This document shows, piece after piece, positions 1 to 35,258 of a stretch of 35,258 bases of DNA. Where the stretch lies: the IMG/VR virus record IMGVR_UViG_3300047169_000106, positions 1 to 35,258 of that record. One strand, 5' to 3'. This DNA comes from a virus. The translations under genes and the position numbers were made by a program. The notes beneath the pieces are model-generated. The model ran no database searches, was not told where the DNA came from, and saw only the letters and a program-made list of their open reading frames with translations. Within the stretch, counting starts at the first letter, position 1; the number at the start of each line of letters is the position of its first letter.

Positions 1-3000
1 CATGCCGCCTACGGTGGTTGCGGTCGCGAGCGGCAGGCGGGCCACCGGCAGGGTGCCGCTGGCGATGTTGGCGGCGTTGGTGGTGTCCGTCGTCGCCGAT
101 GGGGCCAGGCCGGAGACGTCGGCGGCGGCCAGCGTCACCGCGCCGGTGCGGCCGGCCACCGAGGTGACGTTGGCGGACACCGTGCCGGCGGCAACCGACA
201 GCCCGCTGCCGACCTGCATGATGCCCTGGCTCACCGCGCTCGCCACCGGATGGCGCGCGGCGGCCAGCGTGCCGATGGTGATGTTCGACGCATTCGTCGC
301 ATCCAGCGTCGCCGAGGCCGCCAGCCCGCCGATATCGGCGGCCGTGAGCGTCACCGCGCCCGTCCGCCCGGCGACCGACAGCACCTCGCTCGACAGCCCG
401 TCGAACTTCTCCCAGGCCGTGCCGTTGAACGTCACATGATCGCCGGCGTTCCACTGGCTGGTGCCGTCCAGCGTCGTGCCACCCGGGGTGGAGACGGTGT
501 AGTAGAACCCCTTGCTGCCCACGCCGCTGGCCAGGGCCGGCGTGTTGGTGGCGGCGTTCCAGCCGCCCTGGTAGTTCAGCGCGCCCTGCACGCTGGCGGG
601 CAGCTGGGCGGTCGGCACGCGGCCGGTGGCGTCCAGCCCGGCATAGCCGTTGGCCACGCCCTTGTTGGCCTGGCTCTCCACCGCGCTGCCCGCGACGCTC
701 AGCGTGCTGAACGCGCCGCCGGCGGGCGTACCGGCGCCGATCGTGGTGCCGTTGATGGCGCCGCCAGTGATGGCGACCGCCCCCGGCGCCTGACCCGCCA
801 TGCCGGCGAGGCCCGCCACATCGGCGGTGCCCAGCGTCACCGCGCCGGTGCGCCCGGCAACCGACTGGACATTCGCCGAGACCGTGCCGGCGGCCACCGT
901 CAGCCCGGCACCCACCTGCACGCCGCCGACCGACAGCGTGGTCGCCACCGGAAGGCGCGCGGCCGGCAGCGTGCCGAAGCCGATATTCGCCGCGTTGGTG
1001 GTGTCCGTCGTCGCCGAGGCGGCAAGCCCGGCCACATCCGACGCCGCCAGCACCACCGCCCCCGTCCGCCCCGCCACCGTCGTGACGTTGGCCGAGACCG
1101 TGCCGGCACTCACCGACAAGCCGGCCCCGGCCTGCATGATCCCCAGCGCGCCGCCGGTCGCCACCGGCAGCCGCGCGATGGCCAGCGTGCCGCTGCTGAT
1201 GTTCGCGGCATTGGTGGCATCGATGGTCGCCGACGCCGCCAGCCCCGACACATCGGCGCTGGACAGCGTCACCGCCCCGGTCCGCCCGGCGACCGAGATC
1301 ACCTCGCTGGCAACGCCGTCGAACTTCTCCCAGGCCGTGCCGTTGAAGCTGACATGGTCGCCGACATTCCACTGGCCGATGCCGTTGAGCACCGTCGCGC
1401 CGGCGGTGGCCACCGTGTAGTAGAACCCCTTGGTGCCCACACCGCTGGCCAGCGCCGGCGTGTTGGTCGCCGCGTTCCAGGCGCCCTGATAGCTCAGCGC
1501 GCCCAGCACCGCCGCCGGCAACTGCGCCGTCGGCACCTTGCCGGTGGAATCCAGTCCGGCATAGCCGCCCGCCACGCCCTTGTTGGCCTGGCTCTCCACC
1601 GCCGAGCCGCCGACGCTCAGCGTGCTGAACGCGCCGATGCCCGGCGTCGCCGTGCCGATCGGCGGCGGCGCGGTGAGCAGCGTCACCGTGTAGTTCTGCG
1701 TCGCCGCGAGCTGGCCGCCGAGCTTCAGCGAACCGTCCAGCCCCAGCCGCAGCAGGCTTCCGCCATTGACCCCGCCGAGGCCGAAGATGTTGTAGGACAG
1801 GTCGGACTGCGACCAGTAGAACAGCGACGAGCCGTCGCCGCCGCGCATGTCCAGCATGCCGCTGGAACCGACCACGACGTTGCCGTTGTTGATCGGCGCC
1901 GACCAGATCTCCTGCCAGTCCGTGCTGGGCACGTTCGCCGAGCCGGTGGTCAGGCGCTGCCAGCCCAGCTTGATCGGTGCCTTGCCGGCGGCGTAGTTGC
2001 CGGTCGGCACCGCCTGCGTGTTGGCGACGAAATGCCCCTGCACATAGGTGCCCGTCGCCGGCATCGCGGCGGACTGGTACAGCGTCGGGCTCAGCAGCCG
2101 GCCGAAATTGGCGGCCCTGGGATCGCAGCCCTCGATCGTATGCGTGAACGACGCGCTGGCCTGCGGCACGGTGCCGACGCCCGCATTGCCCGCAGCCCAG
2201 CCGATGGCGACCGGGTTGCAATGCACGATGTTGCCCCGCGCGTTGCGCGACACGCCCGGCCCCTGGTCGCTGATCGGCATGCCCAGATTGACGAAATGGT
2301 TGCCCTCGATCTCCATGCCGTTGAGGAAGCCGATGGCGATGCCCCAGTGCAGCGGCGGGTTCTGCCAGGTGCCGTCGACATTGCGGGTCGCGCTGCGGAA
2401 ATACGGGTCGCCGTCGAACACGTTGCCCTTGACGATGATCCGCGTGTTGACCTGCGCCACCGTCGGCCAGTTGATGCCGGACGTGTTGTAGTCGGCGATC
2501 GAGTTGTCCTCGATGCGCAGCCCGTCGAAATCGCCGTCCACCGCGTTGCTGTCGAAGGCGATGCCGTAGCGCCCGGTGGTCTGGATGACGTTGCCGCGCA
2601 CCAGCGAGTTGCGCAGCGAGCCGTAGAGATGGATGCCGGTCTGCTGCAGCATCGCCTCCGTCACCGCGCCGTTGAACGCGCCGAACGCGCCGGCCTCCAG
2701 CGCCGTGCCGTGGCCCCAGCTCGACCAGGTGGTGACCGACGGCAGCGTGCGGACCAGCGTGTTGTCCTCGATGCGCACCCAGTAGCCGCCCGGGGACGGC
2801 ACGCTGCGCGCCGGCGTCGCCGTCGCGTTGATCACGTTGGCCTGCGCGTTGGCGTAGAACGCGCCCGTCGTGGTGCCGAACAGCGCGGTGAAGCTGCCGG
2901 AGGGCTGGACCGGCATGCCCGGCGCCGAAGCGCCGGTGCCGGCCTGGCGCGAGGAGCCGCCGACATCGATGTAGTAGGACGTGACGTTGTAGGGGTTCCA

Positions 3001-4368
3001 GCCGGCGCCGGTGATCAGATCGGTGATCGTGTTGCCGCGGATGGACACCGCGATGTTCGGCGTGTCGCCCTGCAGGTAGAACGAGTCGAAGCCGCAGGCG
3101 ATGCCCTTGCCCCAGGGCCGGCGGATGACGTTGCCCTCGATGGTGACGATCTTCGCGCCCGTCACCGAAATGCCGGGACCGTCGGTGATCAGATTGTCGG
3201 TGATGATGATCCCCGAGCGCAGCGGCGCCGGGTCCATCGCGCCCGAATTGTCGTTGGTGTGGCAGGAGATCGAGTCGTCGCCGGACATCTCCACGCGGTT
3301 CTGCGTGATCAGCATGTCCCGCACCGTCCAGGCGGCGATGCTGTCCGCGGTGGACCGCGCCACGCGGTTGCCGCGGATGGTCGCCCGCTTGCCGCTGTAG
3401 AGGATCATGCCGAAGCCGCTGGCGTCGAGGAACTCGCAGTCGATGATCTCGACATCCTCGAAATTCGACAGCGACAGCAGATGCGCCCGCGCGGTGTAGG
3501 CGAACACGTTGTTGCCCGGCACCGCCAGCCCACGCGGGCGGCTGCCCTGCAAGGTGACGCCCTCCAGGCGGAAATTCTGCAACAGCGGAAAATTGCCGCC
3601 GACATGCGCCATGTTGGACATGCCCTGCGTCACCGGACTGGCCGCGGCGTCATCCATCTTCAGGATGGTCCGCCCCTTGCCCGCCCCGCGCAGCACCACA
3701 TTGGATTGCGGCCGCACCCAGTCCACCGACAGGTCGATCCGATACGTGCCGGGCGGCACGAACACCACACCGCCGCCGGCCTGCGAACACGCCAGGATCG
3801 CCGCATTCAGCGCCGCCACCGTGTTGGTCACGCCGTCCGCCACGGCGCCCGCGAAATCCATCACGTTCAGCTGACTCACCGCCGGCCGCCCGCTGAGATC
3901 GCCATACGCGCCCGACGACGCCACCGTCGCCAGGCCGCCGATATCGTCCTTGGTCAAGGTGATGTAGCCGGTGCGCCCGGCCACCGCCTTCACGGGCGAC
4001 GCCTTCGCCGTGTGGTTCTGCACGAACGCCGTCGTCGCCAACGCGTTCGACGTATCGGCATCCGGCAAGGTCGGCGCCGTCGGCGTGCCGGTGAAGGCCG
4101 GGCTGTTGGTCAACGCCACATACGCCGCATCCGGCACCAGCGCACCGTTCTGGATCACAAACCCCGGGCCAATGGCCACCGGCTCCGGCGGCCCCGCCAA
4201 TGGCGACGCCCGGCCCAGCAACTTGCCGCTGGTCAACGTCAGCTTCGGCTGCGTCGAATCCAACAACGCGGACACCGACGTCGCCCGCAAATCACCGTCC
4301 TGGCCGATCACCACGAGATCGTCGGGCTGCGGATCCTGCGCCTGCGGCAGTTGGTCCAAAGTGGGCAT
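1..4368 (-). CDS. Tail spike/fibre with beta-helix domain and long tandem repeats (C-terminus cut by window edge)
   Basis: Open frame of 1456 codons from ATG at 4368, running off the left edge without a stop. The N-terminus (MPTLDQLPQAQ, then LLGRAS and a GPG motif) resembles the start of the neighbouring spike at 4655-6982, so it is probably the shared virion-attachment region. Residues about 165-620 look like a pectate-lyase-type right-handed beta-helix: VMDFAGAVADGVTN, PPGTYRID, then many short N/G/I-rich rungs. From about residue 900 the protein is built of tail-fibre repeats: several VAGRTGAVTL...ADVSGLA blocks and two copies of an AFSTLSV...QLPA...GTAWEKFDG block, 306 residues apart. 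The likely role is receptor or capsule binding, possibly polysaccharide depolymerase. No catalytic residues can be assigned by eye. It is the last gene of the leftward late operon seen here. Fold confidence is high; enzyme activity is not shown. Confidence 0.85.
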   Translation of the reverse strand, partial: MPTLDQLPQAQDPQPDDLVVIGQDGDLRATSVSALLDSTQPKLTLTSGKLLGRASPLAGPPEPVAIGPGFVIQNGALVPDAAYVALTNSPAFTGTPTAPTLPDADTSNALATTAFVQNHTAKASPVKAVAGRTGYITLTKDDIGGLATVASSGAYGDLSGRPAVSQLNVMDFAGAVADGVTNTVAALNAAILACSQAGGGVVFVPPGTYRIDLSVDWVRPQSNVVLRGAGKGRTILKMDDAAASPVTQGMSNMAHVGGNFPLLQNFRLEGVTLQGSRPRGLAVPGNNVFAYTARAHLLSLSNFEDVEIIDCEFLDASGFGMILYSGKRATIRGNRVARSTADSIAAWTVRDMLITQNRVEMSGDDSISCHTNDNSGAMDPAPLRSGIIITDNLITDGPGISVTGAKIVTIEGNVIRRPWGKGIACGFDSFYLQGDTPNIAVSIRGNTITDLITGAGWNPYNVTSYYIDVGGSSRQAGTGASAPGMPVQPSGSFTALFGTTTGAFYANAQANVINATATPARSVPSPGGYWVRIEDNTLVRTLPSVTTWSSWGHGTALEAGAFGAFNGAVTEAMLQQTGIHLYGSLRNSLVRGNVIQTTGRYGIAFDSNAVDGDFDGLRIEDNSIADYNTSGINWPTVAQVNTRIIVKGNVFDGDPYFRSATRNVDGTWQNPPLHWGIAIGFLNGMEIEGNHFVNLGMPISDQGPGVSRNARGNIVHCNPVAIGWAAGNAGVGTVPQASASFTHTIEGCDPRAANFGRLLSPTLYQSAAMPATGTYVQGHFVANTQAVPTGNYAAGKAPIKLGWQRLTTGSANVPSTDWQEIWSAPINNGNVVVGSSGMLDMRGGDGSSLFYWSQSDLSYNIFGLGGVNGGSLLRLGLDGSLKLGGQLAATQNYTVTLLTAPPPIGTATPGIGAFSTLSVGGSAVESQANKGVAGGYAGLDSTGKVPTAQLPAAVLGALSYQGAWNAATNTPALASGVGTKGFYYTVATAGATVLNGIGQWNVGDHVSFNGTAWEKFDGVASEVISVAGRTGAVTLSSADVSGLAASATIDATNAANISSGTLAIARLPVATGGALGIMQAGAGLSVSAGTVSANVTTVAGRTGAVVLAASDVAGLAASATTDTTNAANIGFGTLPAARLPVATTLSVGGVQVGAGLTVAAGTVSANVQSVAGRTGAVTLGTADVAGLAGMAGQAPGAVAITGGAINGTTIGAGTPAGGAFSTLSVAGSAVESQANKGVANGYAGLDATGRVPTAQLPASVQGALNYQGGWNAATNTPALASGVGSKGFYYTVSTPGGTTLDGTSQWNAGDHVTFNGTAWEKFDGLSSEVLSVAGRTGAVTLTAADIGGLAASATLDATNASNITIGTLAAARHPVASAVSQGIMQVGSGLSVAAGTVSANVTSVAGRTGAVTLAAADVSGLAPSATTDTTNAANIASGTLPVARLPLATATTVGGM

Positions 4369-4414
4369 GCCTGCTCCTCACGCGCCCCTCGGTGGGGGCG
4401 CATTTGCGAATGCT

Positions 4415-4653
4415 TCGGAAGGAAGGAAGCAAGGCCAGGGGCTTTGCCCCTGGACCCCACCAGGGGACAGCGTCCCCTGGACCCGGCGTCTTTTAAGAAA
4501 GCAACGGCCTCAGATGAGAGGGGCCAGCGCGGCCTATATGACCGCCGGGGTAGCCCCTCTCATCTGAGGCCGTTTTCTAAAGATGGAGGGTGCAGGGGGC
4601 TCGGCCCCCTGCTAGGGGGTCCAGGGGGACAAAGTCCCCTTGGCCTTGCTTGC
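4415..4653. repeat. Palindromic intergenic element, GC family (copy B1)
   Basis: This element fills the gap between the two spike genes, starting right after the TAA stop of the 4655-6982 gene. Its outer arms are GGAAGGAAGCAAGGCC... and the inverse ...GGCCTTGCTTGCC. Each arm holds its own hairpin (CCAGGGGCTTTGCCCCTGG at the low-coordinate end; GGGGACAAAGTCCCC at the other). The centre carries a separate long perfect inverted repeat. Strong structure in both directions suggests a bidirectional terminator or mRNA 3'-end element; this is inferred. Confidence 0.8.
4503..4574. repeat. Perfect 22-bp inverted repeat inside element B1
   Basis: Left arm 4503-4524 begins AACGGCCTCAGATGAG and right arm 4553-4574 is its exact reverse complement, with a 28-nt loop. 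The loop contains a further short CGGC/GCCG pairing. Outside the 22-bp stem the match continues imperfectly (TCTTTTAAGAAAG against CTTTAGAAAA reversed). The 3' flank TTTTCT on the plus strand and the pairing strength would support termination. This core is not seen in the other two GC-family copies. Confidence 0.85.
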
Positions 4654-4654
4654 C

Positions 4655-6982
4655 TTAAGCGAGTGCAACCCAGCCGAACGCATCGACGCCGACGCGTTTG
4701 AGCCAGAGCACCTGGCCCGGGCCGCCGTCGAGGTTGCGGTAGTCGGAGCCTGGGGGGGCCACGACGACGCCGTCGGGGCTGCCGTGGCCCATGGCGAAGA
4801 CGATGCCGGTGGGGGCGTTGTCGGAGGTGATGCGGACGTGGCCGGTGCCGTTGGGGTGCAGGGCGACGTCGCCGCCGGCGGTGCTTTTCAGGACGGCGCC
4901 GCCGGTCCCGTCGGTGGCGAACCAGTCGGAGAGGGCGATGCGGCTGGCGCGCCAGGTGTTGGCGGTGGCGAGGAATTCGATGTCGCCGAGGGCGGCGACG
5001 TCGAGGTCGGTGCCGAGCCAGCTGGTTTGCGCGGCGGCGGCGAAGCGTACGGGCACGTCGGTGTTGACGGTCAGGCGGCGGGCGTCGGCGAGCGGGGCGC
5101 CGGCGTAGGCGACGGCTTGGGCGCCGGCGCCGTCGCCGGTGACGGTGACGGCGATGGGCTGGCCGGGGGCGCCGTAGCCGGTGCCGCCTGATGTGACGAT
5201 GGCGCCGATGATGGTGCCGCCGGTGACCACCGCCTGGGCGGCGGCGCCGGTGCCGGTGCCGGCGATGGCCAGCGTGGCGGTGGTGTAGCCGCTGCCGCCG
5301 TTGCTGATGCGCACGAAGCGGATGGCGCCGGCGGCGCGGGCGGCGCTGGCGCCGAGCATGCTGGTGATCGGGGCGCTGGCCTGGGTGATGCGAATGGCGT
5401 CGGCGATGTCGGGCACGGCGAGGGTGCCAGCGACCGGGTTGCAGGCCGGGCGGGGGGCGGCGTTGCAGCGGTTGCCTTCCACCGCGAAGCCGTCGGTGTC
5501 GGCGCGCAGCGCGTCGGCGGGGTCGATCGGCCCGGTGAAGGCGTTGCGCAGGATCATGCTGCCGGTGCCGCCGTCGCGCAGCCAGACGCCGCCGGCGCCG
5601 GCGGGCACGGCGATGGCGTTGTCGGCGATCACCAGGTTGGCGAGTGCCAGCGGGAACGGGTGGCCTTGGCCGTCGGCTTCGGTGTTGGCGGCGCAGATGG
5701 CGAAGACGGTACAGTCCTTGATGCGGTTGAGCGCCACGCGCAGGCCGGTGGAGCCGCCGCAGTTGATGCCGTAGATGCTGCCGCCCTGGATCTGGTTGAA
5801 GCCGATCTCGGAGTCCTGCGAGCCGCCGCAATCGATGCCGTAGGTGGCGCTCGAGGTGATCATGTTGCCGGTGACCGCGGAGCCCGCGACATTGGCCAGG
5901 ATGCCGGCCCCGCCGGTGACGCCGGTGCCGTTGTTGGACAGCAGGTTGCCGTTCACCGACACCGCGAGCCCGGCGGCGGAAATGCCGTAGATCGTGTTGT
6001 CGTGGCAGATGTTGCCGGCCACCAGCAAGGCGACGGCGTCCGGATTGGCGTTGCCCCAGACCGGCGGGGTGGCGTTGCTGGCGTTGAAATTGCCCACCGC
6101 GATGCCGCGCACATTGTTCCAGGCGCGGCAGGCGGTGACCTGCACCAGCCGCGCCTGGGCGGCGAAGGTGGGGTCGTTGAAATCGACATTGATGCCCCAG
6201 GCGGCGTTGTCATGCGCCAGGCAGCCGGCGATGCGCACGCCGGTCACCGCCTGCACCCACAGCCCGTGGGCGGCGTTGTTGGCGAAGGTGCAGTCGACGA
6301 TAGTGTGCGCGCGCACGCCGCTGCCTTGCAGGATGGTCAGCCCGCTGCCCAGCGAGGCGCCGGCGCCGTTGAGGAAGCCGCAGGCGCGGAAATGCGCGTC
6401 GTGGCAGGCGGCGGTGACCAGCACGTTCCAGGCTTCGGTGGCCACGCCCGCGCGGTTGGCGTCGAAGGTGACGCCGTCGGCCACGAATCCGTCGGCCTGG
6501 ATGCTGATGAAGGCGCCGCCGGTCTGGGCGATGCGCTTCAGCACGGACAGGCCGGGCGTGCCGAGCAGCACGGCATGCGCCGTGCCGATGGTCCATTGCC
6601 CCGCGATGGCGTAGGTCTTCGGGCCCAGCCGCACGGGTTTGCCGGAGGCGATGGCGGCGATGAAGGCGGCGCTGTCGTCGGTCAGCCCGTCGCCCACAGC
6701 GCCATAGGCCTCCGGCGCCACCGCGTCGCCCGGCAGCGGCGCGTTCACCGCCAGCATGCCGTTGGCGGCGGACAGGCCGGGGCCGAGTCGCAGCGCCTCC
6801 GGGACGCCGACGCCCGCGCTGGCGCGGCCGAGCACCTGGCCCTGGGCCAGCGGCAGCAGCGGCTGGGAGGTCGCGATCAGCTGGCCGCGCGTGGCGTGCT
6901 TGGCGATGCCGCCCTGGCTGATCAGAACCAGGTCGGAATCGGCGCAGACCGCGGCGCCGTCGAGTGCGTCGAGTGTGGGCAT
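4655..6982 (-). CDS. Second tail spike, beta-helix (pectate-lyase-like) protein
   Basis: 775 aa from ATG at 6982, three bases after the stop of the upstream adaptor gene. The N-terminus (MPTLDALDGA, VLGRASAGVG, RLGPGLSAANGML) parallels that of the neighbouring larger spike. At about residue 88 comes AYGAVGDGLTDDSAAF, the typical opening of the pectate_lyase_3/tail-spike fold, followed to about residue 510 by beta-helix rungs rich in N, G and I (for example DNAAWGIN, CHDNTIYGIS, GIDCGGSQDSEIGFN). Residues about 550-640 contain two SNGGSGYTTAT / TSGGTGYGAPG strands resembling an Ig/trimerisation segment. The C-terminus (VLWLKRVGVDAFGWVALA) could be a fibre tip. The probable role is host-surface recognition or depolymerisation. 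No catalytic site is assigned. Confidence 0.85.
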   Translation of the reverse strand: MPTLDALDGAAVCADSDLVLISQGGIAKHATRGQLIATSQPLLPLAQGQVLGRASAGVGVPEALRLGPGLSAANGMLAVNAPLPGDAVAPEAYGAVGDGLTDDSAAFIAAIASGKPVRLGPKTYAIAGQWTIGTAHAVLLGTPGLSVLKRIAQTGGAFISIQADGFVADGVTFDANRAGVATEAWNVLVTAACHDAHFRACGFLNGAGASLGSGLTILQGSGVRAHTIVDCTFANNAAHGLWVQAVTGVRIAGCLAHDNAAWGINVDFNDPTFAAQARLVQVTACRAWNNVRGIAVGNFNASNATPPVWGNANPDAVALLVAGNICHDNTIYGISAAGLAVSVNGNLLSNNGTGVTGGAGILANVAGSAVTGNMITSSATYGIDCGGSQDSEIGFNQIQGGSIYGINCGGSTGLRVALNRIKDCTVFAICAANTEADGQGHPFPLALANLVIADNAIAVPAGAGGVWLRDGGTGSMILRNAFTGPIDPADALRADTDGFAVEGNRCNAAPRPACNPVAGTLAVPDIADAIRITQASAPITSMLGASAARAAGAIRFVRISNGGSGYTTATLAIAGTGTGAAAQAVVTGGTIIGAIVTSGGTGYGAPGQPIAVTVTGDGAGAQAVAYAGAPLADARRLTVNTDVPVRFAAAAQTSWLGTDLDVAALGDIEFLATANTWRASRIALSDWFATDGTGGAVLKSTAGGDVALHPNGTGHVRITSDNAPTGIVFAMGHGSPDGVVVAPPGSDYRNLDGGPGQVLWLKRVGVDAFGWVALA

Positions 6983-6985
6983 GGA

Positions 6986-7480
6986 TCAGCTCCCGAGCAG
7001 GATGGGGTTGCCGAGCTGGTCGGTGACGACCGCGCCCTGGTTGGTGGTCAGCTGGCTGGCCGAGACCGTCGCGGTGGCGAGTGCCAGGACCGGCAGCAGC
7101 ACCACGCGCCCGAGCGTGCGCCCGGAGGTGGTGGTGACGGTGACGCTGACCACATAAGTGGTGCCCGCCCGTCCGCCGGCCATCCAGAACACCGCGATGC
7201 TGCCGTCGGCGGCGACCGAGGTGATGGTGAGATCGCCCGGCGCGTTCGGCGTCACGCTGGCGTTGATGCCGGAAATCCCGTCGCCCTCGTTGCCGGTCAG
7301 CGCGCTGGCCACGTCGAACTCGTAGTCCAGAACGTCCGACGGGTCCTTCGCCGGCCAGGACAGCGGCGCCGGGACGAACTGCGTCACCCCGCGTGGCACC
7401 GGGGCGAAGCCGTCCAGCACCACGCGGCGCGCCGTGGACGGGCGCCAGACATGGTTGATCGCGCTTGTGCTCGTGCTCAT
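6986..7480 (-). CDS. Phage fibre-tail adaptor-like protein
   Basis: 164 aa, ATG at 7480, stop three bases before the spike start and ten bases after the Gly-rich fibre gene, so it is co-transcribed with fibre genes. The middle part (PLSWPAKDPSDVLDYEFDVA, SVTPNAPGDLTITS, then WMAGGRAGTTYVVSVTVTTTSGRTL) reads as one beta-sandwich domain. It matches the layout of small phage proteins annotated as fibre-tail adaptors, where DVLDY is followed by an Ig-like strand pattern. It probably links fibre or spike to baseplate. The family assignment is from memory of the pattern and is moderate. Confidence 0.6.
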   Translation of the reverse strand: MSTSTSAINHVWRPSTARRVVLDGFAPVPRGVTQFVPAPLSWPAKDPSDVLDYEFDVASALTGNEGDGISGINASVTPNAPGDLTITSVAADGSIAVFWMAGGRAGTTYVVSVTVTTTSGRTLGRVVLLPVLALATATVSASQLTTNQGAVVTDQLGNPILLGS

Positions 7481-7490
7481 CGCCGTCTCC

Positions 7491-8750
7491 TCACCATTCC
7501 ACGATCAGCAGGCCGCCGGCCCCCGCGGCGCCCGCGGTGTTGCCGCCGCCGCCGCCGCCGCCGCCGCCGGGGAAGCTGCCGGCGCGCGGCAGGCCGGAGG
7601 ATGCCGCCCCGCCGCCGCCGCCGGAGGCCGCCGCCCCGCCCATGCCGCCGAAGCCGCTGGCCGCGGCGGCCGAGCCGGCATTGCCGCTGCCGCCCGTCAT
7701 GTTGATCGCGCCGCCCGCGCCCGAGCCGCCGGCGCCGCTGTCGCCCTGCCCGCCCGACAAGCTGCCCAGCCCGCCATTGCCGCCGGCCGCCAGCAGCGCC
7801 GTGCCGAAGCTGCTCGCCCCGCCCGCCGCCCCGCTGTTCGCCGCCGCCGAGCCGCCGTTGTTCACACCGCCGGCCCCGCCGCCGCCGACGGTGACCGCGA
7901 TGGCCTGGCCGGGCGTGACCGCCACGACCCCCTCGGCATAGCCGCCGCCGCCCCCGCCGCCGCCGCCGCCCTGCGTCGTGTTGCCGCCGCCGCCGCCGCC
8001 GCCACCGATGGCGCGCACCTTCACCTTCGTCACCCCCGCCGGCACGCCGAACGTGCCGGACGCGGTGAACACGCTCTGCTGGCTGAACCCCGGCCGCAGC
8101 GCCGGCAGCTTGTATTGCAGCGTCGGCGCGGTGTTCAGCCCGACGATGTTGCCCGCCACCACCTGCGTCTGCCCGTAGGCGACATTGACCACCGCCAGCC
8201 CGTACCACCCGGCATCCGCCGCCGGCGGCAGCTGCGAGCCGGTGGCCGCCGGCACGCCCTGCCGCGCCTGAATCTGCACCCGCTGCGCCCGCAAGGTCGG
8301 CTGCGCCACGCCGGTGTTGGACGGCCCGAGAAACGCCACCGAAGGGTTCGCCGCGTTGTAGTACGGCAGCACCACGTTGTTGGTGTCCGTCTCCAGGAAC
8401 CCCGCCTCGATCAGCCACGCCACCGACTGACCCGACACGGCAGGCGCCCCCAACGCCAGCGTCGTGCCGGCCAGATTGACGCCCATCTTCATCATCTGGT
8501 CCGCCACATCGGCGGCCAGCGAGCCATAGGCCGAAGCATCCACCGTCATCAGCTGGGTGATGCTGCCCGGCCCCACCGTGATGCTCATCGACGCCGGCGC
8601 CGTCGGGCCGACGGACAACCCGTCGATCACACTGGATTGCCCCAGCACCATCTGAATCAACGCCCCCAACGCCACCATGGCGTTGCGGTTGGTGTTCAGC
8701 AGATCCGTGTCGAGCGGAATGCTGCCGGGATAGACGATGCTGCGGTCCAT
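7491..8750 (-). CDS. Gly-rich tail fibre protein
   Basis: 419 aa from ATG at 8750 (MDRSIVYPGSIPLDTDLL), preceded by GAGG at a good distance. The open frame extends further upstream, but that part only translates the A/T repeat and has no ribosome site. Residues 1-245 are a folded N-terminal region (MSITVGPGSITQL, NPSVAFLGPSNTG, QIQARQG). From about 250 there is a FTASGTFGVPAGVTKVKVRAIGG start of a Gly-rich fibre domain, followed by long Gly/Ala/Ser tracts and the typical end GGLLIVEW. Such C-termini form glycine-rich fibre tips that determine host binding. The DNA here is a near-continuous CCG/CCGCC tract, which may be length-unstable. Confidence 0.75.
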   Translation of the reverse strand: MDRSIVYPGSIPLDTDLLNTNRNAMVALGALIQMVLGQSSVIDGLSVGPTAPASMSITVGPGSITQLMTVDASAYGSLAADVADQMMKMGVNLAGTTLALGAPAVSGQSVAWLIEAGFLETDTNNVVLPYYNAANPSVAFLGPSNTGVAQPTLRAQRVQIQARQGVPAATGSQLPPAADAGWYGLAVVNVAYGQTQVVAGNIVGLNTAPTLQYKLPALRPGFSQQSVFTASGTFGVPAGVTKVKVRAIGGGGGGGGNTTQGGGGGGGGGGYAEGVVAVTPGQAIAVTVGGGGAGGVNNGGSAAANSGAAGGASSFGTALLAAGGNGGLGSLSGGQGDSGAGGSGAGGAINMTGGSGNAGSAAAASGFGGMGGAAASGGGGGAASSGLPRAGSFPGGGGGGGGGNTAGAAGAGGLLIVEW

Positions 8751-8785
8751 TGCGGTCCTCGTGCGGTGCGTTTTTTGCGGAGCCC

Positions 8786-8937
8786 GGAGGCAAGTAAGCA
8801 AGCAGTCCCTTTTTTGAAAAAAAGGGACCCAAAAAACTTTTCTCCGTTCAGGCCCGGCGCGGATGCAGTCGGGGGCCAAATGGACAAAAGTTTTTTTGGT
8901 TCTTTTTTTTCAAAAAAAGAACGGCTTACTTGCTTTT
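8786..8937. repeat. Palindromic A/T-hairpin intergenic element (copy A1)
   Basis: This element fills the gap between the gp48-like gene and the Gly-rich fibre. The left arm is AAGCAGTCCC-T6-G-A7-GGGACCC-A6-CTTTT; the right arm is the inverse type with GGTTC-T8-C-A7-GAAC. The left hairpin clamp is GTCCC/GGGAC while the right one is GGTTC/GAAC, so each arm keeps its own pairing despite changed bases. The core is short and GC-rich, unlike most other copies. Confidence 0.85.
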
Positions 8938-9597
8938 TCAGTTCGTAATATTCACCCAGGCGATCGCCGCCGTGGGCATCACCGCCGCGGCGGCGGTGTA
9001 GATGTCGGAGTCGGCGGTCGCGCTTTGGAGCATGGAGAGATCGGCCCATGCGGCGGCGATGCCGTAGCCGGCGGGGCCGCCCCAGGGGGGTGTCAGCGGG
9101 ATGCCGCCGCCGGCGGGGCGGCGGATGGTGACCAGGCATTGGAACGGCAGGGCGAGGCTGCCCCAGCCACCGGAGGTGCCGTAGCCCCAGGCCTGGTTCC
9201 AGGCGCCGGTGTCGGCGGGGCAGAGCGGTTCGAAGATGTGCGGCGTGTTGCCGGTGGCGTCGGTCAGGGCGGCGGCGAGGGCGGCGCGGGTGCCGCGTTC
9301 GCGCCGCAGTTCCAGGCCGATGGCGGTGCGCAGCGCGTCGTCGCCCTGGCCGGGTTTGCGGCGCAGGCGCGGGCCGAAGAAGTCGGATGCGATCAGGTCG
9401 AGAAACCCGCCGGTGGCGGTCATCACGCGCGCCTGCGTGCGGGCGGCCTGGAGTTGCGCGTACATCGTCGACCAGCCGGCGGCGAGCCCGGCCAGCACGG
9501 CGTCCAGCACCGGCGTGTCGTCGCCGAACCAGCGCGCCGGCAGCACGGCTTTCAGCCGCGCCACGATATCGGGCACATCGCCCGTCGCGGTTTCCAT
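8938..9597 (-). CDS. Baseplate/tail protein in the gp48 (DUF2313-like) position
   Basis: 219 aa from ATG at 9597, which overlaps the TAA stop of gpJ by one base (TAATG), so it is translationally coupled. Upstream codons in the same frame are read-through of gpJ DNA and are discarded. Visible features: an N-terminal helix (DVPDIVARLKAVLPARWF), VLDAVLAGLAAGWSTMYAQL, then FLDLIASDFFG, RKPGQGDDALRTAIG and RERGTRAALAAALTDATG. That layout is seen in tail proteins directly after gpJ in Mu-like phages (gp48/YmfQ), where they join the baseplate to tail fibres. The assignment rests mainly on gene order. Confidence 0.55.
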   Translation of the reverse strand: METATGDVPDIVARLKAVLPARWFGDDTPVLDAVLAGLAAGWSTMYAQLQAARTQARVMTATGGFLDLIASDFFGPRLRRKPGQGDDALRTAIGLELRRERGTRAALAAALTDATGNTPHIFEPLCPADTGAWNQAWGYGTSGGWGSLALPFQCLVTIRRPAGGGIPLTPPWGGPAGYGIAAAWADLSMLQSATADSDIYTAAAAVMPTAAIAWVNITN

Positions 9598-10721
9598 TAC
9601 GCCACCCCGATGGCGTTGATTTTCACCACGCCGGCAGGCCCCGGATCGATGTCCGCCGTGCCGCCGTTCAGCGTCACCGCGCCGACATTCAGCACATCGG
9701 CGCTGGCCTGGAACGCCAGCTGGGTGAGCCGCGCGTAGGGCAGCATGGCGCCGATCGGCAGGGCGTTGATCCAACTGGTGATCGCCGACGCCACCGCCTG
9801 CGTCGCCGCCAGGTGCGACGCGCCGGCAACCGTCACGATGGTCATCTGCACCGCCACGGTGGCAACCGCCGGCGGCTGCACGGTGAAGGCCGATCCGGCG
9901 GGGCGCACGGCATCCACCGCCTGGCTCACCAGCGCCAGCAGCGCCGCCGGCGGCGCGCCGGTGCCGTCATCCACCACAACGGTGAACGTGCCCATCCGCG
10001 GCGTGCCGTTGGGCAGGCTGTTCTCCAGCACCACCGCCTGCAAGCCCTGCTGCACGCTCTGCACCGCCGTCAGCACGGCGAGCGGCGTGGCGCGCGACCG
10101 GCTGGCCAGCCAGTTGCGGAAGCGCGCCCGCAGCGCGTCGTCGGGCTCGGCGTCCAGCCCGCCGCCGATGTCGTTGGCGTTGCTTACCGTGTCCACGCCG
10201 GGGATCGCCGAGGCCAGCAGCGTCACCGCGAATTGCTGCACATTGCCCGCAGCCCCCGGCGTGTCGCAGGACACCGGCACGTCCATCGAGGCAACGCCGG
10301 CCTGCAACACATAGCCGAGCATCACCGGGTCCCACGCGCCGTTCGTCGGGTCGGCCTGCACCAGGAAACCCTGCTGGCCGTCGGCGGTGCGCACCAGCGT
10401 GCCCACCGGCACGAACGCGGTCGCCGCCGGCACGTAGCGCGCGAACGTCACCACGCCCTGCGCCGCCACCGCCGGCAGCCGCGCCAGGGCGAAATCGGCC
10501 ATCCAGGCATCCAGATCGGCGCCCTCGCTGGTCGCCGCCCGCGATGCCGCCAGCACCTGCACGGCAATCCATTGCAGCCACAGCGCCACCGCGGCATTGG
10601 CCTCCAACACCGCGCGCAGCACGCTGCCCACCGAGAGGTCCACCAACGCCTTCGCGCCGCCCTGCACGGACGCCGCGGCGTCCGACACAAGCTGAGCAAA
10701 ATTGCGTAACGGCAATTGCAC
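9597..10721 (-). CDS. Baseplate J-like protein (gpJ/gp47 family)
   Basis: 374 aa starting at GTG 10721, three bases after the stop of the gp25-like gene. Family-typical blocks in order: an N-terminal helical region (VDLSVGSVLRAVLEANAAV), EGADLDAWMADFALARLPA, the barrel strands PVGTLVRTADGQQGFLV, the AGNVQQFAVTLLASAIPGVD block followed by N-DIGGGLDAEPDDALRARF, and a C-terminal VVDDGTG...VDAVRPAG region. gpJ proteins form the wedge of the contractile-tail baseplate. Length is normal for the P2/Mu family. Tight coupling on both sides (gp25 upstream, gp48-like downstream) supports the call. Confidence 0.93.
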   Translation of the reverse strand: MQLPLRNFAQLVSDAAASVQGGAKALVDLSVGSVLRAVLEANAAVALWLQWIAVQVLAASRAATSEGADLDAWMADFALARLPAVAAQGVVTFARYVPAATAFVPVGTLVRTADGQQGFLVQADPTNGAWDPVMLGYVLQAGVASMDVPVSCDTPGAAGNVQQFAVTLLASAIPGVDTVSNANDIGGGLDAEPDDALRARFRNWLASRSRATPLAVLTAVQSVQQGLQAVVLENSLPNGTPRMGTFTVVVDDGTGAPPAALLALVSQAVDAVRPAGSAFTVQPPAVATVAVQMTIVTVAGASHLAATQAVASAITSWINALPIGAMLPYARLTQLAFQASADVLNVGAVTLNGGTADIDPGPAGVVKINAIGVA

Positions 10722-10724
10722 GGC

Positions 10725-11096
10725 TCAACCCTCCCCGACATTGAAAGTAAGAACCTGGCTCGCCCCGGTCGTCGCGTCCGCATACCGCAGCCGAACCACC
10801 GTCACGCCATCGGTATGCACCTCCACATCCACCACCGGCTCAGGATCGCGCGCCACCGCGGCCTCCTTGAAAATCTGCCCCCGCACCACGGCCCTGATCC
10901 GCGCCGCCGACGCGGGCTGGCCGACAAAACGGCCCAGCCCCGCGCCGTAACCCGGCTGCCAGATGTAATCCCCGGGGTTGGTCAACAACCGCCGCAGCAC
11001 ACGCTGCCGGCCGAGCTCAGCGCCCGAAACGATCCCGAGATCGCCGGTCATGCCCACGCCGATGTCGGCGCCGAAGGCGTGGTTTAGGTCGGCCAT
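10725..11096 (-). CDS. Baseplate wedge protein, gp25/gpW family
   Basis: 123 aa, ATG at 11096 with GGAG about nine bases upstream. It contains GDYIWQPGYGAGLGRFVG, the hallmark loop of gp25-like baseplate subunits (P.YG..L), preceded by QRVLRRLLTNP and followed by RIRAVVRGQIFKEAAVARDPEP and VVRLRYADATTGASQVLTF. The family forms the baseplate wedge core with gpJ/gp6. It is first in a three-gene packet (gp25, gpJ, gp48-like) bounded by elements B2 and A1. Confidence 0.92.
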   Translation of the reverse strand: MADLNHAFGADIGVGMTGDLGIVSGAELGRQRVLRRLLTNPGDYIWQPGYGAGLGRFVGQPASAARIRAVVRGQIFKEAAVARDPEPVVDVEVHTDGVTVVRLRYADATTGASQVLTFNVGEG

Positions 11097-11110
11097 TTTA
11101 GTGTGCTCCA

Positions 11111-11247
11111 GAAAGGAAGTAGGGCCAGGGCTCTGCCGTCATGCCCCTGGCATGCTTCGCATGACGACCCGCAAGGGGGCGCGGCCCCCTTGACCCGCGA
11201 CGACCTGAAGTAAGAGGTCCAGGGGGACAAAGTCCCCTTGGCCTTCC
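11111..11247. repeat. Palindromic intergenic element, GC family (copy B2)
   Basis: Lies between the gpV-like and gp25-like genes and begins directly at the TAA stop of gpV. The arms read GGAAGTAGGGCCAGGG and the inverse CCAGGGGGACAAAGTCCCCTTGGCCTTCC. Internal hairpins include CAAGGGGGCGCGGCCCCCTTG and GCATGCTTCGCATG near the start. It is less symmetrical than B1 and B3. Confidence 0.75.
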
Positions 11248-11769
11248 TTAATCCTGCGGACTAGGCAGCACGCTGACCTGCCCCGGATGCGTATGCTCGT
11301 TGTAATGCGTGCGCAGCCGCGAGAGGGTGCCGACGCCGTCCAGCAGGTCGGTGGCGGTGAGCGTGCCGTTCACCACCACGTTGCCTTGGATGTGGATGGT
11401 GCCGTCGTTGGTGAGCTTCAGGCTGGAGCCGCTCTGGTGCACCAGCCAGAGTTCGCCCACCGGCGCGGCCGGGGGTGGTGTGGCTTGCGAGAAGGCGGCG
11501 CCGGCGATGACGCCTTGTTCCGCGTCGCCTTCCTGCGGCAGCACGAGCACCTGCATGCCCGGCGCCGGCAGGCTGGCCATGCCCCAGCCGGCGCCCACCC
11601 AGGGCGACAGCACGGGCAGCCAGCCGGTCAGCACGCCTTCGGGTTGCAGCGTGACGCGCGCGACATGGCGGGAGGGATCGACGCTGGTGACGGTGCCGAA
11701 GCGCGGCTGGCCCTGGCTGCGGTCGAGTGCCGCGGCATGGGCTTTCATCACGTTGAGGAAGCGGTTCAT
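11248..11769 (-). CDS. Baseplate assembly protein V (spike, gpV/gp45-like)
   Basis: 173 aa from ATG at 11769, overlapping the gpD stop as ATGA. The N-terminal OB-fold is visible: FGTVTSVDPSRHVARVTL, WLPVLSPWVGAGWG, MQVLVLPQEGDAEQGVIAGAAF. This is followed by LVHQSGSSLKLTNDGTIHIQGNV, the start of the triple-stranded beta-helix needle, and a C-terminal THYNEHTHPGQV. The HxH motif near the end is typical of needle tips that bind a metal ion. It forms the membrane-piercing spike under the tail tube. Length fits short gpV proteins without a lysozyme domain. Confidence 0.9.
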   Translation of the reverse strand: MNRFLNVMKAHAAALDRSQGQPRFGTVTSVDPSRHVARVTLQPEGVLTGWLPVLSPWVGAGWGMASLPAPGMQVLVLPQEGDAEQGVIAGAAFSQATPPPAAPVGELWLVHQSGSSLKLTNDGTIHIQGNVVVNGTLTATDLLDGVGTLSRLRTHYNEHTHPGQVSVLPSPQD

Positions 11770-12896
11770 GCGCTGAGGTCCACGGCGTCGGTCGGGCCGG
11801 TGGCCTGGCTGCCGACTTCGGTGTTGCGCGCGCTCAGGCGCTGGGTGAAGCCGTGCGTGATGTCGATGTGCCGTTCGATTTCGTCGATCCAGTAGGTCTG
11901 GTCGAAATCCGTGAACGTGCCTTCCAGGCGCATCATCATGCGCGGCGCCAGGGTGAGTTCGCCGGGCATTTCCGCGCTGATGACGCGCTCGTTGCGGCTG
12001 AGTTCGGCGAGCTTGGCCTGCGCAAGTTTGAGGGCGGCGTCCGGTGTCAGGTTCGGAATGATATAGACGTAGCGTTGCATCTGCGCCGTCTGCCCGCGCC
12101 CGATGCCGGCGGCGCCGCGCTTGCGGCGCGCCCGTGCGGTCTGCGTGAACGCCGCCTGGTGATGCGCGTTCCAGCTTTTCACCACCACCTCGATGTCCCG
12201 CGCGAAGGTGAGCGCGCGGCGCAGTTGCAGCGATGTCACGTTGGCTGGTCCTCCGGTCATCGGCGCCGGCCGCAGCACGGCGGCGGCTGTGGGTGCTGTC
12301 TGCGGCGGGCGGAAATGCAGCGTGCGGCCGCTCACCCACACATCGAACCCCTCGCGCCGCGCCAGCGTCACCAGCAGGTCCCACTCCGTGATGGCATGGG
12401 CGAACTCGCCGAGCGTGATGCGGTCATGTTCGTCCTGCCAATAGCGCCCGACGAGCTCCGTGGTCGGCGCCACATCCGGCGTCAGCCCGTGCCGCGCCGC
12501 CAGCAGCTCGGCGATCTCGCTGGCGCGGCGGTTGGCGAACGTCTCCTGCGTGCGCGCCTCGATCAGCAGCGCCGTGCGGTCCCGCCCGGCCAAGGTCACC
12601 GTGCGCGCCAGCGGGTCGATATCCACACTGTCGACGATGCCGTCGATCACCGTGGTCCAGGACAACCCGCCATCCAGCGACAGATCAAGCGTGGCCTCCA
12701 TATCATCCGTCGCCGCCCACGGCGCCGGCTGGGCATCGCCCAACGCAAGCTGCACATGAAACCGGTCGGCGGCGTAATGGTTGTTGCTGACCAGCTCCGC
12801 CGTCACCACGCTGGCGATCGTGGAGCCGTTCACCACCAGGCGCAGCCGCGGCGCCCGCACGGCGGCAAGATCAAACAGCAATGCCGCCTCCCGCAT
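11766..12896 (-). CDS. Late control protein D-like (gpD/gp27-type baseplate hub)
   Basis: 376 aa from ATG at 12896; it overlaps the upstream LysM gene by 26 bases and the downstream gpV gene by 4. Blocks typical of gpD/VgrG-type hubs: RLVVNGSTIASVVTAELVSN, HVQLALGD, VIDGIVDSVDIDPLARTVTLAGRDRTALL, ASEIAELLAARHGLTPDV, WDLLVTLARREGFDVWVSGRTLHFRP and the C-terminal DIEVVVKSWN...RVISAEMPGELTLAPRMMMRL. The protein forms the trimeric hub joining tail tube and spike. An alternative TTG start at 12881 has a better ribosome site (GGGAGG) and would shorten the protein by five residues. Confidence 0.9.
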   Translation of the reverse strand: MREAALLFDLAAVRAPRLRLVVNGSTIASVVTAELVSNNHYAADRFHVQLALGDAQPAPWAATDDMEATLDLSLDGGLSWTTVIDGIVDSVDIDPLARTVTLAGRDRTALLIEARTQETFANRRASEIAELLAARHGLTPDVAPTTELVGRYWQDEHDRITLGEFAHAITEWDLLVTLARREGFDVWVSGRTLHFRPPQTAPTAAAVLRPAPMTGGPANVTSLQLRRALTFARDIEVVVKSWNAHHQAAFTQTARARRKRGAAGIGRGQTAQMQRYVYIIPNLTPDAALKLAQAKLAELSRNERVISAEMPGELTLAPRMMMRLEGTFTDFDQTYWIDEIERHIDITHGFTQRLSARNTEVGSQATGPTDAVDLSA

Positions 12897-13053
12897 TCGG
12901 GTCCACCGGCGGCAGGTTCAGCGTGACCACCCCCCGCAGCATCGGGTCCGTCAGCCGGTTGAGCTTCGCAATGCGGATCCACTGCGTCGCATCGCCAAGC
13001 TCGCGGGCGGCGACGGCGAAGAGCGTGTCGCTTGTGGTGGTGATGCTGCGCAT
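12871..13053 (-). CDS. LysM-like tail protein X
   Basis: 60 aa from ATG at 13053. It is too short to stand out in the longer open frame, whose upstream part is only repeat translation. The sequence TSDTLFAVAARELGDATQWIRIAKLNRLTDP is a compact LysM-type motif, and VTLNLPPVDPN fits the short phage gpX proteins that sit beside gpD. gpX-type proteins help attach the baseplate hub to the tube. The reading frame overlaps gpD by 26 bases, indicating coupled translation. Confidence 0.85.
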   Translation of the reverse strand: MRSITTTSDTLFAVAARELGDATQWIRIAKLNRLTDPMLRGVVTLNLPPVDPNAGGGIAV

Positions 13054-13066
13054 GGGGGCCGCTCCG

Positions 13067-13221
13067 AAAGGAAGAAAGCGGTTCTTTTTTGAAAAAAAAG
13101 AACCAAAAAAACTTTTCTCACCTTGGGTCCGTCGGGTGGCGACGTGCGTGCCGATGCGTTGACGCGCGCAAATGGACAAAAGTTTTTTTGGTTCTTTTTT
13201 TTCAAAAAAAGAACTGCTTGC
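13067..13221. repeat. Palindromic A/T-hairpin intergenic element (copy A2)
   Basis: The left arm is GGTTC-T6-G-A8-GAACC-A7-CTTTT and the right arm is the inverse ending GAACTGCTTGCTTA. The core contains GTCGGGTGGCGACGTGCGTGCC...GCGTTGAC, the plus-orientation form of the family core. It abuts the TAA stop of the 13222-13833 gene. Confidence 0.9.
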
Positions 13222-13833
13222 TTACCCTCTATCCGCCGCCGAATTCGCAGCCGCGCGTTGCGCGTAGCCGCGGGCGATGGCTTGTTGGGCGAGGCTGCCG
13301 GTGGTGTCGCGGGTGGTGAGCAGGCCCGGGGCGGTGGTCGGGTCGGCGGTGGCCAGTGTGGTGCTGGCGATGCCGAGGTTGAGGCTGGCGAGGTCGAGGC
13401 CGGGGGCGATGTCGTCGGCGGTGCCGAGGTCGCCGGCGATGCTGGTGGCGAGCGAGACGGCGTCTTCCAGCAGGCCTTCGGCTTCGTCGCGCAGCACGGT
13501 GCAGGCGATGCGGTAGGGAATCCAGTTGGCGCGTTCGAAGGAGGCTTCGAAGCGGGAGACGACGACCGAGTAGAAGAACGTGTCCCACGCCAGGGGCAGG
13601 ATGGTGCCTTCGGCGCGCATCAGGTCCATCAGCCGGGCGCGGAGCGCGCCGTCGTCGCCGGTGAAGATGCCGTTCCAGGCGATTTCGCGGTCGTCGCGGC
13701 CCATGCTGTCCAGCACGCGGCGGCCGCCGGGCAGGCGGTGGATGGCGACGCGTTGGGCGCCGCCCCATTGGATGGATTGCGGCAGTTCGAAGCCTTGCAG
13801 CAGCAGGGGGCCGACGAGGAGGTAGTTGCTCAT
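13222..13833 (-). CDS. DNA-circularisation-N-like tail protein (Mu gp43/N position)
   Basis: 203 aa from ATG at 13833, overlapping the preceding stop as ATGA; the frame upstream of this is shadow. The N-terminal 110 residues (VAIHRLPGGRRVLDSMGRDDREIAWNG, then GDDGALRARLMDLMRAEGTILPLAWDTFFYSVVVSRFEASFERANWIPYRIACTV) follow the pattern of the DNA_circ_N domain: a Gly-Arg motif, a D-rich turn, strand-forming segments and FxxxxE. The rest is Ala/Thr-rich. In Mu this protein lies between the tape measure and the baseplate genes, the same position as here. The name of the family is historical; the role is in tail or baseplate assembly. Confidence 0.65.
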   Translation of the reverse strand: MSNYLLVGPLLLQGFELPQSIQWGGAQRVAIHRLPGGRRVLDSMGRDDREIAWNGIFTGDDGALRARLMDLMRAEGTILPLAWDTFFYSVVVSRFEASFERANWIPYRIACTVLRDEAEGLLEDAVSLATSIAGDLGTADDIAPGLDLASLNLGIASTTLATADPTTAPGLLTTRDTTGSLAQQAIARGYAQRAAANSAADRG

Positions 13834-14663
13834 CGTGCGGCCTCGCCTTGCAGTGTGCCGGGCCAGGTGGCGCCGGCGCGGGGGTCGAAGAAGGTGGTGG
13901 AGGTTTGCGGCATGTCGGCCTGCCGCCCGAGCTCGCGCGCCAGCCAGCGGCCGACGCGCATGCCGTCCAGGATCACGTCGCCGCCGATGGGGGTGGGGGC
14001 GGGCGCTGCGTCGGTCTGCTGGTCGCTGGCGGAGGTTGGCAGGGTGCGCTCGGGTGGTTGCGCGCGTGGGGCTGTCGGGATCGGCGCGACGGGGGCGGCC
14101 GGCGGCGCGGCACTGGCGAAGGACGGCCATGCCGGCGGCGCCGGTGCTGCGGCGGGCGGCGAGGGTTCCGCGGGGGCGGTCTGGGGCGTATCGGCCCAGC
14201 CGGGCAGGGACATCGGCCCCGGCGCGCGCGGCAGCTGGATCGGTTCGGCCGGCTGGGGCGCCGGGGTGGGGGCGAAGTGCGCGTAGTCCACCGGCTTGCG
14301 CTGAGCCGCGGCGGAGACCGGCGCGAAGGCAAGGCGCGTCACCGGCGCCGGCGCGGGGGCGGTCTCGCGGATGGTGCGCACCGTCTCGCTCGCCTTGGCC
14401 TCGCGCGGCAGCGGCGCTGCGGCACGCGGCAGAGGCGCCTCGCCCACCGCGCGCGGCGGCGGCAGAGGCGCGTCCGGCGCCGGCACGCTCGCCGGCGCCA
14501 CGGCAACCGGCTTGTCCGCCGCCTTGGGCTGCGGCACATGCGCCACGCGCGCCGCCATCCCGGCATCGAACGCGCCAAGCTGGCGTTCCAGCTTGGCGAG
14601 CGCGGGCGTCACCGCGTCATCCAGCACCAGGCGCACGCCGACGGCATAGGCTTCGTCCATCAC
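13830..14663 (-). CDS. Pro/Ala-rich protein in the tape-measure position
   Basis: 277 aa, ATG at 14663 (a second ATG follows at once); the start overlaps the stop of the upstream small gene. The first 35 residues (VRLVLDDAVTPALAKLERQLGAFDAGMAARV) resemble the opening helix of tape-measure proteins. The middle 170 residues are low-complexity Pro/Ala with no long hydrophobic or coiled-coil segment. The end (GGDVILDGMRVGRWLARELGRQADMP...FFDPRAGATWPG) looks folded. It is the only candidate tape measure, since the surrounding order is chaperones, this gene, DNA-circularisation-like protein. If so it is unusually short. It could instead be a tail cap or scaffold protein. Confidence 0.5.
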   Translation of the reverse strand: MMDEAYAVGVRLVLDDAVTPALAKLERQLGAFDAGMAARVAHVPQPKAADKPVAVAPASVPAPDAPLPPPRAVGEAPLPRAAAPLPREAKASETVRTIRETAPAPAPVTRLAFAPVSAAAQRKPVDYAHFAPTPAPQPAEPIQLPRAPGPMSLPGWADTPQTAPAEPSPPAAAPAPPAWPSFASAAPPAAPVAPIPTAPRAQPPERTLPTSASDQQTDAAPAPTPIGGDVILDGMRVGRWLARELGRQADMPQTSTTFFDPRAGATWPGTLQGEAAR

Positions 14664-14911
14664 CGCTCTCCCAGATGTTGCGCCAGATGCTCCGCCACGT
14701 CCCGCGCCGCCTGGGCCGCCGCCGGCGCCAGCACCGGGCGCGGCGCGCGCCCGGGCGTGCCGAACTCGGCCGCATGCCGCTCGCCGCCCCAGACGACGAC
14801 GATGCCCGCGTCGTCCGTGCGCACCGCGCCGCCAAGCGCCGCCGCCCGCGCGTGCAAAGCCGCCTCGGCCACGCCGCGCAGCGCCGCCAGCCGCCTTATC
14901 GTGCGATCCAT
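14660..14911 (-). CDS. Small tail-module protein, unknown
   Basis: 83 aa from ATG at 14911 (MDRTIRRLAALRGVAEAAL). The start lies inside the end of the frameshifted chaperone extension, and the stop overlaps the next start as ATGA. The sequence is helical, with a DDAGIVVVWGGERHAAEFGTPGRAPRPVL strand-turn centre and a helical C-terminus (AARDVAEHLAQHLGER). The central ERHAAEFGTP phrase is reminiscent of small virion completion proteins, but no family is assigned. Its tight coupling suggests a virion or assembly role. Confidence 0.65.
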   Translation of the reverse strand: MDRTIRRLAALRGVAEAALHARAAALGGAVRTDDAGIVVVWGGERHAAEFGTPGRAPRPVLAPAAAQAARDVAEHLAQHLGER

Positions 14912-15371
14912 TGCATGCTCTCCCAGTCGAATTGCTCGCCCTTCAGCGTGCCGATCGCGACAATCATCGCCAGGCGCATCGCCGGCGACAGGCTGAACGC
15001 CACATCGAACGGCACCCCGTTCATCACCAGATACAAAGGATCCAGCAGATCGGGGTGCCCGCTCAGTTTCCCGCGACGGCCCGCGTCGTCGCCGCATCCG
15101 GCTCCGCCGCCACCGCGCCGGCCACCGCGGCAATCCCGGCATCGCCCAGCCGCCGGATCACGCCCTCGATCGCCGCCTTGCTGTTGGGCACCGGAATCGG
15201 CACGTCGTCGATCGCCGTCACACTGGCGGCCAACGCCGCCATGCCCAGCCAACGGTCGTTGCGCGACAGCTCCGGCCCCGCCGCCTCGAACAGCCGCAGC
15301 TTGTCCAAGGCATTCAACCGCCGCAGCGCAATCCGCCGCCCGTCGGCATCCACCACCGCGCTCTCCGACAT
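14896..15371 (-). CDS. Tail assembly chaperone, frameshifted long form (gpGT-like)
   Basis: This is the joined product of the 0 frame 15371-15066 and the -1 frame 15066-14896. After a -1 slip on GGGAAAC the ribosome avoids the adjacent TGA and adds 56 residues beginning LSGHPDLLDPLYLVMNGVPF and ending QFDWESMQWIAR, giving 158 aa. The extension has no start codon or ribosome site of its own, which is what a programmed extension should look like. In lambda (G/GT), P2 (E/E') and Mu (gp41 pair) the long form recruits the tape-measure protein during tail assembly. Frameshifting efficiency cannot be read from sequence. Confidence 0.85.
15063..15371 (-). CDS. Tail assembly chaperone, short form (gpG-like)
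   Basis: 102 aa from ATG at 15371, sharing one base with the tail tube stop (TGATG). Helical acidic protein: RRIALRRLNALDKLRLFEAAG, RWLGMAALAASVTAIDDVPIPVPNSKAAIEGVIRRLGDAGIAAV. The DxxxxPxPxxKxxIE phrase recurs in phage tail chaperones. The stop codon TGA directly follows a slippery heptamer. The short form coats the tape measure in excess over the long form in better-known phages; the same is inferred here. Confidence 0.88.
   Translation of the reverse strand: MSESAVVDADGRRIALRRLNALDKLRLFEAAGPELSRNDRWLGMAALAASVTAIDDVPIPVPNSKAAIEGVIRRLGDAGIAAVAGAVAAEPDAATTRAVAGN
15066..15072 (-). promoter_or_regulatory. Programmed -1 ribosomal frameshift site, G GGA AAC
   Basis: On the minus strand the end of the short chaperone reads GC-G GGA AAC TGA. 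GGGAAAC is a canonical X XXY YYZ heptamer in the correct phase, with the 0-frame stop as the next codon. The -1 frame is open for 56 codons past this point. Confidence 0.9.
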
Positions 15372-15799
15372 CAGACGCGCCGCCGCGCCGCGGCAAAGAA
15401 CTCCAGCCGCTGCTTCACTGGCGCATCGCCCCGCCAATGCCCCGCCTGGCTCAGCCGGAACACCACACCGTCATACTGATACGTGCTGGTCGACCCATCG
15501 GTCTCCGACACGTACTGATACAGCGTGCCAGTGCCCGCCTGCGTGCCGGCATGGAACGCCGCCTCCATGCGCGCGATGAAATCATCCACCGCGGAAGAGC
15601 CGCGCTCCAACTCGAACGCCCCCTCCCAGCCCTTCGGCAACTCGGCCGCCAACTGCGTGCCGTCGATGCGATCCACCCGCACCGCCGCCGGCATCTGCCG
15701 ACTCTCGAAGCCGGTGACATGCGACAAATCAATCCGCCCATAGGGGCCCATGACGACCAGCTGGCAATCGCGGCCGACGGAGAACGTGTTCACTGACAT
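15371..15799 (-). CDS. Tail tube protein
   Basis: 142 aa from ATG at 15799 (MSVNTFSVGRDCQLVVMG). It lies between the sheath gene and the chaperone pair, the position of the tube gene in all Mu/P2-type phages. Strand-rich sequence: GPYGRIDLSHVTGFESRQ, RVDRIDGTQLAAELPKGWEGAFELERGSSAVDDFIARMEAAF and TGTLYQYVSETDGSTSTYQYDGVVFRLSQAGHW. The G(W)xGxFELER...D..IA..E phrase is typical of phage tail tube proteins of this size. It polymerises into the inner tube. Upstream in-frame codons are repeat-derived. Confidence 0.85.
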   Translation of the reverse strand: MSVNTFSVGRDCQLVVMGPYGRIDLSHVTGFESRQMPAAVRVDRIDGTQLAAELPKGWEGAFELERGSSAVDDFIARMEAAFHAGTQAGTGTLYQYVSETDGSTSTYQYDGVVFRLSQAGHWRGDAPVKQRLEFFAAARRRV

Positions 15800-15821
15800 T
15801 GAGTGATTTCCTCGGTTTTCA

Positions 15822-15964
15822 GAAAGGAAGGTAAGAAAGGCCAAGGGGCTTCGCCCCCTGGACCCCCACCAGGGGCCGAGCCCCTGGACCTCAAAATATT
15901 CAGGTGCAGGGGCTGGGCCCCTGCTAGGGGGTCCAGGGGGACAAAGTCCCCCGGCCTTGCTTCC
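15822..15964. repeat. Palindromic intergenic element, GC family (copy B3)
   Basis: Separates sheath from tube and starts at the TAA stop of the sheath gene. It has four hairpins in series: CCAAGGGGCTTCGCCCCCTGG-like, CCAGGGGCCGAGCCCCTGG, CAGGGGCTGGGCCCCTG and GGGGGACAAAGTCCCCC. The outer ends GGAAGGTAAGAAAGGCC and GGCCTTGCTTCC are inverse to each other. Confidence 0.82.
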
Positions 15965-17536
15965 TTAAGCCGCCAAAGCCCCAGCCGTATTCGGCAAGGT
16001 CTGGCGCTGCACTTGCACGGTTTGGCCGCCTTCCAGGTTGACGATGAATTTCTCCACGATCGCCTGGTATTGGATTTGCGCGTCGGCCTGGACGTAGCCG
16101 AGGCCGGTGCGGCTGAGCGGGTTGTTCGAGGTGTCGCAGATCACGTTGAACGGCAGTGTGCCGTCGGTGCTGCCCAGCAGGCCTTGGCCGAGCATGTTCT
16201 GCAGGAAGCTCATCAGCGTGGCGCGGATGCGGCGGAACAGGTTGGCGTTGACCACCTGGCCGACATACTGGCCCATCCCGGCCGACAGCGAGGCGGCGAT
16301 GAAGTTGGTGAGCCGCGTGTAGTTGTCGCCGTTGGTGCCGGAGTTGGTCGACGAGTTGTGCCCGCCGCGCACGCCCCAGAAGCTGCCGGCGGGTTGCGGG
16401 TTGGCGATCACGTCGATGCCCGCGGCGAGCAGGGCGGCGAGTTCGGCCGAGGAATAGGTGGTGGTGCCGCCGGCGCCGGGCATGCCGGATTTCTGGCTGC
16501 CGATCACGCCGTAGAGCGGCTTGTTCAGGCTGGACTGTTCCGGCGAGAGGTTGGCCAGGCGCCCGGCCACGAAGCCCTGCGGCGAGACCACGCGCTGCGT
16601 CATGTTGGTCTGGTCGTTCCACCAGATCCAGTCGCCGAACATCAGCTTGCAGGCGTAGGAGTCCAGCCCGTAGTTCTGCTTGGTGTTCACCGCGTTGCCG
16701 ATGTTGTCGCCGGCCGGGCCCGCCAGGATCATGTAGACGCCTTCGGCCAGGCCGAACTGCGCCTGCGCGGTCCAGTAGGACGGGTCGTCCTGGTCGGACA
16801 GCACGCCGATCGAGCAGCCGAGGCCGCGCAGCGCATACATGCCCGAGCGCGGCGGCACGTCCTGGCCCACCAGCCAGCCGCCGTTGACGTTGGTGACCCC
16901 GTCGGTGCCGCTGACGCCGCCGGAGAACGTCCAGGCGAAGGCGCTGGGGGTCGCCGAGGTGCCGCCGGTGGTGGCGACCACCAGCTGGCTCGGCCCGCGC
17001 TGCGCGCCCTGCCCCTTGTTCACCGCGTCCGCCAGCGCCTGCCAGAACGCCGCCCCGGTGCCGCCGACATTGTCGAACACTTCCGGCCGCTGGCCCGGCA
17101 GGGTCACGGTCAGGCGCCAGCAGCCGGCCTTGCCCGCCGGCGTCAGCGCCACCGCGATGCTGTTGCCCAGCGAGCCGGTGTAGAGCGCGGTGAACACGAA
17201 GGATGTGTTCGGGATCTGGAAGGCGGCCGCCGTGTCCGTCCCGTCGGTGACGCGCACGCAGCGGAAATTGGCCGCGCCCTGCTGCACGGCGGTGGCCACC
17301 TGGGTGCCCATGTCGAACTTGCGGGCCATGACCGGGCCGAAATTCGCCGCGTAATCCGCCATCGTCGCCACGATGGTCGGCTGGCCCACCGGGCCCCAGC
17401 TGGCGGTGCCGACCATGCCGACCACATTGGTCGGCACGCCGTTCAGCACCAGATTCTGCGGCGGCACGATCTGCACATACAGATCGGGAACCACCAGCGC
17501 GGTCGTGTTGATCGCGCCCTGCTGTACAACCGGCAT
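15965..17536 (-). CDS. Contractile tail sheath protein
   Basis: 523 aa from ATG at 17536, with GGGGAGC about eight bases upstream inside the end of the preceding small gene. The N-terminus (YVQIVPPQNLVLNGVPTNVVGMVGTASWGPVGQPTIV) is the classic sheath opening, in which V(G)xxGxAxxGP is followed by a docking strand. Then come VRVTDGTDTAA, SLGNSIAV, SPQGFVAGRLAN, and the C-terminal domain with ANPQPAGSFWGVRGGHNSS, RLTNFIAASL, RRIRATLMSFLQNML, GLGYVQADAQIQYQAIVEKFIVNLEGGQTV. It defines this phage as a myovirus or a contractile injection particle. Length is normal. Confidence 0.95.
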   Translation of the reverse strand: MPVVQQGAINTTALVVPDLYVQIVPPQNLVLNGVPTNVVGMVGTASWGPVGQPTIVATMADYAANFGPVMARKFDMGTQVATAVQQGAANFRCVRVTDGTDTAAAFQIPNTSFVFTALYTGSLGNSIAVALTPAGKAGCWRLTVTLPGQRPEVFDNVGGTGAAFWQALADAVNKGQGAQRGPSQLVVATTGGTSATPSAFAWTFSGGVSGTDGVTNVNGGWLVGQDVPPRSGMYALRGLGCSIGVLSDQDDPSYWTAQAQFGLAEGVYMILAGPAGDNIGNAVNTKQNYGLDSYACKLMFGDWIWWNDQTNMTQRVVSPQGFVAGRLANLSPEQSSLNKPLYGVIGSQKSGMPGAGGTTTYSSAELAALLAAGIDVIANPQPAGSFWGVRGGHNSSTNSGTNGDNYTRLTNFIAASLSAGMGQYVGQVVNANLFRRIRATLMSFLQNMLGQGLLGSTDGTLPFNVICDTSNNPLSRTGLGYVQADAQIQYQAIVEKFIVNLEGGQTVQVQRQTLPNTAGALAA

Positions 17537-17539
17537 GGC

Positions 17540-17677
17540 TCAGCTCCCCTTCAACACACGCACGACGCGCGTGGCGTTCTCGCTCGCCAGAATCGCCGCG
17601 ATCTGCACGGCATCGGTGATCACGTCGCCACGCACATGCGTGCCGAACGCGGCCACCACCACAAGCTGGATGTTCAT
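17540..17677 (-). CDS. 45-aa protein between connector and sheath genes
   Basis: ATG at 17675-17677, stop TGA three bases before the sheath ATG. It encodes MNIQLVVVAAFGTHVRGDVI then TDAVQIAAILASENATRVVR and a short basic end. The pattern of two strands, an HVRGDVITD turn, a helix IAAILAS and a final strand resembles a small SH3-like or capping fold. Similar micro-genes are often found before the sheath gene of Mu-like prophages. Its stop region supplies the sheath ribosome site, so the two are coupled. Function is unknown. Confidence 0.7.
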   Translation of the reverse strand: MNIQLVVVAAFGTHVRGDVITDAVQIAAILASENATRVVRVLKGS

Positions 17678-17713
17678 AGATTTCCCTTTTTTGTAGATGC
17701 GGGCTGGACTGAT

Positions 17714-18547
17714 CTAGCTCAGCAAGCCGTCGCGAACGTCGTTGCCATTCGCCGCGATGTCCGTCACGCCGAAGATCATCGAAGGCAGTTCGTCCACGAT
17801 CGTGGTGGCGTACTCCACGTGATACAGCAGGTCCCGCCGGTAGAGCCGCGCGTCCAGGCTCTGGTCGAACAGCACCGAGGAGGCAAAGCGCAGCCGCCCG
17901 CCCGTGCCGTCCGCCAAAGGCAGGAAATCGATCGCCGACAAGGCGGTGTCCACCACCGCACCCGCGGCGTCGCGCGTGGTCGGGTCCGGACACCACAGCG
18001 TGATGCGGAAACCCTGGCTCTGACGCTTGGTCTCGCGCATCGCCGGCTGATCGGCCGTCACCCGCCCCAGCAGATAGCCAACGCCCGGGATCGTCACGGT
18101 CGCCCCGTTGGCCACCGCAAACCGCCCCAACGCCATCAGCTTGCCGGCCAGCACCGCCGCCACCAGCTCCGGCGTGTCGCCGGCCTGCGTGCGATACACC
18201 ACCGAAGACGTATCCACCTGCAAACCCACGAGCATGCCGGCCCCTGATGTGCCGAACACCGTCGCCGTATCGCCCGCCACCAGCACGTCCAGCCCCGGCG
18301 TCACCGCAGGCTGCGCCACATACTCATCCGTCCACCGCGTCGTGTTGTGCTGCCGCGCCGCGTCCGGAAACACCGTGACATTCACGCGCCCGGCCGCCAG
18401 ATCAACATCCAACGCCGTCGCATTCGGCCAGCCACGGTAAATCCGGCACGTCGACCCGATGGCACTCTCGCCACCCGACCCGTTCGGATACAACGCCGCC
18501 GCTATCGCCGACGTCAGCGCGTTCTCGACATCCGATTGATCCGCCAT
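17714..18547 (-). CDS. Neck/tail-completion protein, unknown family
   Basis: 277 aa from ATG at 18547 with GGAGG upstream (MADQSDVENALTSAIAAALYP). The first part (IGSTCRIYRGWPNATALDVDLAAGRVNVTVF) and the repeated strand pattern to the end (FRITLWCPDPTTRDAAGAVVDTALSAIDFLPL, ARLYRRDLLYHVEYATTI) suggest a tail-terminator-like alpha/beta fold. Upstream of sheath and downstream of the neck genes, it fits a tail terminator or completion role. It is rarely named in databases, and the call here rests on position. Confidence 0.6.
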   Translation of the reverse strand: MADQSDVENALTSAIAAALYPNGSGGESAIGSTCRIYRGWPNATALDVDLAAGRVNVTVFPDAARQHNTTRWTDEYVAQPAVTPGLDVLVAGDTATVFGTSGAGMLVGLQVDTSSVVYRTQAGDTPELVAAVLAGKLMALGRFAVANGATVTIPGVGYLLGRVTADQPAMRETKRQSQGFRITLWCPDPTTRDAAGAVVDTALSAIDFLPLADGTGGRLRFASSVLFDQSLDARLYRRDLLYHVEYATTIVDELPSMIFGVTDIAANGNDVRDGLLS

Positions 18548-18570
18548 TTCGGGGGCGCCTCCTGGAAAGT

Positions 18571-18753
18571 GAAGCAAGCAGTTCTTTTTTTGAAAAAAAG
18601 AACCAAAAAAACTTATCTCCATTTGCAAGCGTCAACGCCGGAGCACGCACATCGCCACCCGACGGGCCCAAGCGGGTAAAAGTTTTTTTGGTTCTTTTTC
18701 CCTGCGCGGCGCCTTCGCCGTCGCACTATTCAAAAAAAGAACTGCTTGCTGAC
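18571..18753. repeat. Palindromic A/T-hairpin intergenic element with nested hairpin (copy A3)
   Basis: The left arm is AAGCAGTTC-T7-G-A7-GAACC-A7-C. The core is in the reverse orientation compared with A2 (GTCAACGCCGGAGCACGCAC...CGCCACCCGACGGG). The right arm is interrupted in its hairpin loop by about 30 bases containing GCGCGGCGCCTTCGCCGTCGC, itself a GC hairpin. It ends at the TAA stop of the 18754-19437 gene. Confidence 0.9.
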
Positions 18754-19437
18754 TTACGTGGCCGCCTGCTTCACGTTCAAACGCCAGCCGAGCTCCGACA
18801 ATTCCGCCGCCGCCACCACGCCGGAGCGGCCGAGGTCGTCGGCCATGAAGTCGCCGGCGCGCAGCACGGCCGCGGGCACGGCGGGCATCAGCACGGACCA
18901 GTCGCCGAGCGACGTGTCGGTTGGCAGGTCGGCCTGGTATTTCCCGCCCACGCCGGAATCCAGCACGCTGGCGGGCCAGGCGGATACCACGGTGGTGCGT
19001 GGCTGGGTGGTGACGCCGCCGTAGCCGTTGACGCCGGCGGTGGCCGCGGGCGCCGTGCGGGTGAAGGTCACCACGCGGCTGGCGCGCACGCAGAGCGGCG
19101 GCAGCAGTTTCTGTTGGGCGGCGATGAACCAGATGCCGCCGTCGCCGGCGCCGGTGCTGCTTTCCTTGCGGACGATGTAGTCGCCCGGGCGCGTGTAGGC
19201 GCCGTCGAACAGCCCGTCCCACAGCGCCTGGCCGTAGCCTTGCGGCTTGGCCCAGGAGCCGCCATGCGGCGCGAAGGCCGCGGGCATGCGCAGCACCAGG
19301 TTGGACAGGCTGAGCGGCGCCAGGTTCACCGACGCCGGGCGATAGACCTCGGCGACCGGGCCGAGCACGATGGCGGCACGGCCGAGGCCACGGCGCACCA
19401 TGTCCTCGATCCGCGCGGCGCGTGCGAGCGCTGCCAT
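18754..19437 (-). CDS. Neck/head-tail connection protein, unknown family
   Basis: 227 aa from ATG at 19437, overlapping the stop of the previous gene by one base (TGATG). The sequence before this ATG is shadow. It contains RAARIEDMVRRGLGRAAIVLGPVAEVYRPA at the N-terminus, and SNLVLRMPAAFAPHGG, QALWDGLFDGAYTRPGDYIVRKES and IWFIAAQQKLLPPLCVRASRVVTFTR. This is a pattern seen in conserved hypothetical proteins of head-tail modules. The C-terminus MADDLGRSGVVAAAELSELGWRLNV looks like a beta-strand pair. By position it is a head completion or neck protein. Confidence 0.6.
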   Translation of the reverse strand: MAALARAARIEDMVRRGLGRAAIVLGPVAEVYRPASVNLAPLSLSNLVLRMPAAFAPHGGSWAKPQGYGQALWDGLFDGAYTRPGDYIVRKESSTGAGDGGIWFIAAQQKLLPPLCVRASRVVTFTRTAPAATAGVNGYGGVTTQPRTTVVSAWPASVLDSGVGGKYQADLPTDTSLGDWSVLMPAVPAAVLRAGDFMADDLGRSGVVAAAELSELGWRLNVKQAAT

Positions 19438-19814
19438 CAGACCACCAGCCGCAAGCCGCGCTCGCCCAGGTCCGGCCCGGCGGGCAGGCCCAGGAAGCCG
19501 CACAGCCGGCGCCTCCAGTCGTCGAACAGCCGCGTCCGGTCCGCGATCTCCTTCGGATTGCGGGTCCAGACGGCGGCCACCGCGGTGTCCAGCGTCTCGC
19601 CGGCGCCGGCCAGCGCCGACTCCAGCGTCTCCAGCGCGGCGATGTATTTGCGCGCCACGGTCTCCTCGCTGCCGGTCATGTGCGACAGGCGGAATTCCAT
19701 CAGCCCATAGGCCTGGTAATACCGCCAGCCCTGATACCCCGCGGTGCCCGATCCATAGGCCGGATAACCGCAAAACCGCCGGATCTCCGTCCGCTCCGCT
19801 TCGCTGAACGCCAT
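19437..19814 (-). CDS. Head-completion/adaptor-like protein
   Basis: 125 aa from ATG at 19814 (MAFSEAERTEIRRFCGYPAY). Mostly helical: the YQGWRYYQAYGLMEFRLSHMT block, then SEETVARKYIAALETLESALAGAG, LDTAVAAVWTRNPKEIADRTRLFDDWRRRLCGFLGLP. All-helical proteins of about 120 aa next to the major capsid gene usually act as head-tail adaptors beneath the portal; that role is inferred. It is followed directly by the neck protein gene in a two-gene packet between elements A3 and A4. Confidence 0.65.
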   Translation of the reverse strand: MAFSEAERTEIRRFCGYPAYGSGTAGYQGWRYYQAYGLMEFRLSHMTGSEETVARKYIAALETLESALAGAGETLDTAVAAVWTRNPKEIADRTRLFDDWRRRLCGFLGLPAGPDLGERGLRLVV

Positions 19815-19837
19815 GCGCGTCTCCTTGCGTTCTTGAA

Positions 19838-19979
19838 GGCAAGGCAAGCAAGCAGTCCCTTTTTGAAAAAAGGGACCCAAAAACTTTTGTCCACTGGAGC
19901 GCGCGTTGCATCCAGCGCGCGCCAAATGGACAAAAGTTTTTTTGGTTCTTTTTTTTCAAAAAAAGGACTGCTTCCTTCC
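19838..19979. repeat. Palindromic A/T-hairpin intergenic element (copy A4)
   Basis: The left arm is AAGCAGTCCC-T5-G-A6-GGGACCC-A5-CTTTTGTCC; the right arm is GGACAAAAG-T7-GGTTC-T8-C-A7-GGACTGCTTCCTTCC. The core is short and itself palindromic (GCGCGCGTTGCATCCAGCGCGCG). It adjoins the TAA stop of the capsid gene. Confidence 0.9.
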
Positions 19980-21299
19980 TTAACCAATGTGCTCGATCAT
20001 CACCGCGCGCTTGTAGGCGGCGTTGGTGGCCGTGCCGACGGTGGCGGAGGTGGTGGTGGTGTCGCTCGGGGCGACGAAGCCGCCGATCCAGTACCAGCTT
20101 TGCGCGATGATCTGCTGCAGCCGGTCGATCGGCTCGCGGGTCACCATGGCGACGCCGTCCACGATGGAGATGATGCTGTCGCCCGGCCCGGTGTCGGAGG
20201 CCGCCATGCCGGCGTAGTCGCCCTCGATCAGCGCGCCTTTGCCGCAGATGATCGGGCGGCGGACATATTGGCCGTTGCCGAGCGGCTGAACGATGGCCTC
20301 GGTGGTCGGGATGAAGCGCAGGCCGAGGAAGTCGTTGACCATGCCGCGCTGGAACACCTGGTTGGCGCTGGTCGCCCCCTGGAACAGCTGGCGGAAGTCG
20401 TTGTCGGCGAACAGCTGGCGGGCGGAGACGGGGTCGAGGTAGCAGTTGAACGCGCCGTCGATTTCCGGCACCGCGTTCTGCCGCAGCGTGGCCACGCCGT
20501 TCAGCAGGGTCGCCATGGTCAGCGTGTCGCCGGTCGCCAGCTGGCTGGTGTTGGCGCGCGCATTCGGCCGGACGATGGTGCTGGCGGTCAGCGCCGTCAC
20601 CGTGTTGCCGGCCGCGCCGTCGGCGGTGCTGACGGCGGTGGAGAAGGTCAGCGTGCCCGAGAGTCCGCCAAGCGCCTGGACGCTGGAGGTGCTGGGGGCA
20701 TCCACCGACACGCCGATCAGCGTGTAGGTGGTCGAGCCGACCTGGACCGGCAGGGTCGCCGAGCCGACCGCCTGCTGCACGCCGTTGACGAAGACGTTCT
20801 GGAAGCCGCGCACGTCATCCACCGCAACCGTCGTGGAGGGCGCCGTCAGCGCCGCCTTGACGCGGGTGTTGCCGCCGAAATACGCCGCATACAGCGCGTT
20901 GCGCGCCAGCTCGTCCAGGCTGCGCGCGGCCTGCTCGCCGTTGATATAGGCGTTCTGCACGAACTGGTTGGCGATGCCGACGCGCGACGTCACCATGTTG
21001 AGATCGGTGGTCGCCGCGTAGTGGTTGATGCTGAGCGTGTACTGCTCGACATTGAAGTTCGTCGAAACCAGCCCGTTGTCCAGGTTGGTGTTGGTCGACG
21101 GCGATGTCGGCGAGGTCACCGCCGGCTTCAAGCCGACGCGCGTCTTGGTGACGGTCTCACCGACGCCGATCGCCACCTCAACGCGATCCGCCACCGCACG
21201 GAACCCCAAACGGCTGGTCAGCGCCTGCTGGAACTCGCGCTCCAGAAAACCCTGCTGGATGATCGGCTGCAACGCGGCCGGAAAATTCGAAATAGGCAT
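19980..21299 (-). CDS. Major capsid protein
   Basis: 439 aa from ATG at 21299, preceded by GAGGACGC. It lies directly downstream of the scaffold gene, as coat genes do. The N-terminus (FPAALQPIIQQGFLEREFQQALTSRLGFRAVADRVEVAIGVGETVTKTRVG) resembles the N-arm of P22-coat/N4-gp56-like coat proteins. Later blocks: SRVGIANQFVQNAYINGEQAARSLDELARNALYAAYFGG, ATLLNGVATLRQNAVPEIDGAFNCYLDP, ARQLFADNDFRQLFQG, FLGLRFIPTTEAIVQPL, IICGKGALIEGDYAGM. The residues about 175-260 insert (SSTVQALGG-type, Thr/Ser-rich) looks like an extra surface domain. It stands alone between elements A4 and A5, which would allow its dosage to be set separately. Confidence 0.85.
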   Translation of the reverse strand: MPISNFPAALQPIIQQGFLEREFQQALTSRLGFRAVADRVEVAIGVGETVTKTRVGLKPAVTSPTSPSTNTNLDNGLVSTNFNVEQYTLSINHYAATTDLNMVTSRVGIANQFVQNAYINGEQAARSLDELARNALYAAYFGGNTRVKAALTAPSTTVAVDDVRGFQNVFVNGVQQAVGSATLPVQVGSTTYTLIGVSVDAPSTSSVQALGGLSGTLTFSTAVSTADGAAGNTVTALTASTIVRPNARANTSQLATGDTLTMATLLNGVATLRQNAVPEIDGAFNCYLDPVSARQLFADNDFRQLFQGATSANQVFQRGMVNDFLGLRFIPTTEAIVQPLGNGQYVRRPIICGKGALIEGDYAGMAASDTGPGDSIISIVDGVAMVTREPIDRLQQIIAQSWYWIGGFVAPSDTTTTSATVGTATNAAYKRAVMIEHIG

Positions 21300-21328
21300 G
21301 GTGCGTCCTCATGCATTGGGTTGCCCAA

Positions 21329-21365
21329 ACGCAAAACAGGCGACCCTTGGGGCCGCCTGTTGCGT
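21329..21365 (-). terminator. Hairpin upstream of capsid gene, terminator- or attenuator-like
   Basis: On the minus strand ACAGGCGGCCCCAAGGGT is followed by CGCCTGTTTTGCGT, giving a stem CAGGCG/CGCCTG with an inner CCC/GGG pair and an outer ACGCA/TGCGT pair. Four T follow the stem. It lies 30-66 bases before the capsid ATG, within the leader. A second small stem TTGGG-CAA-CCCAA lies between it and the ATG. Confidence 0.5.
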
Positions 21366-21373
21366 GGGAAGAA

Positions 21374-21593
21374 GTCGAAGGAAGAAAGACTCTTCTTTTT
21401 TGAAGCTTACCTGCCGATCATCTTTATCGGATCAAGCGAAGTGGCTTGATCCGTTGATGACCGGGAGAAGCAAAAAACTTTTATCCCCTTGGACCCGTCG
21501 GGTGGCGACGTGGATGCCTCGGCGTTGAAACCCGGGAGGGACAAAAGTTTTTTTGGTTCTTTTTTTCAAAAAAAGAACTGCTTGCTTCCTTCC
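21374..21593. repeat. Palindromic A/T-hairpin element with hairpin inserted in one arm (copy A5)
   Basis: The right arm is the standard form ending GAACTGCTTGCTTCCTTCC, next to the scaffold stop. The left arm starts CTTC-T6-GAAG and is then interrupted by about 70 bases including CGGATCAAGC-GAAGTG-GCTTGATCCG, a perfect 10-bp stem, before rejoining CAAAAAACTTTT. The core is in A2 orientation (CCCGTCGGGTGGCGACGTGGATGCC...GCGTTGAA). Confidence 0.85.
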
Positions 21594-21986
21594 TTACCGC
21601 TGCCGCAAAAGCTCACGCCGCGCGGCTTGCCATTCGTCGTAGGTCATCTCCGTGGCTTTCTTGACTTCCGGCGTATGGGCCGGCGGCGCGCCGGCGGGGT
21701 GTGAGGAGTTGCCGCCGCCGAACAGCCAGGGCTTGGTTTTGCGCAGGGCCTTGATGGCGTCGGCGGCGCCGGTCACATCGCCGGCGGGGTCAAGTTTCAC
21801 GCTGGAGAGGTCGGCGAGTTTGATGCCGTCGAGGTCCACCATGCCGGCGCGGATCGCCTCGCTTTTCAGTTCGGCGCGCAGGATGCGCTGTTCGGCCTGG
21901 GCCTGATGTTCGGCCAGGCGTCGTTCCAGCTCCGCCACGCGGTTTTCGGCGGTTGCCGGGTCAGCCGGCGTCAAGGTCAGTGTCAT
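21594..21986 (-). CDS. Scaffolding protein (DUF4355-like)
   Basis: 130 aa from ATG at 21986, overlapping the end of the portal gene by 26 bases. It has an N-terminal coiled coil (ENRVAELERRLAEHQAQAEQRILRAELKSEAIRAGM), then LDGIKLADLSSVKLDPAGDVTGAADAIKALRKTKPWLFGG, the usual end of small phage scaffold proteins, and a C-terminal helix MTYDEWQAARRELLRQR that may bind coat protein. It assists procapsid assembly and is expelled or degraded. It is shorter than many scaffolds. Order portal, scaffold, coat supports the call. Confidence 0.82.
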   Translation of the reverse strand: MTLTLTPADPATAENRVAELERRLAEHQAQAEQRILRAELKSEAIRAGMVDLDGIKLADLSSVKLDPAGDVTGAADAIKALRKTKPWLFGGGNSSHPAGAPPAHTPEVKKATEMTYDEWQAARRELLRQR

Positions 21987-23400
21987 TCACACGCTCCGAT
22001 GCTGCGCCGCCCGATGCGGCCTCTGCGGCGATGCGGGCGAGTTCGGCGCCCACATCGTCGATGTCGTAGGTCCCGGCGATGGATTTCACCGCGGTTTCGC
22101 GGCTGATCTGCCCGGCCTGTGCCAGTTTGCTGAGGGTCTGCGCGTCCTTCGCGCGGTCGTCGGCGGAGGGCGCGTACCAGCGCGGCCAGACGAGGTTCAG
22201 CGGTGCGTGGATGTCGAGCGCGGGGATTTCCGCGCCGGCCAGGCGGAGGCTGAAGCGCTCGCTGGCGCGCAGCACCATGCGCGCCAGTTGCAGCATCGCG
22301 TCGCCGTAGGAAACCCGCAGATTGTCGGCCAGGAAAATCAAACCCTGGTTCATCAGCTCCAGCGCGCGGCCGGATTGCGCGGCGGCGATGCGGTCGGCAC
22401 TCGCCCGGTTGCCGTGCACGCCTTCCAGCGCGAGTTCGCGCAACGTGCGGACATATTCGATCACCGCGGATGTCGCGTGGCCGTCGATCTGCAGCAGCTT
22501 GGCGTCGCCGCCCTCGCCTACCACCAGCGCGTTGCCGCCGCCTTTGATCACGTCGCCGTCCGGCATCGCGGGTTCGCGCACCAGCAGCGTCGGGTCGGAG
22601 GAGTATTTCAGTCCGCGGCCGGCCTGCGAGAGCTGGTAGTCGATCTCGATGGAGGTCTCGACCGCGGGGCGGAAGGTGCAGGCGCCGTCGATGTCGTCGC
22701 CGCCCGGCAGGTTGCGCACCCAGACGATCGGCACGAAGCCGAGCCCGTGGCGCACCGTGCGCTTTTCGTCCACCGCCGGCTTGCCCGCGCCGGAGACCGG
22801 CCACGGCTTGAACCACACCTCGCGCTCGCGGTCCCAGCGCCGCATGAACCAGTAATCCGCGTTGGGCTCCGGCACGTCGTAGCCCTGGCCGATCAGCACG
22901 GCGCCGCGCACCTTGTATTTCTCGGTCACCGAAACGAGCTCGTCCGGCGCCCCGGCATCCCAGGCCGGCGTCAGAAACTGCGTCTCCAGCACACGGAAAA
23001 ACACCCGCCCGCGCAGCACCCGCAGCAGGATCGCCACGCTGCCGACACTGCCGCGCAGCCCGGCCTCCAGCATCACCTGGTTCAGCCGCGCCTCGCGCGC
23101 CATATCGCCAAGCACCTGGCGCACCGTGCGGTCCGCACTGTCCAGCGCCGGAAAATGCCCCTCGCCGAACACCAGCGACAGGCTGTCATCCACCACGATC
23201 CGCGCCAGCGGATACCGCACCGAAGGCCGGCGCATGCGCAACGGAATATACTCGCCCGAGCCCATCCGCTCATCCTGGAACTCGTACGGCAACGCGTCGT
23301 ACAACGTCCCCGCCAGCACGCGCTGCATCACCTCCAGCGTCCAGACCCGCTCGGGATAGTCGCGATCCTTCGGCACGAGGCCGCTGAGCGTCCCGAACAT
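21961..23400 (-). CDS. Portal protein
   Basis: 479 aa from ATG at 23400, with a GGAG-type site upstream. N-terminus: YPERVWTLEVMQRVLAGTLYDALPYEFQDERMGSGEYIPL, RRPSVRYPLARIVVDDSLSLVFGEGHFP. Middle: LETQFLTPAWDAGAPDELVSVTEKYKV, HGLGFVPIVWVRNLPGGDDIDGACTFRPAVETSIEIDYQLSQAGRGLKYSSDPTLLV. C-terminal helical crown: SGRALELMNQGLIFLADNLRVSYGDAMLQLARMVL. This is the SPP1-gp6/phage_portal type layout. It forms the dodecameric head vertex through which terminase packages DNA. Length is normal. Confidence 0.9.
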   Translation of the reverse strand: MFGTLSGLVPKDRDYPERVWTLEVMQRVLAGTLYDALPYEFQDERMGSGEYIPLRMRRPSVRYPLARIVVDDSLSLVFGEGHFPALDSADRTVRQVLGDMAREARLNQVMLEAGLRGSVGSVAILLRVLRGRVFFRVLETQFLTPAWDAGAPDELVSVTEKYKVRGAVLIGQGYDVPEPNADYWFMRRWDREREVWFKPWPVSGAGKPAVDEKRTVRHGLGFVPIVWVRNLPGGDDIDGACTFRPAVETSIEIDYQLSQAGRGLKYSSDPTLLVREPAMPDGDVIKGGGNALVVGEGGDAKLLQIDGHATSAVIEYVRTLRELALEGVHGNRASADRIAAAQSGRALELMNQGLIFLADNLRVSYGDAMLQLARMVLRASERFSLRLAGAEIPALDIHAPLNLVWPRWYAPSADDRAKDAQTLSKLAQAGQISRETAVKSIAGTYDIDDVGAELARIAAEAASGGAASERVNDTDLDAG

Positions 23401-23423
23401 TGCTGTCTCCGTCTAGGGGTTTG

Positions 23424-23574
23424 AGAAAGAAGTTCTTTTTTTGAAAAAAAAGAACCAAAAAAACTTTTGTCCGTTTACTTGTGTCAACGCGGAAGCACGG
23501 CCGTCGCCACCCGACGGGTGCGAGGGGAGAGAAGTTTTTTTGGTTCTTTTTTTTCAAAAAAAGAACTGCTTGCC
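23424..23574. repeat. Palindromic A/T-hairpin intergenic element (copy A6)
   Basis: The left arm is AAGTTC-T7-G-A8-GAACC-A7-CTTTTGTCC and the right arm is GAAG-T7-GGTTC-T8-C-A7-GAACTGCTTGCC. The core GTGTCAACGCGGAAGCACGGCCGTCGCCACCCGACGGG has the A3/A7 orientation. It adjoins the TAA stop of the DUF2335 gene. Confidence 0.9.
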
Positions 23575-24000
23575 TTACTTGCTTTCAGACCCGCTACCCG
23601 ACGCCAGCCAGGCGCGGCCTTTGATGAAGGCGGTGACCATGCTGGCGGCGCCGGCTGCGAGGAAGCCGCCGGCGACGGCTTCGTGGCCTGCCATGGCAGC
23701 GTAGTAGGCGCCGATCAGCATGCCGATCGCCACGGCAAAGCCCAGCACCTGGCCGGCGATGGCGTAGGCGAAATCGAGCAGGAGCGACGTGCGATCCAGC
23801 CGGTGGCGATGGCGTTGTTCGGTTTCGCTCATCCGCAGGATGCGTTCGGCGGCGCCGGGGAGGATGGCGTCGTAGCGGCTGAGGTGGTCGGGGTGCGGCA
23901 GCGGGCCGCTATAGGCTTCTTCGCGGACGACGCTGAGCGTCGTCCTTTTCATCGGTTCCGGCGCGGGGTCCGGGTTGTCCGGCAGGTTACCTGCCGACAT
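23575..24000 (-). CDS. DUF2335 predicted membrane protein
   Basis: 141 aa from ATG at 24000, overlapping the upstream gene by 14 bases; an internal ATG at 23952 (MKRTTLSVV) has a better-placed GGAA and could be the real start. The sequence SGPLPHPDHLSRYDAILPGAAERILRMSETEQRHRHRLD is the DUF2335 signature. It is followed by two transmembrane helices (residues about 74-96 and 105-125). DUF2335 proteins occur widely in prophages and bacterial genomes; no biochemical role is established. Here, just after the terminase and before the portal, it might act at the inner membrane during infection or lysis. Confidence 0.85.
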   Translation of the reverse strand: MSAGNLPDNPDPAPEPMKRTTLSVVREEAYSGPLPHPDHLSRYDAILPGAAERILRMSETEQRHRHRLDRTSLLLDFAYAIAGQVLGFAVAIGMLIGAYYAAMAGHEAVAGGFLAAGAASMVTAFIKGRAWLASGSGSESK

Positions 24001-24214
24001 CTCGGCGGTAGGTTGCCAGTGCGGTGCGGATATCGCCGCCGACGGCTTTCCAGTCGCCGGCGATCCCGTCGTTCACCGGGTGCCACCGGCGTGCAGGTGC
24101 GCCTTGCTGGAAAAACCGCAGGAATCCGGCCATGCCGTCGACGAAGCCGGCGAAGAAGCTGCCGGCCGGCAGCGCGGCGGTTGCCCAGCGTGTTTGCATC
24201 CGCATCTTAGCCAT
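23987..24214 (-). CDS. Small protein, unknown
   Basis: 75 aa from ATG at 24214 with AGGAAAC upstream. The N-terminus is basic and then weakly hydrophobic (WATAALPAGSFFAGFVDGMAGFLRFFQQG), which may be a membrane-associated amphipathic helix. The C-terminal half (RRWHPVNDGIAGDWKAVGGDIRTALATYRRDVG) is typical of small proteins encoded beside DUF2335 in prophages. Overlap with the DUF2335 start implies coupling. A role in lysis (holin/pinholin-like) is possible but not supported by a clear transmembrane segment. Confidence 0.6.
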   Translation of the reverse strand: MAKMRMQTRWATAALPAGSFFAGFVDGMAGFLRFFQQGAPARRWHPVNDGIAGDWKAVGGDIRTALATYRRDVGR

Positions 24215-24261
24215 GTTTCCTGGTTCCGATCATCGGGTTATCCTAACGCGGCCATCCCGGC

Positions 24262-24290
24262 GCGAAAATACCATTTGAAGGGTATTTCGC
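24262..24290. other. Inverted repeat between terminase and small gene
   Basis: GCGAAAATACC-atttgaag-GGTATTTCGC: a near-perfect 10-bp stem with an 8-base loop, in the 141-bp gap after the terminase stop. A second stem, CCACGC/GCGTGG (24336-24354), immediately follows the terminase stop. There is no clear T-run on the minus strand, so an operator or mRNA-processing hairpin is as likely as a terminator. Confidence 0.55.
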
Positions 24291-24355
24291 CCCTTAACAG
24301 GTGAGACTTCTCGCAAAATATTCAATGTGGTGTGTCCACGCAAACGCCGCGTGGC

Positions 24356-25735
24356 CTACCGCGCGAAAATCCGCATCGGAATGCGGATCGGCGCCCGCGG
24401 CACCGCCTTGGTCCGCAGCATGGCGAAGCCGCGGGAGAGTGCGTCCACCTGGTCGTCTTTCGCGCCGGTGGGGAAGCTGCGGAGTTCTTCGACGAAGGGC
24501 TGGTTCCAGGCGGCGCGTTGCATCAGCAGGGTTCCGGCTTCGATGGCGGCGGCCACCGGGGTGGCGCGGACGGTTTTGCTGCCGGTCTCGGGGCTTGCTT
24601 CCACCGGGAAGCCTGCGAGTTGCTGGGTGAGCCAGGCGACCTGGTGCTTCCCGGCCTGCCCCGGGTCTTGGGGCAGGCCGATCCGCACCGCTCGTCCGTC
24701 GCGCGCCGCTGTGGCGATCAGTGTCTGGGCCACGTCGTTGGGACCTGCGCGCAGGCGGACGATGTCGAGGATGTAGGAGCGCCCGTCGGCCGCGCGGCCG
24801 AGCTTGACGCCCACCGTCCAGTCGGGATCGCGTCCGTCCGTGGCGGCGCTTGCCGCGAGGTCCCAGGCGCGGACGCAATCCAAATTCGCCGGCGCGCTGT
24901 CCACGGCGACAAGCTTATCGGCCATGAACAGCGCGCCCTCCGCCGGCGCCGGGGTCTGCTGGTAGAGCGCGGCCCACACCCGTGCCCCCGCGCTCGACCG
25001 CTTCCGCTGCAGCGCCGCCAGATTCTCCCATTCCGGCCACAGCGCCTCGCCCGGCGCGCGGCCGATGGGGTCGTTGTATCCGGCAATGGCCGGCAGGCGC
25101 AGGATGCGCCAGCCGTCGTCGGAGGCGGCCAGGCGGCCGCCGAGGTCGTCTTCGTGCCAGCGCGTCATCACCAGCACGATCCGCCCGCCCGGCTTGAGGC
25201 GGGTGAGCAGTTCGCTGCGGTACCAGTCCCAGATCGCCGCGCGGGCGGCCGAGCTGTCGGCGATGGCGAAGCTTTTGATCGGATCGTCGATCAGCGCGAG
25301 GTCCGCACGCCGCCCGGTCAGCGGGCCTTGCACGCCGGTGGCGAAATATTCGCCGCCGGACTCGGTCGCGAAGCGGTGGGCGGCGCGGCTGTCGCGGGCC
25401 AGCGCCGCGCCGTCGCCGTGTTCGGCCAGCAGGTTGCGCACCTGGCGGCCGAAATGGGCGGCGAGTTCGGCGGTGTGGCTGGCGGCGACGATATTGCCGC
25501 CGCCGTTGTGCAGCAGCCACCAGGCCGGGAAGATGCGGCTGGCGTAGGTGGATTTCGCGCTGCCCGGCGGCATCAGCACCATCAGGCGGTCGCAGCGCCC
25601 GGCGGCGACGTCCGCCAGGTTCTCCAGCAGCTTGATATGATGCCGTGCGGGGGTCTTGCCCTCGGCGGCCATCACATGGTGCGCCCATCCGACGAGATCG
25701 GACGGTCCCTGCGCGCGTTTGATTGCCCGGGCCAC
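24356..25735 (-). CDS. Terminase large subunit
   Basis: 459 aa from GTG at 25735, chosen because GGGAG lies seven bases upstream; the longer frame (to 25813) has no ribosome site and unlikely residues. Walker A PPGSAKST at residues 56-63; Walker B LALIDDP at about 146-152; coupling region VLVMTRWHEDDLGGRL. The C-terminal RNase-H-like nuclease shows RAWDLAAS (first Asp) and KDDQVDALSRG (last Asp). It cuts and translocates DNA into the procapsid through the portal. Family: terminase_6/DUF3-type TerL with normal length. No small subunit gene was recognised beside it. Confidence 0.95.
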   Translation of the reverse strand: MARAIKRAQGPSDLVGWAHHVMAAEGKTPARHHIKLLENLADVAAGRCDRLMVLMPPGSAKSTYASRIFPAWWLLHNGGGNIVAASHTAELAAHFGRQVRNLLAEHGDGAALARDSRAAHRFATESGGEYFATGVQGPLTGRRADLALIDDPIKSFAIADSSAARAAIWDWYRSELLTRLKPGGRIVLVMTRWHEDDLGGRLAASDDGWRILRLPAIAGYNDPIGRAPGEALWPEWENLAALQRKRSSAGARVWAALYQQTPAPAEGALFMADKLVAVDSAPANLDCVRAWDLAASAATDGRDPDWTVGVKLGRAADGRSYILDIVRLRAGPNDVAQTLIATAARDGRAVRIGLPQDPGQAGKHQVAWLTQQLAGFPVEASPETGSKTVRATPVAAAIEAGTLLMQRAAWNQPFVEELRSFPTGAKDDQVDALSRGFAMLRTKAVPRAPIRIPMRIFAR

Positions 25736-25817
25736 GTCCGCTCCCAAAAAATGGAAAAGGCGGCCGGGGTGGCATCGGGCGCCCCGGGTTCGGGTTGCCT
25801 TCGCCACACACACGCCG

Positions 25818-25883
25818 CCGATCTTGAAGAACCTTATACGCCTTTCCGGGGCGTGTGGGAATATTATTTACTCATACCTGGAA
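25818..25883. repeat. 66-bp direct repeat upstream of terminase, copy 1
   Basis: Read on the minus strand: TTCCAGGTATG, an AT-rich block ending AATATTCCCAC, GCCCCGGAAAGGCGT, TAAGGTT and GATCGG. 54 of 66 positions match copy 2, 171 bp away. The two GC halves can pair (ATACGCC...GGCGTGT). Matching CACACACA runs beside both copies and ATTCCTAG at 25947/26107 suggest the duplicated unit was originally about 160-170 bp. Confidence 0.8.
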
Positions 25884-25988
25884 TTTTGTCTCTGCATAGC
25901 TGACAGAGCGTCAAAACCAGATTTTACGCCTGCGGCCAAGCCGCCGATTCCTAGGGAAGGCGATTCGCCCCCGAGCACACACACTCAT

Positions 25989-26054
25989 CCGATCATGGAA
26001 AACCTTACACGCCTTTCCGGGGCACGTGGGAATATTAATATTGCATACCAGGAA
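25989..26054. repeat. 66-bp direct repeat upstream of terminase, copy 2
   Basis: Same orientation as copy 1. Its AT block contains the perfect palindrome AATATTAATATT (26031-26042). On the minus strand a TTGTTT...16 bases...TAATAT arrangement could be a weak sigma70-type promoter facing the terminase. This is suggestive only. Confidence 0.8.
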
Positions 26055-26476
26055 AACAAGCTACGCATGGCAGACTCCCGGCCCCACTCCCTAAGCTCCA
26101 GCCCAAATTCCTAGCGCGAAAACACCGCGCTTCGGAACGCCAGAACATCATAAAATCAACACGTTAAACTGTAGTGTAAATACACGATCTCCATTCCCGC
26201 CACAGTTATGCCCGAATTCGCCCACAACAAATCGCACAACCAATGCGCCGATAGGGGTTGATCTTCGCGTCATGTCTTGGCTGAATGCAGTTCGGCTTCC
26301 GCTGTGACTGCGGCAGCCGATGCGATGCTGCACCCGGGATTCGCCCACGCGGAAATCCGCCCACGCCTTGCTTCGTGCACATCCGCATGTCCGCCACACC
26401 GGGTCCCACCGGCCCGGTCCGGCCCGACCACACGCCCGCATCCCAGGGCCATGGTCCGCCAGGAGAGGAGTTGCCT

Positions 26477-27001
26477 ATGATCCGTCGCGCCCGACTCGCG
26501 TTTCCGCGCGTCTTTGTGTCCCTTATGCTCGCCGCCCCCGCCCTCGCAACCTCGGCCATCACGTCCGACGCCATGGCAGACCCGCTGCGCGAACCCGCCG
26601 CACGCCCGGCCGCCACCCGCCACGCCCCCGTCCGCCACATCGCCGCCCGCAAACGCCCCACCCGCCAAACCATCGCACCCGCCTACACACAAACCATCGC
26701 CCACCCAACCGCCTGGTCCCAGTCCGGCACCGCCTCCTGGTACGGCGGCGCACGCTGGCAAGGCAAAGTGACCGCCGCCGGCGACCGTTACGACGAAAAA
26801 GGCCTCACCGCCGCACACGCCACCCTGCCCATCGGCAGCAAAGTCCGCGTCGTCGTCGCCGATACCGGACGTTCCGTGATTGTCACCATCAACGACCGCC
26901 CGGGAACCCGCAAACGCGTCATCGACCTCTCCCGCGGCGCCGCCGAAGCCCTCGGCATCCTTCACCGCGGCGTCGCCAAGGTGACGCTGCTGCCGGTTTA
27001 A
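26477..27001 (+). CDS. RlpA-like double-psi beta-barrel secreted protein
   Basis: 174 aa from ATG at 26477, with a strong AGGAGAGGAG site just upstream. Residues 1 to about 35 form a signal peptide (RRARLAF...[13 protein letters not shown]...AMA). A Pro/Arg/His-rich linker follows, then the RlpA DPBB domain from about residue 83: [64 protein letters not shown]. The Asp of the (F/Y)D motif and the His of AAH, important in lytic transglycosylases of this family, are present. It acts in the periplasm on peptidoglycan, probably on denuded glycan at septa if like RlpA. It could be host or a prophage lysis gene. Confidence 0.88.
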
Positions 27002-27160
27002 GGAAGGCAGCAAGCAGTTCTTTTTTTGAAAAAAAAGAACCAAAAAAACTTTTGTCCCTTCGCGATGACAACGCTGAGGTCCCCCAGTAGCCACCCGACG
27101 GGACCAAGGTGAGAAAAGTTTTTTTGGTTCTTTTTTTTCAAAAAAAGAACTGCTTCCTCC
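27002..27160. repeat. Palindromic A/T-hairpin intergenic element, best copy (A7)
   Basis: Begins at the TAA stop of the RlpA-like gene (TAAGGAAGGCAGCAAGCAG). Arms 27012-27053 and 27114-27155 are exact reverse complements over 42 bp, each with its own hairpin (GTTC-T7-G-A8-GAAC). The 60-bp spacer contains GACAACGCTGAGG and CCACCCGACGGGACCAAGGTG. It is the reference copy for the family. Confidence 0.95.
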
Positions 27161-27202
27161 CCTAGCCTTCCACCCGCCCCCCCGATCCTGTATCCCCCCG
27201 CC

Positions 27203-28114
27203 ATGGCCCAATTCACCACGATCGAGAGCGGCAGTTTCCCCGAAGGAGCCCATATCCAGGGCGCGGAAGGCCCGGTGCCGGTCGCCGCGCTCAGCCCCGG
27301 CGACCTCGTGCAGACGCATGGCGGCCTCATCGCGCTCGTTGCCGTGCATGAAATACCGCCGGCGCCGGGGGCCATTCTGGTGCGGCCCGGCGCGTTCGGC
27401 CCCGAGCATCCCTCCCGCGATCTCGTGCTGGCCGCCGAGCAGCTCGTCTATCTCCGCGCGCCCGACGCCGCCCAGGGCGCGCTTGCCCCGGTCGGCGCCC
27501 TGGTGAACGGCAGCACCGTGCTGCGCGCCAACGACAGCACGGAGCGGCGCTGGTTCACCCTGCAATGCGCCCAGCACGCCATCGCCACTGTGGACGGGCT
27601 GCCGCTGGCGCTGCACCGCCCCGCCGGCGCCCCGCTGGCCGCCGCCGCGATCCCGCCCGGCCCGGCCTTGTTTGCCTTGCGCGGGCGCGTGGCGCGCGGC
27701 GAGATCGTCGCCGAACGGGCCGACATCCCCGATCCGCTCGCCAGCGGCGCGCAGACCGTGATGCTGCGGGTGGACGGCAGGATGATCGCCTCCGAGTCGC
27801 CCGACTCCTTCCGCTTCCGCGTGCCGCCGGGCGCTTCCGCCATCGTTCTGGTCTCGCGCAGCTTCCGGCTGCGCAATTCGGAGGACACTCGCCGCTTCGG
27901 CGTCGCCGTCACCGCGCTGGTGCTGGACGGCGTGCCGCTCGACCTCGCCGGCCCCGCCATCGGCCCGGGGTTTCACCTGCTGGAGGGCGAGGGCGACTCG
28001 CGCTGGCGCTGGACCGACGGCGCCGCCACCATCGCCATCCCCCCCAGCGCCCGCCCCCGCCGCCTCGCCGTCGCCATCACCGACTGGCACAGCAAGCTCG
28101 AACAGGCCGCCTGA
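27203..28114 (+). CDS. Hint-domain (Hedgehog/intein-like) protein lacking the N-terminal Cys
   Basis: 303 aa from ATG at 27203; no clear ribosome site. Residues 11-150 follow the Hint_2 pattern: SFPEGAHIQGAEGPVPVAALSPGDLVQTHGG, ILVRPGAFGPEHPSRDLVLAAEQLVYL, APVGALVNGSTVL, then a WFTLQCAQHAIATVDGLPLALHR block. The residue that should be the nucleophilic Cys of the CFxxGTxI motif is Ser11. The C-terminal half (VMLRVDGRMIASESPDSFRFRVPPGASAIVLVSRSFRLRNSEDTRRFGVAV) is a beta-sandwich of the kind seen beside such Hint domains. Proteins of this kind are abundant in Acetobacteraceae and often sit next to sugar or methyl transferases. Processing activity is doubtful. The next gene begins three bases after its stop. 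Confidence 0.75.
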   Translation: MAQFTTIESGSFPEGAHIQGAEGPVPVAALSPGDLVQTHGGLIALVAVHEIPPAPGAILVRPGAFGPEHPSRDLVLAAEQLVYLRAPDAAQGALAPVGALVNGSTVLRANDSTERRWFTLQCAQHAIATVDGLPLALHRPAGAPLAAAAIPPGPALFALRGRVARGEIVAERADIPDPLASGAQTVMLRVDGRMIASESPDSFRFRVPPGASAIVLVSRSFRLRNSEDTRRFGVAVTALVLDGVPLDLAGPAIGPGFHLLEGEGDSRWRWTDGAATIAIPPSARPRRLAVAITDWHSKLEQAA

Positions 28115-28117
28115 CAC

Positions 28118-29050
28118 GTGCAGACCGACAGCTACGTGTTCATGGCGGACCATATCGCCAAATTCTTCAACACCATCCGCATCGCCGGCTGGTTCCATCA
28201 CCCGACCGACGGGCTGGCGGACGTCCGCCTGCACGACCCCCGCGTCACCGCCGCGATCGCCGCCGTGGCCCAGCCGCATGAAGGCGTCGCCGCCCTCGGC
28301 CCCGACAAGGGGTTCACCCTCCAGGTGATGCGCAGCACCGAAGGGTTCGACGACCAGGCCGAGCTCGAATTCATCACCCGCGACGGCTGGCGACACCGCG
28401 TCAAACTCGCCGACCTCGCCGCCGAACGGCTCGGCAACCACGCGACGCCCGACCTGCTGCACCGATTCCAGGCGGCGATGCACGCCGAACCGGGCGCCCG
28501 CATCCTCGACATCGGCGGCCGCTCCCGCAGCGGCCTGGCACGGCGGGACCTGTTCGACGTCGGCGAATACACCGTGCTGGACGTGCTGCCCGACCCCAGC
28601 GTGGACGTCGTCGGCGACGCGCACGCGCTGGCCGCGCTGTTCCCCGCCGATCATTTCGACGGCATCGTCTCCGTCAGCGTGTTCGAGCACCTGATGATGC
28701 CCTGGGCGGTCGCCACACAGATGAACCATGTGCTGAAACGCGGCGGCCTCGCGCTGATCTACACCCACCAGACACTCGGCATGCACGACGCGCCGTGGGA
28801 TTTCTGGCGCTACTCCGACACCGCGTGGGACAGCCTGTTCAACCGCCACACCGGCTTCGAAATCCTCGCCCGCGCGCTCGACGGTGAACAATTCGTGGTC
28901 CCCTTCATCCAGACGCCGAACAAGATCCACGCCGAACGCGCCGCCGGCTACGAAGGCTCGGCCGTGCTGGTGCGCAAGATCGGGCCTTGCCTCATGACGT
29001 GGCCCCTGGTTGCGGCGGATGTCGCGCCTAGTATGTATCCGGAGGATTAA
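28118..29050 (+). CDS. Class I SAM-dependent methyltransferase
   Basis: 310 aa from GTG at 28118, three bases after the Hint gene stop; an ATG at 28142 (MADHIAKF) is the alternative. The N-terminal 105 residues (FNTIRIAGWFHHPTDGLADVRL, FTLQVMRST) look like a separate beta-sandwich. The methyltransferase domain starts at PGARILDIGGRSRSG (residues about 125-139, the SAM loop), followed by YTVLDVLPDPSVDVVGDAHAL, FDGIVSVSVFEHLMMPW (post-loop acidic and VFEH motif) and LKRGGLALIYTHQT. The substrate is unknown; this group often methylates sugars or lipids in surface polysaccharide clusters. It is operonic with the Hint gene. Confidence 0.82.
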   Translation: MQTDSYVFMADHIAKFFNTIRIAGWFHHPTDGLADVRLHDPRVTAAIAAVAQPHEGVAALGPDKGFTLQVMRSTEGFDDQAELEFITRDGWRHRVKLADLAAERLGNHATPDLLHRFQAAMHAEPGARILDIGGRSRSGLARRDLFDVGEYTVLDVLPDPSVDVVGDAHALAALFPADHFDGIVSVSVFEHLMMPWAVATQMNHVLKRGGLALIYTHQTLGMHDAPWDFWRYSDTAWDSLFNRHTGFEILARALDGEQFVVPFIQTPNKIHAERAAGYEGSAVLVRKIGPCLMTWPLVAADVAPSMYPED

Positions 29051-29066
29051 CGGGGGGTTAAGGCAA

Positions 29067-29264
29067 GTGGAAGGAAGGCAAGCAGTTCTTTTTTTGAAAA
29101 AAAAGAACCAAAAAAACTTTTTCCACCTTGGTCCCGTCGGGTTTCAATCTGCGAGCCCCAGCGTTGACACAGGGGGGAGAAAAAGTTTTTTTGCTTCTTT
29201 TTCACTGCGCGGCGCCTTCGCCGGCGCACTTTCACAAAAAGAAGATTCTTGCCTTCCTTTCGCT
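29067..29264. repeat. Palindromic A/T-hairpin element with nested hairpin (copy A8)
   Basis: Follows the methyltransferase stop after about 18 bases. The left arm is AAGCAGTTC-T7-G-A8-GAACC-A7-C. The core has A2 orientation (GTCCCGTCGGGTT...CAGCGTTGACAC). The right-arm hairpin loop carries TGCGCGGCGCCTTCGCCGGCGCA, a GC hairpin close to the one in A3. Confidence 0.9.
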
Positions 29265-29316
29265 TGCCTTCGCCTTCCGGCTCCATCCGCACCACCAATT
29301 CGCACATGATGGCGCA

Positions 29317-29350
29317 CGAAAAAGCCCGCGGGACGTGTCCTGCGGGCTGA
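29317..29350 (-). terminator. Rho-independent terminator of the repeat-rich surface protein gene
   Basis: On the minus strand AGCCCGCAGGAC-AC-GTCCCGCGGGCT is followed by TTTTTCG. The stem is about 12 bp and GC-rich with an immediate T-run, and it lies 25 bases past the stop codon of the 29375-32026 gene. Confidence 0.85.
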
Positions 29351-29374
29351 TTTCGTTCGGCGGCGCGGCGGTGA

Positions 29375-32026
29375 TCAGACGAAGATTTTGCTGTTCAGCG
29401 TCGTGCTGTTGCCGCCGTTGTTCAGGTTGAAGCCTTGGAAGGTGATGCTCGTGCCGTCCGACAGGGTCACCGAGGCGGCGGTGCCGGAGGTGTTGGAGCT
29501 GCCGCCGGTCACCGACACCGAGGCGAGGCCCTCGGCGATCGCCGTCTGCTTCAGCGAGAACACGTCGACGCCCGCCACGAAGTCAGTGATGGTGATCTTG
29601 ATGTTCCCGGCCGCGCCGAAATAGTCGTTGCCGAGGTTGTTGTTGATGCCGTGCGAGCCGGTGACGGTGTTGCTGGCCGCGCCGAGCTGGAACGTGTTGC
29701 GGCCGTAGAGCGAGGCCTGGATGACGTCCGACCCGTTGCCCGCGGTCTGGTAGAACGCGCCGGTATAGCCGGCGCCGGAGGCTTCGGTCACGGCCCGCAC
29801 CGCCGCGTCCGTGCCGAGGGCGACGCCGCCTACGGAGAAGGTGGCGTTGCCGGAGAGATCGTAGATGTAGTTGTTGCCGGCGCCGGAGAGAACATAGGTG
29901 TTGCGCCCGCCGAAACCGGCCAGCGTGTCGGACGAACCGGCGCCGATCAGGGTGGAGGCGCCCGCCAGCGTGTCGGTGCCGATGACGTCCTTCGAGCTGG
30001 TGGAAGCGGTCTGCACGAAGCCGTTCACGAAGTTGGCGGTCACGCCGCCCGAGCCGCCATAGGCCGTCACGGCGCCGCCGGCCAGGGTGATCACGCCGGT
30101 GCCCAGGGTCAGCGTGCCGCTGGATTTCGAGTTGTCGATCAGGCCGGTGAGGCCGGTATTGCCGTTGAAGACGATGCTGCTGCTGGTGCCGCCGACCGCC
30201 GTCGCGGCGCCGGCGCCGAACACCGTCATCGCGCCGCCGGCGGACAGGTCGGACAACAGGGTGGAGCCGGCAATGCCGCCATAGGAGATCGTCGCCCCGA
30301 CGCCGCTGCTCAGCGTCGTCGCGCCGGCGGAGTTGATCGACACCGCGCCACCGGCCGCGTCGCTCAGGATGAGTTTGGACCCCGCCGTGCCCGTCGCCGT
30401 CAAGGAGGTGGCGCCGGTCTGCAGCACGACGTTCTGCCGGTTGGTGCCTTGGTTGGTGATGCTGTTGCCGGCGCCCTGCGCGAAGATGAAGGACTGGCCG
30501 GCGCCGGCGAGCGCGGTGGTGCTGTAGGAAAGCCCGCCGGAGGTTGCGCCCAGCAAAGTCATCGCGCCCGCGTTGACCACGGTGGCGCTGCCGCCGCTCT
30601 GGGCGTTCACGAACACCGACGTGCCGGCGCCCGCGATCACCGTGTTGGCGCTGGAGCCGGACTGGACGTTCACTGCCAGCGAACCGCTGGCCTGGTCGTT
30701 GATCAGGTTGCCCTTGCCGGCCAGGAAGGTGATGCCGCTGGCGGCGCCGGTCAGCGTCTCGCTGACCACGCTGGTGCTGCCGGAGCCGAACACGGTGGCG
30801 CTGCCCGCCGTTGTGAGCGCCAGCGTGCCGCCGCCCGCGTCGACGAAGGCCTGGCTGCCGGCGGCGCCGGTGAAACTCGTGCTGCCGCTCGCCGCGCCGT
30901 AGACGTTCGCGACGCCGGTGGCGCTGTCGACGACCACGTTGCCGGTGGCGGCGCCGAGCTGGAAGACGCCCGAGCCGCTGCCGGTGATCGACACCGCCGC
31001 CGCGGCGTTGCCGCTGAACAGCGAGGTGGCGCCGCCGGCACTGACCGACACGCCGGAGGTCGCCTTGCTGTAGTCGACGAACAGGCTGGAGCCGGCGCCG
31101 CTGGCGACCGTGGCGGCGCCCGACACCGAGGTTCCGACTAGGGTGGCACTGCCGGTCGCGTTGTCGACCAGGTTGATGCCGCCGGAAAGCAGCTGCAGAT
31201 AGGCCGCCGCGGCGCCGGTCAGCGTCGCGCTGGTCAGCCCGGAGCCGCCATAGGCGGTCACCGCGCCGGCCGAGGAGATCGACATCGCGCCGCCGGCGGC
31301 CTCGTTCAGGAAGCCCTTGGAGCCGGCCGCGCCGGTATAGGCGATGTTCGCGCCCGTGGCGCCGAACACGGAGACCGGGGTGCCGGCCGCGATGTTGTTG
31401 ACGAAGCTGGTCGTGCCCGCCTGCGCGTAGCCGGTGACGGAGGAGGCCGTGCCGGTGAACGTCGTCGTCGACGAATCGTAGGCGGTGACGTTGATGGCGC
31501 CGCCCGAAACGGTGTCGGTCACCGCGAGGCTGCCGCTGTCAACGCTGAGATTGGCCGAGGCGCCGGCGGTGTTGGTGTAGGAGGACGACCCACCGCTGAA
31601 GAAGCCCTGCACGCCGGACGCCAGGTTGGTCAGCGCCAGCCCGCCGGGGCCGGCGGCGACGATCAGGTTGGCCTGCGTGTTGGTCAGCGTCGCCGCCGGC
31701 AACCCGCCGCCGCCGACCGAGGCCGCGACGATGAAGTCCGCCGTGCGGGACGGGGTCGTGCCGGCGCTGGTGGAGGCGCCCGAGGTGGTCACCACGCCGC
31801 CCGTGAACAGGTTGTTGCTGCCCGAGGTGACGGCGCCGGGAATGGTCTGGCTGCCGCTCAGCACGCTCTGGATCAGCAGGCCGGAATTCACCGCCGCGTT
31901 GATATTCGCCAGAGCCGCCTGCGCCGCCGCAGCGTTGGCGGCTGACGTGAAGGGGATCGTGATCGTCGTAACCCCAGCGCCGGCAACCGACGGACCCGCG
32001 ACAAGAACATTCGGCATAGGAGACAT
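29375..32026 (-). CDS. Large repetitive RTX/adhesin-like surface or secreted protein
   Basis: 883 aa from ATG at 32026, or ATG at 32017, where TGAGG is better spaced. It is low in charge and very rich in Ala, Gly, Ser, Thr. Residues about 1-95 are a head (VAGPSVAGAGVTTITIPFTSAANAAAAQAALANINAAV). Then come about 600 residues of short irregular repeats of the type AGS(K/Q)xFxDxAGGxxxSxxxAGAxTxxG. Residues about 690-800 are degenerate RTX-like turns (VIGTDTLAGASTLIGAGSSDTLAGFGGRNTYVLSGAGNNYIYDLSG). The C-terminus ITFQGFNLNNGGNSTTLNSKIFV, with few charged residues, suits a type I secretion signal. There is no Sec signal. It is probably an extracellular matrix or adhesin protein, not a virion part. 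Has its own terminator. Secretion genes are not in view. Confidence 0.8.
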   Translation of the reverse strand: MSPMPNVLVAGPSVAGAGVTTITIPFTSAANAAAAQAALANINAAVNSGLLIQSVLSGSQTIPGAVTSGSNNLFTGGVVTTSGASTSAGTTPSRTADFIVAASVGGGGLPAATLTNTQANLIVAAGPGGLALTNLASGVQGFFSGGSSSYTNTAGASANLSVDSGSLAVTDTVSGGAINVTAYDSSTTTFTGTASSVTGYAQAGTTSFVNNIAAGTPVSVFGATGANIAYTGAAGSKGFLNEAAGGAMSISSAGAVTAYGGSGLTSATLTGAAAAYLQLLSGGINLVDNATGSATLVGTSVSGAATVASGAGSSLFVDYSKATSGVSVSAGGATSLFSGNAAAAVSITGSGSGVFQLGAATGNVVVDSATGVANVYGAASGSTSFTGAAGSQAFVDAGGGTLALTTAGSATVFGSGSTSVVSETLTGAASGITFLAGKGNLINDQASGSLAVNVQSGSSANTVIAGAGTSVFVNAQSGGSATVVNAGAMTLLGATSGGLSYSTTALAGAGQSFIFAQGAGNSITNQGTNRQNVVLQTGATSLTATGTAGSKLILSDAAGGAVSINSAGATTLSSGVGATISYGGIAGSTLLSDLSAGGAMTVFGAGAATAVGGTSSSIVFNGNTGLTGLIDNSKSSGTLTLGTGVITLAGGAVTAYGGSGGVTANFVNGFVQTASTSSKDVIGTDTLAGASTLIGAGSSDTLAGFGGRNTYVLSGAGNNYIYDLSGNATFSVGGVALGTDAAVRAVTEASGAGYTGAFYQTAGNGSDVIQASLYGRNTFQLGAASNTVTGSHGINNNLGNDYFGAAGNIKITITDFVAGVDVFSLKQTAIAEGLASVSVTGGSSNTSGTAASVTLSDGTSITFQGFNLNNGGNSTTLNSKIFV

Positions 32027-32316
32027 ACCTCAAAATAGCGTGGAGCGCTGCTGGACATCTTTTAGTGCAGCGCACAACCCGCACGCAAGGCTTTCGATGT
32101 TACGCGGGATGACAAAATCGATAGGGGGGCGGGGGCGGCGGGCCCGCCGGGCGGCGGGAACAAATGCGAAATTTTTTTTCTGCCTAAAATTTCAGCAATT
32201 CGCCCGCCACGGCAGCAATATCGTTCCCGAACAAGGCCCTGCGCCACAATTCAAAAATATTCCAAGGCGGCGCATTAATTAATCTCACGAAAACGTGAAG
32301 ATTGTTTCAGGCCGCC
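32027..32316. other. Intergenic region between repressor and surface-protein genes
   Basis: 290 bp that is AT-rich relative to its neighbours (AAATTTTTTTTC at 32169-32180, CAAAAATATTCC, ATTAATTAAT at 32274-32283) and holds the likely leftward promoter of the surface-protein gene. A small stem CACG-AAAA-CGTG (32286-32297) lies just past the repressor stop. No gene is seen. Confidence 0.55.
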
Positions 32317-32712
32317 TCAGAGAATTCGTTCCGGCCGCTCACCGGAGGAGCCGGACCGCACGGTTTCCATCCGCCCGTCATCCGCCAGACGCGCCAGACG
32401 CACCGCCGTACGCAACAAAAATGCCCGATCATCATGGGAACACGCACGATATAGGCGCAACAGCGCCATTTCCGTGCCTTCCATCGGCGACGACTCGGTG
32501 CGCGATCCTTCCAGCAGATGCCCGGCGGGAACGCCGAGGCACGCCGCGATTCGCGTGAGGTTGGTCCCTACCTGCCCGGTTCGGCCGGTTTCCCATTGCG
32601 CCACCGCGCTGCGAGAAACGCCAACCAATTCAGCAAGTTGCGCTTGGGTAAGGCCCGCCGCCTGGCGAGCTTCCCTGATCCGGATACCGATCATGACATC
32701 TTGGTCGTTCAT
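32317..32712 (-). CDS. XRE-family (cI/Cro-like) transcriptional repressor
   Basis: 131 aa from ATG at 32712; the longer open frame upstream runs through the divergent promoter and gene and is rejected. HTH residues about 8-60: IGIRIREARQAAGLTQAQLAELVGVSRSAVAQWETGR, then TNLTRIAACLGVPAGHLLEG. The C-terminal 60 residues are helical (MALLRLYRACSHDDRAFLLRTAVRLARL) with no peptidase domain, so it would not self-cleave through RecA. It is divergently placed to the 32815 HTH gene. It is most likely the prophage maintenance repressor. No Shine-Dalgarno is visible before the ATG. Confidence 0.9.
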   Translation of the reverse strand: MNDQDVMIGIRIREARQAAGLTQAQLAELVGVSRSAVAQWETGRTGQVGTNLTRIAACLGVPAGHLLEGSRTESSPMEGTEMALLRLYRACSHDDRAFLLRTAVRLARLADDGRMETVRSGSSGERPERIL

Positions 32713-32814
32713 GGGGGAAACATAGGTCAGGTCGGCTAACTGGTAAACGACAGAATTCTTGACTTTCAGTGTGACGAGGGCTAACTGTTGGTCATACCAA
32801 CGGAAGGTACTGTC
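32713..32814. promoter_or_regulatory. Divergent promoter/operator region of the repressor switch
   Basis: Two direct copies of GGCTAACTGKT (32734-32744 and 32779-32789) lie 45 bp apart, and the second runs into a perfect 15-bp palindrome GTTGGT-CAT-ACCAAC (32787-32801). Leftward: TTTACC (32742-32747), a 17-base spacer and TATGTT (32719-32724), placing the RNA start at or near the repressor ATG. Rightward: TTGACT (32759-32764), a 17-base spacer and a weak TAACTG. The repeats overlap both promoter candidates, as operators should. Confidence 0.6.
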
Positions 32815-33126
32815 ATGCCCGCCCAAATCGCCTGGTCCCAACAGATCGACACCGCCGTCCACACGCTCCGCGCCCGCGGCGCCTCCTGGCGCGCCATCGC
32901 CGTCCGCCTCGGCATCAGCCGCTCCACCGCGCGCATGCGCGGGCGCGCCATCGGCGCCCGCCTGCAACTGCCCGTCCACGCCCGAATCGCCCCCCAGCGG
33001 CGCACCCAGCACGCCCCGCTGCGCGCCGGGCACCCGATCAGCTGGGACGCCATCACCGCCGGCACCCAGTTCGCCGGCACCGCCTACCCGAACCTGCCCC
33101 TCGACTCGAAGGAGTACCGCCAATGA
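32815..33126 (+). CDS. HTH DNA-binding protein (GcrA/resolvase-HTH-like)
   Basis: 103 aa from ATG at 32815, with GGAAGG eight bases upstream. Residues about 8-45 (IDTAVHTLRARGASWRAIAVRLGISRSTARMRGRAIGARLQLP) form a three-helix HTH resembling GcrA-type or sigma-region-4-like domains. The rest is basic and Pro-rich, ending DSKEYRQ. It is the first gene of the rightward early operon, opposite the repressor, so it probably acts as an early regulator (Cro or activator role). Its stop overlaps the next start as ATGA. Confidence 0.72.
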   Translation: MPAQIAWSQQIDTAVHTLRARGASWRAIAVRLGISRSTARMRGRAIGARLQLPVHARIAPQRRTQHAPLRAGHPISWDAITAGTQFAGTAYPNLPLDSKEYRQ

Positions 33127-33497
33127 TTCCCGCCCAGCAAGCCCGGGCCGCCGACATCGCCGGCCGACTCGCAGCCCAAGGCCGCATCACCGCCGCCGAC
33201 CTGCTGCCGGCCCTCACCGAAGCCGCCCACCGCCGCGCCCCGCATCTCGACCCCGCCGGCCTGCGCATGCGCATCGCCCACGCCATGCACGACTCCGAAT
33301 CCGCCCACACCGCAGAGCTCGCCCGCGTCGCCCGCGCCGTCAGCCGCAGCATCCGCGCCGCACTCGCCGCCCGCGCCGCCAAGGCCCAGGTGCTCGCCGC
33401 CGCCGGCGACGCCGACCCCGAGCGCCTCCTGCCGCCGGACCAGCACCGCACCCTGCTGCACGAAGCCCTCTCCCAAGCCCTGCGAGGACGCGTATGA
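33123..33497 (+). CDS. Early-operon helical protein, unknown
   Basis: 124 aa, ATG at 33123, coupled at both ends by ATGA overlaps. All-helical, Ala/Arg-rich: ADIAGRLAAQGRITAADLLPALTEAAHRRAPHLDPAGLRMRIAHAMHDSESAHTAELARVARAV, RSIRAALAARAAKAQVLAAAG. No family is recognised. Position directly before the AAA ATPase suggests a helicase loader or replication accessory protein, by analogy only. Confidence 0.65.
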   Translation: MIPAQQARAADIAGRLAAQGRITAADLLPALTEAAHRRAPHLDPAGLRMRIAHAMHDSESAHTAELARVARAVSRSIRAALAARAAKAQVLAAAGDADPERLLPPDQHRTLLHEALSQALRGRV

Positions 33498-34699
33498 GCG
33501 AAACCAATCTCCTCTGGGAGCAATGGGAGGCCCGCGCCGCCCCGCCGCCGCTCGCCGCCGCCCCCGCCGACCTGCCGCCGCCCGACGCCATTCCCCCGCG
33601 GCAATGGCTCTACGGCACGCGGCTGATCCGCGGCTTCGTCTCGGTGCTCGCGGCCCCCGGCGGCGTCGGCAAATCGGCGCTCGCGCTGGCCCAGGCGCTG
33701 TGCCTGGCCAGCGGCCGCCCGCTGCTCGGCGAACGCGTGCACCACACCGTGCCGGTCTGGGTGCTCAACCTGGAGGACCCGCTGGAGGAGATGCACCGCC
33801 GCGTCGCCGCCCTGATGGCGCTGCACCGCCTCGCGCCGGAGGACCTGACGGGACGACTCTATCTCCACTCCGGCCGCGACCGCCGCATCACCATGGCCAC
33901 GTCGGACGCCGGAATCGTCGTGCACCCCGACCGCGCCGGCCTCATCGCCGCCGCCCAGGCCGCCGGAATCGGCCTGATCGTCATCGACCCCTTCGTGAAA
34001 AGCCACACGCTGGACGAAAACGCCAACGGCGACATGGACGCCGCCGCCACCGCCTGGGCCGAAGTCGCCCACCAGGCGCACTGCGCCATCCTCCTCGTCC
34101 ACCACGTCCGCAAGGCCGCCGGCGAGGGGGTGGAGGCCATGCGCGGCGCCAAATCGCTCAGCGACGCCGCCCGCGCCGCCAGCATCCTGGCGCCGATGAC
34201 CGCCGAGGAGGCCCAGGCGCTCGGCGTGCCCGAGCGCGAACGCTGGCGCATCGTCCGCCTCGACGACGCCAAGTCCAATCTCGCACCGAAAAGCGAATCC
34301 GCCCTCTGGTACCGCCTGGAAACCGTCGCCCTCGGCAACGCCACGCCGGACTACCCCAACGGCGACCAGGTCGGCGCCATCGTCCCCTGGAAACCACCCT
34401 CGCCCCTGCGCGGCCTCTCCATCGCCGACTGCAACGCCGTGCTCGACCGCATCGCCGCCGGCGACGGCGACGGCGCCGCCTTCTCCGCCCACCGCACCGG
34501 CCGCGCCGCCGGCCGCTGGGCGGGGCAGGTGCTCGTCGAACAGCACGGCTTCGAACCCGACGAAGCCGCCCGCGTGCTCGCCGCCTGGCTCCGCTCCGGC
34601 CTGCTCGTCGAAGCCGAATACCGCCACCCGACCCAACGCAAAACCCGCCTCGGCCTGCGCGTCATCGACGCCAAGCGCCCGACCCAAGCGAAAGGATGA
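33494..34699 (+). CDS. RepA-like AAA ATPase/helicase (AAA_25)
   Basis: 401 aa from ATG at 33494. Walker A APGGVGKS at residues 54-61, within LIRGFVSVLAAPGGVGKSALALAQALCLASGRPLLG, the AAA_25/RepA opening. VWVLNLEDPLEEMHRRVAAL follows, Walker B GLIVIDPF near residue 165, then LVHHVRKA and a MRGAKSLSDAARAASIL sensor-type segment. The last 120 residues form a winged-helix-like tail (AARVLAAWLRSGLLVEAEYRHPTQRKTRLGLRV) that may bind DNA. It is a hexameric replicative helicase or primase-associated ATPase of the kind found in phage and plasmid replication modules. It is followed after four bases by a gene carrying iteron-like repeats. Confidence 0.88.
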   Translation: MSETNLLWEQWEARAAPPPLAAAPADLPPPDAIPPRQWLYGTRLIRGFVSVLAAPGGVGKSALALAQALCLASGRPLLGERVHHTVPVWVLNLEDPLEEMHRRVAALMALHRLAPEDLTGRLYLHSGRDRRITMATSDAGIVVHPDRAGLIAAAQAAGIGLIVIDPFVKSHTLDENANGDMDAAATAWAEVAHQAHCAILLVHHVRKAAGEGVEAMRGAKSLSDAARAASILAPMTAEEAQALGVPERERWRIVRLDDAKSNLAPKSESALWYRLETVALGNATPDYPNGDQVGAIVPWKPPSPLRGLSIADCNAVLDRIAAGDGDGAAFSAHRTGRAAGRWAGQVLVEQHGFEPDEAARVLAAWLRSGLLVEAEYRHPTQRKTRLGLRVIDAKRPTQAKG

Positions 34700-34703
34700 C
34701 CCG

Positions 34704-35258
34704 ATGACCCTGCAGAATGGCGCGACAATGGCGCGGCAAAATCCGTACCCGGCCCGTACCGCGCCCAGTTACCCGCCGAAGGCGGGGGAACATGGCGCGG
34801 TACGTCCGGGCTCCCCCCTGAATGGCGCAAGGAATGGCGCAGCGAATGGCGCATACGACGCCGCAACCGTCATCCGCCGCCTCGAGGAAGCCGGCCGCTC
34901 CCTGCTCTGCCTGCCCAACACCGGCTACTCCACCCGCCTGCGCACCAGTTCGATCGACATCGTCCGCACCGCGGTCGAATCCTACGGCTGGGACCCCGGC
35001 CGCCTCCGCCCGGCCTACCCGGACCCGCGCCAGATCACCGAAATGGACGAAGCACTCGCCTGGATTCCCCGCATCCCCCGCGACCGCTACGTCCTGCGCC
35101 GCATCGTCGGCGCCCGGGCGCTGATCTCGCCGACCACCGAAAGGCACCTGTTCCCGTGGCGCCGCCTCGCCTCGCTGCTGGGCGCCGATCACAAGGCGAT
35201 CCAGCGGTGGCATGCTCAGGGGATCGATCTGATCGTGGCTATCCTCAACAGTAAGTGA
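34704..35258 (+). CDS. DUF6362-like protein containing iteron-like repeats
   Basis: 184 aa from ATG at 34704; the stop codon is the last triplet of the window. The first 50 residues are low-complexity (NGARNGAANGAYD) because the DNA contains repeats there. From about residue 52: AATVIRRLEEAGRSLLCLPNTG, AVESYGWDPGRLRPAYPDPRQITEMDEALAWIPRIPRDRYVLRRIVGARAL, then an HTH-like FPWRRLASLLGADHKAIQRWHAQGIDLIVAILN. The MDEALxWxxxIPxD followed by W+xLxxxxG.....xRW pattern resembles DUF6362 proteins, common in alphaproteobacterial phages and often next to terminase or replication genes. A role in DNA binding is likely; it is not proved. Confidence 0.65.
   Translation: MTLQNGATMARQNPYPARTAPSYPPKAGEHGAVRPGSPLNGARNGAANGAYDAATVIRRLEEAGRSLLCLPNTGYSTRLRTSSIDIVRTAVESYGWDPGRLRPAYPDPRQITEMDEALAWIPRIPRDRYVLRRIVGARALISPTTERHLFPWRRLASLLGADHKAIQRWHAQGIDLIVAILNSK
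34716..34852 (+). repeat. Iteron-like direct repeats AATGGCGC
   Basis: Five exact AATGGCGC copies at 34716, 34727, 34821, 34833 and 34845, plus CATGGCGC at 34791. Neighbouring copies lie 11 or 12 bp apart, one helical turn. Between the two groups is GTACCCGGCCCGTACCGCGCC. They sit just after the AAA ATPase gene. Confidence 0.65.

Follow-up and report, generated by a model that had tools for sequence, protein, structure and literature searches.

Dispersed MITE-like elements with the form of bidirectional intrinsic terminators in a phage-like gene cluster and in the Acetobacteraceae

The IMG/VR virus record IMGVR_UViG_3300047169_000106 is a 35-kb contig with a phage-like gene cluster whose source is a relative of the acetic acid bacteria, and the window analyzed here is the whole of this contig (35,258 nucleotides). 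It contains a myovirus-like structural cluster and, besides this, a repressor-like HTH gene. A preliminary description of the DNA had reported eight copies of an intergenic palindrome; all eight (A1–A8) were confirmed within 8792–29264, flanked by intact genes. The features are as follows.

9597–25813, minus strand: myovirus-like structural cluster (baseplate, hub, tube, sheath, capsid, portal, TerL), holding A2–A6
8792–8937, no strand assigned: A1, between g05 (stop 8938, minus strand) and g04; GTCCC/GGGAC left arm, own spacer
13067–13227, minus strand: A2, between g10 (stop 13222, minus strand) and the baseplate hub gene; common core in reverse orientation
18567–18752, plus strand: A3, between g17a (stop 18754, minus strand) and g16; common core, right-arm loop with a GC-rich insert
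19836–19985, no strand assigned: A4, immediately downstream of the stop codon of the capsid gene (19980, minus strand); GTCCC/GGGAC left arm, own spacer
21468–21595, minus strand: A5, between g19 (stop 21594, minus strand) and the capsid gene; no left hairpin, common core
23419–23579, plus strand: A6, between g21 (stop 23575, minus strand) and the portal gene; common core
27004–27163, plus strand: A7, after an RlpA-like gene (stop 27001, plus strand) and before a Hint-domain gene; common core, perfect 42-bp arms
29072–29263, minus strand: A8, between a convergent methyltransferase gene (stop 29050, plus strand) and the ORF at 29375–32026 (minus strand); common core
27012–27053, plus strand: reference left arm (A7), AAGCAGTTC-T7-G-A8-GAACC-A7-CTTTT
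27114–27155, minus strand: reference right arm (A7), the exact inverse of the left; read outward on the plus strand, an A/T hairpin and then TTCTTTTTTTT
18631–18690, plus strand: reference directional core (A3), GTCAACGC...CGCCACCCGACGGG

The distance from the stop codon to the start of the element is 7–34 bp for all eight elements, and the stop codon is TAA in seven of them. The segment around A6 is missing between TerL and portal in relatives.

The arm plan first described as shared holds overall, with small corrections: A1 and A4 have a compensated left stem (GTCCC..GGGAC), the left hairpin of A5 is gone, and in A3 and A8 the loop of one arm holds an identical GC-rich insert of ~28 nt (in A8 the right arm, which is of the CTTC/GAAG type). 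The arms of A7 are indeed identical over 42 bp; on either strand they fold into one continuous 42-bp stem (z = −12.9 and −11.8 for the two strands), and whole-element inverted matches among A1–A8 extend up to 138 nt at 86% identity. The directional core, previously assigned to most copies, is common to six (A2, A3, A5, A6, A7 and A8; 62–72% pairwise identity, z = 5–9 against shuffles and far above the reverse-orientation score), and A1 and A4 carry spacers of their own. Within this otherwise diverged core the ACCCGACGGG motif is almost invariant. As the arms are near-invariant and the cores have drifted by at least 30%, the constraint on the two parts differs. The core points one way in A2, A5 and A8 and the opposite way in A3, A6 and A7, as originally noted. 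Among genes that run the same way its orientation does not follow theirs, which is why a promoter was rejected as the main role of the core.

Rfam covariance models returned nothing at gathering score in the window and no description of the repeat was found in the open-access literature, in keeping with the earlier failure to recognize a named family. A scan for consensus promoters and terminators showed no excess; for terminators this follows from a rule that asks for GC-rich stems (at least three G–C pairs), the arm stems being A/T tracts. The arms do not form a classical GC-rich terminator stem.

The arm is found well beyond the window. An exact arm pattern matched 38 stretches among 84,980 genomes, nearly all from Acetobacteraceae or Rhodospirillales MAGs, and a looser pattern was positive in 22 of 100 Acetobacteraceae genomes, with 1–602 matches in each. 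A cultivable strain, Gluconacetobacter takamatsuzukensis (G005), is among the element-rich members of the family. The reversed arm pattern, used as a control, gave zero matches in every genome searched, which excludes a chance origin of the arm matches. In a sample of 240 alphaproteobacterial genomes the arm was present in one, the query genome itself. Outside this class, two of 147 Oscillospirales genomes match, both from the rumen, with 253 and 17 copies of a nearly identical 37-nt arm followed by different tails. The spread of the arm across Acetobacteraceae rules out a recent segmental duplication confined to the window, the alternative raised in the preliminary description. The density of about one element per 2.5 kb, there called very high, is near that of the densest sampled host (genome G084, one per 3.1 kb). 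The exact arm together with the core was found in none of the 84,980 genomes, and core plus arm in none of the viral contigs, so the core of the window has no known counterpart elsewhere; BLAST of the core against 397 genomes of the family gave short, weak matches only. A search with A7 in phage and plasmid collections produced no match, which is weak evidence, as the low-complexity filter may mask the arms. Taken as a whole, the elements are a real, widespread and apparently undescribed repeat.

The elements of host genomes follow the same plan, consisting of a hairpin arm, an A-tract, CTTTT, a spacer and then the inverse. Their stems pair as GTTC..GAAC, CTTC..GAAG, TTTC..GAAA and others, and the outer stem pair, which takes three states, is Watson–Crick in 329 of 348 arms; independence of the two sides would predict 199, and none of 2000 permutations reached the observed count. 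Within an element the arms are often unlike each other, so what is conserved is the local hairpin. From the core outward, an arm reads as a stem-loop and then TTCTTTTTTT, that is, a hairpin followed by T8, giving a stem-loop with a U-tract on both strands. The spacers are lineage-specific and often repeated within one genome: that of G006 holds an inner inverted repeat (ATTCGCTGGAGTC..GACTCCAGCGAAT), that of G002 a long palindrome, and that of G084 is a directional core found either way round. In some hosts the inner stems of the core are GC-rich.

The median distance of the host arms to the nearest gene 3′ end is ~17 bp in four genome sets, and the elements occur most often in convergent intergenic regions and are rare or depleted in divergent ones, a pattern that recurs across genomes although the gene calls come from a crude ORF caller. 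TAA is the stop codon of 31% of the genes preceding an arm and of 13% of other genes (p = 2e-6). Single arms are common in some hosts and face into the adjacent gene; as a guess, these might block antisense transcription.

Comparison with relatives shows that elements are present or absent at otherwise equivalent gene junctions. Twenty Acetobacteraceae genomes hold the structural cluster in synteny, and the arm is absent from all 20 copies, including those of hosts with 602 and 109 arm matches (G084 and G066 have hundreds elsewhere). The search for empty sites proposed at the outset was productive at the A3 and A1 junctions, scored at the resolution of gene junctions, not strains. At A3 the junction spans 206 bp in the window, compared with −1 to 1 bp in 15 of 20 host relatives and 28 of 35 viral ones, and the proteins on either side keep their ends; this is a clear empty site and the strongest evidence of the whole analysis. 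For A1 the junction is 185 bp against 9–79 bp in 14 of 15 relatives, and for A5 294 bp against 12–174 bp. Conversely, three relatives (L022, L038 and L048) have elements at their TerL–portal or sheath–tube junctions, where they add ~130–145 bp to intervals that are otherwise ~10–30 bp in relatives.

Dispersal is most evident in G084, which has more than 50 scattered copies (80–98% identity) of a composite of ~140 bp, sharply bounded and with unrelated sequence on either side. A few of them are nested in a larger IS-like repeat, so part of the spread is by hitch-hiking. TTAG/TCAG duplications in this genome belong to the larger IS-like carrier only, and no consistent target-site duplication was seen beside 24 aligned copies (20 sampled and four from earlier loci). 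A non-exhaustive search found no transposase and no autonomous IS candidate with matching ends. Membership in the MITE class is incomplete on these two counts, the missing IS partner and target duplication. Between G084 and its genus neighbor G149, identity is too low (73–84%) and the G149 contigs too short for empty sites to be read at the nucleotide level.

Given this anatomy, the distribution in the family, the position after stop codons, the hairpin covariation and the insertion between abutting genes, we interpret the elements as dispersed, insertable, MITE-like bidirectional intrinsic terminators of Acetobacteraceae, with a probability of roughly 0.72. A terminator function is likely. 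Each arm, read from the core outward, would supply an A-tract, a stem-loop and a U-tract, so that a pair of arms would stop transcripts that leave the core on either side: those of the left gene would end in the right arm and those of the right gene in the left. The elements would have been spread by a transposase, or a comparable activity, that acts on the arms. Because several elements interrupt what is one tight gene row in relatives, expression of the late genes would require antitermination or additional promoters. Of the two possibilities offered initially, a MITE- or REPIN-type mobile palindrome or a bidirectional terminator, the MITE-like part is favored by the empty sites and sharp-ended dispersed copies and the terminator part by the post-stop position and depletion between divergent genes, whereas the REPIN part is not upheld. 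Some observations fit the insertable-terminator interpretation less well: single host arms that face the neighboring gene are not explained purely as terminators of that gene, and neither a transposase nor a consistent target-site duplication accompanies the elements.

The best-surviving alternative is that these are ordinary intrinsic terminators of the host lineage, which arose or were retained by selection at each gene end and resemble one another in sequence through a terminator form favored across the family, and in their cores through gene conversion between arms. The location after stop codons, the hairpin covariation and the far stronger conservation of arms than of cores speak for it, and ectopic recombination between the inverted arms would flip the cores as well, leaving their orientation random. 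However, the A3 insert, a full 206 bp, splits genes that abut in relatives and leaves both proteins unchanged, the G084 copies have sharp borders and unrelated flanks, and gene conversion requires pre-existing arms and cannot make new sites. We consider this explanation rather unlikely.

The elements could instead act at the RNA level, as 3′-end hairpins that stabilize mRNA or direct RNase processing and so tune the stoichiometry of late-gene products while transcription continues. The folds are very stable on both strands, the arms directly follow stop codons, and there is precedent in the processing of MITEs by RNase III and RNase E (PMC10969869); stabilizing or processed 3′-end hairpins have been described for ERIC and Correia transcripts. 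The conserved T-tracts outside the stems and the depletion between divergent genes nevertheless suit termination better, and we regard a role confined to RNA processing as unlikely.

Much less probable is a phage operator or stoperator, in which the directional core would bind a repressor that blocks elongation; the near-invariance of ACCCGACGGG in a diverged core speaks for it, but core orientation is unrelated to gene direction among co-directional genes, A1 and A4 lack this core, and the host cores differ. REPIN-type elements moved by a RAYT transposase, despite being likewise small intergenic palindromes in high copy and inverted pairs, are scarcely credible here, as the linked RAYT or transposase gene suggested earlier did not materialize (Y1_Tnp/RAYT-type genes occur in only two of 12 element-rich genomes and are absent from the other 10, including the richest, with 602 arm matches), the stems are A/T tracts, the arms by inspection have no conserved GTAG or CGTC tag, and CGTC repeats are reported to be missing from Acetobacteraceae (PMC3733652).

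By analogy, the known systems nearest in kind are SPRITE and MITEs such as ERIC, an imperfect palindrome of ~127 bp, and Correia. SPRITE (PMC3049150) resembles the A1–A8 family as an AT-rich, dispersed intergenic repeat of MITE-like size in the form of an intrinsic terminator, for which no clear target duplication was found and which is thought to be parasitic. The likeness is one of form: SPRITE is a Firmicute element with an 18-bp duplex and one U-rich tract, whereas the present elements have two inverted hairpin arms and lineage-specific cores, and occur in GC-rich Alphaproteobacteria and a phage. ERIC and Correia/NEMIS are intergenic palindromes of ~130–190 bp in up to hundreds of copies, found in both orientations and often at 3′ ends, with empty sites (PMC10969869); in contrast, the present family displays no inverted repeat matching an IS and no TA or other duplication, and combines terminator-like arms common to the family with differing cores. 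Pneumococcal BOX elements are likewise modular, and the repeat is reported to supply the stop codon of the adjoining gene, which may be compared with the enrichment of TAA here, but the present elements lack tandem boxB-like units. REP/REPIN elements with RAYT share the small inverted intergenic palindromes and differ in their transposase, their tag and the nature of their stems, which here are A/T tracts.

A bolder extension of the insertable-terminator interpretation, which we put forward tentatively as possible rather than probable, is that the elements belong to a mobile class of terminators: one conserved arm, used in both Acetobacteraceae and rumen Oscillospirales, would capture lineage-specific cores, spread together with them and insert exactly at stop–start junctions, dividing a phage late operon into units insulated from one another.

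On a practical level, frames running through the arms (the KKNQKNF/FFSKKE-type peptides of ORF lists) would account for many spurious ORF predictions in Acetobacteraceae, and the window illustrates, as a caution, that host-type repeats can occur in virus contigs. If the interpretation as insertable terminators is true, a phage-like cluster tolerates at least five terminators in a structural gene row that is near-gapless in its relatives, and a bacterial family would remodel its transcription units through the insertion of prefabricated two-way terminators; the movement of dispersed terminators, and the way in which late phage genes are transcribed through them, would thereby become testable questions.

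Besides the eight intergenic palindromic elements (A1–A8), the window carries other repeats. The repeat CACACACA...CGTGTGGGAATATT is found just upstream of TerL as two copies (75% identity, spaced 171 bp), perhaps marking a control or packaging region, and a second, GC-rich type of intergenic palindrome (CCAGGGGGCGAAGCCCCTTGG) lies near the g02/tail-fibre and tube genes. A3 and A8 have in common a GC-rich hairpin insert, CTGCGCGGCGCCTTCGCCG.CGCACT, which is a nested module placed in the loop of one arm of each element.

Repeats and nested inserts in the window
25805-25904 and 25976-26075: copies of the CACACACA...CGTGTGGGAATATT repeat, upstream of TerL
4400-4650 and 15841-15861: GC-rich palindrome, intergenic
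18705-18732 (A3) and 29207-29236 (A8): GC-rich hairpin insert, within the arm loop

Between A7 and A8, a Hint-domain gene and, next after it, a methyltransferase gene (27203-28114) form a segment resembling a moron segment. The same 37-nt arm was also found in rumen Oscillospirales genomes (L118, L141, L120, L316-L335), mostly as a single arm and with a conserved directional tail particular to these genomes; divergent genes flank some copies. In G084, an Acetobacteraceae genome with dispersed copies of its own composite element, some copies (L296-L301) are enclosed by a larger IS-like repeat, which has GTCYGTCC at its ends and shows TTAG/TCAG duplications.

The presence of the phage structural cluster (window 1-25813) was scored by its capsid gene, which was detected at ≤77% identity in 166 of 397 Acetobacteraceae genomes; in nearly all capsid-positive genomes there is one copy of the cluster, and its gene order is kept in the 20 loci examined (L266-L285). 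Related peat-moss contigs have been termed cryptic phage (PMC12142844). The cluster may be a vertically kept locus, prophage-derived or gene-transfer-agent-like.

What the first reader, a model, noticed from the sequence alone, without database searches (positions are those of the whole stretch)
14896..15371. Canonical -1 frameshift in the tail chaperone gene, with the stop directly after the slip site
G GGA AAC in correct phase, followed at once by TGA, then a 56-codon -1 extension without its own start. It is a textbook G/GT arrangement, so the gene should be annotated as two products. The zero distance between heptamer and stop is a tidy natural test of stop-codon effects on slippage.
Basis: partly seen in the sequence, partly recalled or inferred. 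Interest (0 to 1): 0.55.

Follow-up and report, generated by a model that had tools for sequence, protein, structure and literature searches.

The report
Phage tail gene with programmed frameshift
A phage tail-assembly gene very probably makes a short and a long protein because some ribosomes slip back one base at a set spot; the mechanism is well known, but here a stop signal sits right behind the slip spot and relatives keep it there or a few codons on.

Summary
The 102-aa frame (15371-15063) ends GCG GGA AAC TGA; the -1 frame runs 56 codons past the heptamer to TAA at 14896. The heptamer alone is no rarer than chance in the window (4 copies, 4.3 expected). The case rests on relatives: in 182 of 182 sequences holding both parts the second is in the -1 frame, and 181 have an in-phase X XXY YYZ just before the stop (158 GGGAAAC, 22 AAAAAAC, 1 AAAAAAA). 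The fold best resembles HK97's tail chaperone, weakly. The adjacent stop looks selected: 105 of 107 Leu-Ser pairs after the slip spell a stop, against 9 of 132 elsewhere. It is absent in 32 of 142; 30 of these stop six codons on, two one codon on. The mechanism is known, and GGGAAAC directly before TGA was already described in phage KL1. What is added is a natural series for testing the codon after a bacterial slip site.

The parts
15063..15371 (-). 0-frame gene (G): 102 aa, ATG start overlapping the upstream gene's TGA (TGATG), TGA stop at 15065-15063
   Evidence: phrog_20383 (function unknown) E 1.9e-18; AlphaFold2 pLDDT 90.2; HK97 tail assembly chaperone (2ob9) is the top Foldseek PDB row but E is only 0.4; VIA-align Z 5.5 (3klu, YqbN) and 5.1 (2ob9)
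15066..15072 (-). slippery heptamer G GGA AAC (-1: GGG AAA C)
   Evidence: in-phase X XXY YYZ in 181 of 182 sequences
15063..15065 (-). TGA stop codon of the 0 frame, immediately after the heptamer
   Evidence: adjacent stop in 110 of 142 non-redundant sequences (window included)
14896..15069 (-). -1 frame extension (T): AAA codon plus 56 codons, then TAA at 14898-14896
   Evidence: in the -1 frame in 182 of 182 sequences holding both parts; model pLDDT 92.2
15051..15059 (-). 5' arm of the conserved downstream stem (GGCACCCCG), positions 14-22 counted from the heptamer's first base; spacer of 6 nt (TGAGCG in the window)
15011..15019 (-). 3' arm of the stem (CGGGGTGCC), positions 54-62; loop of 31 nt
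15371..15844 (-). upstream gene, probable tail tube (by position between sheath and chaperone)
   Evidence: phrog_12993, function unknown, E 2.4e-39; role inferred
15965..17536 (-). tail sheath gene
   Evidence: phrog_23 tail sheath E 8.9e-45; 50.1% identical to the phiKX1/phiKX2 sheath
14663..14911 (-). next gene, 83 aa, overlaps the end of T by 16 nt
   Evidence: no PHROG or NCBIfam hit better than E 0.019; none in Pfam
13830..14663 (-). 277-aa Pro/Ala-rich gene in the tape-measure position; tape measure not demonstrated
   Evidence: no Pfam, PHROG or NCBIfam hit

Best explanation
The region is a programmed -1 ribosomal frameshift in a G/GT tail assembly chaperone gene of a contractile-tailed phage, whose host is probably an acetic acid bacterium or relative (inferred from the hosts of its relatives). 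Most ribosomes read GGA AAC and stop at the adjacent TGA, giving the 102-aa G protein. A minority, held up by a stem-loop that begins 6 nt past the heptamer, slip from GGA AAC to GGG AAA and continue 56 codons, giving a GT protein of about 158 aa with AG(N or K)LSGHPD at the junction. By analogy with lambda, G is expected to bind the tape measure and T to recruit tail-tube subunits. Shown here: sequence layout, frame relation, conservation of slip site and stem, and conserved early termination of the 0 frame. Inferred: that slippage occurs, its efficiency, tandem P/A-site slippage, and the assembly role. The adjacent stop looks selected, most simply because the 0 frame must end at once or within six codons; a second, unproven role is to hold frameshifting low by letting release factor compete when the stop reaches the A site.
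For: Frame and heptamer: 182 of 182 and 181 of 182 sequences. The 142 non-redundant sequences with a heptamer have XXX = GGG in 119 and AAA in 23, with at least 7 switches on the tree. Stem: 98.9% of 1233 cells paired; in the folded optimum of positions 11-66 at least 6 of 8 core pairs form in 142 of 142; window z -2.45 and -2.85. Codon choice: of 67 conserved columns the five most biased are Gly GGG (140/141 rows with Gly), Pro CCC or CCT (140/141), slip Lys AAA (142/142), Val GTG (142/142) and Arg CGG/AGG (122/122), whose last two bases open the stem; the sixth scores 0.37 bits against 1.01-1.59. No T-frame start in 59 of 142. phiKX2, the row with the longest branch, has the same layout with AAAAAAC TGA. 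Stop: 105 of 107 Leu-Ser pairs spell a stop against 9 of 132 elsewhere; a stop six codons on is present in 32 of 32 sequences without the adjacent stop and in 47 of 110 with it. Fold: YqbN and the HK97 chaperone lead the VIA-align list, and proteins named chaperone, Mu FS-gp41 too, recur in the viral list.
Against: No expression data. Stem covariation is not significant (51-58 of 500 shuffles reach the observed values); the stem case rests on synonymous-codon choice. A_AAA_AAC is a much weaker slip site in E. coli than A_AAA_AAG (PMC5009743, passage), so efficiency may be low. The SD-like stretch upstream is modest in the family and weak in the window (-2.6 kcal/mol). Foldseek's best PDB match is not significant (E 0.4). 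No curated chaperone family hits the window protein; Phage_TAC_15 hits 1 of 43 relatives at E 0.036. 83 of 142 sequences do have some T-frame start codon. The tape measure is not identified.
Confidence: 0.93

Rival explanations
1. T is a separate protein made by termination-reinitiation or its own start codon after G, and the heptamer is incidental.
For: The window has GTG-ATG in the T frame inside T, and a TTG upstream at 15396; 83 of 142 sequences have some T-frame start codon in the stretch examined. phiKX2 T is annotated as a separate gene.
Against: 59 of 142 sequences have no ATG/GTG/TTG in the T frame from the upstream stop to just before GVPF. The downstream start codons present lie at differing places inside T. 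AAA is used in 142 of 142 although AAG would also encode Lys.
Confidence: 0.04
2. Transcriptional slippage at the A run, not ribosomal slippage, makes the long product.
For: AAAAAAC occurs in 22 of 182 sequences and AAAAAAA in 1.
Against: 158 of 182 have GGGAAAC, which has no long single-base run (that polymerase slippage needs one is recalled). The downstream stem and codon bias fit ribosomal frameshifting.
Confidence: 0.02
3. About the stop (given the frameshift): it acts as a governor. When slippage is late, with the codon after the heptamer already in the A site, release factor competes with slippage and lowers the GT share.
For: In HIV-1 constructs a stop after the slip site cut apparent frameshifting by about 70%, UGG gave the most (12%) and UGA the least (3.5%), and in a bacterial system raised RF2 abolished it, there without the stem-loop (PMC4373837, section 13 and passages). 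Here a stop is favoured at this codon, TAG stops appear in clades that mostly lack the adjacent stop (L080, L085, L106), and no sequence has UGG there although CTG makes up 42.6% of CTN codons before G elsewhere (0 of 29 Leu-Ala/Leu-Val pairs). The SD-like stretch is weaker on average without the adjacent stop (-3.76 against -4.48 kcal/mol, difference not tested).
Against: 30 of 142 sequences do with a stop six codons on. TGA:TAA (97:10) roughly follows Leu codon usage (CTG:CTA about 13:1), so there is no sign of a preference for RF2. A 6-nt spacer suits slippage before the stop enters the A site (recalled). The independent-pairs test on the tree is uninformative (5 pairs, median p 0.5). Stems of the six-codon class are slightly stronger, not weaker (-30.1 against -28.2 kcal/mol, p 0.0095, rows not independent). 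The HIV authors advise caution because the truncated reporter differs in length.
Confidence: 0.25
4. About the stop (given the frameshift): it has no effect on slippage; it is kept only so that the 0-frame protein ends promptly.
For: Early termination at 0, 1 or 6 codons in 142 of 142. The adjacent stop is missing only where the six-codon backup exists (0 of 63 sequences without the backup lack it).
Against: Does not explain why no UGG occurs after the slip site, nor the TAG stops in clades that mostly lack an adjacent stop, two of which (L085, L106) also carry the backup.
Confidence: 0.55

Closest known systems
Lambda gpG/gpGT tail assembly chaperone frameshift (heptamer GGGAAAG recalled, not looked up)
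   Same: -1 slippage, short chaperone plus longer fusion (role as described in PMC5009743, passages)
   Different: Here the heptamer ends in AAC, the stop is directly adjacent, a 9-bp stem is strongly conserved, and the phage has a contractile tail
Burkholderia phage KL1 gp18/gp19
   Same: GGGAAAC immediately upstream of TGA in the tail chaperone gene (PMC3483164, passages; sequence)
   Different: A siphophage; our fold of its downstream sequence is no better than shuffles (z -0.27), although its authors report that a stem-loop could form there; homology to the window was not tested
Caulobacter phages phiCbK (AAAAAAC) and Colossus (GGGAAAC); archaeal viruses HCTV-1 (G_GGA_AAC) and HCTV-2 (A_AAA_AAC)
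   Same: Same two heptamers in tape-measure chaperone genes or g-t expression (PMC3556154, passages; PMC5009743, passage)
   Different: Distance to the stop and downstream structure not checked here
HK97 tail assembly chaperone (2ob9) and YqbN (3klu; its being a prophage tail chaperone is recalled)
   Same: Similar overall fold of the G model: Z 5.1, 86 aligned, rmsd 3.6; Z 5.5, 84 aligned, rmsd 3.5
   Different: 15% and 11% identity; below the level that proves kinship
Eukaryotic viral -1 sites with an adjacent stop (Rous sarcoma virus, barley yellow dwarf virus)
   Same: Stop codon right after the heptamer (stated in PMC4373837, passages)
   Different: Eukaryotic ribosomes and different stimulators; no relation

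Membership tests
Programmed -1 frameshift site | X XXY YYZ heptamer in 0-frame phase, in the overlap | tested here: met
   181 of 182 sequences with both parts; window
Programmed -1 frameshift site | Downstream stimulatory structure at suitable spacing | tested here: met
   9-bp stem, spacer 6 nt; at least 6 of 8 core pairs in the optimum fold of 142 of 142; codon-bias support; covariation not significant; that it stimulates is not tested
Programmed -1 frameshift site | Upstream Shine-Dalgarno-like stimulator (often present in bacteria, recalled) | tested here: inconclusive
   Family mean -4.34 against -3.49 (sd 0.19) in synonymous resampling, region chosen after seeing the profile; the window's own -2.6 kcal/mol
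Programmed -1 frameshift site | Both products and their ratio demonstrated | not testable with these tools
   No expression data
G/GT tail assembly chaperone | Gene after tube and before tape measure, extension in another frame | tested here: inconclusive
   Follows the sheath and a presumed tube gene; -1 extension in 182 of 182; tape measure not identified by the libraries tried
G/GT tail assembly chaperone | Chaperone fold of the G part | tested here: inconclusive
   HK97 chaperone is Foldseek's top PDB row at E 0.4; Z 5.5 and 5.1 for 3klu and 2ob9, then 4.5 and 2.8 for the next rows
G/GT tail assembly chaperone | Binding to tape measure (G) and tube protein (T) | not testable with these tools
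   Needs biochemistry

The most novel reading that the evidence does not exclude
In this phage family the codon after the slip site is itself a selected regulatory element: a stop or another particular codon there, never UGG, lets release factor or tRNA compete with slippage and sets the G:GT ratio, so tail assembly senses release-factor level.
Probability: 0.2. Interest if true: 0.6.

Novelty: new member of a known kind. Interest (0 to 1): 0.36.

Why it matters
It corrects annotation: phiKX2's two parts are annotated as two hypothetical proteins, and the 0-frame part falls in a PHROG of unknown function. The family also offers a natural series of one frameshift element with the same slip site and stem but TGA, TAA, TAG, TCG, TTG and other codons after the slip. 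That suits the question whether slippage happens before or after that codon reaches the A site in bacteria.

Tried and rejected
Covariation as proof of the stem: rejected, because the arms are almost invariant; replaced by a codon-choice test against other conserved columns. An inner helix in the loop: only two weaker extra pairs in the consensus. An SD-like stimulator: kept as a family-level hint only. Independent-pairs test of adjacent stop against six-codon stop: too few pairs to decide. Sequence searches of solved structures with G and T profiles gave no credible relative (best E 0.0029, to a designed protein, over 29 profile positions); the T fold search in the viral library gave no match at E 0.001 or better, and T was not searched against PDB folds. 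Pfam and NCBIfam found nothing for the window protein. L073 is the one sequence without a heptamer; it was dropped from the counts made on 142, which required a heptamer with XXX and YYY alike, so 'no mixed triplet' there is by construction. L103 and L147 lack one of the two parts and were dropped. L108 was too short for the 75-column alignment, which therefore has 141 rows. The count of T-frame starts stops at the end of the DNA held where no upstream stop was reached.

Limits of sampling: two scans kept 80 of 112 and 80 of 153 relatives; the first kept 24 of 24, and many of its contigs came back and were merged. The patterns included a junction string taken from my joined proteins. Nearly half of the tree's inner branches are weakly supported (64 of 139 open). 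Literature: nine searches; the library lacks most subscription papers.

Full report
What is there. On the minus strand a 102-codon frame runs from ATG at 15371 to TGA at 15065-15063; its last two sense codons with the base before them read G GGA AAC (15072-15066). The -1 frame continues for 56 codons after the heptamer's AAA to TAA at 14898-14896. The window is an IMG/VR virus record of 35,258 bases. Upstream lie a presumed tube gene of unknown annotation and a tail sheath gene (phrog_23, E 8.9e-45). The bare heptamer is as frequent as chance predicts (4 against 4.26), so the window alone proves nothing.

Relatives. Three scans listed 24, 80 and 80 loci, with overlaps (the last two cut from 112 and 153); phage phiKX2 was added. 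Of 184 sequences examined, 182 hold both parts. T is in the -1 frame in 182 of 182; an in-phase X XXY YYZ lies just before the 0-frame stop in 181 of 182: 158 GGGAAAC, 22 AAAAAAC, 1 AAAAAAA, none in L073. After removing duplicates and clustering at 95% identity, 142 sequences with a heptamer remain, window included: 119 with GGG and 23 with AAA as first triplet, interchanging at least seven times on the tree.

The stem. Positions 14-22 and 54-62 counted from the heptamer's first base form a 9-bp stem with a 31-nt loop; RNAalifold's own consensus gives 8 of these pairs plus two weaker inner ones. 98.9% of cells pair, against 34.6-49.5% when one side is slid by 1-3 columns, but covariation is not significant because the arms hardly vary. 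The codon test is clearer. Among 67 conserved columns of the whole gene, median bias 0.08 bits, the top five (1.01-1.59 bits) are Gly GGG 140/141, Pro CCC/CCT 140/141, slip Lys AAA 142/142, Val GTG 142/142 and Arg CGG/AGG 122/122 (rows that have the residue); the sixth has 0.37. One is the slip codon; the other four lie in the stem, the Arg codon with its last two bases. Folding positions 11-66 gives at least 6 of 8 core pairs in 142 of 142. phiKX2, the row with the longest branch, keeps AAAAAAC TGA and the same stem.

No separate start. In 59 of 142 sequences the T frame has no ATG, GTG or TTG from its upstream stop (or the end of the DNA held) to just before GVPF. The remaining 83 have at least one such codon, the window among them.

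The stop. The 0 frame ends directly after the heptamer in 110 of 142 (TGA 97, TAA 10, TAG 3), one codon on in 2 and six codons on in 30, never later. At the junction 105 of 107 Leu-Ser pairs spell CTR-AGY and so a stop; other Leu-Ser pairs in the same genes do so in 9 of 132, and codon usage predicts 17%. A stop six codons on is present in all 32 sequences lacking the adjacent stop, and in 47 of 110 that have it (Fisher p 2.5e-10, rows not independent). The tree needs at least 10 changes between the two states; an independent-pairs test had too few pairs to say more. The three TAG stops sit in clades otherwise mostly using the six-codon stop, which suggests regain; the root is not inferred, so direction is not proven. 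In sequences with Leu-Ala or Leu-Val at the junction CTG is never used (0 of 29; 42.6% elsewhere before G), so UGG never follows the slip.

What the stop may do. For HIV-1 a stop at this codon lowered apparent frameshifting, with UGG highest and UGA lowest of the codons named, and raised RF2 abolished it in a bacterial construct that lacked the stem-loop (PMC4373837, abstract, section 13 and passages). That makes a governor role plausible. The interchange with a six-codon stop makes simple early termination the safer reading. TGA and TAA shares roughly follow Leu codon usage, so there is no sign of a special preference for RF2. Stems of the six-codon class are slightly more stable and SD-like stretches slightly weaker, which points no clear way.

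Protein identity. The G model (pLDDT 90.2) has HK97's tail assembly chaperone as top Foldseek PDB row at E 0.4; YqbN and HK97 lead VIA-align at Z 5.5 and 5.1, with the next rows at 4.5 and 2.8. In the viral library several proteins named tail assembly chaperone, and Mu FS-gp41, are in the first 50 rows, though only one protein, named just 'Phage protein', reaches E 0.001. The T model (pLDDT 92.2) has no significant match. Sequence families are silent or weak.

Known or new. G/GT frameshifts are long known. The same heptamer-TGA arrangement was reported for KL1 (PMC3483164, passages; sequence checked), and the same heptamers in Caulobacter phages (PMC3556154, passages). Two published sets average 26 and 36 nt to the stop (PMC10885494, passages). 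The paper on phiKX1/phiKX2 does not contain the word frameshift in its main text (PMC8566455, term search). In my nine searches I saw no description of this family's stem or of its conserved stop positions; of the papers listed I looked into six, and subscription papers are mostly not held. Verdict: a sound, ordinary mechanism in a little-described phage family, with an unusually clean natural series for testing the codon after the slip.

Noticed in passing
window 8792-8935, 13067-13227, 18567-18749, 19842-19981, 21526-21591, 23419-23579, 27004-27163, 29072-29252: An A/T-run repeat (AAAAGTTTTTTTGGTTCTTTTTTTTCAAAAAAAGAACTGCTTGC and its reverse), 13 copies listed in two families in the two orientations (D4 and D6); position relative to genes not checked. 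A 23-nt core is in none of the 185 loci held then (exact match).
   Followed up: partly
L073 5200-5320: The only one of 182 sequences without an X XXY YYZ heptamer; T is still in the -1 frame and part of the 5' stem arm is changed. Variant site, decay or assembly error not decided.
   Followed up: partly
L101, L105 (NZ_CP042425.1): Two copies of the G/T module in the complete chromosome of Limnoglobus roseus (recalled as a planctomycete), with AAAAAAC and no adjacent stop: the module reaches beyond Proteobacteria.
   Followed up: no
L026 5980-6521 (phiKX2): G and T annotated as two separate hypothetical proteins although they share the frameshift layout.
   Followed up: yes
positions 7-12 after the heptamer's first base, 142 non-redundant sequences: Leu CTG is never used before Ala or Val at the junction, so UGG never follows the slip site (0 of 29).
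   Followed up: partly
window 13830-14911: The tape-measure position holds only an 83-aa and a 277-aa gene without significant family hits; either a very short tape measure or a divergent one.
   Followed up: no
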